From: Owenia fusiformis
Taxonomy: Eukaryota > Annelida > Polychaeta > Sabellida > Oweniidae
NCBI GenBank assembly: GCA_903813345.2
Contig: CAIIXF020000011.1
Coordinates: 2,134,571-2,198,570, forward strand
DNA: 64,000 bases
Direction: 5' to 3'
The notes beneath the pieces are model-generated. The model had not been told where the DNA came from. It ran no database searches and was given only the letters and a program-made list of their open reading frames with translations. Numbering within the stretch: the first letter of the stretch is position 1; every line of letters starts with the position of its first letter. The position numbers and the translations under genes are program-made. Below are positions 1-64,000 of this stretch, piece by piece.

Positions 1-716
1 TATACAAACAGCCCATGGGTCGGACAAGCCATCACTCTTTGTTAGGAGGTAACTATGGAACATGCCATCAGGGGTGAGTAGTTGTACTCTCTGGTTGCTT
101 CGGTCTGCTACCACAATGTAGTCCTCCTTATCTGTGTCGACACCACGTGGAAAGTTCAACTGCCCCTCCCCTGATCCATATGTACCATAAGTGAAGAGTA
201 CTTTGCCATCTGTATCTAACCCTTTTATAGAATGTCCGGCATAGTCACTCACTATAACTACTCCTTTGCTGTTCGTTGTCACATAGAGAGGACGGGTAAA
301 CTTACCAGGATCAGCGAGTGGTGTTGCATTCCCTGTGTCTTGTTCAACAATATACACCCTGTCTGTGTAATCATCGCATACAACCAACTGACCTGTAGAT
401 AGTGTAGCAATACCACGTAGATAATATGAAGACCCTGTAACTGTTATGTCGCGTACATGATTACCGTCTGCTGTATAGAAGTAGATTGTACTAGACACAT
501 CAGTGAATACAAGTTGATCATCACTTGTAACTGTAACATACCAGAATGATCGACCGATATCTTTGATGAGACTATAATCACCGGCATATATCGTTGTGTT
601 GGCAAAACCTGTTACCACAATATGTCCACTTGATGTTACTGCAAGATCCAGTATTTTGTTTGACCACAGCTGTCTCTTTGCAACAATTGGGATGTTTTTT
701 AATTTTCCAACGATTA
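1..716 (-). CDS. Gene A, NHL beta-propeller exon (3' end outside window)
   Basis: The minus strand is open from an acceptor (…GTAATTGCAG just above 716) to the window edge. The translation has NHL blades: STGQLVVCDD, NSKGVVIVSD, a strong NHL core (NFPRGVDTDKEDYIVVADRS followed by NQRVQLLTPDG), and then FHSYLLT. It aligns along its whole visible length with the terminal exons of genes B (37091-37872) and C (49961-50751), which have about 70 nt more to their stop codon. NHL repeats form a beta-propeller used for protein or glycan binding. Entry phase is 1 (first two exon bases finish a codon), which matches the donor of the PAN exon at 2078-2381. No internal stop is seen. The frame lacks an ATG because it is an internal or terminal exon. 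Role of this propeller is inferred to be extracellular ligand binding. Confidence 0.85.
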
Positions 717-856
717 CTGCAATTACATAAATAAGAAACATATCATAAGTGAATCATGGAATCATGGTGTAATTATATAGTACAAGGATTTCAGATTTAT
801 TTAAACATCGTATGAAATAAGAATGCTAGAGGATACAAAAAATCTTGGAATGGACT

Positions 857-1138
857 GATTAAAATGTCAAAGTTGTAATTCGGCAAATCATTTAGAAACG
901 GACAAGGTCGACGTTTTTGATTGATTTTACATTCTTACGTATATCACATCATTACTTTGACACACAGTATTAAGGGCATTTATAAGTAGAATGGGTTGAT
1001 TAAAATGTCAAAGTTGTAATTCGGCAAATCATTTAGAAACGGACAAGGTCGACGTTTTTGATTGGTTCTACATTCTTACGTATATCACATCATTACTTTG
1101 GCACACGGTATTAAGGGCATTTTTAAGTAGACCAAGGC
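857..1138. repeat. Two tandem copies of a 141-bp unit in the gene A intron
   Basis: The block starting GATTAAAATGTCAAAGTTG at 857 recurs at 998 with only a few changes. A diverged single copy lies in the intron before the NHL exon of gene B (about 38100-38180), at a comparable distance from the exon. This ties the intron of A to that of B and supports descent from one gene. The rest of the intron (1139-2077) is AT-rich with nothing recognised. Confidence 0.75.
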
Positions 1139-2077
1139 TGGAACCACAAGTAGCTCATTGCGTGATAAAGGCGAGTCTTTGAATATTTATTGTCAATGTG
1201 TTAAAATATCAAAAACGATTGAGAATATAAATTTTCGTCTTCAGGTAAACTCAAGAATTTGAAGAAGAGTTAGAAATAAATCGAAAGGTTGTATTCTCAA
1301 TCATCCATGTTCTTAATAATCATTTTGCAAATTATTTGCTCATACACCCTTGCTCATATATTTGTAATATTTTTATGGAGACTGTTTCACAATGCGGTTA
1401 ACATAATTATATCGAAGTTAACTGTTCATGATAGAGCATTGCACAACACGGTTTGTTTGTCCATGAAGATTGTATTTATGTGTTATCATGGGCTTTAAAG
1501 TGAGAAAAGGGTATGCAACTCTGTGTTATAAACGTGAGAACTCCAATTGAGCAGTGCCATGCTTCCCTTTTTATATTGCAAAACGTATTATATGAATATG
1601 TTTTAGTATTATATTGAATAAAATTCAATTTTCAATATTGTTAAAGCATATAACATGTTCATTCTCATGTAAAAGTAAACAAAAAGACCAATAAGAAAAA
1701 GAGGTATCAAAATGTTCTCTAAAAGTATTGTATTGTGGGTAATTATTCAAGAACACATTCCAATAAAAACATAATTTGTGGGGAAATGTTGATTTCATTA
1801 TTGCCATAATCATGATGTAATCCATTTTGTATTAAATTATCAACACGTATGTAGAGAATCCTGTTTTACAAAATCAGAGTTTAACAAAAACGGTAAGAAC
1901 TAGAAAGAAAAACTCAAAAAGGGCAATCAGTTATAAGTAATGCAAACTCTTAATCAACCAAAACTGTAGAACTTTTAATAATAAAGTATTCTGAGGGAAG
2001 ATGAATTTATAATTATGATACATTTATAATGGTATAAGCTCAATGATTAAACTGTTATTAAAGATAACATATCTTAC

Positions 2078-2381
2078 CTGGTTTCGGGAAAAAATGATCA
2101 GCAAGATCATTTGGAACAATTGGCCCGGATCCTACTCCATTTAACTCGCACATTTGTCTGTTTTCGATTCCTCGAAGGTTATAAGAACTACAAATCTTGT
2201 CGTTTGCAAGGCATTGAGTGGCGCATTCGATCGCCGTGCTTGGGCTAACAGTTTTCGTTATGTTTCCCGTCATTTCTGATTTTGAGACTTTAATGAACAT
2301 TCCTTGTTTAATAACAACTGCATTCCCGACATTTATATAGAACGAGAACACCACTAAATTGAAGAAGAGCGTGGTGTCCAT
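2078..2381 (-). CDS. Gene A, first exon: signal peptide + PAN/apple domain
   Basis: The ATG at 2379-2381 opens a frame beginning MDTTLFFNLVVFSFYINVG, a typical hydrophobic signal peptide. The next ~75 residues look like a PAN/apple domain: hydrophobic strand (GMFIKVSK), then AIECATQCLANDKICSSYNL and a distal Cys in RQMCEL, giving the C-x3-C-x6-C…C pattern of PAN_1. The exon ends at a consensus donor (CCAG|gtaaga) in phase 1, the phase needed by the NHL exon at 1-716, so the predicted product is a secreted PAN-NHL protein of roughly 360 residues. PAN domains bind proteins or carbohydrates. The gene lacks the coiled-coil and EGF exons of its paralogues B and C. The few residues encoded past the donor before an in-frame stop are intronic. 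Confidence 0.75.
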
Positions 2382-2880
2382 TGTAGATTTTCGCTCCAGC
2401 TTGACTTCTTTCGATCTTCGATCCTCCCACTCTATAGTCGTCTAAAGCATATTCCACAGGCGCCGATAAAATGATTGCTATGTCATCCCATAGAGAACGT
2501 TGATAATTGAAGATAAGGGGTTGCCATGCGTTACCACTAGTTCATTACCCATGAATTAATCATGAATTTGAATTTATTTTTAGATCAAGATAAGGAGTTG
2601 CATGTATGTTCCTTTCTCAAGGCGACTGTTAATAGAAAGTTCGTTGATGTTTTTCAAAAGTGCTCACATCAAAGGAATCGTTAATGGTATGAGGGCGTGA
2701 GGGGTGCTTAAAACCTTCGAATTTTATAATAAAATCCAAATTCTGATCACAAATCCAAGAAAATGAAACGCAACATTCATTCCGGCATCGCTAAAAATGG
2801 GCATAACTTTGAGGTTCTTTGCAACAGGCAACTTACAAATGACATATTTATGCTGATTTGGTCAAAATATTTTATGATGC
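2382..2880. other. 5' flank of gene A
   Basis: About 500 bp of non-coding DNA upstream of the gene A start. The last ~60 bp before 2881 (TTTGGTCAAAATATTTTATG) resemble a degenerate 81-bp satellite unit like those at 3719-4274. No TATA box or other promoter motif is convincing. Confidence 0.4.
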
Positions 2881-2885
2881 TTAAT

Positions 2886-3718
2886 CACAGGCTGGTATCG
2901 AAATATTTGTCCGCTGTGACGGAGCATGCTATTTCTCATAAAAACACTAAGAATACTTCACGATTTATTTTTTTAAATTATATGTTTCATTATACCAAAG
3001 AAAATTACTTGCTCCATGCAATGGATATATCATTTGCTGTTAACTTTCACTTCTGTTTGAAGTCCAATTGCGCTGGGATGAAAAGCTATTGAGAATGGCG
3101 CCGAAGTACCATACTTCAAAATGTACCATTTCCTGTTTAACTTTCTAATGGCACGATATAGCGACACGATAATATTTACACATGGTTTCAGCATTACTAT
3201 GAAGGTATAAATGAGATGTTGATGTATTTGGTCTTTTTAATTCTTTTATAAAAAATAATGTTTAATTTTTCTGTCCGCTGTGACGGAGCAGTTGCAAATG
3301 TAAACTGTGAAAATGTTCCGTCACAGCGGACAAAAAATATTCGTATTATTTTTTATAAAAAAAGTAAAAAGACGAAATGCGTTAATATCTCATTAATACA
3401 TTTAGAGTTATGCTGAAAACATATTTCAATATTATCGTGTCACTATATCATTGCCATTAAAAAGTTTAAAAAGAAATGGTACATTTTAAAGTTTGATACT
3501 CTGGCGCCGTTTTCAATAGCTTTTACTCCTAGCGTTATTGGACTTCAAACAGAAGTGAAGGTTACCCGCAAATGATAAACCCATTGCATGGCGCAAGTAA
3601 TTTTCCTTGATGTAACGAAACATATGAGTTAAAAAATAAAGTGTGAAGCATTCTTAGTGTTTTTACGAAAAATAGCATGCTCCGTCACAGCGGACAAATC
3701 TTTCGATACCAGCCTGTG
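2886..3718. mobile_element. Foldback (hairpin) transposable element, copy 1, with TTAAT target duplication
   Basis: The left end CACAGGCTGGTATCGAAA is mirrored at the right end (TTTCGATACCAGCCTGTG). The arms stay complementary for about 380 bp each towards the centre, where a second short inverted repeat (TCCGCTGTGACGGAGCA and its complement) surrounds a ~25-bp loop at 3285-3325. The whole element would fold into one hairpin. It is flanked by TTAAT at 2881-2885 and 3719-3723. The left flank (…TTTTATGATGCTTAAT) and right flank (TTAATGCCAAGTCGG…) rejoin into a normal unit of the 81-bp satellite, confirming the ends. It carries no transposase, so it is non-autonomous. A second copy is at 10419-11438. 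Confidence 0.85.
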
Positions 3719-4274
3719 TTAATGCCAAGTCGGAACAAATAGCAATACCAATTTACTATCTGTTTTGTAATTCACTTTGGTCATAGTATTTTATGCTGCG
3801 TAATGCCCAGTCAGATCAAATAGCAATACTAATTTACTATCTGTTTTGCACTTCACTTTGGTCATAGTATTTTATGATGCGTAATACCCAGTCGGAACAA
3901 ATAGCAATACTAATTTACTATCTGTTTTGTAATTCACTTTGGTCGTTGTATTTTATGATGCGTAATGCCCAATCCGAACAAATAGCAATACTAATTTACT
4001 ATCTGTTTTGTAATTCACTTTGGTCATAGTATTTTATGATGCGTAATGCCCAATCGGAACAAATATCAATACTAATTTACTATCTGTTTTGTAATTCACT
4101 TTGGTCATAGTATTTTATGATGCGTAATGCTCAGTCGGAACAAATATCAATACTGATTTACTATCTGTTTTGTAATTCACTTTAGTCATAGTCTTTTATG
4201 ATGTGTAATGCCCTGTCAGAACAAATAGCAATACTGATTTACTATCTGTTTTGTAATTCACTTTGGCCATAGCG
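3719..4274. repeat. 81-bp satellite, seven tandem units
   Basis: The marker CAAATAGCAATAC (or CAAATATCAATAC) recurs at 3736, 3817, 3898, 3979, 4060, 4141 and 4222, an exact 81-bp step. Units contain TTTACTATCTGTTTTG and TTTTATGATGCGTAATGCCC. The array was interrupted on its left by the foldback element. The next ~490 bp (4275-4765) are AT-rich with nothing recognised. Confidence 0.9.
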
Positions 4275-4765
4275 TGGATTAATTATTTTCTTTAACTACA
4301 CTTGAGTATTACTTTTTTGCGTCTACGGCTCGCAGATCAGGTGGAATCTAAACTTCTAAATAAATAAACTGCTATATTTGATTTAGATGCTCTTTACATC
4401 TTTTCGAGTTCTATGATTTATGATATTAACTTTTAGTTCTATTCAACTGACGTCGGGTATAGATCTGGTTTGGCACTAGGCAATACAAACATATCATCGG
4501 TTCGAGACCAGTTCTTCAAAGTCTAAATTGGGTCTAAAATATAAATAATATTATTTACACAAACACGAAACGATAGTAGACAGTCCCATGATCAAGAAAA
4601 GGAACTCAAGTTTGATTTTAACAATGACTAAATAGTGCCCCACACTAAAGATATTTAATGAATCGAATGAAAAGTGAAAATGTAACGAATTTTCTTATAT
4701 TAACAACATTCTCAACTTTTCAGTTACATTCTCAACTAACCCCCTAGGATCTGTAATATGTCATT

Positions 4766-5068
4766 TATACCTTAGGCCTAAGGTCAGTGTATTGAATTTC
4801 TTAATGATGAGACCTTAGGCCTGAGGTCAGGTATATGACTAAACCATTCATTGATGAGACCTTAGGCCTAAGGTCATGTAAATCTCGAAACGATATATAT
4901 ATCGACGAGACCTTAGGCCTAAGGTCGAGTGTATAAGGAAACCATTCATTGATGAGACCTTAGGCCTAAGGTCATGTTAATCGCAAAGAGGTAAATTGAC
5001 GAGACTTTAGGCTTAAGGTCAAGTGTTTAAGGAAACCATTCATTAAAGACCCCTTAGTTCTTAGGTCA
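4766..5068. repeat. Array of 18-bp perfect palindromes, ~47-bp spacing
   Basis: GACCTTAGGCCTAAGGTC or a near match occurs at about 4768, 4811, 4858, 4909, 4956, 5003 and (decayed) 5047. The palindrome is the best conserved part; the ~29-bp linkers alternate between a form with AACCATTCATTGATGA and a more variable form. The conserved core with looser linkers suggests that the palindrome itself is maintained or is the homogenised part of the unit. Confidence 0.85.
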
Positions 5069-7194
5069 GTTAATTTACAATTAAAATGTTATATCGATAA
5101 TTATGATATGTTGTGTATGCGCTCTTTATAAGTTATATCCGATTCAATTGGGTCATGCCTTCTTTCACTAAAACTTTGTAATATTCCCCTCATCGTATTC
5201 CTTCCTTTTCAAAATTCAAGCGAGATTCACTTTGTTTAACTTACTGATCCTAATTGTTCCTGGTTCCAAAAGGATGTGTCCGGGTATATGCCCTTTTGGC
5301 CCCTCAGTCAAATGCATGTGAAATGTGTTTTTTATTACTGTCCTAGTTATATTTGATAAATATGTTTACTTTTTCACGAGTTTTGATTCATAATTAACCC
5401 CCTGCTGAGAGTCAGAATAAGTATCTGAACAAAAAATAGTCATTATCATAGAAAAAACAACAATGGCAACATGTATGACATACAAAGAAGAAATAACTTA
5501 AGACCCATGGAGAATTAAAAAGAAAATCATATTTTTGAAATATATTTAAGGATTAACATTTTTTCAAAATTTTGAATTTCCCGTCAGTTTAATTTGAAGG
5601 GGGAAAAACAAGATGGTTGCCATTTGATGTAAGAAATATCAGAAAAAAAGTTGCTTCACTTTTAGTTTCCACAATGGGCACAGTTTTCCGGTTTGGATTT
5701 TTGACTGATTCTGACTCTTCATCACCAGGGTCATGTATAGAGTCTATAGAATTGAAACAAAAATGTTGTGCTCAGCATGAATTTGACTGAAATATGTGTA
5801 ACATCACCAACACAATTAAAGTCTCAAAACTGGATGCTCAGTAACTTTGAGTGACTATAATCCCTTGATTACCCAGATAAACACCAATTGACTTATCCAG
5901 AAATACCATTCCATGTCTACTCAAAGAAAGTAACCAATGTTTTGGAAGATATGTTTCAAATGTTTTGCATAAATAATTCATTGAATATTTGCCATTGATT
6001 TTTTTCAATTGTTCCAAAGTGATATGCACTGTCTTTGATGCCAAGATTTGTCATACAATTGTGATACAAATTGATATTTTTGTAATCTCAGAAGAAGGAT
6101 AAGATATTGAATTTCAATAATATGTGTGATTGGGTTAGTTTTTCAGACATTACAATTTTAAATATGTTCTAAGTCGATACTCAGACTCATTCCCAGACTC
6201 ATCCTTTACTTGTGAACATCGAAAAGAACTTCAGGGAATTTAAACATTACCGATCGAATCTTGCATTGGTGGGTCATGCCCCCCCCCCCCCCTGGATGCG
6301 CCAAGAAAAAATTCTACACATCAATGTGTATTAATTCTTTATTTTCCCACCCGTCTATATAATATACGAACATACATATAGTGTTCAAGATGTGCACGAG
6401 TATTGTTTAAAAGTCATGACAGCACCCCGTTGTTTTAAGGGGGGGGGTGTATAGGGGATGTTGGAAATCCATATACAATATTTTTCAGCTCTCTTATAAC
6501 ATATACAATATTTGTCATCCCTTTTATACCATAAACAATACAACCTACTTTGACCAAAACACTAATGCCATCAAGATATTCAAAATGAGTATAAACCTTC
6601 TTCATTGGAATGGGTGGAACTCAGTGTTAGTGTACCTATTTCTTATGACTTACTTTTCCATGAATTACATAAATGTCAATGGAATCCTTCAAAGGGAAAA
6701 AATCCTTAAAACATAATTGATGCAAAATTGAGAATGTGGAATAAAAAATTCATCATGTGTTCTTTGAAAATAAAAGGAAGTAATGCCCTCGCCATTATGA
6801 TCTTCCCATGAAAATATTAATTCATCTGATTTTTCAAAATGAGCATATTGCTTTTATTATTACATTAATATACACACTGATATCTTTTTGACCTATTTTC
6901 AGCACTGTATTGATGTATAGGCCACTTATTAGGCTCATAATTCAATTATGAAGTGTAGAGGTGTAGGTTCCAAAACCAGGAAGTGTTTTTGTGTCCATCC
7001 AAATCCATTTGCATCCTACACATCCCTACATCCTTTCCAAATATGATACTAAATAATGATATGTAGTATTATAATCTTTGGTTTTACAAATTTTTATGAT
7101 ATTTGTTAAGTGTAAAAGTTGTTTTGGGAGAATTTTTCTATAGCCATTTTGTACGGGAAAAAATGTGGACAAAATGTACACTCTTTTAATTTTA
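5069..7194. other. Intergenic, no recognised gene
   Basis: AT-rich sequence. A run of about 14 C lies at 6279-6292 and a run of about 9 G near 6440. Short frames here (for example 6447-6716) have low-complexity composition and no recognisable domain or splice context. Confidence 0.5.
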
Positions 7195-7301
7195 AGTATG
7201 ACCTGAATCGATTGCAAACTTCATATTTGCAAATTTGATGAGATGAACCATTTGTGTCATATTGTGAAATTATTAAGTTTGCAATCGATTCAGGTCATAC
7301 T
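7195..7301. repeat. Perfect 27-bp inverted repeat (hairpin)
   Basis: Arms at 7195-7221 and 7275-7301 are exactly complementary over 27 bp (AGTATGACCTGAATCGATTG…), separated by 53 bp. It may be a small decayed TIR element or a regulatory hairpin. Confidence 0.8.
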
Positions 7302-8178
7302 ATATTTTTGGTATTTCTGTGATAATCAATGGAATTCAATGGCCTCTATTGAGATCTGATGATAACCTCATGTTAATTCAATGGTGCACAGCCCCATGTA
7401 AGTCAATACAATCTTACTGAACGGGATGACCCCTAAATGTATCTCAGCTTATGTGTGCATGTATAAAAGTTAGAAAGAAAACATTCTTAGGATTATTTTG
7501 TGGAATTAGTCAGAAAATTTTAACATTGAGATACTCGTGAGATATGCGGTCCCTCAGGTAGATATTACTTAGCTTTTGAAGTTTGCCCATAGGCTAACAT
7601 TAGTGGGCGTCGCCCAAAATCGTACTTTGTAGAAGCTTTTTTCTAGGGATTTATTTATGTTGTTTGAAGAAAAACAACAGTGTATATTATATGATTAGAT
7701 GTTTAAATCATCATATTACTCTGTTTTATCATGTGGACTTATATAAAAGGTTATACTTACAATATACTATTAACAATATATCAGGTACATTCGACCAGTA
7801 TAATTATTTGAACAAGTACAGTTCATAGAGAATCATGTCTCATATATGATTTGGTATTGTCATTATAATGGTTTAAACTGTAAAAGGTATATTCATTCTT
7901 GACATTTAATGTTTTAAACATGCTGATCTATCTATCAATGTAGCTAACAAAACGTAAGGTACAGACGCCAAGTAATCAAACAGGCTGGAAGCAGACTCCA
8001 TGGCAGTGCTTTCTCATGTTAGGTCAATACATGCTTACTGCAATCCTTCTCAAGAGAATTTTGTATTCTACCCTTATTTTTAGGCTTGGGTTCACAAAGA
8101 AGGCCATATCATTTTGTCAAATGCATTTCATCTCACAGTCATACAGGGTGACAAGTAACTGGAACCCACTTTACCCCC

Positions 8179-8975
8179 CTATCACACCAAACTAGTTCTT
8201 ACCCGTTCTTGCCAGTCCTACGAAAACGTCGTAAAACGGGCTCAATCTGGCTGTGGTCGGGAAATATGTCTGAAATAATTAGCTTATTCGTTCTTAAACA
8301 GTCTTCAATACATCCATCTCGTTCGAAGTTCGTTCAGGTCGCACCACGTCGGTGTGCAACGTCGTAGAACGCGTCCCTTAGTCTAGAAGGTCAACATGAC
8401 CTGATTACAGAACGGTATGGTCGCCATCGATTTTGAATCGATTCAAAATTCTAAAATCACATTCCCGTCTGACAACGTTCATAAAGTTCGTAAATAGACC
8501 TTAGAAAGTTGCAGCTACGTTCATTCCGTTCGCACACAGTTTAAAACCAGTTTTGAAGAACGCAGTGGCAACTTGTTTGGTGTGATAGCTATATTTTTGC
8601 TAACTCGTTCATAAGCAGTGTTAAATACGTTCTTAATCAGCTTAAACCCGTTTGCAATTAGTTCTACCTCGTTCTCAACACGTCCTCAGACAGTTCAACT
8701 CGTTGTTAAAACGTCACTAGTAGGATTGAAGTACGACGGTTCCGTTCGAAGTACGTCCAGCTCGTCGTTAGTACGTTGTCACTCGTTCTAATTGTAGAAT
8801 GTGACGACCACGAGAAAATTTTGAGCATTGTCTCAGTTCTAGAGGACCTACCCGTTCGAGTACGTTCGATGAAGTTTGTAAATAGGTCCCAAACGGTTCT
8901 TAGTAGGTCCAGTCCGTTCCTAAACAGTTGAAGCCCGTTTTCGAGAACGTAGTGAGAACTAGTTTGGTGTGATAG
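8179..8975. mobile_element. Non-autonomous TIR element nested in the mariner, filled with GTTC/ACGT short repeats
   Basis: The ends CTATCACACCAAACTAGTTC (8179) and GAACTAGTTTGGTGTGATAG (8975) are perfect inverted repeats of about 21 bp. A third copy of the end sequence (TTGTTTGGTGTGATAG) lies in the middle near 8575-8590, so the element may be a tandem or nested dimer. The interior is crowded with CGTTC, ACGTC and GTTCNNA words spaced roughly 10-12 bp apart and is richer in CpG than its surroundings. No coding frame is present. Confidence 0.75.
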
Positions 8976-9101
8976 TAGGGTTAGTCTTAATAACTTCGCA
9001 TATTGAGCTTAGTTATTTGGTACATGTATAGTCAACTGAATGTATGATAAGATGTTAAAGTTTTGGCATTCTAGCTCAATTAATCTCCAAATGAGGCACG
9101 A

Positions 9102-9454
9102 TTAGATAATGTGCTCCATATGTGCACCACGACATTGGATGTAGAGCTGGATTCTTCTTGCAAAATTGTCAATGACCCGACTGCATTCATCTCTGTCTAT
9201 CTCTCTAATTAGTCTTCCAATGTTGAGTTTGAGGTCATCAATGGTCAGTGGACTATCTGTATACACATTGTCCTTGACATACCCCCATAGATAAAAGTCT
9301 CGGGGTTCAAATCAGGGGACTGGGGGGGGGGGGCAGATGTGGCGGGTATGGTGACTGATTAATCAATCACCAAAGTGAGCCTGAAAGCCATCGAATGGAC
9401 TCATTTGAGGTGTGGGGTGTGGCACCAGCTTGTTGGAACCATTGCTGGTCCCTT
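9102..9454 (-). pseudogene. Mariner-like transposase, C-terminal catalytic part, broken
   Basis: Minus-strand reading gives QQWFQQAGATPHTSNES, the region around the second catalytic Asp of Tc1/mariner DDE/D enzymes, with Ala where the Asp is expected. Further on are RDFYLWGYVKDNVYTDSPLT and a tail ending CRGAHMEHII before a stop at 9102-9104, both typical of the family. A stop lies between the two blocks near 9395 and another near 9315 (the Asp-Leu-Asn position of the usual SPDLNP motif). A G-run at about 9322-9333 also disturbs the frame. It belongs to the element at 8144-10204. Confidence 0.85.
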
Positions 9455-9781
9455 CTCAAGTCAAGTCGTCAACCCAGCGCTTTCCAATTAACGCGCTCTC
9501 GGACGTTATAAGGATGTATTAGTATTTTTAGTACCCTGTACAAACAGATGCACCTTTTCCATTTAGCTATTCAACATCATTAAAATGTTTTATTATATCT
9601 TTTAAAAACTGTACATCATGTTTATTTGTTTGGTTTACATAATTTAATACTTTGAGACAGTTTGTAACATCAATAATAATTGTAACTAACAATATGCCAT
9701 TTTTAAATATTTTAGCTTGTGATAAGACATACACCCACTAGGGTATCATTATCACTGATATGTATATATGTTTATATGATT

Positions 9782-10057
9782 TTAATAAATAAAAAAAAAC
9801 TTCTGAGTTGAATGCTGAGTAGTCTTGAGTTCTGTTAGACCTCTCCCCGAATAGGTGGGTTTACCATCACTTTTCTTCTGTGTTGGTTTTACAGATCCTT
9901 CTGACTCAAACTTCTGTACAAGCCTAAAGATATGTGACTTGCAAGGGGGTCTTCTTGCCCTATGATCTCTCCCATATGCAGTTTGTGTCTCTTCATAGGA
10001 TTTTGTCTCGATATACTTTCTCACAATATAAGTCTTTTCTTCTGTCGTCCATGGCAT
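9782..10057 (-). pseudogene. Mariner-like transposase, N-terminal helix-turn-helix fragment
   Basis: A 91-residue frame begins MPWTTEEKTYIVRKYIETKS, matching the DUF4817-type helix-turn-helix found at the N terminus of some Tc1/mariner-like transposases (the first helix with TxEEKxxIV). A second DNA-binding helix follows (SHIFRLVQKFESEGSVKPT), and then the frame leaves the expected track (…KFFFIY) into A-rich DNA. The start lies just inside the right terminus of the element, as expected for an intact 5' end. The link to the catalytic part is lost. Confidence 0.75.
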
Positions 10058-10418
10058 GATAAATATCTAAGCTACAGTACTAATTTTGGTGTCATTTTGT
10101 CATGCATTCAGTCATGTTTCTACCCCGAAGAAATGAAGAATGTAGGTATAATACTTTCCCAGAAATTTGATGATTTATGGGTTCCAGTTTATTTTGTCAC
10201 CCTGTAGTATAGCCTACATACAGCTGCATAAAAAATTGATGAACCCCACCAAAAACATATTATACATACTAGCATATTAATTAAAACACCTTCCCCAAGG
10301 TCGGTGTTTAATATTTGCTGTGCTTTGTATTAACATTTTCATGTTAAAACTTTCTGACTTATTCCACAAAATAATCTTAAGGATGTTTTCTTTCTAACTT
10401 TTATACATGTACTACCCA

Positions 10419-11438
10419 CACAGGCTGGTATTGAAATATTTGTTCGCTGTGACGGAGCATGCTATTTCTCATAAAAACACTAAGAATACTTCACGATTTA
10501 TTTTTTAACTTATATGTTTCATTATACCAAAGGAAATTACTTACTCCATGCAATGGATATATCATTTGCTGGTAACTTTCACTTCTGTTTGAAGTCCAAT
10601 TACGCTGGGATGAAAAGCTATTGAAAATGGCGCCGAAGTATCATACTTCAAAATGTACCATTTCTTGTTTAACTTTCTAATGGCACGATATAGCGACACG
10701 ATATTATTTACACATGGTTTCAGCATTACTATAAAGGTATAAATGAGATGTTGATGTATTTGGTCTTTTTAATTCTTTTATAAAAAATGATGTTTATTTT
10801 TTTGTCCGCTGTGACGGAGCAGTTGCAAATGTAAACTGTGAAAATGCTCCGTCACAGCGGACAAAAACATATTCGTATTATTTTTTATAATATCTCATTA
10901 ATACCTTTACAGTTATGCTGAAAACATATTTTAATATTATCGTGTCACTATATCATTGCCATTAAAAAGTTTAAAAAGAAATGGTACATTTTAAAGTTTG
11001 ATACTCTGGCGCCATTTTCAATTTCAGTTGCAAATGTAAACTGTGAAAATGCTCCATCACAACGGACAAAAAATATTAATATTATTTTTTTAAAAATTAA
11101 AAAGACCCAATGCATTAACATCTCATTAATACATTCAGAGTTATGCTGAAAACATATGTTAATATTATCGTGTCACTATATCATGCCATTAAAAAGTTTA
11201 AAAAGAAATGGTACATTTTAGAGTTTGATACTCTGGCGCCGTTTTCAATAGCTTTTACTCCTAGCGTTATTGGACTTCAAACAGAAGTGAAGGTTACCCG
11301 CAAATGATATATCCATTGCATGGAGCAAGTAATTTTCCTTGATGTAACGAAACATTTGAGTTAAAAAATAAAGTGTGAAGCATTCTTAGTGTTTTTACGA
11401 AAAATAGCATGCTCCGTCACAGCGGACAAATCTTTCGA
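10419..11438. mobile_element. Foldback element, copy 2, right end truncated and right arm partly duplicated
   Basis: The left end (CACAGGCTGGTATTGAAATA) and central hairpin (about 10800-10866) match copy 1 at 2886-3718. After the centre the right arm begins, then a part of it, including the central hairpin half (GTTGCAAATGTAAACTGTG), is repeated from about 11024, making the right side ~190 bp longer than in copy 1. The right end stops at TCTTTCGA and lacks the terminal CCAGCCTGTG. The left end abuts the outer inverted repeat that ends at 10409. Confidence 0.8.
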
Positions 11439-11769
11439 CACAGAGAAAACAGTTGTTTTATTATAGATAAAGTATATCCATGTCGATACCCACTCCTAAG
11501 GAAGTATAAAAGTTCTGAAATATGGAAAAATCCCCAAATTTCCGTAAAGATGTAAGCAGCTAAACAGAGCTACGTTGAGCATGTGATTGGTTTAAGGTTT
11601 ATATGTTATATGTACACTATTTCGTCACCCACTACATCTGGCAAAGCTCACAGAATTGTGTGTCGGTCTTAGTATAAGGAGGGTTAATCTCGTTGAGACT
11701 ATTTAATAGTGTGCGCCAAAACAGAAAATCCCATTAACTGATGTTGAGGTAGGTTACTATGATTTGACC
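11439..11769. other. Intergenic, nothing recognised
   Basis: AT-rich sequence between the foldback copy and the long inverted repeat; no frame or repeat identified. Confidence 0.4.
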
Positions 11770-12608
11770 CATAGTCATTATAGATTAGTTCATTGACTAT
11801 TCATTTTTACTTGTCTGCACTCAAAAAATGACACGAAAGGGCTAAACGGCTTGCCCCAAGGTGCAACCGGCAAAAATATGAGTTTGACAAAAATCTTTTT
11901 TTTTCAAATAATAGCAGCGAGTATATGAAATAGGAGGCAAATTTGATATTGATATGTATGATAGTCCTTTTGGTCATTTTTATTAAAAACAATAATATTG
12001 AAGAATTATACATTCCTGACCTTAAAATGCCATTTTAATGCAAAAATCACGGTTGTTATTAATTATATTCCTATTTTGCCTATTCAATGTTTTCTATATA
12101 TTATACTTACCATTATGTTCATTTTTGGCAAAGTAAATAATAATGGGGCTCACACAAGCATCCACTTTATTTACAACTTTTTCATATTTAGTGATGTTTT
12201 GAAAAATTACTACGTTTAACAGAAAATTATTTGTTAAATGTTAAACAAAATAATGATAATGTGTTTGTTTCGCTGTTTCAACTGAAAAATCACAATTCAT
12301 TGCTCTTGATCTTGGAGCGGTAGGGCATATACCAGTATGACCAATCTTCAATACAGTTGATCCGTGTGTGATCCCTACTATTATTCACTTTGCCAAAAAC
12401 TAATATAATGGTTATTCGGATATATGAAAATCATTTGATAGTCAAAATAAGAATAATATAATTGACTTTTGAATAAAAAAGCATTATATAGTCAGAAGTA
12501 CCAAAGTACCATAACTGTTTTTAAGAGAATAACCATACCCTAATGGACGATCTCTACGTATCAATAACTAAATTTCATATCGGTCCAGGTTTTCTTTTTA
12601 ATGGAATT

Positions 12609-12680
12609 GTAGCATGGCTGCTAGTTTAGGCGGTAGAGCATCAAAATCTAAACTAGAAGGTACTAGGTTTGGTTCCCACA
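12609..12680 (+). other. tRNA-like Pol III box pair (possible SINE head)
   Basis: TAGTTTAGGCGGTAGAGCA resembles an A box with the tRNA D-arm, and GGTTTGGTTCCC about 35 bp later resembles a diverged B box. The implied anticodon stem does not pair well, so this is not a functional tRNA; a decayed tRNA-derived SINE is possible. Confidence 0.3.
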
Positions 12681-12837
12681 CAGAGCATTACCACGCAACT
12701 CCCCCAAGTAACCCTCGGGTACTTACAGAGTGCCACATTTGCATATTAAAGTAAATAGACGAATTTGCCGCCCTCTCGCCATATTCTTGTGTATCTTGTG
12801 TAATTGCAAATACCTGGCTATTGACTTCCCGGGATTG

Positions 12838-13905
12838 ACTTTTGATCTTTTCTGATGTATGAGATAAACTTCCCAAAGGTCTTAAAAGTCTTAATACCTA
12901 GATATTGACTTTTGACCTTGAATTGACATGACCCATCAGTAATGAATTTGACCCCAAGTCACCTAGTAATGTGTCACCAAGCGTCACAGCATTCCCCGAG
13001 TGCCTTGAAACACCAAAACCTAGATATTGACCTTGAGATGATCTTGAATTGAACCATTAAATGATGACTGACCTCATGTCACCTTATCATGAGTCGCCAA
13101 GGGCCACATCACGACAGCAGCCCCTGTGGCCTTAAAACGCCAAACACTAAGATATTGAAATTTGACCTTAGATTGACCTTGACCCCAGGTCACGTTTCAA
13201 TGGAGTCAAGTGCAGCAGTCGCCCCAAAACGCCAAATATTTAGATATTGATCTCTGACCTTGACCTATAACAATGACACTGATCTCAGGTCACTTTATCA
13301 TTGGTGATCAAATGTCAGTGTAGCCTCAAACGAGCCAACTACCTAGATATTGACCTTTGACCTTATTATAATTTTGAACCATAGATATTGACTTTGACCT
13401 CATGTCACCTTAGCATGAGTTGCCAAGGGTCATAGCAGCCCCCAGGGCCTCAAAACGCCAAATACAGAGATTTTGACCTTGTGAGAATGACCTTGACCTG
13501 AGAACACATATCAATGGGTCCTCACATGAAGCAGCATCCCCAAAATGCCAAATATTCAGATATTGACATCTGACCTCGAGATGACCTTGACCCATAAACA
13601 GTGACATTGACTGTAGGTCACTTTATCTTTGGTGATCAAATGTTACTGAAGACCCACAATAGCCAACTACCTATGACCTAGATATTGACCTTTGACCTTG
13701 AAATTACCTTGAAATCACCTTATCATTGGTCGCCAAAGGTCACAATTGTTCTCACGTCAACTTGCTAGATATTGACCTTTGACCTTAAAATTACCTTGAT
13801 CTATCAGACCTTGACTTCAGGTCACCTAATCATTGGTTGTGGAGGGCCAGGTGTCTTAAAAAGCCAACTACCTAAATAGTGACATTTTACCTTGAAATGA
13901 CCTTG
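12838..13905. repeat. Degenerate satellite rich in TGACCTTGACC, ~110-130 bp units
   Basis: The phrase CCTAGATATTGACCTTTGAC with variants recurs about every 110-130 bp (near 12896, 13018, 13150, 13241, 13349, 13550, 13680, 13768). Between copies are GGTCACCTTATCAT and GCCAAGGGTCA words. The same family is seen at 23870-24355 and 25768-26010. Short minus-strand frames in it are products of the repeat. Confidence 0.8.
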
Positions 13906-14185
13906 ATTTTTGTAGAATACATTTTTTATGAACAAAAATGATACATTCAAAGTTGAAAACTGCCCGTTTGAAAATAAAATTGCTGCTTATGTTTCAAAAC
14001 GAAGGTATCTGTATTGTAAAAGTATTGTTCAAATTGAATAAACTCAAAGAAATATACTTCAATTATTTAATTTTCTATCAGACTAAGTAAAATTGTAACT
14101 GTTCTAAATGTAAATGTTGCAATAAAAGCTCACATATATCTTGTTGCATATATGAGTCGAGTGCAGCTGCTACAAATCACCTTAC

Positions 14186-14379
14186 AGGTGCTTGATGTGA
14201 TGCAAATCAGTACTTTTTAATTTGGCGTCCAAGCAGAATGTTGGACAAAATGGCCAACTGTTAGATAAACAATCAATAATGGAATTGTCAAAAGTTGCAT
14301 TTATAAAATCAATTCCTGCCTCATCACTGTTACACCCATTACTGCGAGATGTTGTCTCGACTAGATCACTGTCTGCAAG
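14186..14379 (-). CDS. Candidate internal exon, unrecognised Cys-containing sequence
   Basis: On the minus strand an acceptor with a pyrimidine tract (TACTATTTCAG) at 14380 is followed by 64 open codons and a good donor (CCT|gtaagg). The frame reads LADSDLVETTSRSNGCNSDE… and later LSNSWPFCPTFCLDAK. It has mixed composition rather than low complexity, four Cys, and an Asn-Ala-Thr glycosylation sequon. Entry is phase 0 or unknown and exit phase 2. No family is recognised and no neighbouring exon was found, so this may be chance or an orphan exon within repeats. Confidence 0.2.
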
Positions 14380-15659
14380 CTGAAATAGTATCAAAATCAC
14401 TGCCTGCTTTATCACAATAAACTTTTGTTACAAATTATTTCAGTAAAATGCAAATAGAAGGCCCATTTGATATTAATATGGAAAGATAGTCCACTGTGGT
14501 GTGGTAATTTTACCGCAACAACTACATATGTACATGTATAATGCCTTTTTATTCAAACGTCAATCATTGTATTCCTATTTAACCTATTAGATGATTTTAT
14601 ATATCTGAATAATCGTTATATTCATTTTTGGCAAAGTAAATATAATCATAAGGCTCACACAAGGATCAACTTTATTGAAGACTTTTTGTATTGGTATATG
14701 CCCTGCAGCTCTAAGAACAAGAGCAATGAATTGCGATTTTTTAGTTGATACAATGAAACAAACACAATACCATCATTTTATTTAATATTTAACAAATAAA
14801 ATTGTGTTAAACTTGGTATTTTTTGAAATCATCACTAAATATGAAAAAGTTCTAAATAAAGTGGATCCTTGTGTGACCCCTATAATTATTTACTTTGCCA
14901 AAAACTAACATAATGATAATTGAAACATTTAGAAAACATTGAATAAGTAAAATAGCAACAGTGACTTTTGAATTAAAATGGCATTCCAAGGTCAGTAATG
15001 TATAATTCTTCACCATTATTGTTTTTTATAAAAATGGCGGCAAATAGACTATCGTACATATCAATATCAAATACGCCTCCTATTTCATATACTCAATGCT
15101 ATTATTTGAAAAACATGATTTTTTCAAACTCATATTTTTGACGGTTGCACCTTGGGGCAAGCCGTTTAGCCCTTTCGTGTCGCCTTTTTAACTGCAGACA
15201 AGTGAAAATGAAAAGTCAATGAACCAATCTTTAATGACTATAGGCCACTTCTTAGTAATCTACCTCAACATCGGTTTAGACTAACTAAGCCACTTTGGAA
15301 GCGATTTGGCGCATACTATAAACTGGTCAATCAACTGTTCTATTAATAAAATCCATTACAAGAGAATATACTTTGTGTCACATTTCTATTTAAATGTGAT
15401 CCACTATAAAAAACAAATAAAAGCATCTTGAAATTATTTTGGTTAAAATGTTTGTTTTGGTTAAATTGTGTTCAGATAATATGTTTTAATCTTGCTTTTC
15501 TCTAAAGAGTTCACATTTGTGTTTTTTAGCTTTGGAACTATTGATTTATAGATTATACGGTACCTATAATATTAGACTTTGGAAATTGAACGAAGTTCAA
15601 TTTCAGACTCCAGATTTAGACCATTTTTAGCCGAGTCATCCAGAATAAGCTGAGTCATC

Positions 15660-15845
15660 CAGAAAAAGATGGATGAATAAAATAGGATAGAATAGGAAGG
15701 AACGATAGGATAGAATAAGAAAGAAGGATAGGATAGAACAGAATAGGAAGAAAGGATATAATAGGAGAGGATAGGAAGGAAAAGATACGAAGGAAGGATA
15801 GATAGGAATGATAGGATAGGATAAGATCAGATAGGAAGGATGGAT
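15660..15845. repeat. Purine-rich GGATAGAATAGGAA microsatellite
   Basis: About 185 bp built from variants of AGGATAGGATAGAATAGGAA on the plus strand, almost free of pyrimidines except T. Confidence 0.85.
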
Positions 15846-15884
15846 AAATTTTTCAAAATTTTCGACTTCTCTACTCTTGACTTT

Positions 15885-17160
15885 CTATCAGGATACCATC
15901 AGATCGATTTTCCGAAATTGAGCTTTCAAAACGCCATAACTTTCGAACCAGAAGTTGGATCGAAATTTGGTTTGCAGACTCGGATTCCTGAGAAACTTCT
16001 ACCCTTAATTCATAATTCACATGTTAAATTTGGAGAACTTTTTATTTTGACCTACTTTTCGGACACCATATCTCAAAAGTGGGTCGAAATACTTTCTGAC
16101 GGCAAAGGCTAACACAATAAGCACACTCTTTCCTACCTGTATACAAAATTTTGAAGCAAATCATTTAAACATAGTGTCAGAATTGGAAAAAATAAGGAAA
16201 AACTATGAATTTGACCTAGATTTTGACCTAGGGATTTTGGTGTCCAAATTTTGAAGTTAAGTAGCCTTCGAGGTCCCCTTCTTTCATAAGCTTTCATTAT
16301 TTTAAGCTGTACTTAGTCTATATCTCGTATTTTACACTTCAAAAAATTCTTTTCTCCCATTGACATAACATGGGGCACCAAATTTAGCGATTTTTAAGCT
16401 TTCAAAATGTCATAACTTCCGAACCGGAAGTCGGATCGAAATTTGATTTGCAGATTCGGATTCCTGAGAAAATTCTATACTTAATTCATAACTTAAACGT
16501 TAAATTTTGAGAATTTTTTATTTTGACCTACTTTTCGGACACCATATCTCAAAAGTGGGTCAAAAGACTTTCTGACGGCAAAAGGCTAACACTATTAGCA
16601 CACTCTTGGCTACATGTATACAAAATTTCGAAGAATATAATTAATCTGTAGTGTCAGAATCGCAAAAATAAGGAAAAACTTTGTATTTGACCTAGATTTT
16701 GACCTAGGCATTTTGGTGTCCAAATTTTTATGAAAATAAGGTTTTGAGGTCCCTCTCTTTTATGGGCTTCCATTATGTTTAGCTGTGCTTAGTCTATATC
16801 TCGTATTTTACACTTCAAAAAATATTTTTTCCCATTGAATTAACATGGGGCACCAAATTTAGCGATTTTTGAATTTTCAAAACGCCATAACTTCTGAACC
16901 GGAAGTCAGATCGAAATTTCATTTTTTTTGGACCTCGTTTTCGGACACTGATATCTCGAAATCGGTTTGAGATACCACAAAAATAAATCGACCTTGGACT
17001 TTCTACTCTTTTAAGAGGAACACAATGAAAAAAAACCGGATCAAAAATATTGAAGGACGACCGAGAAAATCGAAAAAAGTGACAAAGTATTGGATTTGAC
17101 CTAGTTCTTGACCTTTGACCTAGATAAAAATTTGACCCAATTTCCCACAAACTAGATACT
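15885..17160. repeat. ~475-bp tandem repeat, nearly three copies
   Basis: The marker CATAACTT followed by CGAACC-GGAAGT-GGATCGAAATTTG recurs at 15935, 16411 and 16885 (steps of 476 and 474). Units also share TACTTTTCGGACACCATATC and TTTGACCTAGATTTTGACCT. The third copy is shortened. Flanking CAGACTCCAGATTTA (about 15603) and AGACTCCAGATTTCATCTGG (17269) mark the edges. The 111-residue minus-strand frame at 16815-17150 is inside this repeat and is not a gene. Confidence 0.85.
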
Positions 17161-17299
17161 GAACCTAAATCAACTGTATTATGGTACTTACTGGATACCT
17201 CATAGTTGTTGAGAAAACTTGATCAGTATAAGATAAGAATAAGAATAAGAAAAGAGGCAAAAACAATAGACTCCAGATTTCATCTGGAGTCTAATAAAG

Positions 17300-18427
17300 T
17301 GTTAATGCTACTGAACGTATGATGTGACCCTTGAATTCTGACTTTCACTTTCCCCGTAAAGCTCACTTTCAGATTCTGAATAGCGACAACATCCCTACTA
17401 TGTATAGTGTATAAAATAACATGCAACGAAACATGAAAACTAACTATCTGCGTCATTTATTGACATCGATATATCCATCGTTAAAGATGTTTTTGTATAA
17501 CAGTTTTAATGATATCAGCCACAGTCACATTGACTTCGTCTATTCCACGAACTGGTAATTATTTCAATGAATAAAGGGGTCTCTGATTGAAATGTGAATG
17601 TGGTTTGGCTTATTCCAAACTTTTGGACGATAATATAAAAGTATAATGACAATTAATTTGCATCTTTTAAACAGTTACGAATACGAATCGCAATACTGTT
17701 TAGTTACTTAATTTGTATTCATTATTTTCCCAGTTTTCTTGTGTTAAAGGCTGGCCGATATTTCATTATACGGTCATTATTATACGGTCGAATAATGTTT
17801 TATATATACATGCGGTTTGTATAAGACTGCTAAGTAAAATTCGATGGCGCCATATTGGCCTGGTTTTAAAATGAAAATTAAGGTGGCCGAGTTAAGACAG
17901 AGTGAGAAAAATAAAAATGAATGTATTCAATATTTTCAATTGTAGATTTGCCCAAAATACAACACCTAATTTATTTTAGTGATAAAACTATCTTCAATGT
18001 AATATTCAATTTAAACATGCGTGATGTATAAACTAGACATGCTATTGACAATTGAATAATAGATACTCATCTATATGTTTCTGTTCATACAACATGTCAT
18101 CGTTTTAGCAATTAAGCGTTATTTCTATGAAATAATGGTCTTGTTTTTATCAAAAGCGTGATTATATTTTCATGAATGTGCGTCATGCAGCTATGTCAAT
18201 AATTATCTAAGTCCATCCATTTTGTTACAGTGACTTGTCGTGAGACAGTGCTCTTGACATGAAGAGTGTAAATTGGTTCGTGATACTCCCTAGAACTACT
18301 TGTTGTGAATTGAACAAAATGTATTCGTGTTGGATGTAAATAATATTATAATCTATATTTCTATTCACAAGTTGGGTCTATTCACCTTTCCACAAAGTAA
18401 AGAAAATCGATAATTTCCGGCGCGCTG
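17300..18427. other. Intergenic, no recognised gene
   Basis: AT-rich single-copy-looking DNA with no convincing frame or element. Confidence 0.4.
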
Positions 18428-18464
18428 ATTGGCTGTATGCAAATGAGTCAAATCAATGACGTCA
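18428..18464 (+). promoter_or_regulatory. Compact motif cluster: CCAAT, octamer, AP-1/TRE, CRE
   Basis: Within 37 bp lie an inverted CCAAT box (ATTGG, 18428), a perfect POU octamer (ATGCAAAT, 18437-18444), a perfect TRE (TGAGTCA, 18444-18450) and a perfect CRE (TGACGTCA, 18457-18464). The sites follow a short CpG-containing stretch (CCGGCGCGCTG). The motif identities are standard; that they form an enhancer or promoter here is inference, and no adjoining gene was identified. Confidence 0.5.
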
Positions 18465-19035
18465 ATGACTAAAAGTTTTGAAGAATTAGTACAGCCAGCA
18501 TAGGAATATTTTGAATTAACTGCAATAAAAAGGATTCTATTTGCCCAATGCACTAATTTTCTTTAATCGAATATGAAATATGGACGGGGCACTTTCATTC
18601 CGAATCTTATGTAATTTAATTTAATCATATTTTGACAGAACTATTGTTTATTAAGACTTCTCAGATCAGCCTTACATACCCGGGCTTACATGTCTCGTGC
18701 GATTTTAACCCAAAAATGTAAATTGTGAAGTTACAAACAACTCGGTTAAATTTTCTGAAAGTCGTCATACAATATCCTGTTAAATGGTTATTATGTCGTA
18801 GTAAGAAGTCCCATCATATATTCACCATGAATTCGCGCAAAGCGTTAATACCTTTTCGTATTTATTTTCTATTCCACGGGCTACTAGAGTTTCCACGTAT
18901 ATGGAGTATGATCGGTTCTTAGGCTACGAAAATGACCTGTTTTGGAAATTCATGAGAGGCACAGCTGTTTAAAAATAGAAAATAAAGGTTAACTTCTATA
19001 TTATCCTTTTTGAAATTGTGTTTGTTGAATATAGT

Positions 19036-19235
19036 TTATGCTGTATTTAAAGGGGCAATAAGGACTGTAGAGAAAATAGGCAAGTTTTTTTCATTTTTTC
19101 TGAGCTATCAAGGCAACATTTGGTTTAACATCTTCTTTGACATACCTATTTTCTTAAAATATATGGATAAATTATCAATTTCAGCTTTAAAAAGTGTAAA
19201 TATAGTTCAAAGCTTCAAAAGGGGACTTCCACTTT
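19036..19235 (-). repeat. Interspersed ~190-bp repeat, copy 1 (inverted)
   Basis: Reading the minus strand gives the same order of words as copies at 30451-30622 and 34887-35077: AAGCTTTGAA, AAGAAGATGTTAAGCCAAAT, CAGAAAAA and a terminal CCCCTTTAAA. It is dispersed and non-coding, so it is likely a short transposon of unknown class. Confidence 0.7.
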
Positions 19236-19905
19236 TATATTTTTAAGATCCACCATGTTTCAAGAGGAATACCAGCTAAAATAATGTTTATCTAGGGGGT
19301 TTCTTTGTAGATAATAAAAATAGATGTTAGTCTTGATGAAATATACAAACTTAAATATATTCTGATACTGGTCCATGATCGTTTAATGACCCCTCTGCAC
19401 TAATTATTGCACCTTTAATAGTAATGTAACAAAAAAATGTTAAACATGAGCTGTTTTAGCAATGTAACTGTTCATAATGGAATATCAATCAGAAAGTACA
19501 GATTTCTCGCCTTAGAGCCAAATCATTAACATCACAGTAGAAAAAACAAATCCCAAACCTTTTTTATGGCTAACCTGAACAAGATCTCCAAATCTCAGTT
19601 TATATGATCTCCCGTAGAGTGAGCAAGAGAAGGATTTATCTTTTCCCAGAGGATACGCTTGTGAAGACATTTCACAACCGTATTCTCCAATAATGGGGCA
19701 CCAGTGACATTCGTATTCTCAAAAATTCAAAGATGTATCATATTTGGACAGAGCAGGCTAAACTATTTAAAATATTCATGACTAATTCGTAGATCTAGCT
19801 ATATATTATACATAAGATGTGTCATCCTCTTCGGAGTTGCGTTGTGTTACACAAAAACTGATCAAAGATGCTGGAAACTAGGATTTTACGGCTTCAATCT
19901 AATAT

Positions 19906-20700
19906 TAGAGAATTTTCGTTATAAGTTTTTTAAAAACTTATACGTATACTTATACTTATAAACCCAATAAACAAGGTGTTTCATAATTTCCTAATTCGTC
20001 GGGAAATATCTCCTAGGACGGTAATAAAAAGGGCCAATGGCATACCATCCGTACCCCCTTGATGTAAAGCATGTTTAGTTGTGTCATATGTGTTTTCTAG
20101 AATCAAATAGGCTGATATAGCACACGGGTTTTACAGATTTATCTACTCTCAAATATATTTTTGTAGATGATCGTTTTGAATCACCTTGTAGAAATAACGA
20201 AGGGAGAATTAGTTCAGCTAATGAATGAGTCGAGCTATTTGATTGGATACTATGCCTATTCAGCCGATTAATTTTAATAAGCCATTCTGGTCAGTAGGTC
20301 CACACATATACTATGCGGAGATCCAACTCTGTAAGTTTATAATCAGCGTATAAAGGCCCTTTTATACGTAAAAACTTAAAAATTGACCTTATAATTTCAT
20401 GAGAACTTTGAAATGATCGACTCGTTCGTGTAGTGATTCACTTTAAAGGGTCTTGTTTATCGTACACTACAAGGACCCGTCAACTAGAATTTAGTTTATC
20501 GTGTTCATAATTGACACTAGCAAAGGACATTGTATTCGCAGTCCCTAGTTGATGATGAAGCTTGACTATATCGGGAATAGTTATGCCCCACTTGGTACAG
20601 ATTATGAAAATCAATTTGAATTGATTTTAGTTCGACAAGACCCTTTAAACTATAAGTATACGTATAAGTTTTTGAAACAACTTATAACGAAAATTCTCTA
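19906..20700. mobile_element. TIR element (MITE), ~795 bp
   Basis: The ends TAGAGAATTTTCGTTATAAG (19906) and CTTATAACGAAAATTCTCTA (20700) are inverted repeats that continue with small gaps for ~55 bp through ACTTATACGTATA. If the terminus is taken as GAGAATTT, both sides are flanked by TATTA. A second, internal inverted pair (TTTAAAGGGTCTTG near 20443 and CAAGACCCTTTAAA near 20635) makes a hairpin on the right side. No coding frame is present. Confidence 0.8.
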
Positions 20701-20706
20701 TTAATA

Positions 20707-21074
20707 CGTTTTCTCTTGATTAAGGCCCCTTGTGATATGCCTGGCATTATAAGTATACCAAGTATTATTCATTGACCAAGTAGGATAAAAGGAAAACGTT
20801 CGAAAGTGTTCATAAAAAGCAAGTACTCACCTCGTCTGTTTATAGGAACAGAAATACGGTCACACTCGTAAGCTTAGAACCGGTCATACTCAATATACGC
20901 GGAAACTCTAGTAACCCGTGTATTCGCCATCAGCGATGTCAATAATGATCAGCAATGTCAACATATTATCAATAAACATTATATGTTATACGTTCTTTCT
21001 CTGAAATCTGCCAAGTGATAATTATTCGAAACCGAGCATCACATAACTGATTTATCCAATGAAAAGTGAGGTTT
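20707..21074. other. Intergenic, nothing recognised
   Basis: No frame, repeat or motif cluster identified. Confidence 0.4.
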
Positions 21075-23205
21075 CACAAGTAACAGGATCTTAAGAGGTT
21101 CTGGACAAATCATTTGATTCTGGACTTGACATATTTTTTTCCAACGAAATCACATCCAAGGGTTGAATTTTTATAAGCTACGTGTATTTAGAGAGCGAGT
21201 CCTGAGAAGTATTAATTTCAAAAAAGTTAAAATAGAACCCTAATTGAGAGTTAATCTAAAACTTACATTACATTGATAAATTAGGGCAAATCCTGTAAAT
21301 CCAATCCAATATTTTTAAGTGCATTTTCAATGAAATATTATCCAAGTATTTAGATGAAACGGTCTTATTCAAATACAAATCATTACATGATGATATTTTT
21401 CATAAAATATTTTTGCATGAAAATCAATTGAAGGGTCAAGATCAACGAGCTAATTTAGGTGAAAACCCTTACATAATGATGTGTTTTCATGACTTCTTTT
21501 ATAAAAGGGGTGAAGATAAAATGATCGAATTTAAGTTATTTAAGGATCACGGGGATATGTTTTCTTGGATATTTTTTATGAAATCCCAATGGTCAAGGTA
21601 AAATTTTGATTTTGATCTGGTATTTTTGGTCACGTGTTCGAAAGATCTATATAAGGCCCATAGAACCATATAGGAACGTCATTTTGAATGTCACGTGATA
21701 GATCCATATAAGGCTTCTAGAACCATGTCGGGAAAGATGAGAGGAAGCCCCTGACACCTGTTTCACGATTTTATCCGAACGTTGTTCGTGTCATTTCGGT
21801 TTTTATGCACTTCATTATTCTACCGATTTGATTCGTCGTATTTCGGAATCCTGAAAACAATTTTATACTCCACTTGGAGTATTTTTGACCTACTTCTTAT
21901 GACGAAAATTCCCGAACCTTGTTCGGATTAATCCGGATTTTCTGACCTACTTTATCTTCCGAGATTTCACGAGTTAACATTCGTCTCATTTCGGAATCCT
22001 GGTGACAGTTTTATACTCCATTGGAGTATTTTTGATCTACTTCTTATGACGAATATTCCCGAACCTTGTTCGGATTAATCCGGATTTTCTGACCTACTTT
22101 ATCTACCGAGATTTAACGAGTTAACATTCGTCTCATTTCGGAATCCTGGTGACAATTTTATACTCCATTGGAGTATTTTTGATCTACTTTTTCTGGATTT
22201 TGCTCTACTTCTTATAGTTTGACAACAAGCAAATCGACATGAATGGGTCTCGATCGACTAACCTACAGCGTGGAAGCTAGGCACGTAGCCCATGAGGCTA
22301 AAGTGCTACCGATATGAAAGAACAAAAGTATTATATATTTATACCGAGCGTCAATTCAAAATGGTCGTCACTTTTGAGTCCACTTAACAGGCGTATAGCC
22401 TTTTATTTTTTCGTGAAGCCACTCAGTAAAAATACGATTTCTCTGCAACCTGATGTCCAATCAAGATCTATGTGTTTCTGACACGTTTGGGCGTCCGGGA
22501 ATAGCAAGGTCTATACAAAGTTTGCACGCGAAATTGACGTAATTCATGACCGAAATCGGGAAGACAAAATTTGAGATTCACAACAAAATTGCTTTTGAAA
22601 ACTATTTACAAAAGTGTCCTAGAGACTCTAATCTACTTGGCTAAGGTTTTATTTGAAAATGCATTGCCTTCTTAAGCAGGTAGAGGGGCATACAGAACAC
22701 GGAAGCAAATGCTTTGTTGAAAAATTTCTATATTTCAATTTGAACATGTTATTACATGCCACGTAGGCCAGTGTTTTATATGGGGATTATATGTATTTTA
22801 CTTGTTTACATGAACGTAAATCATTACATGAAATCTGAATTCTTCCGGGTTTAATCTGGGTTTGTATTGTCTTATTGGGGCTTTTCGACTGTAAAACAAA
22901 CCTTACCTACATGGATTTGTGTCTCGGGAACATTTTTGTAAATAGTTATTATAAGCAATTCTGAAAGAATATCACATATTTTTGTCTTCCCGATTTCAGT
23001 CATGAATTACGTCAATTCTGCGTGCAAACAGTGGTTAGACGTTGTCATAACCGGATGCCCAAATGTGTCAGGAACACATAGATACTCGAATGATGTTGAT
23101 TGAACACCAGGGTGCAGAGAAATCGTAATTTTACGAAGTGGCTTCACGATAAAAATAAGCAGCAATTTAGGCCACCTTAAATACAACTCGTCAGTTGTAT
23201 CCAGT
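21075..23205 (+). mobile_element. 1.3-kb repeat family S, copy 1, interrupted by a TTAA-flanked element
   Basis: Reverse-complement of 31801-33140 over its full length: it shares GGTTCTGGACAAATCATTTG, three tandem ~148-bp units (TTTCGGAATCCTG at 21841, 21989, 22136), a tRNA-like stretch near 22240-22310 and a terminal ACTCGTCAGTTGTATCCAG. Unlike copy 2 it is split at 22384 by an inserted element. Minus that insert it is about 1335 bp, matching copy 2 (1340 bp). No protein is encoded; the tRNA-like stretch suggests a SINE-derived part. Confidence 0.8.
22388..23179. mobile_element. Foldback element inserted at TTAA in repeat S
   Basis: Flanked by TTAA at 22384-22387 and 23180-23183. Copy 2 of repeat S shows the uninterrupted sequence (CTCCACGTAAATACAACTCG in reverse complement), which proves the insertion. 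Inside, 22415-22575 and 22985-23155 are inverted repeats (TCGTGAAGCCACT…, GAATTACGTCAATT…, CGATTTCAGTCATG…). It carries no transposase. Confidence 0.8.
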
Positions 23206-23588
23206 TGGAATTCCAACGTAATTTAAAAAAAATTATTATATGGTTCTGCTTTGATTTTACGCTTAAAACATTTATAACTACATGTACGTCAACCTTATAT
23301 TAAAACATTTATTATTCTTTCAGTTTTATTAAAATGTAAAAAAATAATATATGTCAGCTTATTGCTTTCTGGAGAACAGTCAAGGTTTAAATGTGCTACA
23401 ATGAATCGGACACTCATGTAAATCGACATGGTTATAACATTGAACTCAATGCAGTAAATTGGTTATTTCTATGAATCACAGCGGGATTGGTTTCATTTTA
23501 TATGATTGCCAACTCTGGCTATTTTTTTGTAAATGCTTTTGACCGCGGAAAATGTGAAACTGATACGGTTGTGTATTATTCAATTGTT
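23206..23588. other. Intergenic, nothing recognised
   Basis: AT-rich; short frames in 23476-23772 overlap on both strands because of the hairpin that follows. Confidence 0.4.
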
Positions 23589-23709
23589 TTATGCCTTGGT
23601 CACATTTGCTCCGATTTTTACTACGGCGCCCGGCCGATTGAGTATTGTGTTCAGAAATGTATTCAATTTTGAACAAAATACTCGCAGCAAATGTGACCCA
23701 GGCATTATA
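23589..23709. repeat. Hairpin repeat with 20-bp arms and GC-rich centre
   Basis: Arms ATGCCTTGGTCACATTTGCT (about 23590) and its near complement (AGCAAATGTGACCCAGGCAT, about 23687) enclose a loop with GGCGCCCGGCC. It is probably a small MITE. Confidence 0.6.
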
Positions 23710-23869
23710 CACAGCGGTATTTCGAACATACTATTGTTACATAACCACGACTTAGCCAATTTTAAAGATTAAAACCATACTCCTTATTTTAATCCAACGA
23801 TAGGAGCTCATGGTAAGTATACATTTTAACTTTATACATCTTTACAAATACTAGAAATCTGCACGTTCG

Positions 23870-24355
23870 AGTGGATCACCAGGGGTCCCCACATAGCAGC
23901 AGTCTCCATAAAATGCAAAATACCTGTATTGATAAAGTGACTTTGACTGATTTTTTTAATTGAGATGAACTTGTTGAAACCTCGTGAAACCCCAGATACC
24001 TAGATATGACCTTGACATGACGTTGGCCAATACACATTGACTTTGGCCTTAGGTCACCTAATCATGTGTCGTCAAGGGTCATTGTAGCCCCAAGGTAGTT
24101 ACTACGCCAAATACTTAGATAATAATATTTGATCTTGAAACAAACTTGACCCATTAACATTGCCCTTGAACTCAGTTCCCCTAATCATTGGTTGCCAAGG
24201 GTCACAGCAGCCCAAAGGACTTTAAATCACCAAATACCTAGATATTGATATTTAACATAGGAATGACCTTGATTCAGGTCACTTAATCATGCCTCATCAA
24301 GGGTCGAATCTCAGACCAAGGTTGAAAAACGCGTAAACCTATAGATATTGACATT
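23870..24355. repeat. TGACCTT satellite, left part of an interrupted array
   Basis: Same family as 12838-13905 (ACCTAGATATTGA, GGTCACTTAATCATG, GCCAAGGGTCA). It continues at 25768 after an inserted TTAA element. Confidence 0.75.
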
Positions 24356-24582
24356 TTAAAGAGAGAATCAGATCTAGCAAACAGTTTAACAAAAATTGCT
24401 TCAATTTTAGAATATTTCTGGCTTATGTTATTCCTTTTCATGTCTATTTTCTAAAAATCCCAAAAGTGCACACTTTATTTCAGGAAAACTAAAGAGTTTA
24501 CAACAATGTATATTTTTCTATAAGAATGGTTACTTATTATTTGGGAGAATTTAAACAATTTTGCACTTTTAATCTAGATGAA

Positions 24583-25626
24583 CAGGGCGTTCAGTAAGTA
24601 AAGCTAATTTTGCTCTCAAACTTTTATTTCTTGTCTATCATCGTTCAAATTTTCAGTGGAGAAGCATCAGACACTTTTCTAACTATCCGGAAAAGATGAT
24701 CAAGATATAATGAATAACAGCAAAATGGTGGTTGTCATAGTAACGCGAATACAGGTTCTGCGGAGCAATTTTATAAGTTCACAGCATAGTATATTTTGTT
24801 AACGTTAGTTTCTGTCCTGTCTATATTTCAACCATAGTTCTGTGGCTACTCCACATTTCTACTTTCAAGTTAGCATTCTAGCTTTCACACACAGCTGATG
24901 TCGTTCTATCCACTTCTGATATATCCTGTGGAAGCCATCTGGAAAGTTCTTTGTCAGCGAACGTTGAACGGCATTCTGAAGCTCATGGATATTTGCGTGG
25001 ATCTTACCACGCAGATCATTTTTCAAACATGAAAATACCCCAAAATCGCACGGTGCCTTGTCAGGAGAATATGCTGACTGGCCTTAAACCTCCATCTCTA
25101 GCGTTTTCTGGATAGTATCCTGCACCATTTGCGACCTATGCGATGGCGCATTATCTTGATGGAATATGTAGGAGTTGAGAGTCCTATGGGGCCTCTTCTT
25201 GCGAATCGCGTTCACAAGATGGCGCCGCAGCACCTGAGCAGTGTCTGATGGATCATTCTGGATCATTCCATCTGTTGTATCATCTGTCTGTGATGTCATA
25301 GACTACAGTTGCCATGGTATCATATTTGTGTATGTTGTTGTTATGTTTGTCGTGACTTTCAGCCATAGCAAACAAAGACATATGCAGCATTAATCTTAAT
25401 CAATTTCCTTGCATTATAGCATTTTTATTAAAGTAAGAAATTGCTCCGCAGAACCCGTATTCACGTTACTATGACAACCATTGTTTTGCTATTATTCATC
25501 ATATCTTATTTAATTTTTCAGGGTAGTTAGAAAAATGTCAAATGCTTCTTCACTGAAAATTTGAAAGATAAATGACAAAAAATAAAAGTTTGAGAGCAAA
25601 ATTAGCTTTACTTACTGAACGCCCTG
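24583..25626 (-). mobile_element. Mariner element with ~185-bp terminal inverted repeats, internally deleted
   Basis: Both ends read CAGGGCGTTCAGTAAGTAAA and remain complementary for about 185 bp (to GGTTCTGCGGAGCAATTT at 24772 and its complement near 25440). TA follows the right end; the left dinucleotide is AA, probably a mutated TA. It carries only the last ~145 codons of transposase, against about 340 in a complete mariner, so most of the 5' coding half is missing. Confidence 0.85.
24865..25299 (-). pseudogene. Mariner transposase, C-terminal part with one in-frame stop
   Basis: The minus strand reads RKKRPHRTL…YIFHQDNAPSHRSQMVQDTI, containing the second catalytic Asp block (HQDNAPSHRS). 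It then has AYSPDKAPCDFGVFSCLKND, the third catalytic Asp block (YSPD-AP-DF), and runs on to a stop at 24865-24867 after the tail …QLCVKARMLT. A single TAA at about 25084 lies between these blocks in the same frame. Both C-terminal Asp residues are retained. The N-terminal helix-turn-helix and first catalytic Asp are absent from the element. Confidence 0.9.
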
Positions 25627-25767
25627 TATTATAACCTCATCAATTTGTAACATATCGTAAATATTTTGTGAGATATTGTATTTGAGATTGTAAGGAACAG
25701 ATTGGTACGTCAATTGTACATGTTGCTTATAATTTTGTCACCCCCATATATCTGATTCTGCCTTTAA

Positions 25768-26010
25768 CCTAGAATGACTTTGACCTCTGACCTTAGTAGA
25801 ACGCTCACTGGCCCATCAAGTATGAGGGCAAAAGGAGATGTTGGGACCTATTATAAAGCATGTTTGGTCTGTTTGTCATTTTGTCTGTCTGTTGGGACAT
25901 CTCCTTCTACACGATTTAACCTTATAGTAAGTTGGTCTCCGAAGGTCAGAGTTAAGTTCATCAAAGGTAAACGATCAATGTCTAGGTATTTGGCGTTTGA
26001 TGTGTAATGA
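25768..26010. repeat. TGACCTT satellite, right part
   Basis: Continues the array of 23870-24355 (AGAATGACTTTGACCTCTGA, GTCTAGGTATTTGGCG). It includes an inverted pair around 25838-25905 (GGGAC-ATCTCC words on both strands). Confidence 0.6.
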
Positions 26011-27529
26011 CCTGACCCGTTTAATCATTGTTAGCGAGCGGGTATAGATCAGGAAATTACTATAAAAAAATATAAGAGTTCAAGTGTAACATTCAAGTTA
26101 CCATTGTTGTGTTATGCAATATAATACTCTTTTAATTTTGGTCCCTTTGGAATGGACTTGATTTGATAAAGAGGGCAGCACTATAACATGTCAGGTTTCC
26201 ATGTATGAACTATCTTAATTGAAAGATGGCAGCACCTTACTATGTCACTGTTAGCACTAAGTAAATGTCTATCAAATCAAGCAATAGACTGCATTGATTT
26301 AAAGATGGCAGCACTTTAAGATATTCCCGACTGGCAGTAGGCAGCACAAATGGAAATATAACAGAACCTGACTCGTATGTCACTCTAGTGACATAAAAGG
26401 ATAATAAACTCTCCTCAGCTAATAACATAAAACAAGCATGTTAATTTCTATAACTATATAAAACAAAACTAATTTATTGGTCCTTTGTACAAAAGTTGGT
26501 ATTTCCTAATTGTATATGATGGAACGTTAAATTAACTATATATAATGCTTTGACTGTCCATATTGATAATAGACGAAATGAATAAAAGTTAAACAACATT
26601 AATTGATCGCGAAGTATGACTAATATGAAAGATATGAGAATAGCAGTATTCCGCGTATTCCTACTAAAACACTAAAGCACTTAATATGAATATCAACATA
26701 AACAAACGGTTAATTTGTTAACTATAAACAATGAAAAACATGTTTGGTCTAACATGATGACATCAGGCAGTCTACTGCATTTGAAATCATGTCAAAATAG
26801 GAAGCAAAATTCTCAACAAAAGAACAACTACTGACACCTATAGGTGTAACTAAAGTAAATATGATACCGCGATTGTAAAATATAAGTTAATGGACAAAAT
26901 CATAGCACCAGACAAAATATTAGAATTTCTGATGTCATTGATACAAGGATCACAAAATTACAACACCATGATTTGGTGATTAAAGCTTTTAAACTAATGC
27001 GCGAATTTCCGGCAAATCACAAAAAACTAATGTATGTACACTACTTAACCCGGGCAACTATAACTACCACTACGATGTACATGTATGTCCGATATCATGA
27101 ATCAAAAGCTTTTGTTATGTCGCGTCTCAATACTATTCAGTTGCATTAAGTTGTCCCCAATAGCCAGCATATTACATACAAGTAGGCCTTTGTGCAGACC
27201 CAAATGATTGAAATATACAATGTCACAGTCTGCTGTAACATAAAGAACAATTTGGGTTTATAATCAGCACATGTAATATATGCTTTGATGAAAGGTATGA
27301 TATCGCGAATGTATTTGGATAATGGGAATGTGAAAATGATTCCAACAGAAAATTCAGTATGCTGAAGTTGCCTGTTGTGTGAATTCAACATTCCATAAAA
27401 GATCACCAGTTTACTTCTCAATATTCACCAGAAATATGTGATCAAAGTATTCAAAAGTTCCCAAGTAATGAGATAATGCCCAAGTAATCCTAAATGAAAT
27501 CATGGATGGCTAAAGATAAAGCTGATAGA
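26011..27529. other. Intergenic, no recognised gene
   Basis: AT-rich. AAAGATGGCAGCAC-like words recur near 26173, 26225 and 26304, perhaps a decayed short tandem repeat. Nothing else recognised. Confidence 0.4.
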
Positions 27530-28060
27530 TTGGGCTGAAGTTTTGCTCACAGCCTTACATATTATAATGGCAATATGGCGACCAAGTGAATCACGAAATT
27601 AGCTCGAAGTTGACCAACAAAATACACGAAAAATATTCAGCAAAAGTGTGCGGGTCTTTGACAGATCCTTGACAAAGATGTAATTCACCAAAATAACTTA
27701 AAACTAATAGCCGATGTCCAACTAAATCAATGGAAAAAGAATGCAAATTCTTGCCAAACTTTCCGAGATCGAGTTAAACATTTGATCAGATTGTATGCCT
27801 AATTGAGTCGAAGTTTTAGGTTCGAAATACAGGAAAAATATCCGATAAATATGTGCGGCTTTCTGAGCACATTAAATTAATATTGCAACAAATAAAACAA
27901 ACCAGAAATAAATCGCCGATGGCTAAATCATACGCTGCAATGTTGGGACAAAGTTGGAGATCTCTCACTTATCCTTTGTTCCAAAATGGCAGAAATATTT
28001 TCCCCGATTATGAGAATCTGACGTTCGGTAATCTACTCTAAACATAGCTTAACTTACCGA
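27530..28060. repeat. Degenerate ~200-bp tandem repeat
   Basis: ATGGCTAA…GCTG…TTGGG…AAGTT and CGAAGTT…GAAAAATATTC/CG…TGTGCGG words recur in the same order near 27500-27655, 27780-27860 and 27918-28010. Units have diverged strongly; limits are approximate. Confidence 0.35.
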
Positions 28061-29223
28061 CGTATGCATCTCAACATTGTCACTGATATTCCGAAATAGT
28101 TTTAATCCCGTTTGTGAGTGAAATAAACTAAGATATCCGACATAAACGCGAGGAAAAAGACAGGTAAAATTTAGCTAGACTACGCGATCGATGGTTTCAG
28201 AAAGTATAAAGAGTCTAGCCAGATCACGACCGAACTTCGTGAAGAAAGTAGTTCCAGGAATTCGGCAATTCCGATTGGTTGTTACGCGGAGGATAATTAC
28301 TAAAACAGAATCCCGCCACCTATTGGCCGACGCCACCTTTTGGCAAAGTATTACTTCTGAGTTTGAAACTTGTGAAAACGCTAATAAAACCGTATAAAAT
28401 GGAAAGACCATAAAGCTACGAGGATGTAGATTGATAATTAAGATTAAATGACACCATCCAGTGAAGTCAAATATGAGTGACAACTCCCAGAAAAAGATTA
28501 AAATGAAGACTGAATCTTGATGGTCGTCACAGATGATACTATGGCCCTTGGCGAATTATGATTAGATGTACCGAGGTCAACATTAATGTTTCTTGTACAA
28601 AGTCATCCCAAGGTCAAAGATAAATATTGAGGCATTTTACGTTTCAAGACCTTTGGACAAATTCGATTCGAAGAATCGGTGAATCGGTCAAGGTCAAAAA
28701 ATCAATATACAGGTATTTTGTATTTTTTTTGTAATGATGTATTAAAGTTAAAATGTATACAGAGATAAAATAGGTTAGCTCCTATCGTTTCCTTGTGTAT
28801 ACGTTTATGTCTCTGCGTAATAACGCAGATGCGAGCAGGTAGTTACCAGTCTCACCACAAGGTGGCTCGTTCGGGTCAGATAGCATGGCGGGTATGGTAG
28901 AAAGTTCCCTTTAACTTAAAGTACATCTGTTTTCGTGGTTCAATTTTCATATCACCCTTATGTATCTAATAGCACTGCAAATTAAAATATGTCCAGTGAA
29001 AGAAAATGCAATACAAGAATAGATATTTCACTTTTTGTGATTTTGTAAGAATGGGGTTATTTTTTGTATAACGCATTGAAACAACTTTAAAAAGTGAGCA
29101 ATATCAGTGTTGTAATAATAACGCCTCTTATACCTATTTATTACAGGTCGTGTAGACCATTGTTGCCTGAGTTACAGCAAAAACATTGACTTTTGCATGT
29201 TGATGAAGATGATGCGCCTTTTA
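28061..29223. other. Intergenic; CCAAT boxes and a CTCF-like site
   Basis: Near 28270-28330 are ATTGGTTG and CTATTGGCCG in a more GC-rich stretch. At 28855-28868 CCACAAGGTGGCTC matches 12 of 14 positions of the CTCF core. Part of 28590-28720 resembles the TGACCTT satellite. No coding exon was identified. Confidence 0.35.
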
Positions 29224-30195
29224 CAGGGTGACCCAAAAAAATGCAACCCTCCATTTTTTCAATATTTTTCTTAAATGGAGTTTAATTGCTCTGAAATTTG
29301 GCATACAAGGACTCCATTCAATGTGGAACCCTCTGACAAAGTTTCAATAATCATAGTCTTATATTAATAGAGTTATGGTCGTTCCAAAATATGCCCCAAA
29401 TGTCGTCCATTTCCAATGTTAGGTTTTCGGATGAATCACATTCCCTTCTTTGTGAACATGTAAACTCAAGAAATAATGTGTTCTGAGATCACAAATTCCA
29501 GATGAAGTGCTTCAAAGGCCCCTTCATTCTGTTAAATGCACAGCTTGGGCTGCCAAAATCCAAACATGAAATCATCAACCCCTTTTGGTTTGAGGTTGAC
29601 AATGGCAACACTGTTACTGTTAACACACAGCACAATATTGGTGTTCCCAGGAAGTTCTAGGCAGTTCTAGAGTGACATAGAGGCTTCAATAGACAAGAAC
29701 AGTGGTTCTAGAAGGATGGAGCTACTCCTCACACTTCTAATGATAGCATAGCCTGGCTCACTAGTCATTTCTATGAGAAGATTACCTCTTCTAGGACGGA
29801 GAACCCATGGTCATCCCACAGTCTTGATCTCAATGCCCCTGACTTCTATATATGGGGTTATTTAAAGGATAATGTGTATAAAAATAACCCTACCACAATT
29901 GCAGACTCCAACAAGCAATGGCTGAAAAATTTGAGCCATACCCATGGGGAAGAATGCATCCGTGTTATGAACAGTTTTCCTTGAACATTGCAAGTTTGTT
30001 TTCAGTGAAATTGACGACATCTGGAGCATATTTTGAAACAACCATAACTCTATCAATATTAGACTATGATTATTAAAACTTTGCCAGAGGATCCCACATT
30101 GAATGAAGTCCTTGTGTGCCAAATTTCAGAGCAATTTACCTCCATTTGAGAAAAATATTGAAGAAATGGAGGGTTGCATTTTTTTGGGTCACCAT
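29224..30195 (+). mobile_element. Tc1/mariner-like element with ~165-bp terminal inverted repeats
   Basis: The ends CAGGGTGACCCAAAAAAATG (29224) and CATTTTTTTGGGTCACCATG (30195) extend as inverted repeats for about 165 bp, both flanked by TA. The element contains a degenerate transposase segment at 29697-29984. It interrupts an older repeat whose uninterrupted relative is at 53885-54040, giving an internal empty-site control. Length is 972 bp, less than a full element. Confidence 0.85.
29697..29984 (+). pseudogene. Mariner-like transposase, catalytic fragment with a stop
   Basis: The plus strand reads EQWF, a stop, then KDGATPHTSNDSIAWLTSHF (second catalytic Asp block), SLDLNAPDFYIWGYLKDNVY (third block, altered from the usual SPDLNP), TIADSNK, and EECIRVMNSFP before a stop. 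It is close in sequence to the piece at 9102-9454, so the two elements are of one Tc1/mariner-like family, but this copy keeps the Asp that the 9.4-kb copy has lost. Upstream coding sequence is too decayed to read. Confidence 0.8.
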
Positions 30196-30450
30196 GTATA
30201 ATAGATCTCATATCTTAGAAGCGTATCAGTTCAAAAATAGACTAGAAGACCTAACATATTTTGCCAAGCACTGCGCCTATTCATTTGGCAATTCAGTTGT
30301 AAATTTTATCTTGAAAAAATAAATCTTCCAATTTTGTTGAGTTTTCTTGCAGAAATCGCCTACTCCCTCCACGATCACCGGGCGTGGTTTAAGCTGCCGA
30401 TATTCTTCTTGAAACGAGTCGGATCTTCAAAATCTAGTTGGACTCCCTTT

Positions 30451-30622
30451 ATAGAAGCTTTGAACTAAATTTGCACTGCTCAAGGCTGAAATTTTATTGT
30501 TTATCCATACATTTTGAGAAAAAATGTATAAAAGAAGATGTTAAGCCAAATGGTGCTCAAAAAATTCAGAAAAAGTAAAAATTTTGAATTTTCTATGTAC
30601 AGGCCTGGTTGCCCCTTTAAAG
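30451..30622 (+). repeat. Interspersed ~190-bp repeat, copy 2
   Basis: GACTCCCTTTATAGAAGCTT to CCCCTTTAAAG, matching 34887-35077 on the same strand and 19036-19235 inverted. Confidence 0.75.
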
Positions 30623-31290
30623 GGTTCCGATTAGCATCCCGTATAAAAACAATATGGCGGCTCCAGGCGAATCAACTGGATCAGTCCACTTTTAAGAAAT
30701 AAGGGGAATTCTGTAAAATCCAGTTTATTGAAATTGTCTTTGAGATAAAATAATCCGTTTATAATGATTTTGAAAACGTTATCCAAAGAGTGATTGCGTT
30801 CAAAGAATACATGTTCAACAGCCAATATAAATCCTTGTATTAGAAACCGGTTTGTCTTGCTTTGTTTCATTTGTAGGATATTTCATATGCCAAGCTGTGT
30901 GCTATTACGTTATGGGGAAATTTAGATGCCAATTTTTCCTTATTATACACAAATAGAAGATCCTGAAACTTCACCCATAAATGTGGAATTGATTTGTCAA
31001 AATAAAAATCACCCTTTTATAAATGTGTGACGATCTATAATATACTTATGCTATATAACAGTTAGAGGTGTTGACACAACAACCTCGAACCTGTGAACCC
31101 TTGAGTATTATTCCGGGATCGGGCCTTTTATACTAAACGGTGAGCAACACCAGAAACGAGCGTTCGATTTGCTAAACGATATGCGTCACCCTTTAAGAAG
31201 CTCAATATTATCTAATCAAACACTTCGTCTACCATTTTGAAACACTAATCAAACCAATCTGTGCTAGCGATTCATAGGGCGAGCCATTGG
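30623..31290. other. Intergenic, nothing recognised
   Basis: AT-rich; the minus-strand frame 30631-30870 shows no domain. Confidence 0.35.
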
Positions 31291-31294
31291 GATA

Positions 31295-31460
31295 TTTCCA
31301 GGGTTCGTACACACCTGCAAATGTCAGGGAAATTGATTTAATTTTCCAAGTGCTGGAAATGTCAGGGAATTTTTAAATTAGGTCAAAAGGGCCAAAGATG
31401 TCCGGGAATTTTGAAACGGTAGATATTTCATGGAAATTTGTATCAGTGTTGAAAAAATGA
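31295..31460. repeat. Short repeat with GTCAGGGAATTT words
   Basis: CAGGGTTCGTACACACCTG is followed by three spaced AATGTCAGGGAA / TGTCCGGGAATTTT words. This phrase is typical of a dispersed element widespread in animal genomes; I cannot assign its class. Confidence 0.4.
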
Positions 31461-31729
31461 TGTTCCAGAAAAAAAACATTTTAGGACTATGACAGGATAT
31501 CAATGAAATCCAAAATGTAATATTTAGTTGATTCTACGGGCTAAAGTATGAAAACGTATCACATATATCTAAAAAATTAATAAATTTCATAGATCTAGAG
31601 GCCCCTCAGGAGTGGAAAACCTTTAATAACCAGAGGTTAATGTTTCCAAACTGTTTTGAAACAAACTAACGTCTTGTTTTCAACCTACACCTTGCTCCTT
31701 TCTGTCGTACTTAATAAAACAAAAATAGT

Positions 31730-31792
31730 ATATCACGGAGGGATACGAACCACTGACCTGGGGCTTGGTTATTCACTAGCGCCATAGGCGTT
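31730..31792 (-). other. tRNA-like Pol III promoter (SINE head?)
   Basis: On the minus strand TGGCGCTAGTG resembles an A box and GGTTCGTATCC about 30 bp later matches the B box with one change. It ends just before repeat S copy 2. A real tRNA fold was not found. Confidence 0.35.
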
Positions 31793-31800
31793 CACCTGTT

Positions 31801-33140
31801 CTGGATACAACTGACGAGTTGTATTTACGTGGAGTCAAAAGTGAAGATCATTTTGAATTGACGCTCGGTATAAATATATAATACTTTTGTTCTCTTATAT
31901 CGGTAGCACTTTGGCCTCATGGGCTACGTGCCTAGCTTCCACGCTGTAGGTAAGTCGATTGAGACCCATTCATGTCGAATTTTTTGATTTGCTTGTTGTC
32001 AAACTATAATAAGTAGAGCAAAATCCAGAAAAAGTAGATCAAAAATACTCCAATGGAGTATAAAATTGTCACCAGGATTCCGAAATGAGACGAATGTTAA
32101 CTCGTTAAATCTCGGTAGATAAAGTAGGTCAGAAAATCCGGATTAATCCGAACAAGGTTCGGGAATATTCGTCATAAGATGTAGATCAAAAATACTCCAA
32201 TGGAGTATAAAATTGTCACCAGGATTCCGAAATGAGACGAATGTTAACTCGTGAAATCTCGGAAGATAAAGTAGGTCAGAAAATCCGGATTAATCCGAAC
32301 AAGGTTCGGGAATTTTCGTCATAAGAAGTAGATCAAAAATACTCCAAGTGGAGTATAAAATTGTAACCAGGATTCCGAAATACGACGAATCAAATCGGCA
32401 AACTTCGGTACAATAATGAAGTGCATAAAAACCGAAATGATCCGAACAACGTTCGGATAAAATCGTGAAACAGGTGTCAGGGGCTTCCCCTCATCTTTCC
32501 CGAAATGGTTCTAAAACCCAAATATGGATCCATCACGTGACATTCAAAATGACGGTAATAAATGGTTCTATGGGCCTTATATGGATCTTTCGAACACGTG
32601 ACCAAATATACCAAATCAAAATCAAAATTTTACCTTGACCATTGGATGGGATTTCATAGAAAATATCCAAGAAAACACATTCTCGTGATCCATAAATCAC
32701 TTAAATTCGATGATGGAATTTTATGAAAGAAGTTATGAAAACACATCATCATGTAAGGGTTTCACCTAAATTACCTCGTTTTATCTTGACCCTTTAATTG
32801 AATTTCATTAAAAATTGTTACATGAAAAATATCATCATGTTATGATTTGTATTTAAATAAGACCGTTTCATCTAAATACTTGGATAATATTTCATAAAAA
32901 ATGCACTTAAAAAAATATTTCAGGATTTGCCTTAATTTATCAATGTAATGTAAGTATTAGATTGACTCTCAAATAGGGTTCTATTTTAATTTTTTTATTG
33001 AAATTAATACTAGGCAGGACTCACTCTCTAAAAAGCTAATAAAAATTCAACCTGTGGATGTGATTTCGTTGAAAAAAAATATGACAAGTCCAGAATCAAA
33101 TGATTTGTCCAGAACCTCTTAAGATTCTGTTAAGTGAAGT
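31801..33140 (-). mobile_element. 1.3-kb repeat family S, copy 2 (uninterrupted)
   Basis: Inverted relative to copy 1 at 21075-23205 and lacking the 792-bp TTAA insertion. It begins CTGGATACAACTGACGAGTT and contains the ~148-bp internal units (CAGGATTCCGAAATGAGACG) and the tRNA-like stretch (31910-31970, GCACTTTGGCCTCATGGGCT…GTCGATTGAGACCC). Confidence 0.8.
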
Positions 33141-33536
33141 TTTCAGGACACCTTGCATATCCAGGTTTGTTTTCTATTAAGCGTACTCATTCTCATTATT
33201 TTCGAGAAATACATCATCATTTTGGTTAAGAAAAATTCTACCGTCTGCTGGATCTATTTTGACAGTTTTAGCAAGGTATTTTAACAAATTGACTGTTTCT
33301 ACACTGAATAAAAAACATTTCCCGGAAATATTTGGATCGGGAGATACGCCGCAGCGGGAAATATACATTGGAATATATTTACATGTTTATCCCATACTCG
33401 GACGTGTTACAGGTACACCGGTTTGTAAAAACTTATATTTTCATCAGCGGGCAGATATAGCTTTACGTCCCGCTCCGAGCGGGCAGATATACTCACTGCT
33501 ACCCACCTAATTGCACAGACGTATCGTCGGTGTATC

Positions 33537-33567
33537 ATGGCGGAACTTCCTCCGGGACTAGGTTTCG
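33537..33567 (+). CDS. Candidate first coding exon, MAELPPGLGF
   Basis: ATG in the context TATCATGGCGG opens ten codons (MAELPPGLGF) followed by a consensus donor (TTTCG|gtaaga) in phase 1. The 150 bp upstream are more CpG-rich than the surroundings (CGTCCCGCTCCGAGCGGGC, ACGTATCGTCGG), as expected for a promoter. Two RFX X-boxes, a CRE, an octamer and a CCAAT box lie 300-900 bp downstream, in what would be intron 1. I do not recognise the protein and could not find the next exon, which should be on the plus strand between here and 37090 unless it lies beyond gene B. Confidence 0.4.
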
Positions 33568-33736
33568 GTAAGATTTTTTTATTTCCCGATTTACACCTAC
33601 TTATAAGTCACGTTGTGGATAATAATTTGGCTCGAAGTTAAGGAAGATAGTCTAGTTTGAGAATGTGTCGATGGTTTTAGGTTTTATATGTTAATTAACA
33701 AAGACACAATTCACGTATTTAGTCCCTCGCTTTTCT

Positions 33737-33802
33737 TACACTGACGATCGGCATTAATATTGCCAATATTACACAGATATTGGTCGTTCGTCAGTGTAAG
33801 TG
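33737..33802. repeat. Imperfect palindrome (TTACACTGACGA…TCGTCAGTGTAA)
   Basis: Arms CTTACACTGACGATCGG and its near complement flank a core that is also roughly symmetric (ATATTGCCAATATT). It could form a ~66-nt hairpin. Confidence 0.6.
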
Positions 33803-33874
33803 ATAGGGGGGTTAGGGATAATAAATGATTATATATACTCTATAACAGGAACAATCTTTTTGTTATCTAATATG

Positions 33875-33888
33875 GTTGCCATGGTAAC
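33875..33888. promoter_or_regulatory. RFX X-box, perfect palindrome
   Basis: GTTGCCATGGTAAC is the textbook RFX binding site, used in animals especially in promoters of ciliary genes. It lies 308 bp after the candidate first exon at 33537-33567. A second site (GTTGCCATGGAAAC) is at 34431-34444. Confidence 0.55.
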
Positions 33889-34266
33889 CGATATATCACT
33901 AACACACATATCTGCACAAGTTATCATTAAATGTATATAGGGTAAACTAGTAGCTTTCATTTAGTACAGTATTTATTAGAATTTTATAATAAAGATTAGA
34001 TTTTGAAACTCCATTTCAAGTTCCCTGTTTCATTATAAAGGTACATTTATCAGCACTTAGATTTTCAAATGAACAACTCCAGTACACTACATTTATACTT
34101 TTCATAGTTATTATGCCTCATATTATATATCATAATGGAGCTATGATGTTAAATATTTATACTTTAATAAGATATCGTAAGTTAACCTCAATGATTTAAT
34201 AAAATAATAGTTTGTATTGTTTAAAGTATTAAAAACCCATCCATTATTGAACAAAAAATTGGGTTA

Positions 34267-34318
34267 TGACGTCACAGTTGATATACAAATGAGCTAATTT
34301 GCATAATTTTAAACCAAT
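34267..34318 (-). promoter_or_regulatory. CRE, octamer and CCAAT cluster
   Basis: A perfect CRE (TGACGTCA, 34267-34274), octamer (ATTTGCAT, 34297-34304) and CCAAT (34314-34318) occur in 52 bp. Read on the minus strand the order CCAAT, octamer, CRE is the same as at 18428-18464. Confidence 0.45.
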
Positions 34319-34886
34319 AAACTTTGTTCCTTAAGCTTTCATTTGGCGTTAAGATCATCAAAATCGGATAAAAAATGACAGAGATATCTCTAATAATAGA
34401 AATAGTCCTCATTAACAGTGGTGAAATTCGGTTGCCATGGAAACGGGCGTCTAAAACATCATTGTCCCTCATTATGATTTAAAATATATATTTTTTCACT
34501 GAAGGCATATATAAACGAAGAGATTAAGGTATGACACGTCCTTATATACTCTGAACTATTAATCTCCTCACATTCTCATTTTCACTCCTCGTCTATTAAG
34601 TATTAATAACAAAACGTTAAAAATAAAAAGACATTTTAGTATGGTCCGAAAATGAAATACTCGACGAACTGGAATGTCTGCCCGATTTCAGAAATTTAAC
34701 AATCTCTAAGAAATCAGATACACTTTTGTATGGGGATACCAACCTTAGTGATGTGATGAATGGCAAAATTATTGAAATCGTGGCTCACTATATCTCAGCA
34801 GCAATCTCAGTATTAAATAGTCAGTGAAACATTCTAAAATCCTTTGGGAACCTTATGGACATGGTGAATCTTAAAAATCTGTAAGT

Positions 34887-35077
34887 GGGACTCCCTTTAT
34901 AGAAGCTTTGAAGTGAATTTGCATTTCTTAATGCTGAAATTATTATTCATACATTTTTAGAAATGGGTATGTTAAAGAAGATGTTAAGCCAAATATTGAC
35001 CTCAGATAGTTTTCTGATAGCTCAGAAAAAATAAAAAATTGTGAATTTCTCTACAGTCCTTGTTCCCCCTTTAAAGA
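34887..35077 (+). repeat. Interspersed ~190-bp repeat, copy 3
   Basis: GGGACTCCCTTTATAGAAGC to CCCCCTTTAAAG; see 30451-30622. Confidence 0.75.
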
Positions 35078-36145
35078 GAAAAATATTTCATCTTAATTTT
35101 GTAAAATTCAAAACAAAACTTTTTTTGTTTTTGCCTTGCTTATGCCACGATCGCTACCCTTGACTGAATCTGAAAAAACTTTTGGGGATCACACCCCCCT
35201 GAATGAAAGCTGACTACGCGTCTGCTCTCCAATCTACACTAAAATGCCTTCTTGCATAGCTGTATTTCGGGAGATCCCAAAATTATCAGAAATAACACTG
35301 TCTACTCATTGCTCTGTGCACGACCCTTTGTGGTCAATCCTTCTAAATTATATGTTTTTAATTTGAAAGGGAAGATCTTTTAAAAATCCACACATTTTTT
35401 ATTGTGCTTTAGAAAAGGACTTGACAAACGAAGGACTTCATTATCTCCCTATCGAACTTCATTTGCCGGGATAATGATATTGGTGGGTTTAATTCAATTT
35501 TTAGATATGTATTGCTTGAGGCCATCTTTTAGTCAAAATACTTACTGGAAACCTAAAGTCTGGCCCATAATGGAGTATAGAGGGTCAAGTCCACGTTTTA
35601 GTAATTTTATGAAGTAGTGTCTAAAAGATGGCCCAGAGTCGAGTCCACCTTTTCCTAGAGCCAGTCCACTGTTTAGAACATGCCCACATTGTGTGGGGCC
35701 ATACTGTATGGGCATCGTTATCATGCAGTTTTGTTATTGTATAGTCATTGCTATTGTGTAGTTATTGAAATTGTTCATTGTGTATTGTATTCATGACGGG
35801 CAGTTTTATTCATTGTTGTTGGCATGGTATATAGTCATTATATTATATTATTAATGATTCAAACGTTAGACTGTCACGAGGATATTGCAATGTGAATCAA
35901 TCTTGTTGTTGTTGAAATTGTTAGTCATGTTGCAAATTCCCCTAACTCACATCAGGTTTGGACTGAAACACAAAGCCCAAATGCAATTTAATATTTTTCT
36001 GTTTTAAAATATGTTTAAATAAATAAAATATGTTCAAAAAATCATAAACTAAATTGCAAACAATATTATTCTGAGAAAGGAAAATTTATGAAAGCATATA
36101 CAATCAATTGTTTTGGTGATTGACCTTATACCTTTTACTTTTCTT
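35078..36145. other. Intergenic, no recognised gene
   Basis: AT-rich, with a loose ATTGT/GTATT-rich stretch at 35700-35840. No domain is visible in the overlapping frames at 35402-35724. Confidence 0.4.
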
Positions 36146-36718
36146 AGCTTGTATTCGCGAATGCACAGTGCACAATTTGCTATCTCTTTATGCATGGGAA
36201 CCAAGTAAACGTGTATAGGATTATTTTTTGTTTACTTCGTAATTGAGTGAGCCATCTGCAGTTTTAAAAACAAAGATCAATAAATATATGTCATCAAGAT
36301 CAAATATTAGAAATCTATTTTTGACTGGACAAATTTTTGTTCTCGAATGTCAAACAGAAGCTTCATGTTAAAATATTGAAACAAGTGCTCTACTTTGGTA
36401 ATAAAAAATTACTGTTCCTGTAAAAATATACAATTGTACCCCATCACAAAGTTCATTTATTTCATAAAAGCGTCAAGGGACAATGCCTCTAAACACTAAG
36501 ATAAACAAATTAACTTCCGTAGAAACATCCTGTAGTGGAAAAAACAAATGACGTTTCATAACGGATTAGAATAGCCAGTCTGTCTAATTGCATAATACAA
36601 GGGAGCTGGCAATTAACGGGACGCACGGCCTCTACTATTTATATTTAAATGAGTTTGCCATCAAATTGCAATCAACCCGGTAGCTGGTATCCGCTATTTG
36701 CATTCGCGAATACAAGCT
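36146..36718. mobile_element. TIR element (MITE), ~573 bp
   Basis: The ends AGCTTGTATTCGCGAATGCA (36146-36165) and TGCATTCGCGAATACAAGCT (36699-36718) are perfect 20-bp inverted repeats. No frame is seen inside. The target duplication is unclear. Confidence 0.75.
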
Positions 36719-37064
36719 TAGTTGAAAAATACAGTATAATGTAATTTTACATACAGTGGTTTTATAACGAAATATAAGAACTTCGAGGAAGGCGATGTGA
36801 GTACAAATAAATGATAAGAAATGGCTGCGTATTAGATCAAGTCGGTTCAGAGATGCTATTCTAAGTTGTCACCTTTTCCCGTCCTTTACCCATCTGATTT
36901 CCTCGTTCACTTCCTTCGTATACTGTAATATGTAGTAGATATAGTAGTAGATAGGATGATTAAATATCGAACATCTTTATTTTCGTCAACACCTGTATAT
37001 ATTTATGCAATATTCATGTTTACTTATAATTATGTGTTATATTGCAGTATACTGTAGTATTATA

Positions 37065-37070
37065 TTTATT
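37065..37070 (-). terminator. Polyadenylation signal of gene B
   Basis: AATAAA on the minus strand 21 nt past the gene B stop, implying a short 3' UTR. In gene C an AATAAA overlaps the stop codon itself (49960-49965). Confidence 0.5.
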
Positions 37071-37090
37071 GTCATCGTGTTATATTTACC

Positions 37091-37872
37091 TTACACCCGG
37101 TATGTGATAATGAATAATTGTCCGTTATGATCCCCAACCAGTAATTTCCCGTCTTGGCTTATCCCAACAGCGCTTGGGAATTTCACGCCATCACTCTCTG
37201 TTAGGAGGTAACTATGGAACGTGCCATTAGGGGCAAGCAGCTGTATCCTGTGGTTGTGCCTGTCTGCTACCATTATGTAGTCCAATGAATCTGTGACGAC
37301 ACCTGCGGGGAAATTCAGATGTCCCGCCCCTGATCCACGTGTACCTCCGTAAGTGAAAAGTACGTTGCCTGCTTGATCCATCCCTTTTAAAGGTCCTGAG
37401 TGGTCGGTAACTATAACCACTCCTTTGCTGTTAGTTGTCACAAAGTTAGGCCATACAAACGAATCAGAAGCAGGGATGGTTGTTGCATTCCCTGTAGACT
37501 GATCAACAATATACACTCCATCTGTCCTTACACCGCACACAACCAACTGACCAGTAGATAGTGTAGTAATACCATTTAGTTGAAATGGAGACACTTTAGC
37601 CGTTATGTTGCGAATAGGACTGCCATCTAATGTGTAGAAGTAGATTGTCCGTGACAAGTCAGTGAATACAAGTTGGTCATCATCTGAAACTGCAACATAC
37701 TGGAACTCGTTGCTAACGTTTTTGATGAGAGTAAAATCACTGTCATATATCTTTGTGGTAAAACCAACTGCCACAATATGTCCTCTTGATGTTACTGCAA
37801 GATCATCTATAAGGCTTGACTGCAGCTGTATCTTCGCAACGATTGGTTTGGTTTTTAATTGTCCTATGGTTA
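37091..37872 (-). CDS. Gene B, exon 6: NHL beta-propeller and stop
   Basis: The acceptor TTTCATATAATTGCAG precedes the exon, whose first two bases complete a phase 1 codon. The 260-codon frame begins VTIGQLKTKPIVAKIQL and shows NHL blades: STGQLVVCGVRTDGVYIVDQ, NSKGVVIVTDHSGPLKGMDQ, NFPAGVVTDSLDYIMVADRH followed by NHRIQLLAPNG, and GVKFPSAVGISQDGKLLVGD. About six blades fit, enough for a closed propeller. Several Asn-X-Ser/Thr sequons (NIT, NAT, NGT) fit secretion. The stop is at 37091-37093, after TYRV. The exon start was chosen by the acceptor, not by an initiator codon, because the conserved frame continues upstream of any start codon. Confidence 0.9.
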
Positions 37873-38360
37873 CTGCAATTATATGAAATATCAGTAATGT
37901 TTAAGGTAATTATTAAATCTGAACCATGTACGGAATCATGTTGTAAGCTTAATATGTTAATAAGTTTGTTAAAACAAATTTACAAATCTTGTCGGAATAG
38001 AATATTAGAGGGTGCTTCAAATCGTTGAATGCAAATGGTCATTTAAAATAATAATAAATAATGAATTATAAAATAATTTAAAAATCTATATTTTCATGCA
38101 CAAAATGTCAGAGTTGTAATTGGGTTAGTTTAGAAACGGACAACATCGACGTTTCTATTTTTACACTTCGCATAATTATTGCGACAAACCAAAGTTTACC
38201 GAAAACTGCTCATTTCATGATAAGGGCAGGGTGAGAGTGTTATCCTTAAAGATTTTTTCAGTCAGTATTTCCATATATATTGTGTTGCTCATATGTTATT
38301 TTAAATTTTACACCTTAATTTAAATTACATGTAGACATTGAATCACAACCCAGTTTGAGG

Positions 38361-38563
38361 ACATGAGTTTCAAACATGACTGTCCAATGGAACAATACTT
38401 ACTTACATCATCATTGATAAGGGGTGGACGCTCTTTAACAACTCAATTAAGAACTGGTACAATCCCATTAGCAATTAGAAACAGGGATATCTGCTCAACC
38501 AAAAACCCCAGTACACCAAAGCCAGTGCCAAAAAGGCAGGTACGTTATTGCAAGGTTTTCTAG
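38361..38563 (+). pseudogene. Non-LTR retrotransposon fragment (region after reverse transcriptase)
   Basis: The frame reads GGRSLTTQLRTGTIPLAIRN and later KPVPKRQVRYCKVF. This resembles the segment C-terminal to the reverse transcriptase of many animal LINEs (RSL-AQLRTGT-PLAIETGRF … R-C--C), with the Glu-Thr-Gly stretch disturbed and the last Cys replaced by Phe. It lies in intron 5 of gene B in the opposite direction. No other part of the element is readable, so it is a short dead fragment. Confidence 0.5.
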
Positions 38564-40364
38564 ATTAAGTCCTAATAATTATTTGACCACAAAAACAAAT
38601 GCCTTTGTTTGGCCAATATGTTATCTTCAAAAGGGGGCAATAGAATGAAAATAAAGTCGATCGGATTATCTCTTAAGCTGTCATTAATCCACCCATCATC
38701 ACAAATTTTCCCCAATTATTAGCCAATTAATTTCACCAAAATTGCAGCATTTCATTGCAATTTATACGACCAAATCGAAATGTACTATAAGTCATGATTT
38801 ACCTCTGAAAAGGAAAAATGAATATCCTTGGCATGGGATTAGGATAGTCCGAAAAACATGAAAATTTGAGGTCAAATATCTGGCCTAAAAGTAACAATTT
38901 TGATATGGTTTATGTAGCCTACAAAAAGATTTGGAGATATTACATAATTGATCTCCAAAAAATAAAAAATAAAAAATAACATTATGACAAATTGATCATG
39001 CGATAATTTCTTTCTTATTTTGTTAGTTTATTGCCCCCCCCCCCCGGCGTTTCCAAAGTTGACGAGCTACGGTAAATATTAAGGTACCATATTATAGGTC
39101 ATTCAAAACTCTCGAGGAAAGTAGGTCAAAAAGAAGGTCAAAGTAACAAAGGGTGGAGCTTTTTTGGCATATAGTTTTTAATTTTTCAATAAAAAATATA
39201 TAATATTTTATTAGCCAGAAAAGGGTAATCAATATGATAGATGTATATAATATCTACTATTTTAGGCCAAAAACCGTAGGTAAATACCTTTCTTGAATCT
39301 TGAGGTAGTTTGGTCAAAATTTGAAGAAATACTAATTTTACTAAATGAATATCCTCAAATTTTCAAGGCTATAAAACAGCTTAAAACGTTTTGTCATTGG
39401 TTAAGTAATGGCTGAGAAAATGACGTTTTTAGTGCATCTCGGTCAGCGAAATTGTGACTTACAGCGACTCGATAATAAGCATATCTGAACCAAAAGTTGC
39501 AGAATTGACCAATTTTCATGATTTATTTTGCTTTTAATTATAGACATAGAATTATTACATAGAATCGCATTTTTTCTATTTTTACTAATTAATGAAAAAT
39601 ATTTCAAAATAAATAAAGTCAACCAAAATGGCAGAATATTTATTTTCTCAAAAACTAGCAAGTGTATTGCAATTTTCTCTTAGCAACTTGTTTGTAACAT
39701 ATGTCAAATTATTTTGTAATATTTTGATGCATATATATCTACTTTTTTTGTAAATTACATGCATATTGAGATGGGAAATTAGCTGTGGATTGAAAAAATC
39801 TTTGGGGAGGGGGAGGAAAATGAAATAATTTCTTCAAAACGAGTTAAGATATGGTGATATTGTTTAGCAGACATCTTGGAGACAAAAATGTTCATGGATA
39901 TATGACGTCTAGTTTTTGAAAAATCATTTTTAATCAAATATTTGGAATCAAAACGCGAGTTGTGGACAAATTATGCGCCATAATGTGATATTAAAAAAAC
40001 ATTGTTTTTGGACAAAAATAGTCAAATTACCTTGTACTATGTCTTGTTTGAAAGTGTATTCACTATATACTATATCTACGTATATGGTCTATATTTAAAA
40101 GAAGGTAAAGAGAACCAGCTTATATTTTTATTCTATGAAAGCACAAAGTGATTTTCAAGCTATTTCTGTTCCTACCATCCTAACTTAGCCAATATACCCT
40201 CTATCACCTCGAATTTCGCGCTAAAGTGGTATTTTATCTGTAGCTATGGCAACTACAATTACAAAAAAAAATTTCATGGCAGAAAAGTACCGGGGAAAAT
40301 TCGACGCCGCCCCCCCCCCCCGCCCGCATTGGGGTTAAACCAACTATTTAATATCTTTACATAC

Positions 40365-40475
40365 TTGTACAATTGACTCCAGCGAATTCAGCCTTGCATT
40401 TACACGTATATCTGTTTACTTTGTCAATACATGTGCCTTCATTTTGACAGGGGCTTGGATCGCACTCGTCTATAT
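40365..40475 (-). CDS. Gene B, exon 5: Ca-binding EGF-like domain
   Basis: 37 codons between a CAG acceptor and the donor A|gtatgt, phase 1 at both sides. The frame DIDECDPSPCQNEGTCIDKV continues NRYTCKCKAEFAGVNCT, with six Cys in EGF spacing. The DIDEC start and D-x4-Y before the fourth Cys match the calcium-binding EGF consensus. It is a near copy of exon 4, and together with it equals the single exon 4 of gene C. Confidence 0.9.
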
Positions 40476-40632
40476 CTGAAAGTGAATACCTATTAGATGG
40501 GACTTGGTGAGACTTCATTAAACCAAGATGCGGTTGGTGTACATGACGTGTGGTCAATCCTTCAAAATAATGCAATAACATATCAAATAAGACAAGGTTA
40601 TCCAAAAACGATTAATACAAATATGTACAAAC

Positions 40633-40746
40633 CTGTCTCACAATTGACACCAGTATATCCTGCCTCGCACTTACACGTATAGCTGTTCACTTGGTCAGTA
40701 CAGTTGCCTTTATTTTGACAGGGACTTGAATCGCATTCGTCTATAT
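40633..40746 (-). CDS. Gene B, exon 4: Ca-binding EGF-like domain
   Basis: 38 codons, phase 1 at both borders (TTTCAG acceptor; ACAG|gtttgt donor). The frame [20 protein letters not shown] continues [18 protein letters not shown], with six EGF Cys and the Ca-binding signature. It is only 157 bp upstream of exon 5 and probably arose by exon duplication, or its partner was lost from gene C. Confidence 0.9.
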
Positions 40747-41130
40747 CTGAAATGATGTACAGCCATGAATTAATATTAAAGAAGGCCTAATTAAACTACG
40801 TTAAAGGACAAACAAAATTATCAGAAAACAAACGAATTATTAGGGAAGTTCCACCATATTGTGTTCCAACACTGGCTGATGATTTAACCATTATGGCATC
40901 TTTCCGTTAAGTTGTAACCGTCTTGGTTTTAATTTGTAATACTGTATTGTAAACTTTTACCTATATTTGTTTTGGGGTTTTTGTTTGTTACGTGTATAAA
41001 TGTTGTGTATGATTTGGTTATTGTTGGATCGTTGATTGATTTGTGTTTTATGTGGGAATATGTTACATTCCTTTTATTCTGGTAATAAGATAAGAATAGC
41101 CAAGTACAACTATTGAGCATTTTTCCTAAC

Positions 41131-41238
41131 CTGTTTCACAATTTCGCCCAGTGTAGCCACTCTTACACTGACACGTGTAGCCATATTCGTTACAAGCTCC
41201 GTCATTATCACAGGGTGTCGAATCGCAAAACTCTTGAC
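41131..41238 (-). CDS. Gene B, exon 3: EGF-like domain
   Basis: 36 codons between CCTTATAG acceptor and ACAG|gttagg donor, phase 1. The frame QEFCDSTPCDNDGACNEYGY continues TCQCKSGYTGRNCET: six Cys in EGF order. It lacks the D-x-D-E lead of Ca-binding EGFs, so it is a plain EGF-like domain. It is orthologous in position to gene C exon 3 (55354-55467), which is two codons longer. Confidence 0.9.
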
Positions 41239-41269
41239 CTATAAGGTAAACAAAACTACTGGTAACTTG

Positions 41270-42070
41270 CCCGTAGCCAGCTTTTACCAGGAAGGGGAGC
41301 ACTTTTCACAATTTTGGCTAAAATCCATGCGAAATATTCTCAGAATGGTGAAAAACTGCATGATTTTGAAAGAATTTCTGGCCAGGGCGCTCCCCCAGCT
41401 CCCCCTCTGGCTATGGGCCTGGGTAGGTCCTGTCAAGTGAGACAATACGTTTCCAAAGTCAGTTTCAAACTCAATTTTTTCGTTGGTACTTTTTGCAATT
41501 TTTTTTGCCTCTGTTATTTTTTACCTTGAGTCACAGATATAAGACACTTTTTGGCGAAAAATCAAGGTGGTCGGGGATAGAGCGACAAAGTTGCGATGGT
41601 GGAAGTTGATGCCAATATTTATGAAATTCATAAGATATTGATGGTTACCGTTACGATCATTTTTGCTCTGTTTGATAAATAATTATTAAGACATTGAATT
41701 TCCTCTCAATTTTTTTATTTCATGAACATCGAGCTGCTATTGACTTATTATGAATTTTTAGAGGTAAAATAAAGTAGTCAATCAACGAATATTAGCTCAT
41801 CGCGTTCACATCACGAATTTTAGAGAAAAACTACTCAATGAATACCTATGATTCTTGGCATGTTACTGAATGTTTATGGGGGGGGGGGGGGGGGGTCAGT
41901 TTTCAAAAATTTCCAGGGGGGTTCACATTTGACAATTTTGGCCCAAATATGACTAAAATCACTTGAGAAGTGCTCAAAATGGTGAAAAACTGCATGATTT
42001 TGAAAGAGCTTTTGGCCAGGGAGGGGAAGATGTCGCCCGAACCCTGCGAACCCCCTGGCTACGGGCCTGA
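41270..42070. repeat. Two copies of a repeat with GGCCAGGG…GGCTA-GGGCCTG, and a ~20-bp G run
   Basis: GGTGAAAAACTGCATGATTT followed by TGAAAGA, TGGCCAGGG and CCTCTGGCTATGGGCCTG (41345-41420) recurs at 41980-42070 (…CCCCCTGGCTACGGGCCTG). A run of roughly 20 G starts at 41878. All of it lies in intron 2 of gene B. Frames at 41234-41529 are repeat-derived. Confidence 0.7.
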
Positions 42071-42745
42071 AGCTCCATAGTGTAGATCGAACGAATCTGA
42101 AGTTGATGAAGTGTGCATGAATTACGAATCAAACTAGGTCAGTAGGTTTATTATTTATATGAAAACGTCAATCTATCCGTCAAAGTTGTAGATCGTACAC
42201 TCGTATATTCTCATTTGCTAAAATTCTAGTCCAAATCCATTCTACTTTTTCTCAAGAAATCGCTTGTTTTCCTCGAAATTCTTTATCAGTTTTGCATACG
42301 ATTTTAGAAACGCTTTACCATTTTGTTTTAATATTTTTTTCAGATTATGAGAGAAGAGTAAGAAATCGAATATACTCGTATCTCTCAAAAATTGAACTTG
42401 TTGAAGAAATAAAAACCTCCCAACCTGGTGGTGCTAAACGTGCAACAAACCGACTTAAGCCTACATTAGGCGATGTTATGCCTACATGTGTGCTAAGGCA
42501 TTAAACTACTGACAAAACAAACGCTTATCTTTCTTATTTTGATGCCAGGGCGTTTCTTTCTTGCCAATGGCGCAATCCAATGTGAAAAGAAACAGTAGCT
42601 AATTCCCCATTCCCAACCATTCAAGCACCAATATCACAATTCATACGCTAACCAGGATAAACAAGTAATTCTCTTTGGTAGTTGTGATTTTGACATGTAC
42701 ATAATAATTATTTTACAAGTATTCATTTGACAAATGTATATTTAA

Positions 42746-43197
42746 AGGGAGAATCAGATCTAGCGAGCAGGCCAACAAAAAATGCTTTCAATTTTAGAAT
42801 ATTTCTGGCTCATGTCATTCGTTCACATGTCTATTTTTTAAAAATCCCAAAGTGCACTCTTTATTTCAAGAAAACTAATAAAGATTTATACAATAATGTA
42901 TTATTTTTCTATAAGAATGGTTACCATTCTTATTATTTGGGAGAATTTAAACATTTGAACCCATTTTTGCACTTTTAATCCATTATAACTTTGTCAATTT
43001 ATAACATATCATGAATCTTTTGGAAGATATTGTATTTGAGATTGTAAATATTTTCATATTTATGTATTAACTCCCAATTAATGTACAATTGTAACTCTCT
43101 TGAGGTAAATAAAGAATACAATACAATACAATAGATTACTAGGTTAGTTGTACATGTTACTTGCAATTTTTTCACTCCTTTATATCCGATTCTACCT
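42746..43197. mobile_element. TTAA-flanked MITE (family T), copy 2, in gene B intron 1-proximal side of exon 2
   Basis: The ends AGGGAGAATCAGATC and GATTCTACCT are inverted repeats between TTAA at 42742-42745 and 43198-43201. The equivalent intron of gene C (about 55925-55955) reads GTATATTTAACCTAACGTTT with no insertion, so the element entered gene B after the two genes separated. It matches 24360-25763 minus its mariner. Note that it lies downstream (3') of exon 2 on the transcribed strand, in intron 2. Confidence 0.85.
43046..43132 (+). mobile_element. Short retroposon tail ending in (ATACA)n inside the MITE
   Basis: Compared with the MITE copy at 24360-25763 this copy has about 85 extra bases ending GGTAAATAAAGAATACAATACAATACAAT-like A-rich pentamers (written in parts: AATAAAG, then ATACA repeats). 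The 5'-truncated body plus a simple-repeat 3' tail is typical of non-LTR retroposition. Confidence 0.5.
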
Positions 43198-43244
43198 TTA
43201 ACTTAACGTTTGATTTTCCATTGGTGACCATTCCTTGTACTTAC

Positions 43245-43472
43245 CATTTGACTTACGTAATGCTGCAATTTCTCTTTCAATACCAGCATTATCAGCTTTT
43301 ATATCAGACACGTCCGTTTTTATAGAAGAAATGGCATTTGAGAGTGTTGAAACCATCTTTGTCAGTGTAGAAATACCAGCCGTTAGAGTGGCAACGTCAG
43401 AGGAAATACCAGTTGCCAAGGTATTCAAGTCTTGTCTTGTCTTTTGGCAACAAGATGAACCAGCATGTGTGT
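43245..43472 (-). CDS. Gene B, exon 2: Cys-Cys knot and heptad coiled coil
   Basis: 76 codons between the acceptor CTATCTTTCAG and donor AAATG|gtaagt, phase 1. The exon opens (D)THAGSSCCQKTRQDL, then runs in strict seven-residue steps: VATLTAG, ISTLTKM, VSTLSNA, ISSIKTD, VSDIKAD, NAGIERE, IAALRKS, with Val/Ile at one core position and Leu/Ile at the other, and one buried Asn. Such an Asn is known to favour parallel coils. The vicinal Cys pair just before the coil could lock oligomers by disulfides. It is 29 codons shorter than in gene C. Confidence 0.85.
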
Positions 43473-44674
43473 CTGAAAGATAGTCGTTAACAACATGAAG
43501 CTTTAAACGAACAGTCAAAAATGTGTTTAACATGTGAATATTGAGAGGTCGTAATTTTAATATGGAACTGGTGGCTCCTGTTACAATCAATCCAATTATT
43601 GATCACACGATCACTTTTGTAAAAAATTCAAGAGTAAGACATTGCTCCATTTTGGCAATGCGCCATGCCATACCTCATTTCTTACTCAGCTACAATGACT
43701 TGGACCCGCCTAACCATCGACAAGGTACAGTGACAAAATATACCGTAGTACACTTTAGATGTACGATGTCACTATTTATCCGATTTGAAACAAAGACAAT
43801 GATGCAGGTGTGATGTAGGTTTTAAAAAATTAGTCTTGGGAATACTTGAAAGATTTCATGTTTAATTTCGTGTGTATTCGTTTAGGAAGACATTTAACTT
43901 TCTTATAACGTTAAAAGATTTTCGAACAGTGTTCTGTGTTCTTTTGTAGTCAATCTTTCCACGAAAATTGATCAGTTGGAAAATGTTGGGGTTTTCACAT
44001 TTCCTTTGATAATTTTTTCCTCTGTTGCCTAAGATTGTCGATTATTTTTATGAGAATATGTTTCTCTATGCTACACAATTTAGGACGGGTGGTGATTAAT
44101 AAATATTCAAGTATTTGTTGTAATTTTAAAAAATCAGAAATGTGCGTTGTCAACTCGAATGAACGTTGTCCCTGTAATTGAAATTCATGATATATACGTA
44201 TTATTAAACAATGTAATGATTTCATTTCAAAATTCATTAAGTTTGAACTATTGAAACTTTCCAAATATATCATGAACGGGATTTTAAAAAGTCATATTCA
44301 ATAAGCTAGTATAGATCAGTATGTCTATCTATCAAATAGCTAACAAAACGTAAAATACATATGTTCGTTAAAGATCACTTGTTACGTTGTCCCTGTAATT
44401 GAAATTCATGGGATATACGTATTATTAAACAATGTAATGATTTCATTTCAAAATTCATTAAGTTTTTTTAAAGCCTACATCAAACATACATCATTGTCTT
44501 TGCTTCAAATCGGTTAAATAGTGACATCTTACATCCAAAGTGTACTACGGTATATTTTGTCACTGTCACGTGACTACCTTATCGATGGTTAGGCGTGTTG
44601 GATAGAAATAAAAAAAGTTTGATTATTACGTTGTGTGTTTTAAACAAAGCGTGTATGCTGTAATATTTACTTAC

Positions 44675-44732
44675 CTTCTATAAAGACAGCTATTAATACT
44701 GTCAAAAGTCCTGTTAAACTGTGAAGTCTCAT
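44675..44732 (-). CDS. Gene B, exon 1: signal peptide
   Basis: ATG (44730-44732) opens MRLHSLTGLLTVLIAVFIE and ends GAAG|gtaagt in phase 1. It is a compact signal peptide, almost identical to that of gene C (58757-58814). The exon was chosen by homology of the two copies, matching phase and an upstream in-frame stop. The 5' flanks of B (to about 45010) and C (to about 59070) are also similar, including ACTAGGGATAAAA…GGTCA-GTTTGTGAAAA, which may hold the shared promoter. Confidence 0.85.
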
Positions 44733-45597
44733 CTTTCAGTTATAATAGGCTATGTACGACCTCTGACTCGTTGGATCTGTAATCTATGTGCATATGCAAC
44801 TCTTCAATGTCATTGAAAGTTGCATCGGTAAATTTAATTCGTATCGTTGTTAATGCATCGAACATAATGTTGAAAGGTTATACAGAGGAAACATTAATCA
44901 AATTCTGTTGTATGTCTGTCTGAAAGATTTACTTGATATAACGTATCGACTTTTTACCACAATAATTAGGGATACTAGGGATAAAATGGTCACGTTTGTG
45001 AAAAACATAGGGGTTCAGACTTTGTTTTCAAAGATTCATTCTTATATGTTTTCATCGAAAAATCAAAAAAGAGATTGCTACCGCAATAGAAATAATGTTT
45101 TGATTGAAAGCTACCAAACCATGATACTAATACCAAAACATGTCCTAACTCTTTGTTATACTAGGCTTTACAACGACTTCAGAAAGTTTTATCTTCGGAG
45201 GCCTGTCATATTGTAAAGGATCAGTTACCCCATCTACCTAAAGATGCCCCTTAAGGTTTCGTTGAAAATAATATGGAATTATTTACTTTAATCAATTATG
45301 AACATTGGGATTAAAACTGAGGTCGTTCGCTGCATTTAAGTTTGGCTATGAAAATCATTCTAAATATCATTTCAGGGGTATCTTAGTCTTCTCTCATGAC
45401 TATTTTAAGTATGTTGACCATTCAGTCAATAGATATATCAAAATATCATTAGGTAGAACACAAAGGGCAATATATTGAAGCCACAAATCATTAAATAACT
45501 CCTAAAAACGTAATATCAATGAATCTTAACACAGGCTTCTCAGCAATATTACCATGATCACCTCAGTTGGTATATAGTAGGTTTAAACTGACCTATT
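44733..45597. other. Upstream flank of gene B
   Basis: Homologous to the flank of gene C up to about 45010. The plus-strand frame 44908-45216 has no recognisable domain and partly overlaps this conserved flank, so it is probably not a gene. Confidence 0.4.
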
Positions 45598-46110
45598 AGT
45601 TTCTTTGAGTGAGAGTTACCTTACAACCAGTATCCCTTTAAATGGGAAATGGATATTGATTTAGTCCTTCTGCAATATATCATCTTGAGGGGCATGTATG
45701 CATGATGATCAAAAATAGATTGATTCAATAGTTTCTTTGGATGAGAACTATCTCACAAGCAGTGTCCCTTTGAGCTAAATGGAGAATGATGGATCAAAAA
45801 TAGATTTATTCCTTGTTTAAGATATTTTAGTGTTTATTAGGATAAGAGCTATATTACAAGCAGTGCCCCTTTAAATTGGTAAATGGATATTGATTCAGTC
45901 CTTTGGCAATCTATCATCTTCAAGGGCAGGCATGAATGATGAATCAAAAATAGATTGATCCATAAGTTTCTTTGGGTGAGAACTACCTTGCAAGCAGTGT
46001 CCCTTTAAATGGGTAAATGGATATCGATTCAGTCCCTCAGCAATATGTCTTCTTCAGGAGCAGGCATGAATGACAAATCCAAAAATAGATTGACCCATTT
46101 AAAACTTATC
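45598..46110. repeat. ~130-bp degenerate minisatellite, about four units
   Basis: TTTCTTTGGGTGAGAACTA…CAAGCAGTGTCCCTTTAAAT…AAAAATAGATTGATC recurs from about 45598, 45732, 45831 and 45968. Units vary by internal deletion. Confidence 0.75.
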
Positions 46111-47507
46111 TGATAGTTTGAGCCTTGATGTCTGGCAGATCCAATATGGCCTCCTTGTTGAATCTTAAATTTTTGCTATACTTTCACATTGCGTATCTTC
46201 CGCAGTCAGGGCCCTCTCTTATTTCATGTTTGAACTATGCAATAATGTCAATACTAAACAATAAAGGTAAAATCAGAGGGGTCTGACTTGCGGAAGCACC
46301 TCAATCTGTCAGTGACTGGAGAAGGTCATTCAAAGTTAAAAACAAGAACACAATAGGGTGCCTTTCAAAACAATAGGATAACAAAGTATCTATGCATGAC
46401 TGGCCAGTGAAGTGAAGCTTAATATGCTCTGAGACGTTGTAGTTTTATACTGACAAGTCAATTTAAGTGTATCTACAAAAATTTAGATTAAGGTTTTGTG
46501 AAAATATGTGAAAATTACTCACTTTAGAGTCAGAATGACATGTGTTAAACATTTGTTTACCCTTTTCTAAATAGTATTTTTGTGATTTGTTGAAAACTTC
46601 ATTAGAGATTCATATTACATAAAAATAATTCTGGAATTCCATTTTACCCTTTTCAATAAAGGAGCACTTAGGTTATCGCAAACAATTTCAAACGATTCTA
46701 ACTTGAATTATGAAAATTTTCTGATCATAAACATGGGTGTATCTTTTAGATCCATTCATTATCTTCAAGAAAAGTATATATAATGATAATTTAGTTAATC
46801 AGACCTAAGTGATATTGAAGGAGCAATGGACCAATCAACATACTTTTTCAAAAGCATTGGCCTAATTTTCACCAAAAATGCAACCTTGTATTATATTGTT
46901 GAATGTATAATTAGAATGTGCTTTGAGACATGTTCGATTTCCTTAAAGGAAAATTTGATTGCTCTGGCCATGGGGACTTTAAAAATACTGAATTTGGATG
47001 ACCAAAATGAACTGAAACCAATGGATAGCATGAGATTTTTCAATGGAGAAATAACATGGGGAACACAGTACTTATCTTAAAGATACATTAAAATAAAGAA
47101 TAGTAATGCATTAAACAATGTAGAAATTGATTGCATTTTGGTAAAAATGAGGTCAACATCTTTAAAAAGTGAGTTGATAGGTTGATTGCATATTATAAAT
47201 TATAAATGTAATGTTTTAACTATTAAACATACAACATTGTGTACATACATTAATATAGACATGCATATTGCAGTCAACCGTGAACTTTGCAATTGATTTA
47301 TCTTAATTTGGTCAACTCAGACAGTAGTATAAGGTGAATTTAATGCTGTATGGTGAATCGATTTATCTTTTTTGACAAATCAGAAAAATAAAAATCTTTA
47401 AAACTAAAAAAACGTGAACACTTATCACGCCCAGTGATCGGGAAATGGGGCGGAGGGGGGGGGGAGGCAATTTCTGCTATAAAATACAACAAATCTGGAA
47501 TTGTTAA
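46111..47507. other. Intergenic, upstream of gene B
   Basis: Contains a 15-bp inverted pair (CTTCCGCAGTCAG near 46198; CTGACTTGCGGAAG near 46283). 47200-47280 is similar to 61080-61160, a comparable distance upstream of gene C (TTTAACTATTAAA…CATTAATAT). The frame 46826-47080 (84 codons) has no recognised domain. Confidence 0.45.
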
Positions 47508-47915
47508 ATGTATAGGCGCGGTATGGTAATTTATGTAAAGTCTTCAAGTCTTCTCGGATTTTTTTTGAGCCGACACGCTTCTAAGAAACGAGATCCATTA
47601 AAAAAGGGGCAAGGCCACAAATGTGCACAAATCAATGTTCTGTTCCTGGTCTCTGATTTGGCTTGTGGTCTTTCAGAAAAGGGGGTTATTCCCGGCCGGG
47701 AGTTTTATAACAAAGGGGGAGGGGGGTGGGTTGAGGCTAATGTACGGACGCTCATTCCGGGCAACTTCTCTATTTCTCGCGACGCTCATTCCGACTTCCA
47801 GACTCTCACTCCGGGTAACTTCTCTTCCCCTTTGGACTCGGAAAAAGTGCTATATCGTGGTCATGTTGTGCGATGGGATAACAGATGCAATAGTAGACTT
47901 GTGTTTAGATGTTAG
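47508..47915 (+). CDS. Unrecognised 135-codon frame, doubtful
   Basis: Longest plus-strand frame in the window, preceded by a G-rich run and more GC-rich than its neighbours. It reads MYRRGMVIYVKSSSLLG… and later contains a repeated RTLIPGNFS / QTLTPGNFS phrase from a ~57-bp DNA repeat (CTCATTCCGGGCAACTTCTC and its variant). A second long frame overlaps it. The short internal repeat and lack of domain argue that it is repeat-derived, perhaps from a decayed element. Confidence 0.15.
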   Translation: MYRRGMVIYVKSSSLLGFFLSRHASKKRDPLKKGQGHKCAQINVLFLVSDLACGLSEKGVIPGREFYNKGGGGWVEANVRTLIPGNFSISRDAHSDFQTLTPGNFSSPLDSEKVLYRGHVVRWDNRCNSRLVFRC

Positions 47916-47984
47916 AGTTAGAGATGTTAGTGTTAAGTAATCAGTACTAGATGTTAGAGTTTTTGTGTGTGCTGGCTTAACAAC

Positions 47985-48790
47985 ATGGCGATCATTTTGA
48001 ATTTTTCAACCTGCTCCGAATTTAACAAATCTTTTTCCTAAAAATCATCAAAATGTCGAATCTGACCTTCGATTTGACTTCTAGTTTAACTTCAGCCAGC
48101 GACATTCAAAAGGCCAAAAGATTGATTTTTATTCAAATTTAGATCAGCTTAATCACAAAAGTCCCAGTGAGGTCTGAAAAAGTAAAATTTTCAAGGTCAA
48201 AGGTCAAGGTCATCAAACTAGCTATGGGTATCAAAACTAAGATACAGGGTGTGAAATGAATATTCTTATCTCCCTCTTATTTTCAAAGTTTTTTCGCTGC
48301 CTTATAGCTCCTTCAAAAAATTGTCATGAGTTATCGAAGTTTCTGAAAGTTAGACAAAATTCCAAGAAAACCATTCACCTGTTCAACTTGAAAATTTTAA
48401 CTACATGGTGGCCATTTTTGAATTTTTCAACCTGATCCGAATTTTCCAAATCTTTTTTCTGAAAATCATCAAAAATTCTCAAAATTTCGAATCTGACCTT
48501 CGATTAGATCTCTAGTTTACACTCAGCGACATTCAAAAGGCCCAAAATTGATTTTTTAAAATTTATTTTCATATTCAAATTTTGGTGGGTATATTACTTG
48601 GTTGTCATTTTGAATTTTTCAATAAATCTTGTCATTAAAATTCAAGGAAAATCACTTATCCGTTCAACTTGAAATTTTACAGATGCAAGAGCAGACAAGT
48701 GCCAAGATCTGATTAGGTTTTGGGTGTGCTGGCTTAACTACATGACGGCCATTTTGAATTTTTTGTCAAGTCGGCTATTTGATTTTATCA
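47985..48790. repeat. ~370-420-bp tandem repeat, about 2.3 copies
   Basis: ATGGCGATCATTTTGAATTT…TTTTTCAACCTG-TCCGAATTT…TCGAATCTGACCTTCGATT recurs near 47985, 48410 and (partial) 48740. At 48241-48335 a copy of the small CAGGGTGTGAAATGA element lies inside. Confidence 0.75.
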
Positions 48791-49424
48791 ACGTTCTCCT
48801 TTATCAATTTTGTTTTAACAAATCATCTACAAGTCCTGACCTTAGTTTTGAGATTTGACATTTTCTATCCCTTCAGTGACCTTCGTAAGGTCAACAAAGT
48901 TGATGTTCTAAAATTATTTTTCGGGATTCAAATTTAGTTCAGCAAAATCACATAAGTCCTATTGAGGTAAGAAAACAAACGATGTTATCGAAGTTTCTCA
49001 AAGTTAGATACTACAAATCATTTCTTAACGTCAAAACTCCAAGAAGAAAAGCATTGACCTGCTCACTTCGTATAGGGTGTGATTCAATATCGTAAACTTT
49101 TTATCCCGTCTGACGAAGTTAGGAGAGATATAGGGAATGCCTCCGTCCGGGTGTACGTCTGCCCGGGTGAATACCGTAAGCCCGATTTTCTTCATATTTT
49201 GTACACATGTGCACTATGGGAGTAGAAAATCTGCTTGAAATCTTATTTTCAAGATGGCCTTTTGTTTCAAAATAGCGCCCATTTTAGGGCCAATTTTACA
49301 GTAATTTAGGTATCATATATAAATCTGTAATAGCGAAAGCATTTATAATGGACATAATGAAGTTAGAAATGTAGATATTTTACACGCTACTTTACGATTG
49401 TTTGCAGTAACTTAGTAGTGGAGC

Positions 49425-49825
49425 GGTTTTGTTCATATTTGATATGTGAATACTCATGAGCATTATATACTGATTTTGACACGTTGGCTTGAAGGCGGCC
49501 ACTTTGAAAAATGGCCATGATTTACATGTACTGTACTTATATACGTGCATTTTTACATTTTTTATTACTATAACTCCAAAAGGATAGTGATTTTGTTTAT
49601 ATTTGATATGTGAATACTTTTAAGCACGATACACTATTTTATGACACTTTGCCTAGAAGGCGGCCATTTTGAAAATGTACGCCATTTTACGTGTGTTATT
49701 TTACGTTTCCCTACTATAACTCAAAAAGTAATAGAGGGATTTTTTATCATATTTGATATGTGAATACTTGCAAACTGTCCTAGGACACTTTGGCTAGTGC
49801 GCGGCCATTTTCTGGCAGGCTTGGC
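49425..49825. repeat. ~163-bp tandem repeat with AAGGCGGCCATTTTG
   Basis: CATATTTGATATGTGAATAC recurs at about 49435, 49597 and 49760, each followed about 70 bp later by GAAGGCGGCCA-TTTTGAAAA or GCGCGGCCATTTT. It lies just beyond the 3' end of gene C. Confidence 0.8.
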
Positions 49826-49960
49826 TGTTCGATGGGTTTTGCTACGCTTTAGCTTTGCTGTTATCCAGTTATATGCATAATATTTGTATATATTTAATCA
49901 TTTTAATATTAATGCACAATAATCATCGTGTTCAATATTGTCTTATGTTTTATATTCATT

Positions 49961-50751
49961 TTATTCCCTGTATGTGATAGTAAATAATCGTCCTCTGTTA
50001 TCCCCAACCATAACTTGACCATCTTTGTTTATCCCAACAGCTCTTGGGAAGATCACGCCATCACTTGCCGTTAGGAGGTAACTATGGAACGTGCCATTAG
50101 GGGTAAGCAGGTGAATATTGTCTTCCCAGGCTTCTGCTACCACTATATAGTCCTGTGAATCTGTCTTGACACCATGGGGAACAGCCAACATCTCTTCGGG
50201 TTTTGGTCCATCTTTACCGTAACTAAACAGTACTGAGCCAGTTCGGCTCAGCCCTTTTACAGAATCTCCGTGGTAGTCGGTAACTATAATTACACCCTTG
50301 TTATTAATGGTCACATAATTAGGAGTTTCAAACGTACCATTAGCAGAGATGGGTGTTGCATTTCCTGTATACTGGTCAACAATATACACTCTGTCTGTCT
50401 TTCCATCGCATACAACCAACTCACCAGTAGATAGTGAAGTGAGACCAGTTAGTCGAGCCCCTTCAACCGTTACATTTATGTTGCGTATAAAACTGCCGTC
50501 TGTTGTATAAAAGTGTATTTCACTAGAACTAAAAGTAGTGAATGCAAGTTTGTCATCGCTTGTAACTGTTACAAAAGAAAATTCTTTGCCAATGTCCTTG
50601 ATGAGAGTATAATCACGGTCATATATCTTTGCGGTGTTAATATCCGTTGCCACAATATGTCCACTACATGTTACTGCAATATCATGTATAAAGCCAACCG
50701 TCAGGGTTCTATTTGTAACAATTGGTTTGGTTTTTAGCCTTCCGATGGTGA
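49961..50751 (-). CDS. Gene C, exon 5: NHL beta-propeller and stop
   Basis: Acceptor …TATGTAATTGCAG; the 263-codon frame starts VTIGRLKTKPIVTNRTLTV. NHL blades: STGELVVCDGKTDRVYIVDQ, NNKGVIIVTDYHGDSVKGLS, AVPHGVKTDSQDYIVVAEAW (followed by EDNIHLLTPNG) and GVIFPRAVGINKDGQVMVGD. Compared with B it has lost the NHR motif (here WEDNIHL in place of RHNHRIQ), so the strongest blade is diverged. Stop after TYRE at 49961-49963, overlapped by an AATAAA. The frame extends past the acceptor to an upstream ATG at 50768-50770, but homology and phase support splicing. Confidence 0.9.
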
Positions 50752-51606
50752 CTGCAATTACATAAAACACAAGTAATAATGTTTAAGTAAATAGAGAGAT
50801 GTCGCATCTCACTTAGATAATACTAGCATGTTTATTATCTCCCTAGAACGTATAACTTGTTGGGCGTTTGACTAAGTCATCATTTATTGCACAGCGCTTT
50901 ACGTCTATAGGTGTGATATTCAATGAATATTTATTCAATGAATAATTATTCAATGATTCGAGTGAAATACAGAAAATATTCTTCCCGAGAAGGTCGTATT
51001 TCACGATGCGCTAGCTAAAATTATTAGATTGTGATGATCACCGTATCATTTACTGATATTCAAATTAGATATTTCTAGCAAAATGCAAATTTTAGCATGC
51101 GTTGGTGTAAACTTTTCGCCATTGATTTTTACAGTAATAGTCATATCCTGGATGGAAATCTGGGGCGTTGGGATACTGAACCATATCCCAACGCTGACGT
51201 CATTTTCACTCTGTATCCAACGCTAAGTGGAATGTGCGTGCAAATACAGGATATATTTAAGTCACGTGGACTAATCAGATTGCAAGGAATATCACCATCA
51301 TGAAGAAGGGAATTAACCTCAGAGTTCAAAGATGATATACGCGTATAATGTTAACCCCTATTGAGATGACCCACGTCTCTGATTGCTCAAAACGACAAAC
51401 AAAACTGGCGGATTCAACATTTTCTAATAACGCTTCGAATAATGTTAATGTTAATTTCTGGCGTTTTAACCTATATTATAGCTTGTTATTTCACATCAAA
51501 ATAAAGAAAGATGTAAGGAATATGCTTAAATCGATTAAAAGATCACAACGACGCGTTATATTCGAAAACTAACTGGTGAGAATTTGCGAAAACGAAGGTG
51601 TTGCGC

Positions 51607-52120
51607 AAAAGACGTGGTCAAAAAACGGAAACCCTGCATTTTCCTCATATCTTTGTCATTTTAAGTAATTTTTCCCTAATATTTCACACATCTGTAAATC
51701 ATTTAATTTTTTTGAACAACATGCTTTAGGTTTGGCCATCATCGCGCCGTAGGCAAACCTGCACAGTTGTCAATGATCCAAATGCATTCCTCATCAGGTG
51801 TGGCCTGAATGATACAGATGATCTCATTTTTGAGGTCTGCAATTGTCCCGAGGTCATTCTTATACACTCTATCTCTGCCATATCCCCATAGGTAATGACA
51901 TTTTGGACGACATGTTCAGGTTGGTCTTCAGCGCAATAGTGGCCACCGGGAATGTTCTTTAAAGTGCTGTAACACTGTGACTATCAATCTGATGGTCATG
52001 AAATAAGGTAGGCAGGTAGGAAATTGAGTGATGTACAAATGTGCAAAGTTATTTCTTAAAATGACAAAGATATTACGAAAATGGTGTAAGGGTTTCCAGT
52101 TTTTTTTACCACCCTGTACT
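51607..52120 (-). mobile_element. Decayed mariner-like element in gene C intron 4
   Basis: GGAAACCCTGCATTTTCCTC (51636) and its approximate complement ending GGGTTTCCAG-TTTT-ACCACCCTGTA (52115) form inverted ends that also share ATCTTTGTCATTTTAAG. The inside retains the tail of a transposase (51727-51926). About 510 bp remain. Confidence 0.65.
51727..51926 (-). pseudogene. Mariner-like transposase tail
   Basis: Minus strand: CHYLWGYGRDRVYKNDLGTI, ADLKNEII, then EECIWIIDNCA, a counterpart of the FYLWGYVKDNVY…ECSRVIDNFA tail at 9102-9330. The frame is short and ends in a stop; the catalytic core is missing. Confidence 0.7.
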
Positions 52121-52262
52121 TTTCAGTGTGTGATACAGAAAATCTTATACGAAAGTAAAATTATTCATTTTTACTTGAGTGAAAGACCCCGTATCACACA
52201 AGCTGAAACATGTAATGACGATTTTATTACATATTATGTAAAATTCCAGTGATTTGATTTAA

Positions 52263-53223
52263 GAAATATAGACCAAAGAGCAAAACTACTCGTTTCGGAT
52301 ACGACCGAAGGGAGTGAGGGGTTCGAAAGTTTTTGTGCCTAGACCCTGCGGGGTGTATTCGAAAGTAGTAGCCCTGCTCTAAGGTCTAAATTACGATTCG
52401 AACATGAAAACTCACCAGAATATTGCAAAATCGTCAATTTCGATGTTCATTTCCACTTTTTTTCATTTCCACTTCCGGTTGAGCGTTTGGCTGTATTAAT
52501 TTGTTTACTTACCTCCTGATCCCGACTTAAGTTTTTTATTGACATTTCGGCCTATTTTATTGGTTTCACGCATATCTACTACATTGATAATTATTAAAAT
52601 TATTGAGATTACAGTTTACAAATGCTCCGACAGAAAAGTTTGGCTCTGGACAATTTCTCCCTGCCATTCTGAATTTTGCAGACGAGAGGGGATGCGAAAA
52701 GAACGGAACGGCCTAAACTGACCAATGAGTGCACTGAACGAAACACTTTGTACAGAGCCGGGGAATTGATCTCGAATATAACCCAGCTCAAGCATTGACT
52801 TTGTTCACAGTTTATAGAAGGCATGAATACAGTCATGTTCGAATGGACTAGGTACGTGGCTACTTCCTCATTACATGAAAAAAGCCAATAACAATCAGTA
52901 ACAATAACAATCATTCAAACATGACTGTATTCACGCCTTCTATAAACTGTGAACAAAGTCAACATTTCACCCGGGGTATATTCACTAACAATAGCCCTAA
53001 TACGAGTAATTTGCGACGTCATAACGGCGGGCCGTAGTAATGGCGGACCATAATGAATATTCGGAACATTTTGATGAGTTCGAATCGTAATATAGACCTC
53101 GCAGCAGGTGTAATATCGTCGAATACACCCATTAGGGTGGTCGTTCGGGGTACAGAAAACGTTTGTGCCTAGCCCTAAGGGGTGTATTCGACGATATTAC
53201 CCCTGCTCTTCGGTCTATATTTC
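52263..53223. mobile_element. TTAA-flanked TIR element with internal 50-bp hairpin
   Basis: The ends GAAATATAGACCAAAGAGCA and TGCTCTTCGGTCTATATTTC are inverted repeats between TTAA at 52259-52262 and 53224-53227. Subterminal parts are also mirrored (GTGCCTAG-CCCT, GGGGTGTATTCGA). In the centre, 52792-52840 and 52919-52968 are near-perfect inverted repeats (TTGACTTTGTTCACAGTTTA…). There is no transposase. Confidence 0.8.
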
Positions 53224-53884
53224 TTAAATAACAAACAATCAAAACTATTTCGAATTCACTCTTACGCCATGAACCCATCCTCGTGTACCCGTTCAATTTA
53301 GTAATAACGTCATTAACAGTATTAAAGGAAACAATATGAAAAATCATCACTGGTTGCCTTTAGTAACGTGTTAGACGGTAACCAACCAATCAGATTACTG
53401 GAATTTTACATAGTACATGATAATCTTATGAATCGTCTATGCGAAAGAATGGAGAGGTTAAGCTAACGATGTTTTTCACAACGTAACCGTGAACGCAAAG
53501 TACAAAAATTAACAAAGGAATGTATCGTGCGCTCATAGTTTTATGCGCGCTTAGTCTACTTCAGATACTCTTTCAGCTTTAGAGTTTCGGGTTTAGAACG
53601 GGACATTTGAAATTTGACGTTGGGTCAACGGGAACCATTTTACTCGTGTCTATTGAACACTGTGCTGTCAATTTTGATTTCGATGCACAGTTGAATTCTT
53701 GCTGAACACGATGATGTATGTCATGCATGATTTAGCGCCAAAAATCTTACGAATCATTACACACTATGGTGTAGTCTAAACAAACACTGGATTTGAACGG
53801 CTATTTATATGAGAAGGCTACATGAATTTGTATATGGTCGAGTGATACGTACAGGTTCAGTTTCGATTATATATGCAAAGCTTA

Positions 53885-54040
53885 ACGTTTGCACGTTGGT
53901 GATGATGCGCCTTTTTTAAAAGATCTCATATCTTAGAAGGGTATCAGTTCAAAAAAATACTAGATGACCTGACATATTTTGCCATGCACTGCGCCTATTC
54001 ATTTGGCAATTCAGTTGTAAATTTTCTCTTGAAAAAATAA
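53885..54040 (+). repeat. Interspersed repeat, copy without the mariner found at 29224
   Basis: TTTGCACGTTGGTGATGATG, GATCTCATATCTTAGAAG and TTTGGCAATTCAGTTGTAAA match 29190-29223 joined to 30196-30320. Here CGCCTTTTTTAAAAGATCTC is continuous, so this is an empty site for that insertion. Confidence 0.85.
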
Positions 54041-54222
54041 ATCTCATTTCCCGAGAAGTATAACTAGAATAAGGATACCAGAAGAAGTAGCTCATTGCTC
54101 ATTGCATTACCCTTTGCTATTCGAGATTATTTTGCAAACAATATTTGTTTACACACCGTTGCTCCCTAGTTGCTCCTATAATGTTAGTATTTTGATGGGG
54201 CCTGCTTCGATGTGTGGTTCAG

Positions 54223-54340
54223 GGAACTACAGGGTGTCAAAGAACTCATTAGAATTTTTTGAAGGAGCTATAAGGCGGTAAAAAAACTTTGAAAATAAGG
54301 GGGAGATAAGTATATTCATTTCACACCCTCTATCTTAGTT
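54223..54340. mobile_element. Small CAGGGTGT-ended MITE
   Basis: TACAGGGTGTCAAAGAACTC and …TTTCACACCCTCTATC form inverted ends about 115 bp apart. An inverted relative lies at 48241-48335 (ACAGGGTGTGAAATGAATAT … TTATAGCTCCTTCAAAAAAT). Confidence 0.65.
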
Positions 54341-54672
54341 TTGATACCCATAGCTTAAATATAAAGGAGGCCCTAATCAGAACGTTGTCACAATTTAGGA
54401 TTTGGCACACGATTCATATTCTAATTGCAAACGCTTATATTATGCAGTATCAACATGTTCGAAATTATTATTTGTTTCGATGATATTTTTGTTTTATTTA
54501 CTTTGCATGTGTCATTCGTCGAAAAGAAAAAAAAAATTGTTTTCAGAATTCGTTAACACTTCATTCAACTTCATTGATGATGTTGTCGTGGGCTTATTTG
54601 TGTACAACATAATGCAGATGAATATTTGGTAAAAATGTAGCATTAAACCAACCATTAATTATCTTTACATAC

Positions 54673-54783
54673 TTGTACAATTGACTCCAGCAAATTCAGC
54701 CTTGCATTTACACGTATATCTGTTTACTTCGTCAATACAGGTGCCTTCATTTTGACAGGGACTCGAATCGCACTCGTCTATAT
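54673..54783 (-). CDS. Gene C, exon 4: Ca-binding EGF-like domain
   Basis: 37 codons, phase 1, CATTTTAG acceptor and A|gtatgt donor. The frame [20 protein letters not shown] continues NRYTCKCKAEFAGVNCT, with six Cys and the Ca-binding signature. Its first residues (DSSP) follow exon 4 of gene B but the rest (NEGTCID, KAEFAGVNCT) follows exon 5 of gene B. The same holds for the flanks: acceptor-side intron like B exon 4, donor-side intron like B exon 5. Confidence 0.9.
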
Positions 54784-55353
54784 CTAAAATGATATACATG
54801 AATTACTAATGAAGAAGGCCTAATTATACTCCATAATCCCTTATGTGCAGCAAGATCTTTCATTCAAAAATGCAATAGCATACATGGAAAGACAAAGTCA
54901 TCGGAAAACCGAAGAATTATGGAAGTTCCATCTATTGTGATTGTAGCGGAGGCATCAAAAGTTCAATGTCTGTTAAAAACGTAACCAATTAAGTTTACCT
55001 CTGACCCCCACCCCTCTTAGAACTTAATTCTTAAAATGTTGAAAATCGGGCTAGATAATTGAAAAAAGAAAAACATACCAAATATATGACGGAAAACGGT
55101 AAGTTTCAGCAAAATTTTTACAAGCTAAGAATGATGGTTAGCATCTATTATGGTCAAAACATTGATTTGTCGGATAGAAAACTAGTAGTATTGAATCCCC
55201 CACTCCAGTTCCCAACGTTAATTTGTTAAGTTTCTAAAAATACATCGATCTTTTGATGCCTCCCCGTAAAATACTTTATCAGATACCTATGCAAGACTGA
55301 AGTAAAATAACGTTATTATATAGCCTAGTACAAATATTGACATTTTTCAAAAC

Positions 55354-55467
55354 CTGTTTCACAATTCCTCCCAGTGTATCCACTCTTACACTGACACGTG
55401 TAGCCATTTTCTGTTTCGTTACAAGTTCCATCATTTTCACAGGGTGTCAACTCGCAATTTGTTTTAT
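55354..55467 (-). CDS. Gene C, exon 3: EGF-like domain
   Basis: 38 codons, phase 1, acceptor TGATTTTCAG. The frame (D/N)KTNCELTPCENDGTCNETEN continues GYTCQCKSGYTGRNCET, with six EGF Cys. The donor ACAG|gttttg is weak compared with that of gene B (gttagg). It corresponds to gene B exon 3. Confidence 0.85.
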
Positions 55468-56020
55468 CTGAAAATCAAAATAAACTACAGGCAGGTCATT
55501 TCTAGTGAGGCAATATTTTTCTTGAGAACTCGCCCGCGTATGCAAAATGTAAATGACGTCATGAGAAGTACTTGAAGACAACGGCAGTTATGCGATTGCA
55601 AGTGCCAACGGAAAACATCAAAAAGGTTTCAAAACGCAGCATGCAAGTTAAAGAAAACATCAAAGGGTACACCTGTCATATCGAAATTAAATCCAAACTA
55701 TCAAACCCCTCAACAACCATTCAAGCACCAATATCACAATCCAATACGCTAACCAGGATAAGTAAGTTATTCTCTTTGGTAGAAATTTCTGATTTTTAAT
55801 TCACACAATTATTTTAAAAGCATTAATTTGACAAATAAATATTTTTAACCTAACGTTTGTGGTGCCATAGCTATTTTTATAAGAATTCCTATTCGATTTT
55901 CCATTTTTATTTTAAAAGCATTAATTTGACAAATGTATATTTAACCTAACGTTTGTGGTGCCGTAGCTATTTTTATTAGAATTCCTATTTGATTTTCCAT
56001 TTTTACACTTACGTACTTAC

Positions 56021-56335
56021 TTAATGTCTTCACTAATGCTGCGATGTCTCTTTTAATACCAGCATTTTCAGCTTTTATATCAGACACGTCCGTTTTTATT
56101 GAAGAAATGGCATTTGAGAGTGTTGAAACCATCTTTGTCAGTGTGGAAATACCAGCCGTTAGAGTGTCCACGTCGGAAGAAATACCAGTTGCCAAGGAAG
56201 ATACTTCTTCTTTGATGCCAGCTTTTAAATCGGACATTTTGGTTGTTAGCGTTTCTTCAATTGCAGATACCAATGATATCATTTCTTTCAGCTCTTCTCT
56301 TGTCTTGTGGCAACACGATGTACCAGCATATGTGT
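56021..56335 (-). CDS. Gene C, exon 2: Cys-Cys motif and extended coiled coil
   Basis: 105 codons from the acceptor CTATCTTTCAG; the donor chosen is TTAA|gtaagt, which keeps phase 1 (a later gtaagt, 12 bases on, is also in phase). The exon reads (D)TYAGTSCCHKTREELKEM, ISLVSAIEETLTTKMSDLKA, GIKEEVSSLATGISSDV and then the same heptads as gene B (LTAGIST, LTKMVST, LSNAISS, IKTDVSD, IKAENAG). The extra 29 residues relative to B lie before LATGISSDV and continue the coil. A buried Asn is conserved (KAENAG). Confidence 0.85.
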
Positions 56336-57699
56336 CTGAAAGATAGTGGTTAACAACATGAAGCTCTAACAAAACATTCATGCGTCCAACATCACTCTAT
56401 CCTACCACGTGACCACGTTAAAAAGTGGTACAGGCGAAAGTGTAGTTGCAAATATAAGACGTGAGTTTATTTATATTTCCATATTCACACTACTATACCT
56501 TGCATTTGGTGTTCATGAGCAACCCATTTGGCTTATTAGTAATGATTATGTATTTGTTTTTATTTGTCTGTTCCTTATGAATGGTTTATCGGTTGAAAAT
56601 TAGATGCTAGTAAGGCACTTTCAAAAATATATTAAACAATTCAATTAGACAAACAAAGTATCTTATGCATTTCTAGGTGTTAGGTATAGTAGTGTGATAT
56701 TTCTGGAGGTAAGCTCGATTTTACATCTTATAAACATAGTGTTCTGCTATCAATAGATTCATCGAGCAGATTGAAGTGTATTATTACCAGAAACCTCTTA
56801 TAGAACATTGATCTAACTTTACTTATGCTATAGAAGATTTTTCAACCTCCATTGGTTAAAAGGATATGCAAATAATATAATTATAAAGTGTGTGGGTTGC
56901 ATCTTTTCTGAAACACCCTGTACTTGAGATTATTTTTTTATTAACAAAATGGACGATCGCGACCAGGTATTTTATCGACGAACAAATACCGTTTGGCTTG
57001 GTACGACCGTACAATCTCTTCTGCTTAGATATTTATGGGTCCCACTTTGAATGATTTTTAAATTCTTTTCATTGTCTAATAATTGAAATCTTCTTATATT
57101 GTACTTTCAGGCAAAGTTAGTCAGTGCAATTTAGTGCTTTATACCACTGTATTATTTATTCTAAAATACACGTTCTGCCATTTTACACCAAATCGTTAAA
57201 ACCTTTACAACTGTTTTGAAGGGGATCTCTTGAACATTGATAAATTAACATGGGCTCAATATAAACGAGACCATTTTCGAGTCCCGATATTAACCAGTAG
57301 GGCAACTTTTCAACACTACTTTGCTAGATTTCAAAAATAAATGTACGAATGATACTTTTGGTCAATGTCGAGTAAGTCCATTCTGTGAAACAGTAGCAAG
57401 AAAAAAGTAGAACAGCAAAAAAGAAGTACAATAAATCAACGCCTCGAGTTTTTCACATGATGGAAAGGGAGAAAAGCTAAATATTGTTCAAGAAATGGCT
57501 TTGATCACATGTCTTTTTATTAAAATTCTGCTAAAATACCGAACAATATCCCAAACTATAATAAAACTGTTTTAATAATTCTTAGTTGCCCTTGTTTATT
57601 ACATGACATATGTTTAAGGTAAATTAAAGTTTATTTAAAGTGCATGAAGATCGAGAGAATCGAGTGAAATCAAGCGAGCAAAAACAAAATCCCAAATTA

Positions 57700-57800
57700 A
57701 TAAACGCTAGGAGCACACGCGTCTCGAACTCGCAACCTCGTGGTTACGGCCACAATCGCCTAGCCTAAACGTGCTAGCACTCAAGCCCTCTCGGCCAACT
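57700..57800 (-). mobile_element. tRNA-derived SINE head (Ser/Leu-like)
   Basis: The minus strand reads GTCGAGTTGGCCGAGAGGGC (class II tRNA A box and D arm), a long variable middle, and GGTTGCGAGTTCGAGACGC with a B box (GAGTTCGAGAC). The arrangement resembles a type II tRNA, but the acceptor stem is not closed and no proper anticodon loop is seen, so a SINE is more likely than a working tRNA. Confidence 0.55.
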
Positions 57801-57832
57801 CGACAACCCCAAAAGTAGACGTCATTTAACAT

Positions 57833-57995
57833 CCGGTGTAAAAGGGTAGGAGGTCATATTTATTTATGGTCCTACTCTCCATTGATTTATATGATGATCT
57901 CTTTCCCTTATTATCTTATACACAATCTGGGTCAGTAAGGGCCTTTAAAAAGGGGGACCATAATCACTAGGGGACCATAATTTCTTTCACACCGG
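57833..57995. mobile_element. CCGGTGT-ended MITE, copy 1
   Basis: Ends CCGGTGTAAAAGGGTAGGA and TTTCTTTCACACCGG. Close relative in direct orientation at 58196-58368; shared interior GGTCCTACTCTCCATTGATT. Confidence 0.8.
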
Positions 57996-58195
57996 GCTTT
58001 GTTTTGTCATCCAGGTTTTCTTTAAATGAGTGAAACTTGAAACAAAAAGGAAGAAAACAAATCTAATTTATGTATAGAATAATTGTGCAACTGAACTGCT
58101 AACTGACTCTGCCTTATCCACTCTAGGTCCAAAATCCCCCTAAATCATAATTACCATACCCCCCCTTCAAAGGAATTTTGGTCCATAAGGGAAAG

Positions 58196-58368
58196 CCGGT
58201 GTAAAAGGGTAGGAGATCCAATCAAATTATGGTCCTACTCTCCATTGATTTATATGTTGACCTAAATACAACACTTTCCCTCATTATCTTATACGCAATC
58301 AGGGCCAGTAAGAGCCGTTAAGAAAGGGGACCATTATCCCTGGGGGACCATTATTTCTTTCACACCGG
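58196..58368. mobile_element. CCGGTGT-ended MITE, copy 2
   Basis: Same ends and interior as 57833-57995, ten bases longer (extra TTGACCTAAATACAACAC-like segment). Both copies sit in intron 1 of gene C. Confidence 0.8.
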
Positions 58369-58756
58369 CACCGCCATAGACGCTAGAAAAAGGGCAGAAG
58401 GAAGAGTAAGCAGTTTGTAACTGAGAATATTGAATTCGTGTTTAATAATGTCCAATGGTTTAGGCTTGCTAAACAGCAACAACTTAAAAACTTTTTAGGT
58501 TTCCATAATTGGGATCACAGAATCTTTTCTTAATGACCAATCTACCATCATAACATCTAGCGATGGTATCGATACATATGATTAGTATAGAATTAGTTAG
58601 ATAAGTTAGATACCCTTGCCACTAGCACATTTATAACGTTCAGGTTTTATGTTTCTGATGGAGGCGATGATCCAGAGGAAAATATTAAAAGATTCTACTC
58701 AGAAAGAATTCATAAGTTTTTTTAAACGAAAAGTGTATCAGGTAAATTTTACTTAC

Positions 58757-58814
58757 CTTCTATGTAGACAGCTAAGAATACTGTCAAAAGTCCTGTTAAA
58801 CTGCCAAGTCTCAT
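58757..58814 (-). CDS. Gene C, exon 1: signal peptide
   Basis: ATG (58812-58814) opens MRLGSLTGLLTVFLAVYIE and ends GAAG|gtaagt, phase 1. It is nearly identical to gene B exon 1 at the DNA level. About 80 bp upstream on the minus strand CTTTTAAAGC-like sequence could be a TATA-type element (58890-58898), which is tentative. Confidence 0.85.
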
Positions 58815-59566
58815 CTTTTTCAGCTACTCGTAGATTCTTTAGTTCAATGCGTAAGTGTCGTCGACGTCAAAATTAGATCGCGTTTGCTTTTAAAGCTGCA
58901 TAATGCTTAATGAGCATACTTGTTAATATATCAAATATAATATTGAAATGTTATACAAAGGAAATATAAATTTGTTGTATGTTTGTTTGAAATATTTAAT
59001 GGTATAAATTATTTGCCTTTTAAGGGAACTAGGGATAAAACGGTCATGTTTGTGAAAACAAAGCTACTTTAGAATGAACATATAGCTACAGCATGTGAAC
59101 CCTTGTAAGAGTGGGGATAACAAAAAATCATCAAACCATGAAAATGCCTAAAAGGTTGTTGCGAATTCATTGATTTCAACAACAGAGTCCCAATACAGAC
59201 AAATCGATACCGAAATTGCGCCATATAAAAAAACATTTTTGAGCATAAACTGAATACTTTCCATTAGTGCTGACAAAATCTTCTGAAAAGTATGCCCATT
59301 GTCATTGTTATACTACATAAAACTACATTTACTGTAACTTACTACAATGTATTTTTATATAATATTAATACATACTATAGACTCAGTTATTTTGACTTAA
59401 ATGACCTAACAGCTTCGTTAATGCAATACGTTCGGCTACCATTGAGACAGAGCTTAACAGAGCATCGAGTGCTTAGGTAAACCATCGCATCTTCCATAAG
59501 CTGTGCTTAACATCTCAAACATCAGAGTTCGGCAAAACAGATCATTAATTAAGTTCGGCAAAACGA
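58815..59566. other. Upstream flank of gene C
   Basis: Similar to the gene B flank as far as about 59070. The remainder holds nothing recognised. Confidence 0.45.
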
Positions 59567-60277
59567 AGAATGCAGTATTGACCATTTGACATCAATAGGG
59601 CTGCATATTGGAGACACGTGATCAAGGACACAGTAAAGGGGGTCTTATCACATATTTTTTCAATATTTTGATTTTTCTTTATCCAAAAAGCACAAAGAGA
59701 CCTTGCTCAAGCCAAATGAGCCATGGCTTCCGCTTAAATATTTTTGTGCTTCTCCAATATGTTGGTAAGATTCGAATCTTTGATGTGACCATTTCAAAAG
59801 ATTTATCCAAAGGAATTCTGTTAAACGGCTACGCTAACATATTTCTAAGGATACATTGAACATACAGGATACATATGTTGATGCAGAGATGGAGGGTTGT
59901 AATGGGAGTCCTTGCGCAGAATATGGGGGAGAGTGATAGAAGAACTGGCGGGATATCAAGGATTGTGGGAGAAATCTCTGAAGAATGCAGTATGGACCAT
60001 TTGACATCAATGGGGCTGCATATTGGAGACACGTGATCAAGGACACAGTAAATGGGGTCTTATCACATATTTTTTCAATATTTTGATTGTTCTTTATCTA
60101 AAAAGCACAAAGAGACCTTGCTCAAGCCAAATGAGCCATGGCTTCCGCTTAAACATTTTTGTGCTTGTCCAATGTGTTGGAAAGATTCGAATCTTTGATG
60201 TGACTATTTCAAAAGATTTATCCAAAGGAATTCCGTTAAACGGCTACGCTAAGATATTTCTAAGGATACATTGAACA
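59567..60277 (+). repeat. ~300-bp direct duplication at 415-bp spacing with a shared 83-codon frame
   Basis: 59567-59869 and 59982-60277 are about 95% alike (GAAGAATGCAGTATTGACCA / GAAGAATGCAGTATGGACCA to TTTCTAAGGATACATTGAAC). Both keep the same 83-codon frame without a stop (…FFNILI, KSTKRPCSSQMSHGFRLNIF, VGKIRIFDVTISKDLSKGI…). The frame starts from TTG, not ATG. The 112-bp spacer (59870-59981) also has an open frame that joins the second unit. No domain is recognised. Confidence 0.7.
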
Positions 60278-61546
60278 AAAAAAAACAGATTCCAAAAATG
60301 TAATTTATTCTAGCAAATCTACACGATATACGATTGAGGAATCATGTATCATAATTATAATATTTGTATCTATCTTAACCCCAGTTTCCTTAATTTAAGT
60401 GTTTGTATCAAGTCATACTGACTCAATCCTGCACTAACTTGTTATTAATATCCGTGCTGTCTGCTTAATGACGCAAATATATATAATCAATTTCAATTTT
60501 TAATCAATAATCAAAACCAATATCCAAACACAAGCATGCTTTGATATGCTTTTAAATAAAAGCGCATATGCCATACTTTCAAAAAGGACTGTACCTTGCA
60601 TTTATGCAAACGATTCCAAAACAATCTGTATGTAACATTATATATTTTTATCTTGGTTTTATCAGATGATCAATCACAATATATAAAGGCCAAACTTTCA
60701 GGAATCCAATTTTCGAACAATAATATCGAATTTAAAGATAACAATTTTAACCTTGTGTATTAGCTTTTACTGATAATGGTTACAAAAGTACCAAACTGAA
60801 TCTTTCCTACCCCGCATGCAGAGTCTAGTTACACTGAAGACGAAGCTCTCTAGTGAAGTCAAACGAATGCACATGGTAAATCTTTCCGCCAGTAGCCATT
60901 TATAATTAATAACTACAGTGCTGCTATTGGATTTAGAGAAAAAGGACCAAATAATCAATGAATATGAGAAAGAAACTTATTTGAGAAAAAAACTATTTTT
61001 TTTGTCACGACGTTGTCATTGACGATGCACTTACCTGAAATATTACTACAAATCGATGTAAACAAGACAATCAATTTTATAGATGTAACGTTTAAACTAT
61101 TAAAACAACAACACATTGTTTACATATATTAATATCGACGTATACAGAGCAGTCAGCCGTCAACAATGATGTCAAGTATATATTAATGCCCTGTGTTTAA
61201 AATATATAATTCTCCTGCTTATATTGACCAGAATTAAATAAATATTACCAAAATGTCTTATTTTAAATTATTTTATATAATACGCAATCATCGACTTCGT
61301 TTCTTTTTAATTTTGTCTTACAATTGTACACGCTCTTTCAGCGTAATTTGCATACACAAATCAAGTTCACAGTGGCATTTGATTTAGTGGTAAAAAGTTA
61401 AATTCGACCTGCGAATTAATTGCCATTCAGTCAATCAGAGGACGAGGAATCAGTGTGGGCGTGGATATTGCAAGTTGCAACACCCGAATTATAAGCAGAC
61501 TGTAGGACTAATGTTATATTTGTTGTGTAGAAGTGACAGACCACTT
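60278..61546. other. Intergenic, no recognised gene
   Basis: AT-rich. 61080-61160 resembles 47200-47280. Nothing else recognised. Confidence 0.4.
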
Positions 61547-62196
61547 CAATTGATGATTTGCGATCACCGAATGGATTCTATCTTGTAGTGACGTCACAAT
61601 TAGGCCACCTAGCTCTAGATGTTTGATTCTGAGAGATTATCTTCTATATTTTGTGCTTTATTGATTTATTTTTCATGGAAGCGTTCGATTTGACTAGATC
61701 AACATTCATGCTAAGCACATACCAAGTCTAAGATCTTACTGACATGATTTATATAGTCAAAAAGTAAACCCAATGTAACATTTCAATCAGAGATGCCTTT
61801 GAACTAGACTCATGATCGATTGTTGTCATGTTCAGTATGTTGAAGATTGACTTCCACTAGGAGCGTCACTATCGAGATCATCTGATTCTGGGCTGGACTC
61901 GTCACAAGTGGAAATGATTTTAAGTTTCTCAAGTTGGATTTAAAGTCTCACAACTTGGATTTTTCAGCTTCCTTCCTGAGGTTGTCAATTGATGATTTGC
62001 GATCACCGAATGGATTCTGTCTTTTAGTGACGTCACAATTAGGTCACACAGCTTTAGATGCTTGATTTTGAGAGATTATCTTCTATATGTCGTGCTTTAT
62101 TGATTTATTTTTCACGAAAGCGTTCTATTTGACTAGATCAACATTCATGCTAAGCACATACCAAGTCTAAGGTCTTACTGACATGATTTAGATAGC
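61547..62196. repeat. Direct repeats of ~212 bp (61547-61757 and 61985-62196), each with a CRE
   Basis: TCAATTGATGATTTGCGATC through GCTAAGCACATACCAAGTCT to TTACTGACATGATTTA occurs twice, 438 bp apart, about 94% alike. Each copy contains TGACGTCA (61589, 62028). The ends are not TG…CA, so LTRs are unlikely. Confidence 0.8.
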
Positions 62197-62201
62197 GGTT
62201 T

Positions 62202-62236
62202 AGCGCCCCCCGATTTTGACAAAAACGGGGGGCGCT
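62202..62236. repeat. GC-rich hairpin AGCGCCCCCCG…CGGGGGGCGCT
   Basis: 16-bp arms with one mismatch around a 3-base loop, containing runs of six C and six G. Directly follows the second direct repeat. Confidence 0.85.
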
Positions 62237-62383
62237 GTATAGGCATCGATGTTTAGTATGAATTTCACCCAAACTTCGCATATATATAGACATACTCATG
62301 ATCTAGTCAAATAGGCATACCTGGTAAATATCCGACCCATGGTTTTTATATAAGAAACGACAATATTTTTAGCTCAAAACTGC

Positions 62384-62780
62384 CACGTGTCCGCCATTTC
62401 GTGATTCCATCATGTCTAATATCATTTCTATATGACGTCATACCAATAAGACGAAATACGTGACAACAGTATCCATAAACAAAATTCCTGAATTCTGATC
62501 GCAAAAGGTCAATTCGGAGGATCTCCTTTTCTCATACGACTAACAAAGATACAGCCATCTTTACCCCATGCAAGATATTAATTTATCCTAAAAAGTCACA
62601 GGTGCAAGATAAGATTTACTTGTGACATCACTGGTTTATAATCATCAACAACATGGCAAAGAGTACACCGTTGCTATGCGTATCCATGCTCATTCTACAA
62701 AACTTAGCTGTGACGTCATAACAATGTAGTTTTGTTGCCGCGTGTATCTATGTATTTTCTACAATATTGTTATGACGTCA
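62384..62780. promoter_or_regulatory. CRE cluster with E-box and YY1-like site
   Basis: Perfect CREs (TGACGTCA) at 62433, 62711 and 62773, a CACGTG E-box at 62384 and CCGCCATTT at 62391. With those in the direct repeats there are five CREs in 1.2 kb. They precede the candidate first exon at 62925. Confidence 0.45.
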
Positions 62781-62924
62781 TAACAATTGAAAAATGAAGT
62801 TCCATTAATTTCTAGCTATTTTTCACTCAGTTTTATTAATATAAAAATCACCGTGGTCAGAGGTAACGCGGCGCAGTCAAGCATATCTGTTCAAAACGAG
62901 ACTGCAACGCGGCAAAGACACAAA

Positions 62925-62954
62925 ATGGCCACTCAGTGGAAGGTCGAAAGGGCG
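62925..62954 (+). CDS. Candidate first coding exon, MATQWKVERA
   Basis: ATG in a strong context (CACAAAATGGCC) opens ten codons followed by a consensus donor (GGGCG|gtaagt) in phase 0. The 80 bp upstream have several CpGs (GGTAACGCGGCGCAG). The frame is also open upstream to 62787, so an earlier ATG cannot be excluded. The protein is not recognised and no further exon is seen before the window ends. Confidence 0.35.
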
Positions 62955-63152
62955 GTAAGTTTATTCATAAGCTTCATACACTAGTTTGTGTCTGCTAAAG
63001 TTATAATAGCATATACCATTCGGTGGAGAACTTCACAGAGTATGTCTATGCATGGACGTATATCATCTGGATACCTAACAGACTGAAATACTGGCTTTTG
63101 ATTGGCGGAGAGACGGAATTCCATGCCCGACCTCAATTCTATGTGTGTTTCG

Positions 63153-63200
63153 GTCACGTGATAGGGAAATCCATATGTGATTCAATTTGCCGCCATTTTG
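63153..63200. promoter_or_regulatory. E-box GTCACGTGAT and YY1 motif GCCGCCATTTTG
   Basis: The E-box is at 63153-63162 and the YY1-type site at 63189-63200, both common near animal transcription starts. A GCCG|gtatgt-like donor follows at 63222 (AAAATCCG|gtatgt), so another exon could end there. Confidence 0.35.
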
Positions 63201-63439
63201 AAATTACCGCTTCAAAAAATCCGGTATGTATTTCTTTATAACTGCTTTTTGAATGGAAATAATGAATCAGTCATAGTTGATAACGATGACTTATGTATTT
63301 CGTCATGTTTTAACCAATGTCTAGATGTTTGAATTGTTGGTTTTATGCCAGTTTGATGGTGTTACATTTACATGAATTTTCCGTTGTGACATTTTCATAA
63401 TAACAGCCTAGGCCTAGTATCTATCAGGCTCAATAAGTA

Positions 63440-64000
63440 CACTTCTTTTTGAGTATTTACAGTAAGACTCCATACTAAATATTATGACCCCATATATCAC
63501 CGTGAAGCTGTAAAAATTGTGTATTTTCTATAGTCTTTAGAATCACAATATTTTTAACATGTAGAATGCAGCAATGCATCAAAGTCAGCCCTACAAATAC
63601 AAATATTCTCAATTTCTTGGGGTAGGGGTATTTTTACATAACAGCGCTCATGTTTTTTAGAGTAGGACTGCAATTCTGGGTACAGATAAATATTATGACC
63701 CCATATATCACTGTGAAGCTGTAAAAATTGTGTACTGCACCATGTTCTTAGAATCTCAATATTTTTAATATGTAGAGTTCACCAATGCATCAAAATCAGC
63801 CATACATATACAAATATTCTCAAATTCTTGGGGTAGGGGTATTTTTACTTAACAGAGCTCACGTTTTTTAGCGTAGGACTACGATTCTGGATATAGATAA
63901 ATATTATGACCCCATATATCACTGTGAAGCTGTAAAAATTGTGTACTGCACTGTGTTCTTAGAATCTCAATATTTTTAATATGTAGAGTGCACCAATGCA
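63440..64000. repeat. 211-bp tandem repeat, runs off the window
   Basis: ATTATGACCCCATATATCAC recurs at 63481, 63692 and 63903 (steps of 211). Units contain CTTGGGGTAGGGGTATTTTT and AACA-GCTCA-GTTTTTTAG. Later units are more alike than the first. Confidence 0.9.

Follow-up and report, generated by a model that had tools for sequence, protein, structure and literature searches.

What kind of molecule would place an NHL propeller at the tip of an extracellular stalk? In TRIM proteins, the NHL propeller is known as a head that works inside the cell, binding RNA and proteins. In the window analysed here, a 64,000-nucleotide stretch of the Owenia fusiformis genome, a sequence-only reading had described two tandem genes, B and C, with a secreted coil, EGF modules and a C-terminal NHL propeller, and could name no family with this order. 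We likewise found no named family for it, and no description of a coil-EGF-NHL family or of selection on such heads, among the matches listed in the open PMC literature. The locus presents close kin of an intracellular TRIM head on putatively extracellular scaffolds, with one face positively selected.

Gene models and domain order

Genes B and C both lie on the minus strand and share one layout. Gene C extends from an ATG at 58814 to a stop at 49961 and gives an open frame of 462 aa after splicing; gene B extends from 44732 to 37091 (start to stop) and gives 466 aa. All nine introns (four in C, five in B) have GT-AG borders and are in phase 1. Each gene encodes a predicted signal peptide, a Cys-Cys pair, a heptad coil, EGF modules (three in B, two in C) and a one-exon NHL propeller. 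These models rest on genomic sequence and duplicates, and the signal peptides and Cys pairs of B and C were assigned by eye.

In gene C, exon 1 (58757–58814) carries the start codon and the putative signal peptide core, ends at a GT donor, and matches its duplicate C′ at 55 of 58 nt with no gap. Exon 2 (56021–56335; 315 nt, 105 codons, phase 1-1) encodes the end of the signal peptide, the Cys-Cys pair and the heptad coil. The two EGF modules follow in exon 3 (55354–55467; Pfam EGF, best stretch residues 129–159) and exon 4 (54673–54783; splicing, Pfam and C′), and exon 5 (49961–50751) encodes the six-bladed propeller head and the stop, as indicated by Pfam NHL, AlphaFold, Foldseek and VIA. In gene B, the start codon and putative signal peptide core lie in exon 1 (44675–44732; splicing and duplicate B′), and the Cys-Cys pair and coil in exon 2 (43245–43472; 76 codons, splicing and heptad shuffle test). 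EGF 1 occupies exon 3 (41131–41238; 108/108 nt identical in B′), EGF 2 exon 4 (40633–40746), EGF 3 exon 5 (40365–40475), and the propeller head and stop exon 6 (37091–37872), the last three supported by splicing, Pfam and B′. Possible promoters on the same strand, upstream of gene C (58920–59058) and gene B (44847–45004), are common to both genes, with 75.9% identity.

Pfam EGF scored 58.8 bits in C and 68.3 in B (cut-off 21.5) and Pfam NHL 37.4 and 36.2 bits (cut-off 20). The EGF_CA profile, also proposed as a check, stayed below its Pfam cut-off of 27 in both genes (17.4 bits in C, where it falls on exon 4, and 24.3 in B). The best 35-residue coil window, with VIVIV/ILLLI at the a/d positions, was matched by none of 500 shuffles in either gene. 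In both proteins the coil adjoins the Cys pair (TSCC/SSCC in the gene sequences), a feature of covalent coiled-coil oligomers.

Duplicates of B and C (B′, L002; C′, L001) lie ∼69 kb away and allow a coding test. No gap column occurs in any of the 11 exons, and GT/AG is conserved at 9/9 introns, which themselves contain 2 to 899 gap columns. Whole-gene dN/dS against the duplicates is below 1 (B 0.47, C 0.35). The domain order and exon structure first proposed for B and C are thus borne out by the open frames, splice sites, profiles and duplicates.

The propeller head and its relatives

Judged by sequence and by its predicted structure, the head is a TRIM-type six-bladed NHL propeller. The AlphaFold model of head C (mf7b99af7b56f) is a six-bladed propeller with a pTM of 0.87; pLDDT across the five AlphaFold models ranged from 87 down to 57. 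The head gave a VIA Z of 32 against TRIM71 and TRIM3, Foldseek also matched TRIM NHL domains, and the best PDB sequence matches are TRIM-NHL proteins. The same genome contains one-exon RING-B-box-NHL genes (L032 and L033) with heads 43–44% identical, and a Pfam scan identified the RING and B-box in L032. Pfam at E 1 found neither RING nor B-box in B (all 19 families) or C (best 25 of 30). TRIM-NHL proteins (TRIM2, TRIM3, TRIM71, Thin, Brat) resemble B and C in head fold, sequence family and C-terminal position, but where they have RING and B-box, B and C have a putative signal peptide, a different coil and EGF modules. The B and C heads also have fewer Cys: the 20 family heads carry 1–3 each versus 3–8 in 22 TRIM heads (p = 2e-8). 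Enrichment of N-glycosylation sequons as a mark of secretion was rejected, as the heads did not differ from TRIM heads (1.70 versus 1.77 per head, p = 0.91).

The putatively extracellular heads form a 24-row clade with 100/100 support in an unrooted tree. A quick rooted tree had nested this clade inside TRIM; we dropped that placement because keeping all TRIM rows together as a single clade improved the tree by 13 log units. The head may have been taken from a TRIM gene, but such an origin is unrooted. A non-sister placement of the B and C heads was not significant (AU p = 0.455), and we therefore make no claim of whole-head exchange between them. Silent differences number 67/186 sites in heads versus 20/113 in stalk exons (rounded; p = 6e-4). 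A single clade of the eight coil or EGF rows, a group named by its stalk, was rejected (AU p = 0.0146). The broken head L007 was left out of trees and selection tests.

A genome search listed 26 matches with at least 50% identity, of which 19 fall within the initial 4.4 Mb of the contig that contains the window. Upstream of these heads lie stalks of coil-EGF, PAN, TSP1/FN3 or EGF type (with up to five full TSP1 repeats per gene by our own queries) and perhaps a membrane anchor: two relatives, L016 and L018, may carry one of type II. Coil-EGF is one of the several stalk arrangements that precede heads of this kind. No stalk was found for L012, L017 and L030. For nine more distant heads (L021, L023–L029 and L031), none was recognised within ∼7 kb upstream, and tblastn with two TRIM N-terminal parts gave no match there. 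Three matches to Eryth_link_C, one with an in-frame stop, are in keeping with an annelid source.

The window itself holds another candidate stalk. The head exon of gene A (1–717, minus strand; Pfam NHL 52 bits) is also of this type; it leaves the window at its start (C11:2134505) and is 56% identical to head C and 61% to head B. Upstream lie a signal peptide, called by eye, and a PAN domain (2061–2381, minus strand) that scores 27 bits with Pfam PAN_1 (cut-off 21.4). In L003, this PAN exon likewise adjoins head A′. This PAN domain is a candidate stalk, unlike coil-EGF, beside the same head type. The gene A of the earlier reading is probably this third head with its PAN exon.

Positive selection on the top face of the propeller

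The top face of the family's propeller is under positive selection, where top and bottom were defined by the order of strands in a single AlphaFold model. We compared site models M8 and M8a with our own code, leaving L012 and L016 (in-frame stops) and the partial A out of the selection and Cys tests, L001 and L002 also out of the 18-head set, and L030 out of the distant group in selection tests. The 2dlnL reached 346 with 18 heads, 237 in the TSP1/PAN group and 64 with eight heads including B and C. Sites above 0.95 fall almost entirely on one face: 23/69 top, 0/55 bottom and 1/112 strand positions in the 18 heads, and 11/70, 0/55 and 1/113, respectively, in the eight. Site models can be inflated when paralogues undergo gene conversion. 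When the TSP1/PAN alignment was cut in half and a separate tree used for each half, the values were 87 and 125. In 14 simulations without positive selection, seven of which combined two conflicting trees, the maximum was 5.6, with p < 0.05 in two of the 14.

Pairwise comparisons show the same face. In the 10-head TSP1/PAN group, dN/dS of the top loops was 1.72 (bootstrap 95% 1.20–2.40; 45/45 pairs), with 0.52 for the bottom and 0.50 for the strands. Over 20 heads the corresponding values were 1.14 (0.95–1.41; 149/190 pairs), 0.42 and 0.41, and seven heads including B and C gave a top-face value of 0.86 (0.66–1.12); neither of these top-face values is significantly above 1. Between duplicates, 6/9 codon changes in C-C′ and 4/13 in B-B′ are on the top face, with five of the latter on the bottom.

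TRIM heads show a weaker top-face pattern (pairwise 0.80; M8 31 in seven heads, and a non-significant 2.1 in a set of five). The pattern is therefore not a mark of secretion. Several TRIM NHL domains bind RNA through this upper face (PMC5908797, PMC9070667).

Proposed function and comparison with known systems

We read B and C, with moderate confidence, as secreted recognition proteins that have an oligomeric stalk and an outward, variable propeller face. The extracellular setting is suggested by signal peptides (by eye), by EGF, PAN, TSP1 and FN3 modules, and by the lower Cys content of the heads. Once secreted, two or three chains would be linked covalently through the N-terminal Cys pair together with a coil that has beta-branched residues at a and Leu or Ile at d; EGF modules would act as spacers, and a propeller would end each chain. 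The chain is predicted to enter the propeller at its bottom side, so by topology the top face, built of six D-A and six B-C loops, would point outward, away from the stalk. Because this outward face changes so fast, it is probably a recognition surface. B and C are best read as oligomers, probably held together by disulfides, whose role is to bind variable ligands. Ligands would differ between paralogues, the oligomer would supply avidity, and microbial or parasite surfaces would be likely targets in immune recognition. Positive selection on the outward face favours the earlier proposal of an oligomeric stalk bearing a recognition head, with the oligomer itself predicted from the Cys pair and heptad coil. 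A defence role is plausible yet unproven and still inferential, and the case for a simple matrix function has weakened.

The same data are compatible with a function in reproduction or in self/non-self recognition. Propellers on egg, sperm or body surfaces could be driven at their top face by sexual conflict or allorecognition, and binding-face selection, clustered copies and modular extracellular stalks would fit equally well. This reading nonetheless appears unlikely: the top-face pattern in presumably cytosolic TRIM paralogues would be more easily explained by pathogens, and a single reproductive interface would seem to call for fewer kinds of stalk. It is improbable that the proteins are structural oligomers in the tube, mucus or cuticle and vary through relaxed constraint. 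Coil, EGF, TSP1 and FN3 modules are all present here and common in matrix proteins, but relaxed constraint does not yield omega above 1 on one face only, as seen in the TSP1/PAN group (bottom and strands near 0.5), and the composition of the selected sites (Tyr 11.8% versus 4.7%, Trp 3.1% versus 0.2%, Arg 9.9% versus 3.3%) is that of a binding surface. Fast evolution among clustered, secreted paralogues is likewise typical of venom-like proteins, in which the propeller would bind prey or predator molecules; nothing in the sequences points to such a prey-directed or defensive secretion, and the possible membrane anchor in two relatives speaks against it. This is the most improbable of these readings.

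Recognition by a variable propeller face raises a broader, more tentative proposal, to which we give slightly less than even weight: that in this lineage the NHL propeller is a germline-diversified binding scaffold, like Ig or leucine-rich-repeat variable receptors in principle. A single face of twelve fast-changing loops would serve TRIM ligases in the cytosol as well as oligomeric or membrane-bound proteins outside the cell, and exon shuffling, in clusters close to the ends of contigs, would exchange the stalks of the latter. If it is confirmed that close relatives of the TRIM head carry a positively selected face on extracellular scaffolds, one more fold would join the few scaffolds for recognition in animals that diversify through gene copies, with a recognition module common to cytosolic and extracellular arms, somewhat like fish B30.2 across protein families. 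The selected sites are identified, and both loop swaps and screens for ligands can be designed directly from them.

A duplicated binding domain with positive selection concentrated on one of its faces, as found here, is the finTRIM-like mode of diversification. Teleost finTRIMs show lineage expansion, strong positive selection on the binding loops of the recognition domain, and a domain common to another protein family, reportedly through exon shuffling (PMC2657112). Expansion, selected loops and a head common to other scaffolds are the likeness; the finTRIM B30.2 domain is in cytosolic proteins, whereas the family described here uses an NHL propeller and has putatively extracellular proteins as its other scaffolds.

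Snail FREPs have a secreted stalk with Ig domains and a C-terminal fibrinogen recognition head in a diversified family, and collectins a collagen stalk and C-type lectin head. The parallel once drawn to both holds as functional analogy, and for FREPs extends to a secreted stalk and C-terminal recognition head in a diversified family; it fails at the level of domains, since the B and C head is NHL and Pfam found no fibrinogen, Ig, collagen or C-type lectin (B all 19 families; C best 25 of 30). Thrombospondins, which are oligomeric, have a coil with nearby Cys followed by EGF modules, as in B and C, where the oligomer is only predicted; they end in a thrombospondin C-terminal domain instead of a propeller. 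Teneurins place EGF modules before a six-bladed NHL propeller (PMC6297184); they share this order with B and C, and a type II membrane anchor, possible in L016 and L018, with those relatives. The teneurin EGF model stayed under its cut-off of 65 in both proteins (36 and 55 bits). B and C differ from teneurins in having a predicted signal peptide and coil and no YD repeats or RHS core; both proteins end with the propeller exon.

Gene models and coding evidence for B and C

Genes B and C encode, in order, a signal peptide, a cysteine pair within TSCC or SSCC, then a coil, EGF modules (three in B, two in C), and a C-terminal NHL propeller (the head; the preceding domains form the stalk). Both lie on the minus strand of the window (contig C11, 2134571–2198570, in a 498 Mb genome). 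The exons of gene C are at 58757–58814, 56021–56335, 55354–55467, 54673–54783, and 49961–50751 (462 aa predicted product), and those of gene B at 44675–44732, 43245–43472, 41131–41238, 40633–40746, 40365–40475, and 37091–37872 (466 aa). Each of the nine introns has GT-AG ends and lies in phase 1. The signal peptide and cysteine pair were assigned by eye; EGF and NHL, which the sequence-only reading had proposed checking by HMM, both score above the Pfam cut-off in each gene. The top 35-residue window of the coil (VIVIV at position a, ILLLI at d) was matched by none of 500 shuffles. Exon reading, Pfam scores, and shuffle test thus bear out, down to the base, the exons and domain order first read from sequence alone. 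That reading knew of no named family with this order, and literature searches likewise found no description of it among the entries listed. A possible promoter precedes both genes (44847–45004 upstream of B, 76% identical to 58920–59058 upstream of C), and open frames at 9782–10066 and 29712–29984 resemble, by eye, mariner-type transposase pieces.

Judged from their positions, the heads of A′, B′, and C′ (loci L003, L002, and L001; ∼2.08–2.12 Mb) and of A, B, and C (2.13–2.19 Mb) are a tandem duplication. In the B–B′ and C–C′ alignments, 11 of 11 exons are free of gap columns and GT/AG is retained at 9 of 9 introns, which contain 2 to 899 gap columns. The dN/dS is 0.47 for B–B′ and 0.35 for C–C′, and 0 to 0.21 in the EGF exons (four of five with a defined ratio). 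Given gap-free exons against gapped introns and low dN/dS, the predicted frames of B and C look to be under selection as proteins. In both gene A (window 1–2381, minus strand) and L003, a PAN exon lies upstream of a head of the B/C type; the PAN exon translation of A′ (head at C11:2075110) is identical to that of A.

Related heads, their stalks, and kinship to TRIM proteins

The head of C, used as a genome query, has at least 26 matches at ≥50% identity, or 25 loci if two adjacent pieces at 0.91 Mb belong to one gene. Among the matches listed, 19 are on C11, all within 0.31–4.34 Mb of this 37.3 Mb contig, five are on C7 (37.4–38.5 Mb of 39.8 Mb), and C3 and C2 hold one each. We compared upstream DNA at the protein level for 24 genes (A, B, C, L001–L020, and L022), assigning candidate stalks by upstream position. 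Six have a coil and EGF (B, C, L001, L002, L019, and L022), two a coil with no EGF found (L007 and L020), one EGF with no coil found (L015), three PAN (A, L003, and L014), and eight TSP1 and/or FN3 (L004–L006, L008–L011, and L013; two also with a PAN-like piece). Two more (L016 and L018) have a putative cytosolic tail, a membrane segment, and EGF, and for L012 and L017 this comparison found no stalk upstream. As many as five complete thrombospondin type 1 repeats, plus partial ones, occur in a TSP1/FN3 locus, and four of the eight loci have FN3. Pfam confirmed one TSP1 and one FN3 sampled from L004; the PAN of L006 scores 20.9, just below the cut-off of 21.4. Upstream of the heads, L016:15–2550 and L018:1496–2731 hold an exon that encodes the membrane segment and, in its N-terminal part, a Tyr motif, together with EGF modules. 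This exon has no Pfam match, ∼5 kb separates EGF from head, and the two loci may possibly encode a teneurin-like receptor without YD repeats.

Several copies appear broken: the head of L007 is frameshifted, those of L012 and L016 contain an in-frame stop, and the coil exon of L019 on C7 (L019:5400–5880) is frameshifted as assembled, its head being open. These copies suggest either family turnover or assembly errors. For nine distant one-exon heads (L021, L023–L029, and L031), no N-terminal part was found within ∼7 kb; by our own reading, the L021 head exon begins in phase 0.

AlphaFold modelling included all three heads of the window (pLDDT 87 to 57 across five models). The best head model (pLDDT 87, pTM 0.87) has 24 strands, which would make six four-stranded blades provided that the last is closed by the first strand. 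Its top Foldseek match is the TRIM2 NHL domain (TM 0.85 of query), VIA gives Z 32.0 to the NHL domains of TRIM71 and TRIM3, and the closest PDB sequences are Thin, TRIM3, and TRIM71. Two one-exon TRIM genes of the same genome have heads 44% (L032) and 43% (L033) identical; L032 contains RING and B-box by Pfam, and L033 matches it at 67% identity in the N-terminal part.

We built a tree from 24 extracellular-type heads (23 surveyed genes, excluding L007, plus L030), the nine distant heads, and 22 TRIM heads. The 24 form one clade (support 100/100), which the distant heads join (100/98) against the TRIM rows. A single clade of the eight coil or EGF rows is rejected (AU p 0.0146), so stalks were probably exchanged during family history. 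Rooting the extracellular heads inside TRIM fails, TRIM as one clade fitting better. Although rooting gives no support, we infer that the head derived from a TRIM gene, because TRIM-NHL genes are widespread among animals (PMC3503706).

Positive selection on the top face

We calculated pairwise dN/dS by propeller region (top, loops D-A and B-C; bottom; strands) at dS 0.05–0.8. Across 20 heads (149/190 pairs) the top face is at 1.14 (95% 0.95–1.41), the bottom at 0.42, and strands at 0.41. Top, bottom, and strand values are 1.72 (1.20–2.40), 0.52, and 0.50 for the TSP1/PAN group of 10 (45/45 pairs); 0.86 (0.66–1.12), 0.37, and 0.45 for seven heads including B and C (13/21); 1.39 (0.95–1.99), 0.39, and 0.38 for the distant heads (35/36); and 0.80 (0.62–1.01), 0.28, and 0.33 for 22 TRIM heads (23/231).

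A site model in our own code (beta-plus-omega versus omega 1; branch lengths from the DNA tree, one free scale) gives 2ΔlnL of 237 for the TSP1/PAN group, 295 for the distant heads, and 346 for 18 heads; a set of eight heads that includes B and C gives 64. For TRIM heads it is 31 in a seven-head set and 2.1, not significant, in a five-head set. In the 18 heads, sites above 0.95 number 23 of 69 on the top face, 0 of 55 on the bottom, and 1 of 112 in strands (Fisher 5 × 10−13). All twelve top loops hold or touch at least one selected site, one (site 73) depending on alignment. Splitting the TSP1/PAN alignment in two leaves 2ΔlnL of 87 and 125; 14 null simulations, seven with two conflicting trees, reached at most 5.6, with p below 0.05 in two. 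Selected sites are enriched in Tyr, Trp, Arg, Asn, and His, residues in which binding surfaces are known to be rich. Recent pairs are mixed and count against the top-face signal: changed codons fall on the top face in 6 of 9 cases for C–C′ and 4 of 13 for B–B′.

Orientation and a probable recognition role

The stalk meets the head where the closing strand of blade six begins, and the far end of this strand leads, in strand order, into the first D-A loop. The model therefore suggests that the stalk lies on the bottom side and that the variable face points outward. The same relation holds in LIN41, whose RNA-binding surface is opposite the preceding filamin domain (PMC5908797); for Mei-P26 and human TRIM NHL domains, PMC9070667 and PMC9634614 map RNA binding, along with some disease changes, to the top surface.

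With a selected face outward, recognition is the leading explanation for the heads. B and C most likely encode secreted proteins whose chains would be joined through the cysteine pair and coil, presenting two or three propellers; their top faces may bind ligands that differ from gene to gene, plausibly in defence. The sequence-only reading had likened this plan to FREPs or collectins. Its stalk with a recognition head gains strength from the selected outward face, but the features tested rule out membership in either family, as they do for TRIM, teneurin, and thrombospondin. The mode is like that of finTRIM, whose recognition domain, as PMC2657112 describes, has expanded, evolves under positive selection, and is common to different protein families. 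The selected outward face outweighs domain order as a result, and renders recognition directly testable.

Life outside the cell fits the cysteine content of the extracellular-type heads, at 1–3 in 20 of them versus 3–8 in 22 TRIM heads (p 2 × 10−8); ten others (the distant heads and L030) have 2–7. Sequon counts do not differ between extracellular-type and TRIM heads. The nine distant heads combine strong top-face selection with more cysteines than the extracellular-type heads.
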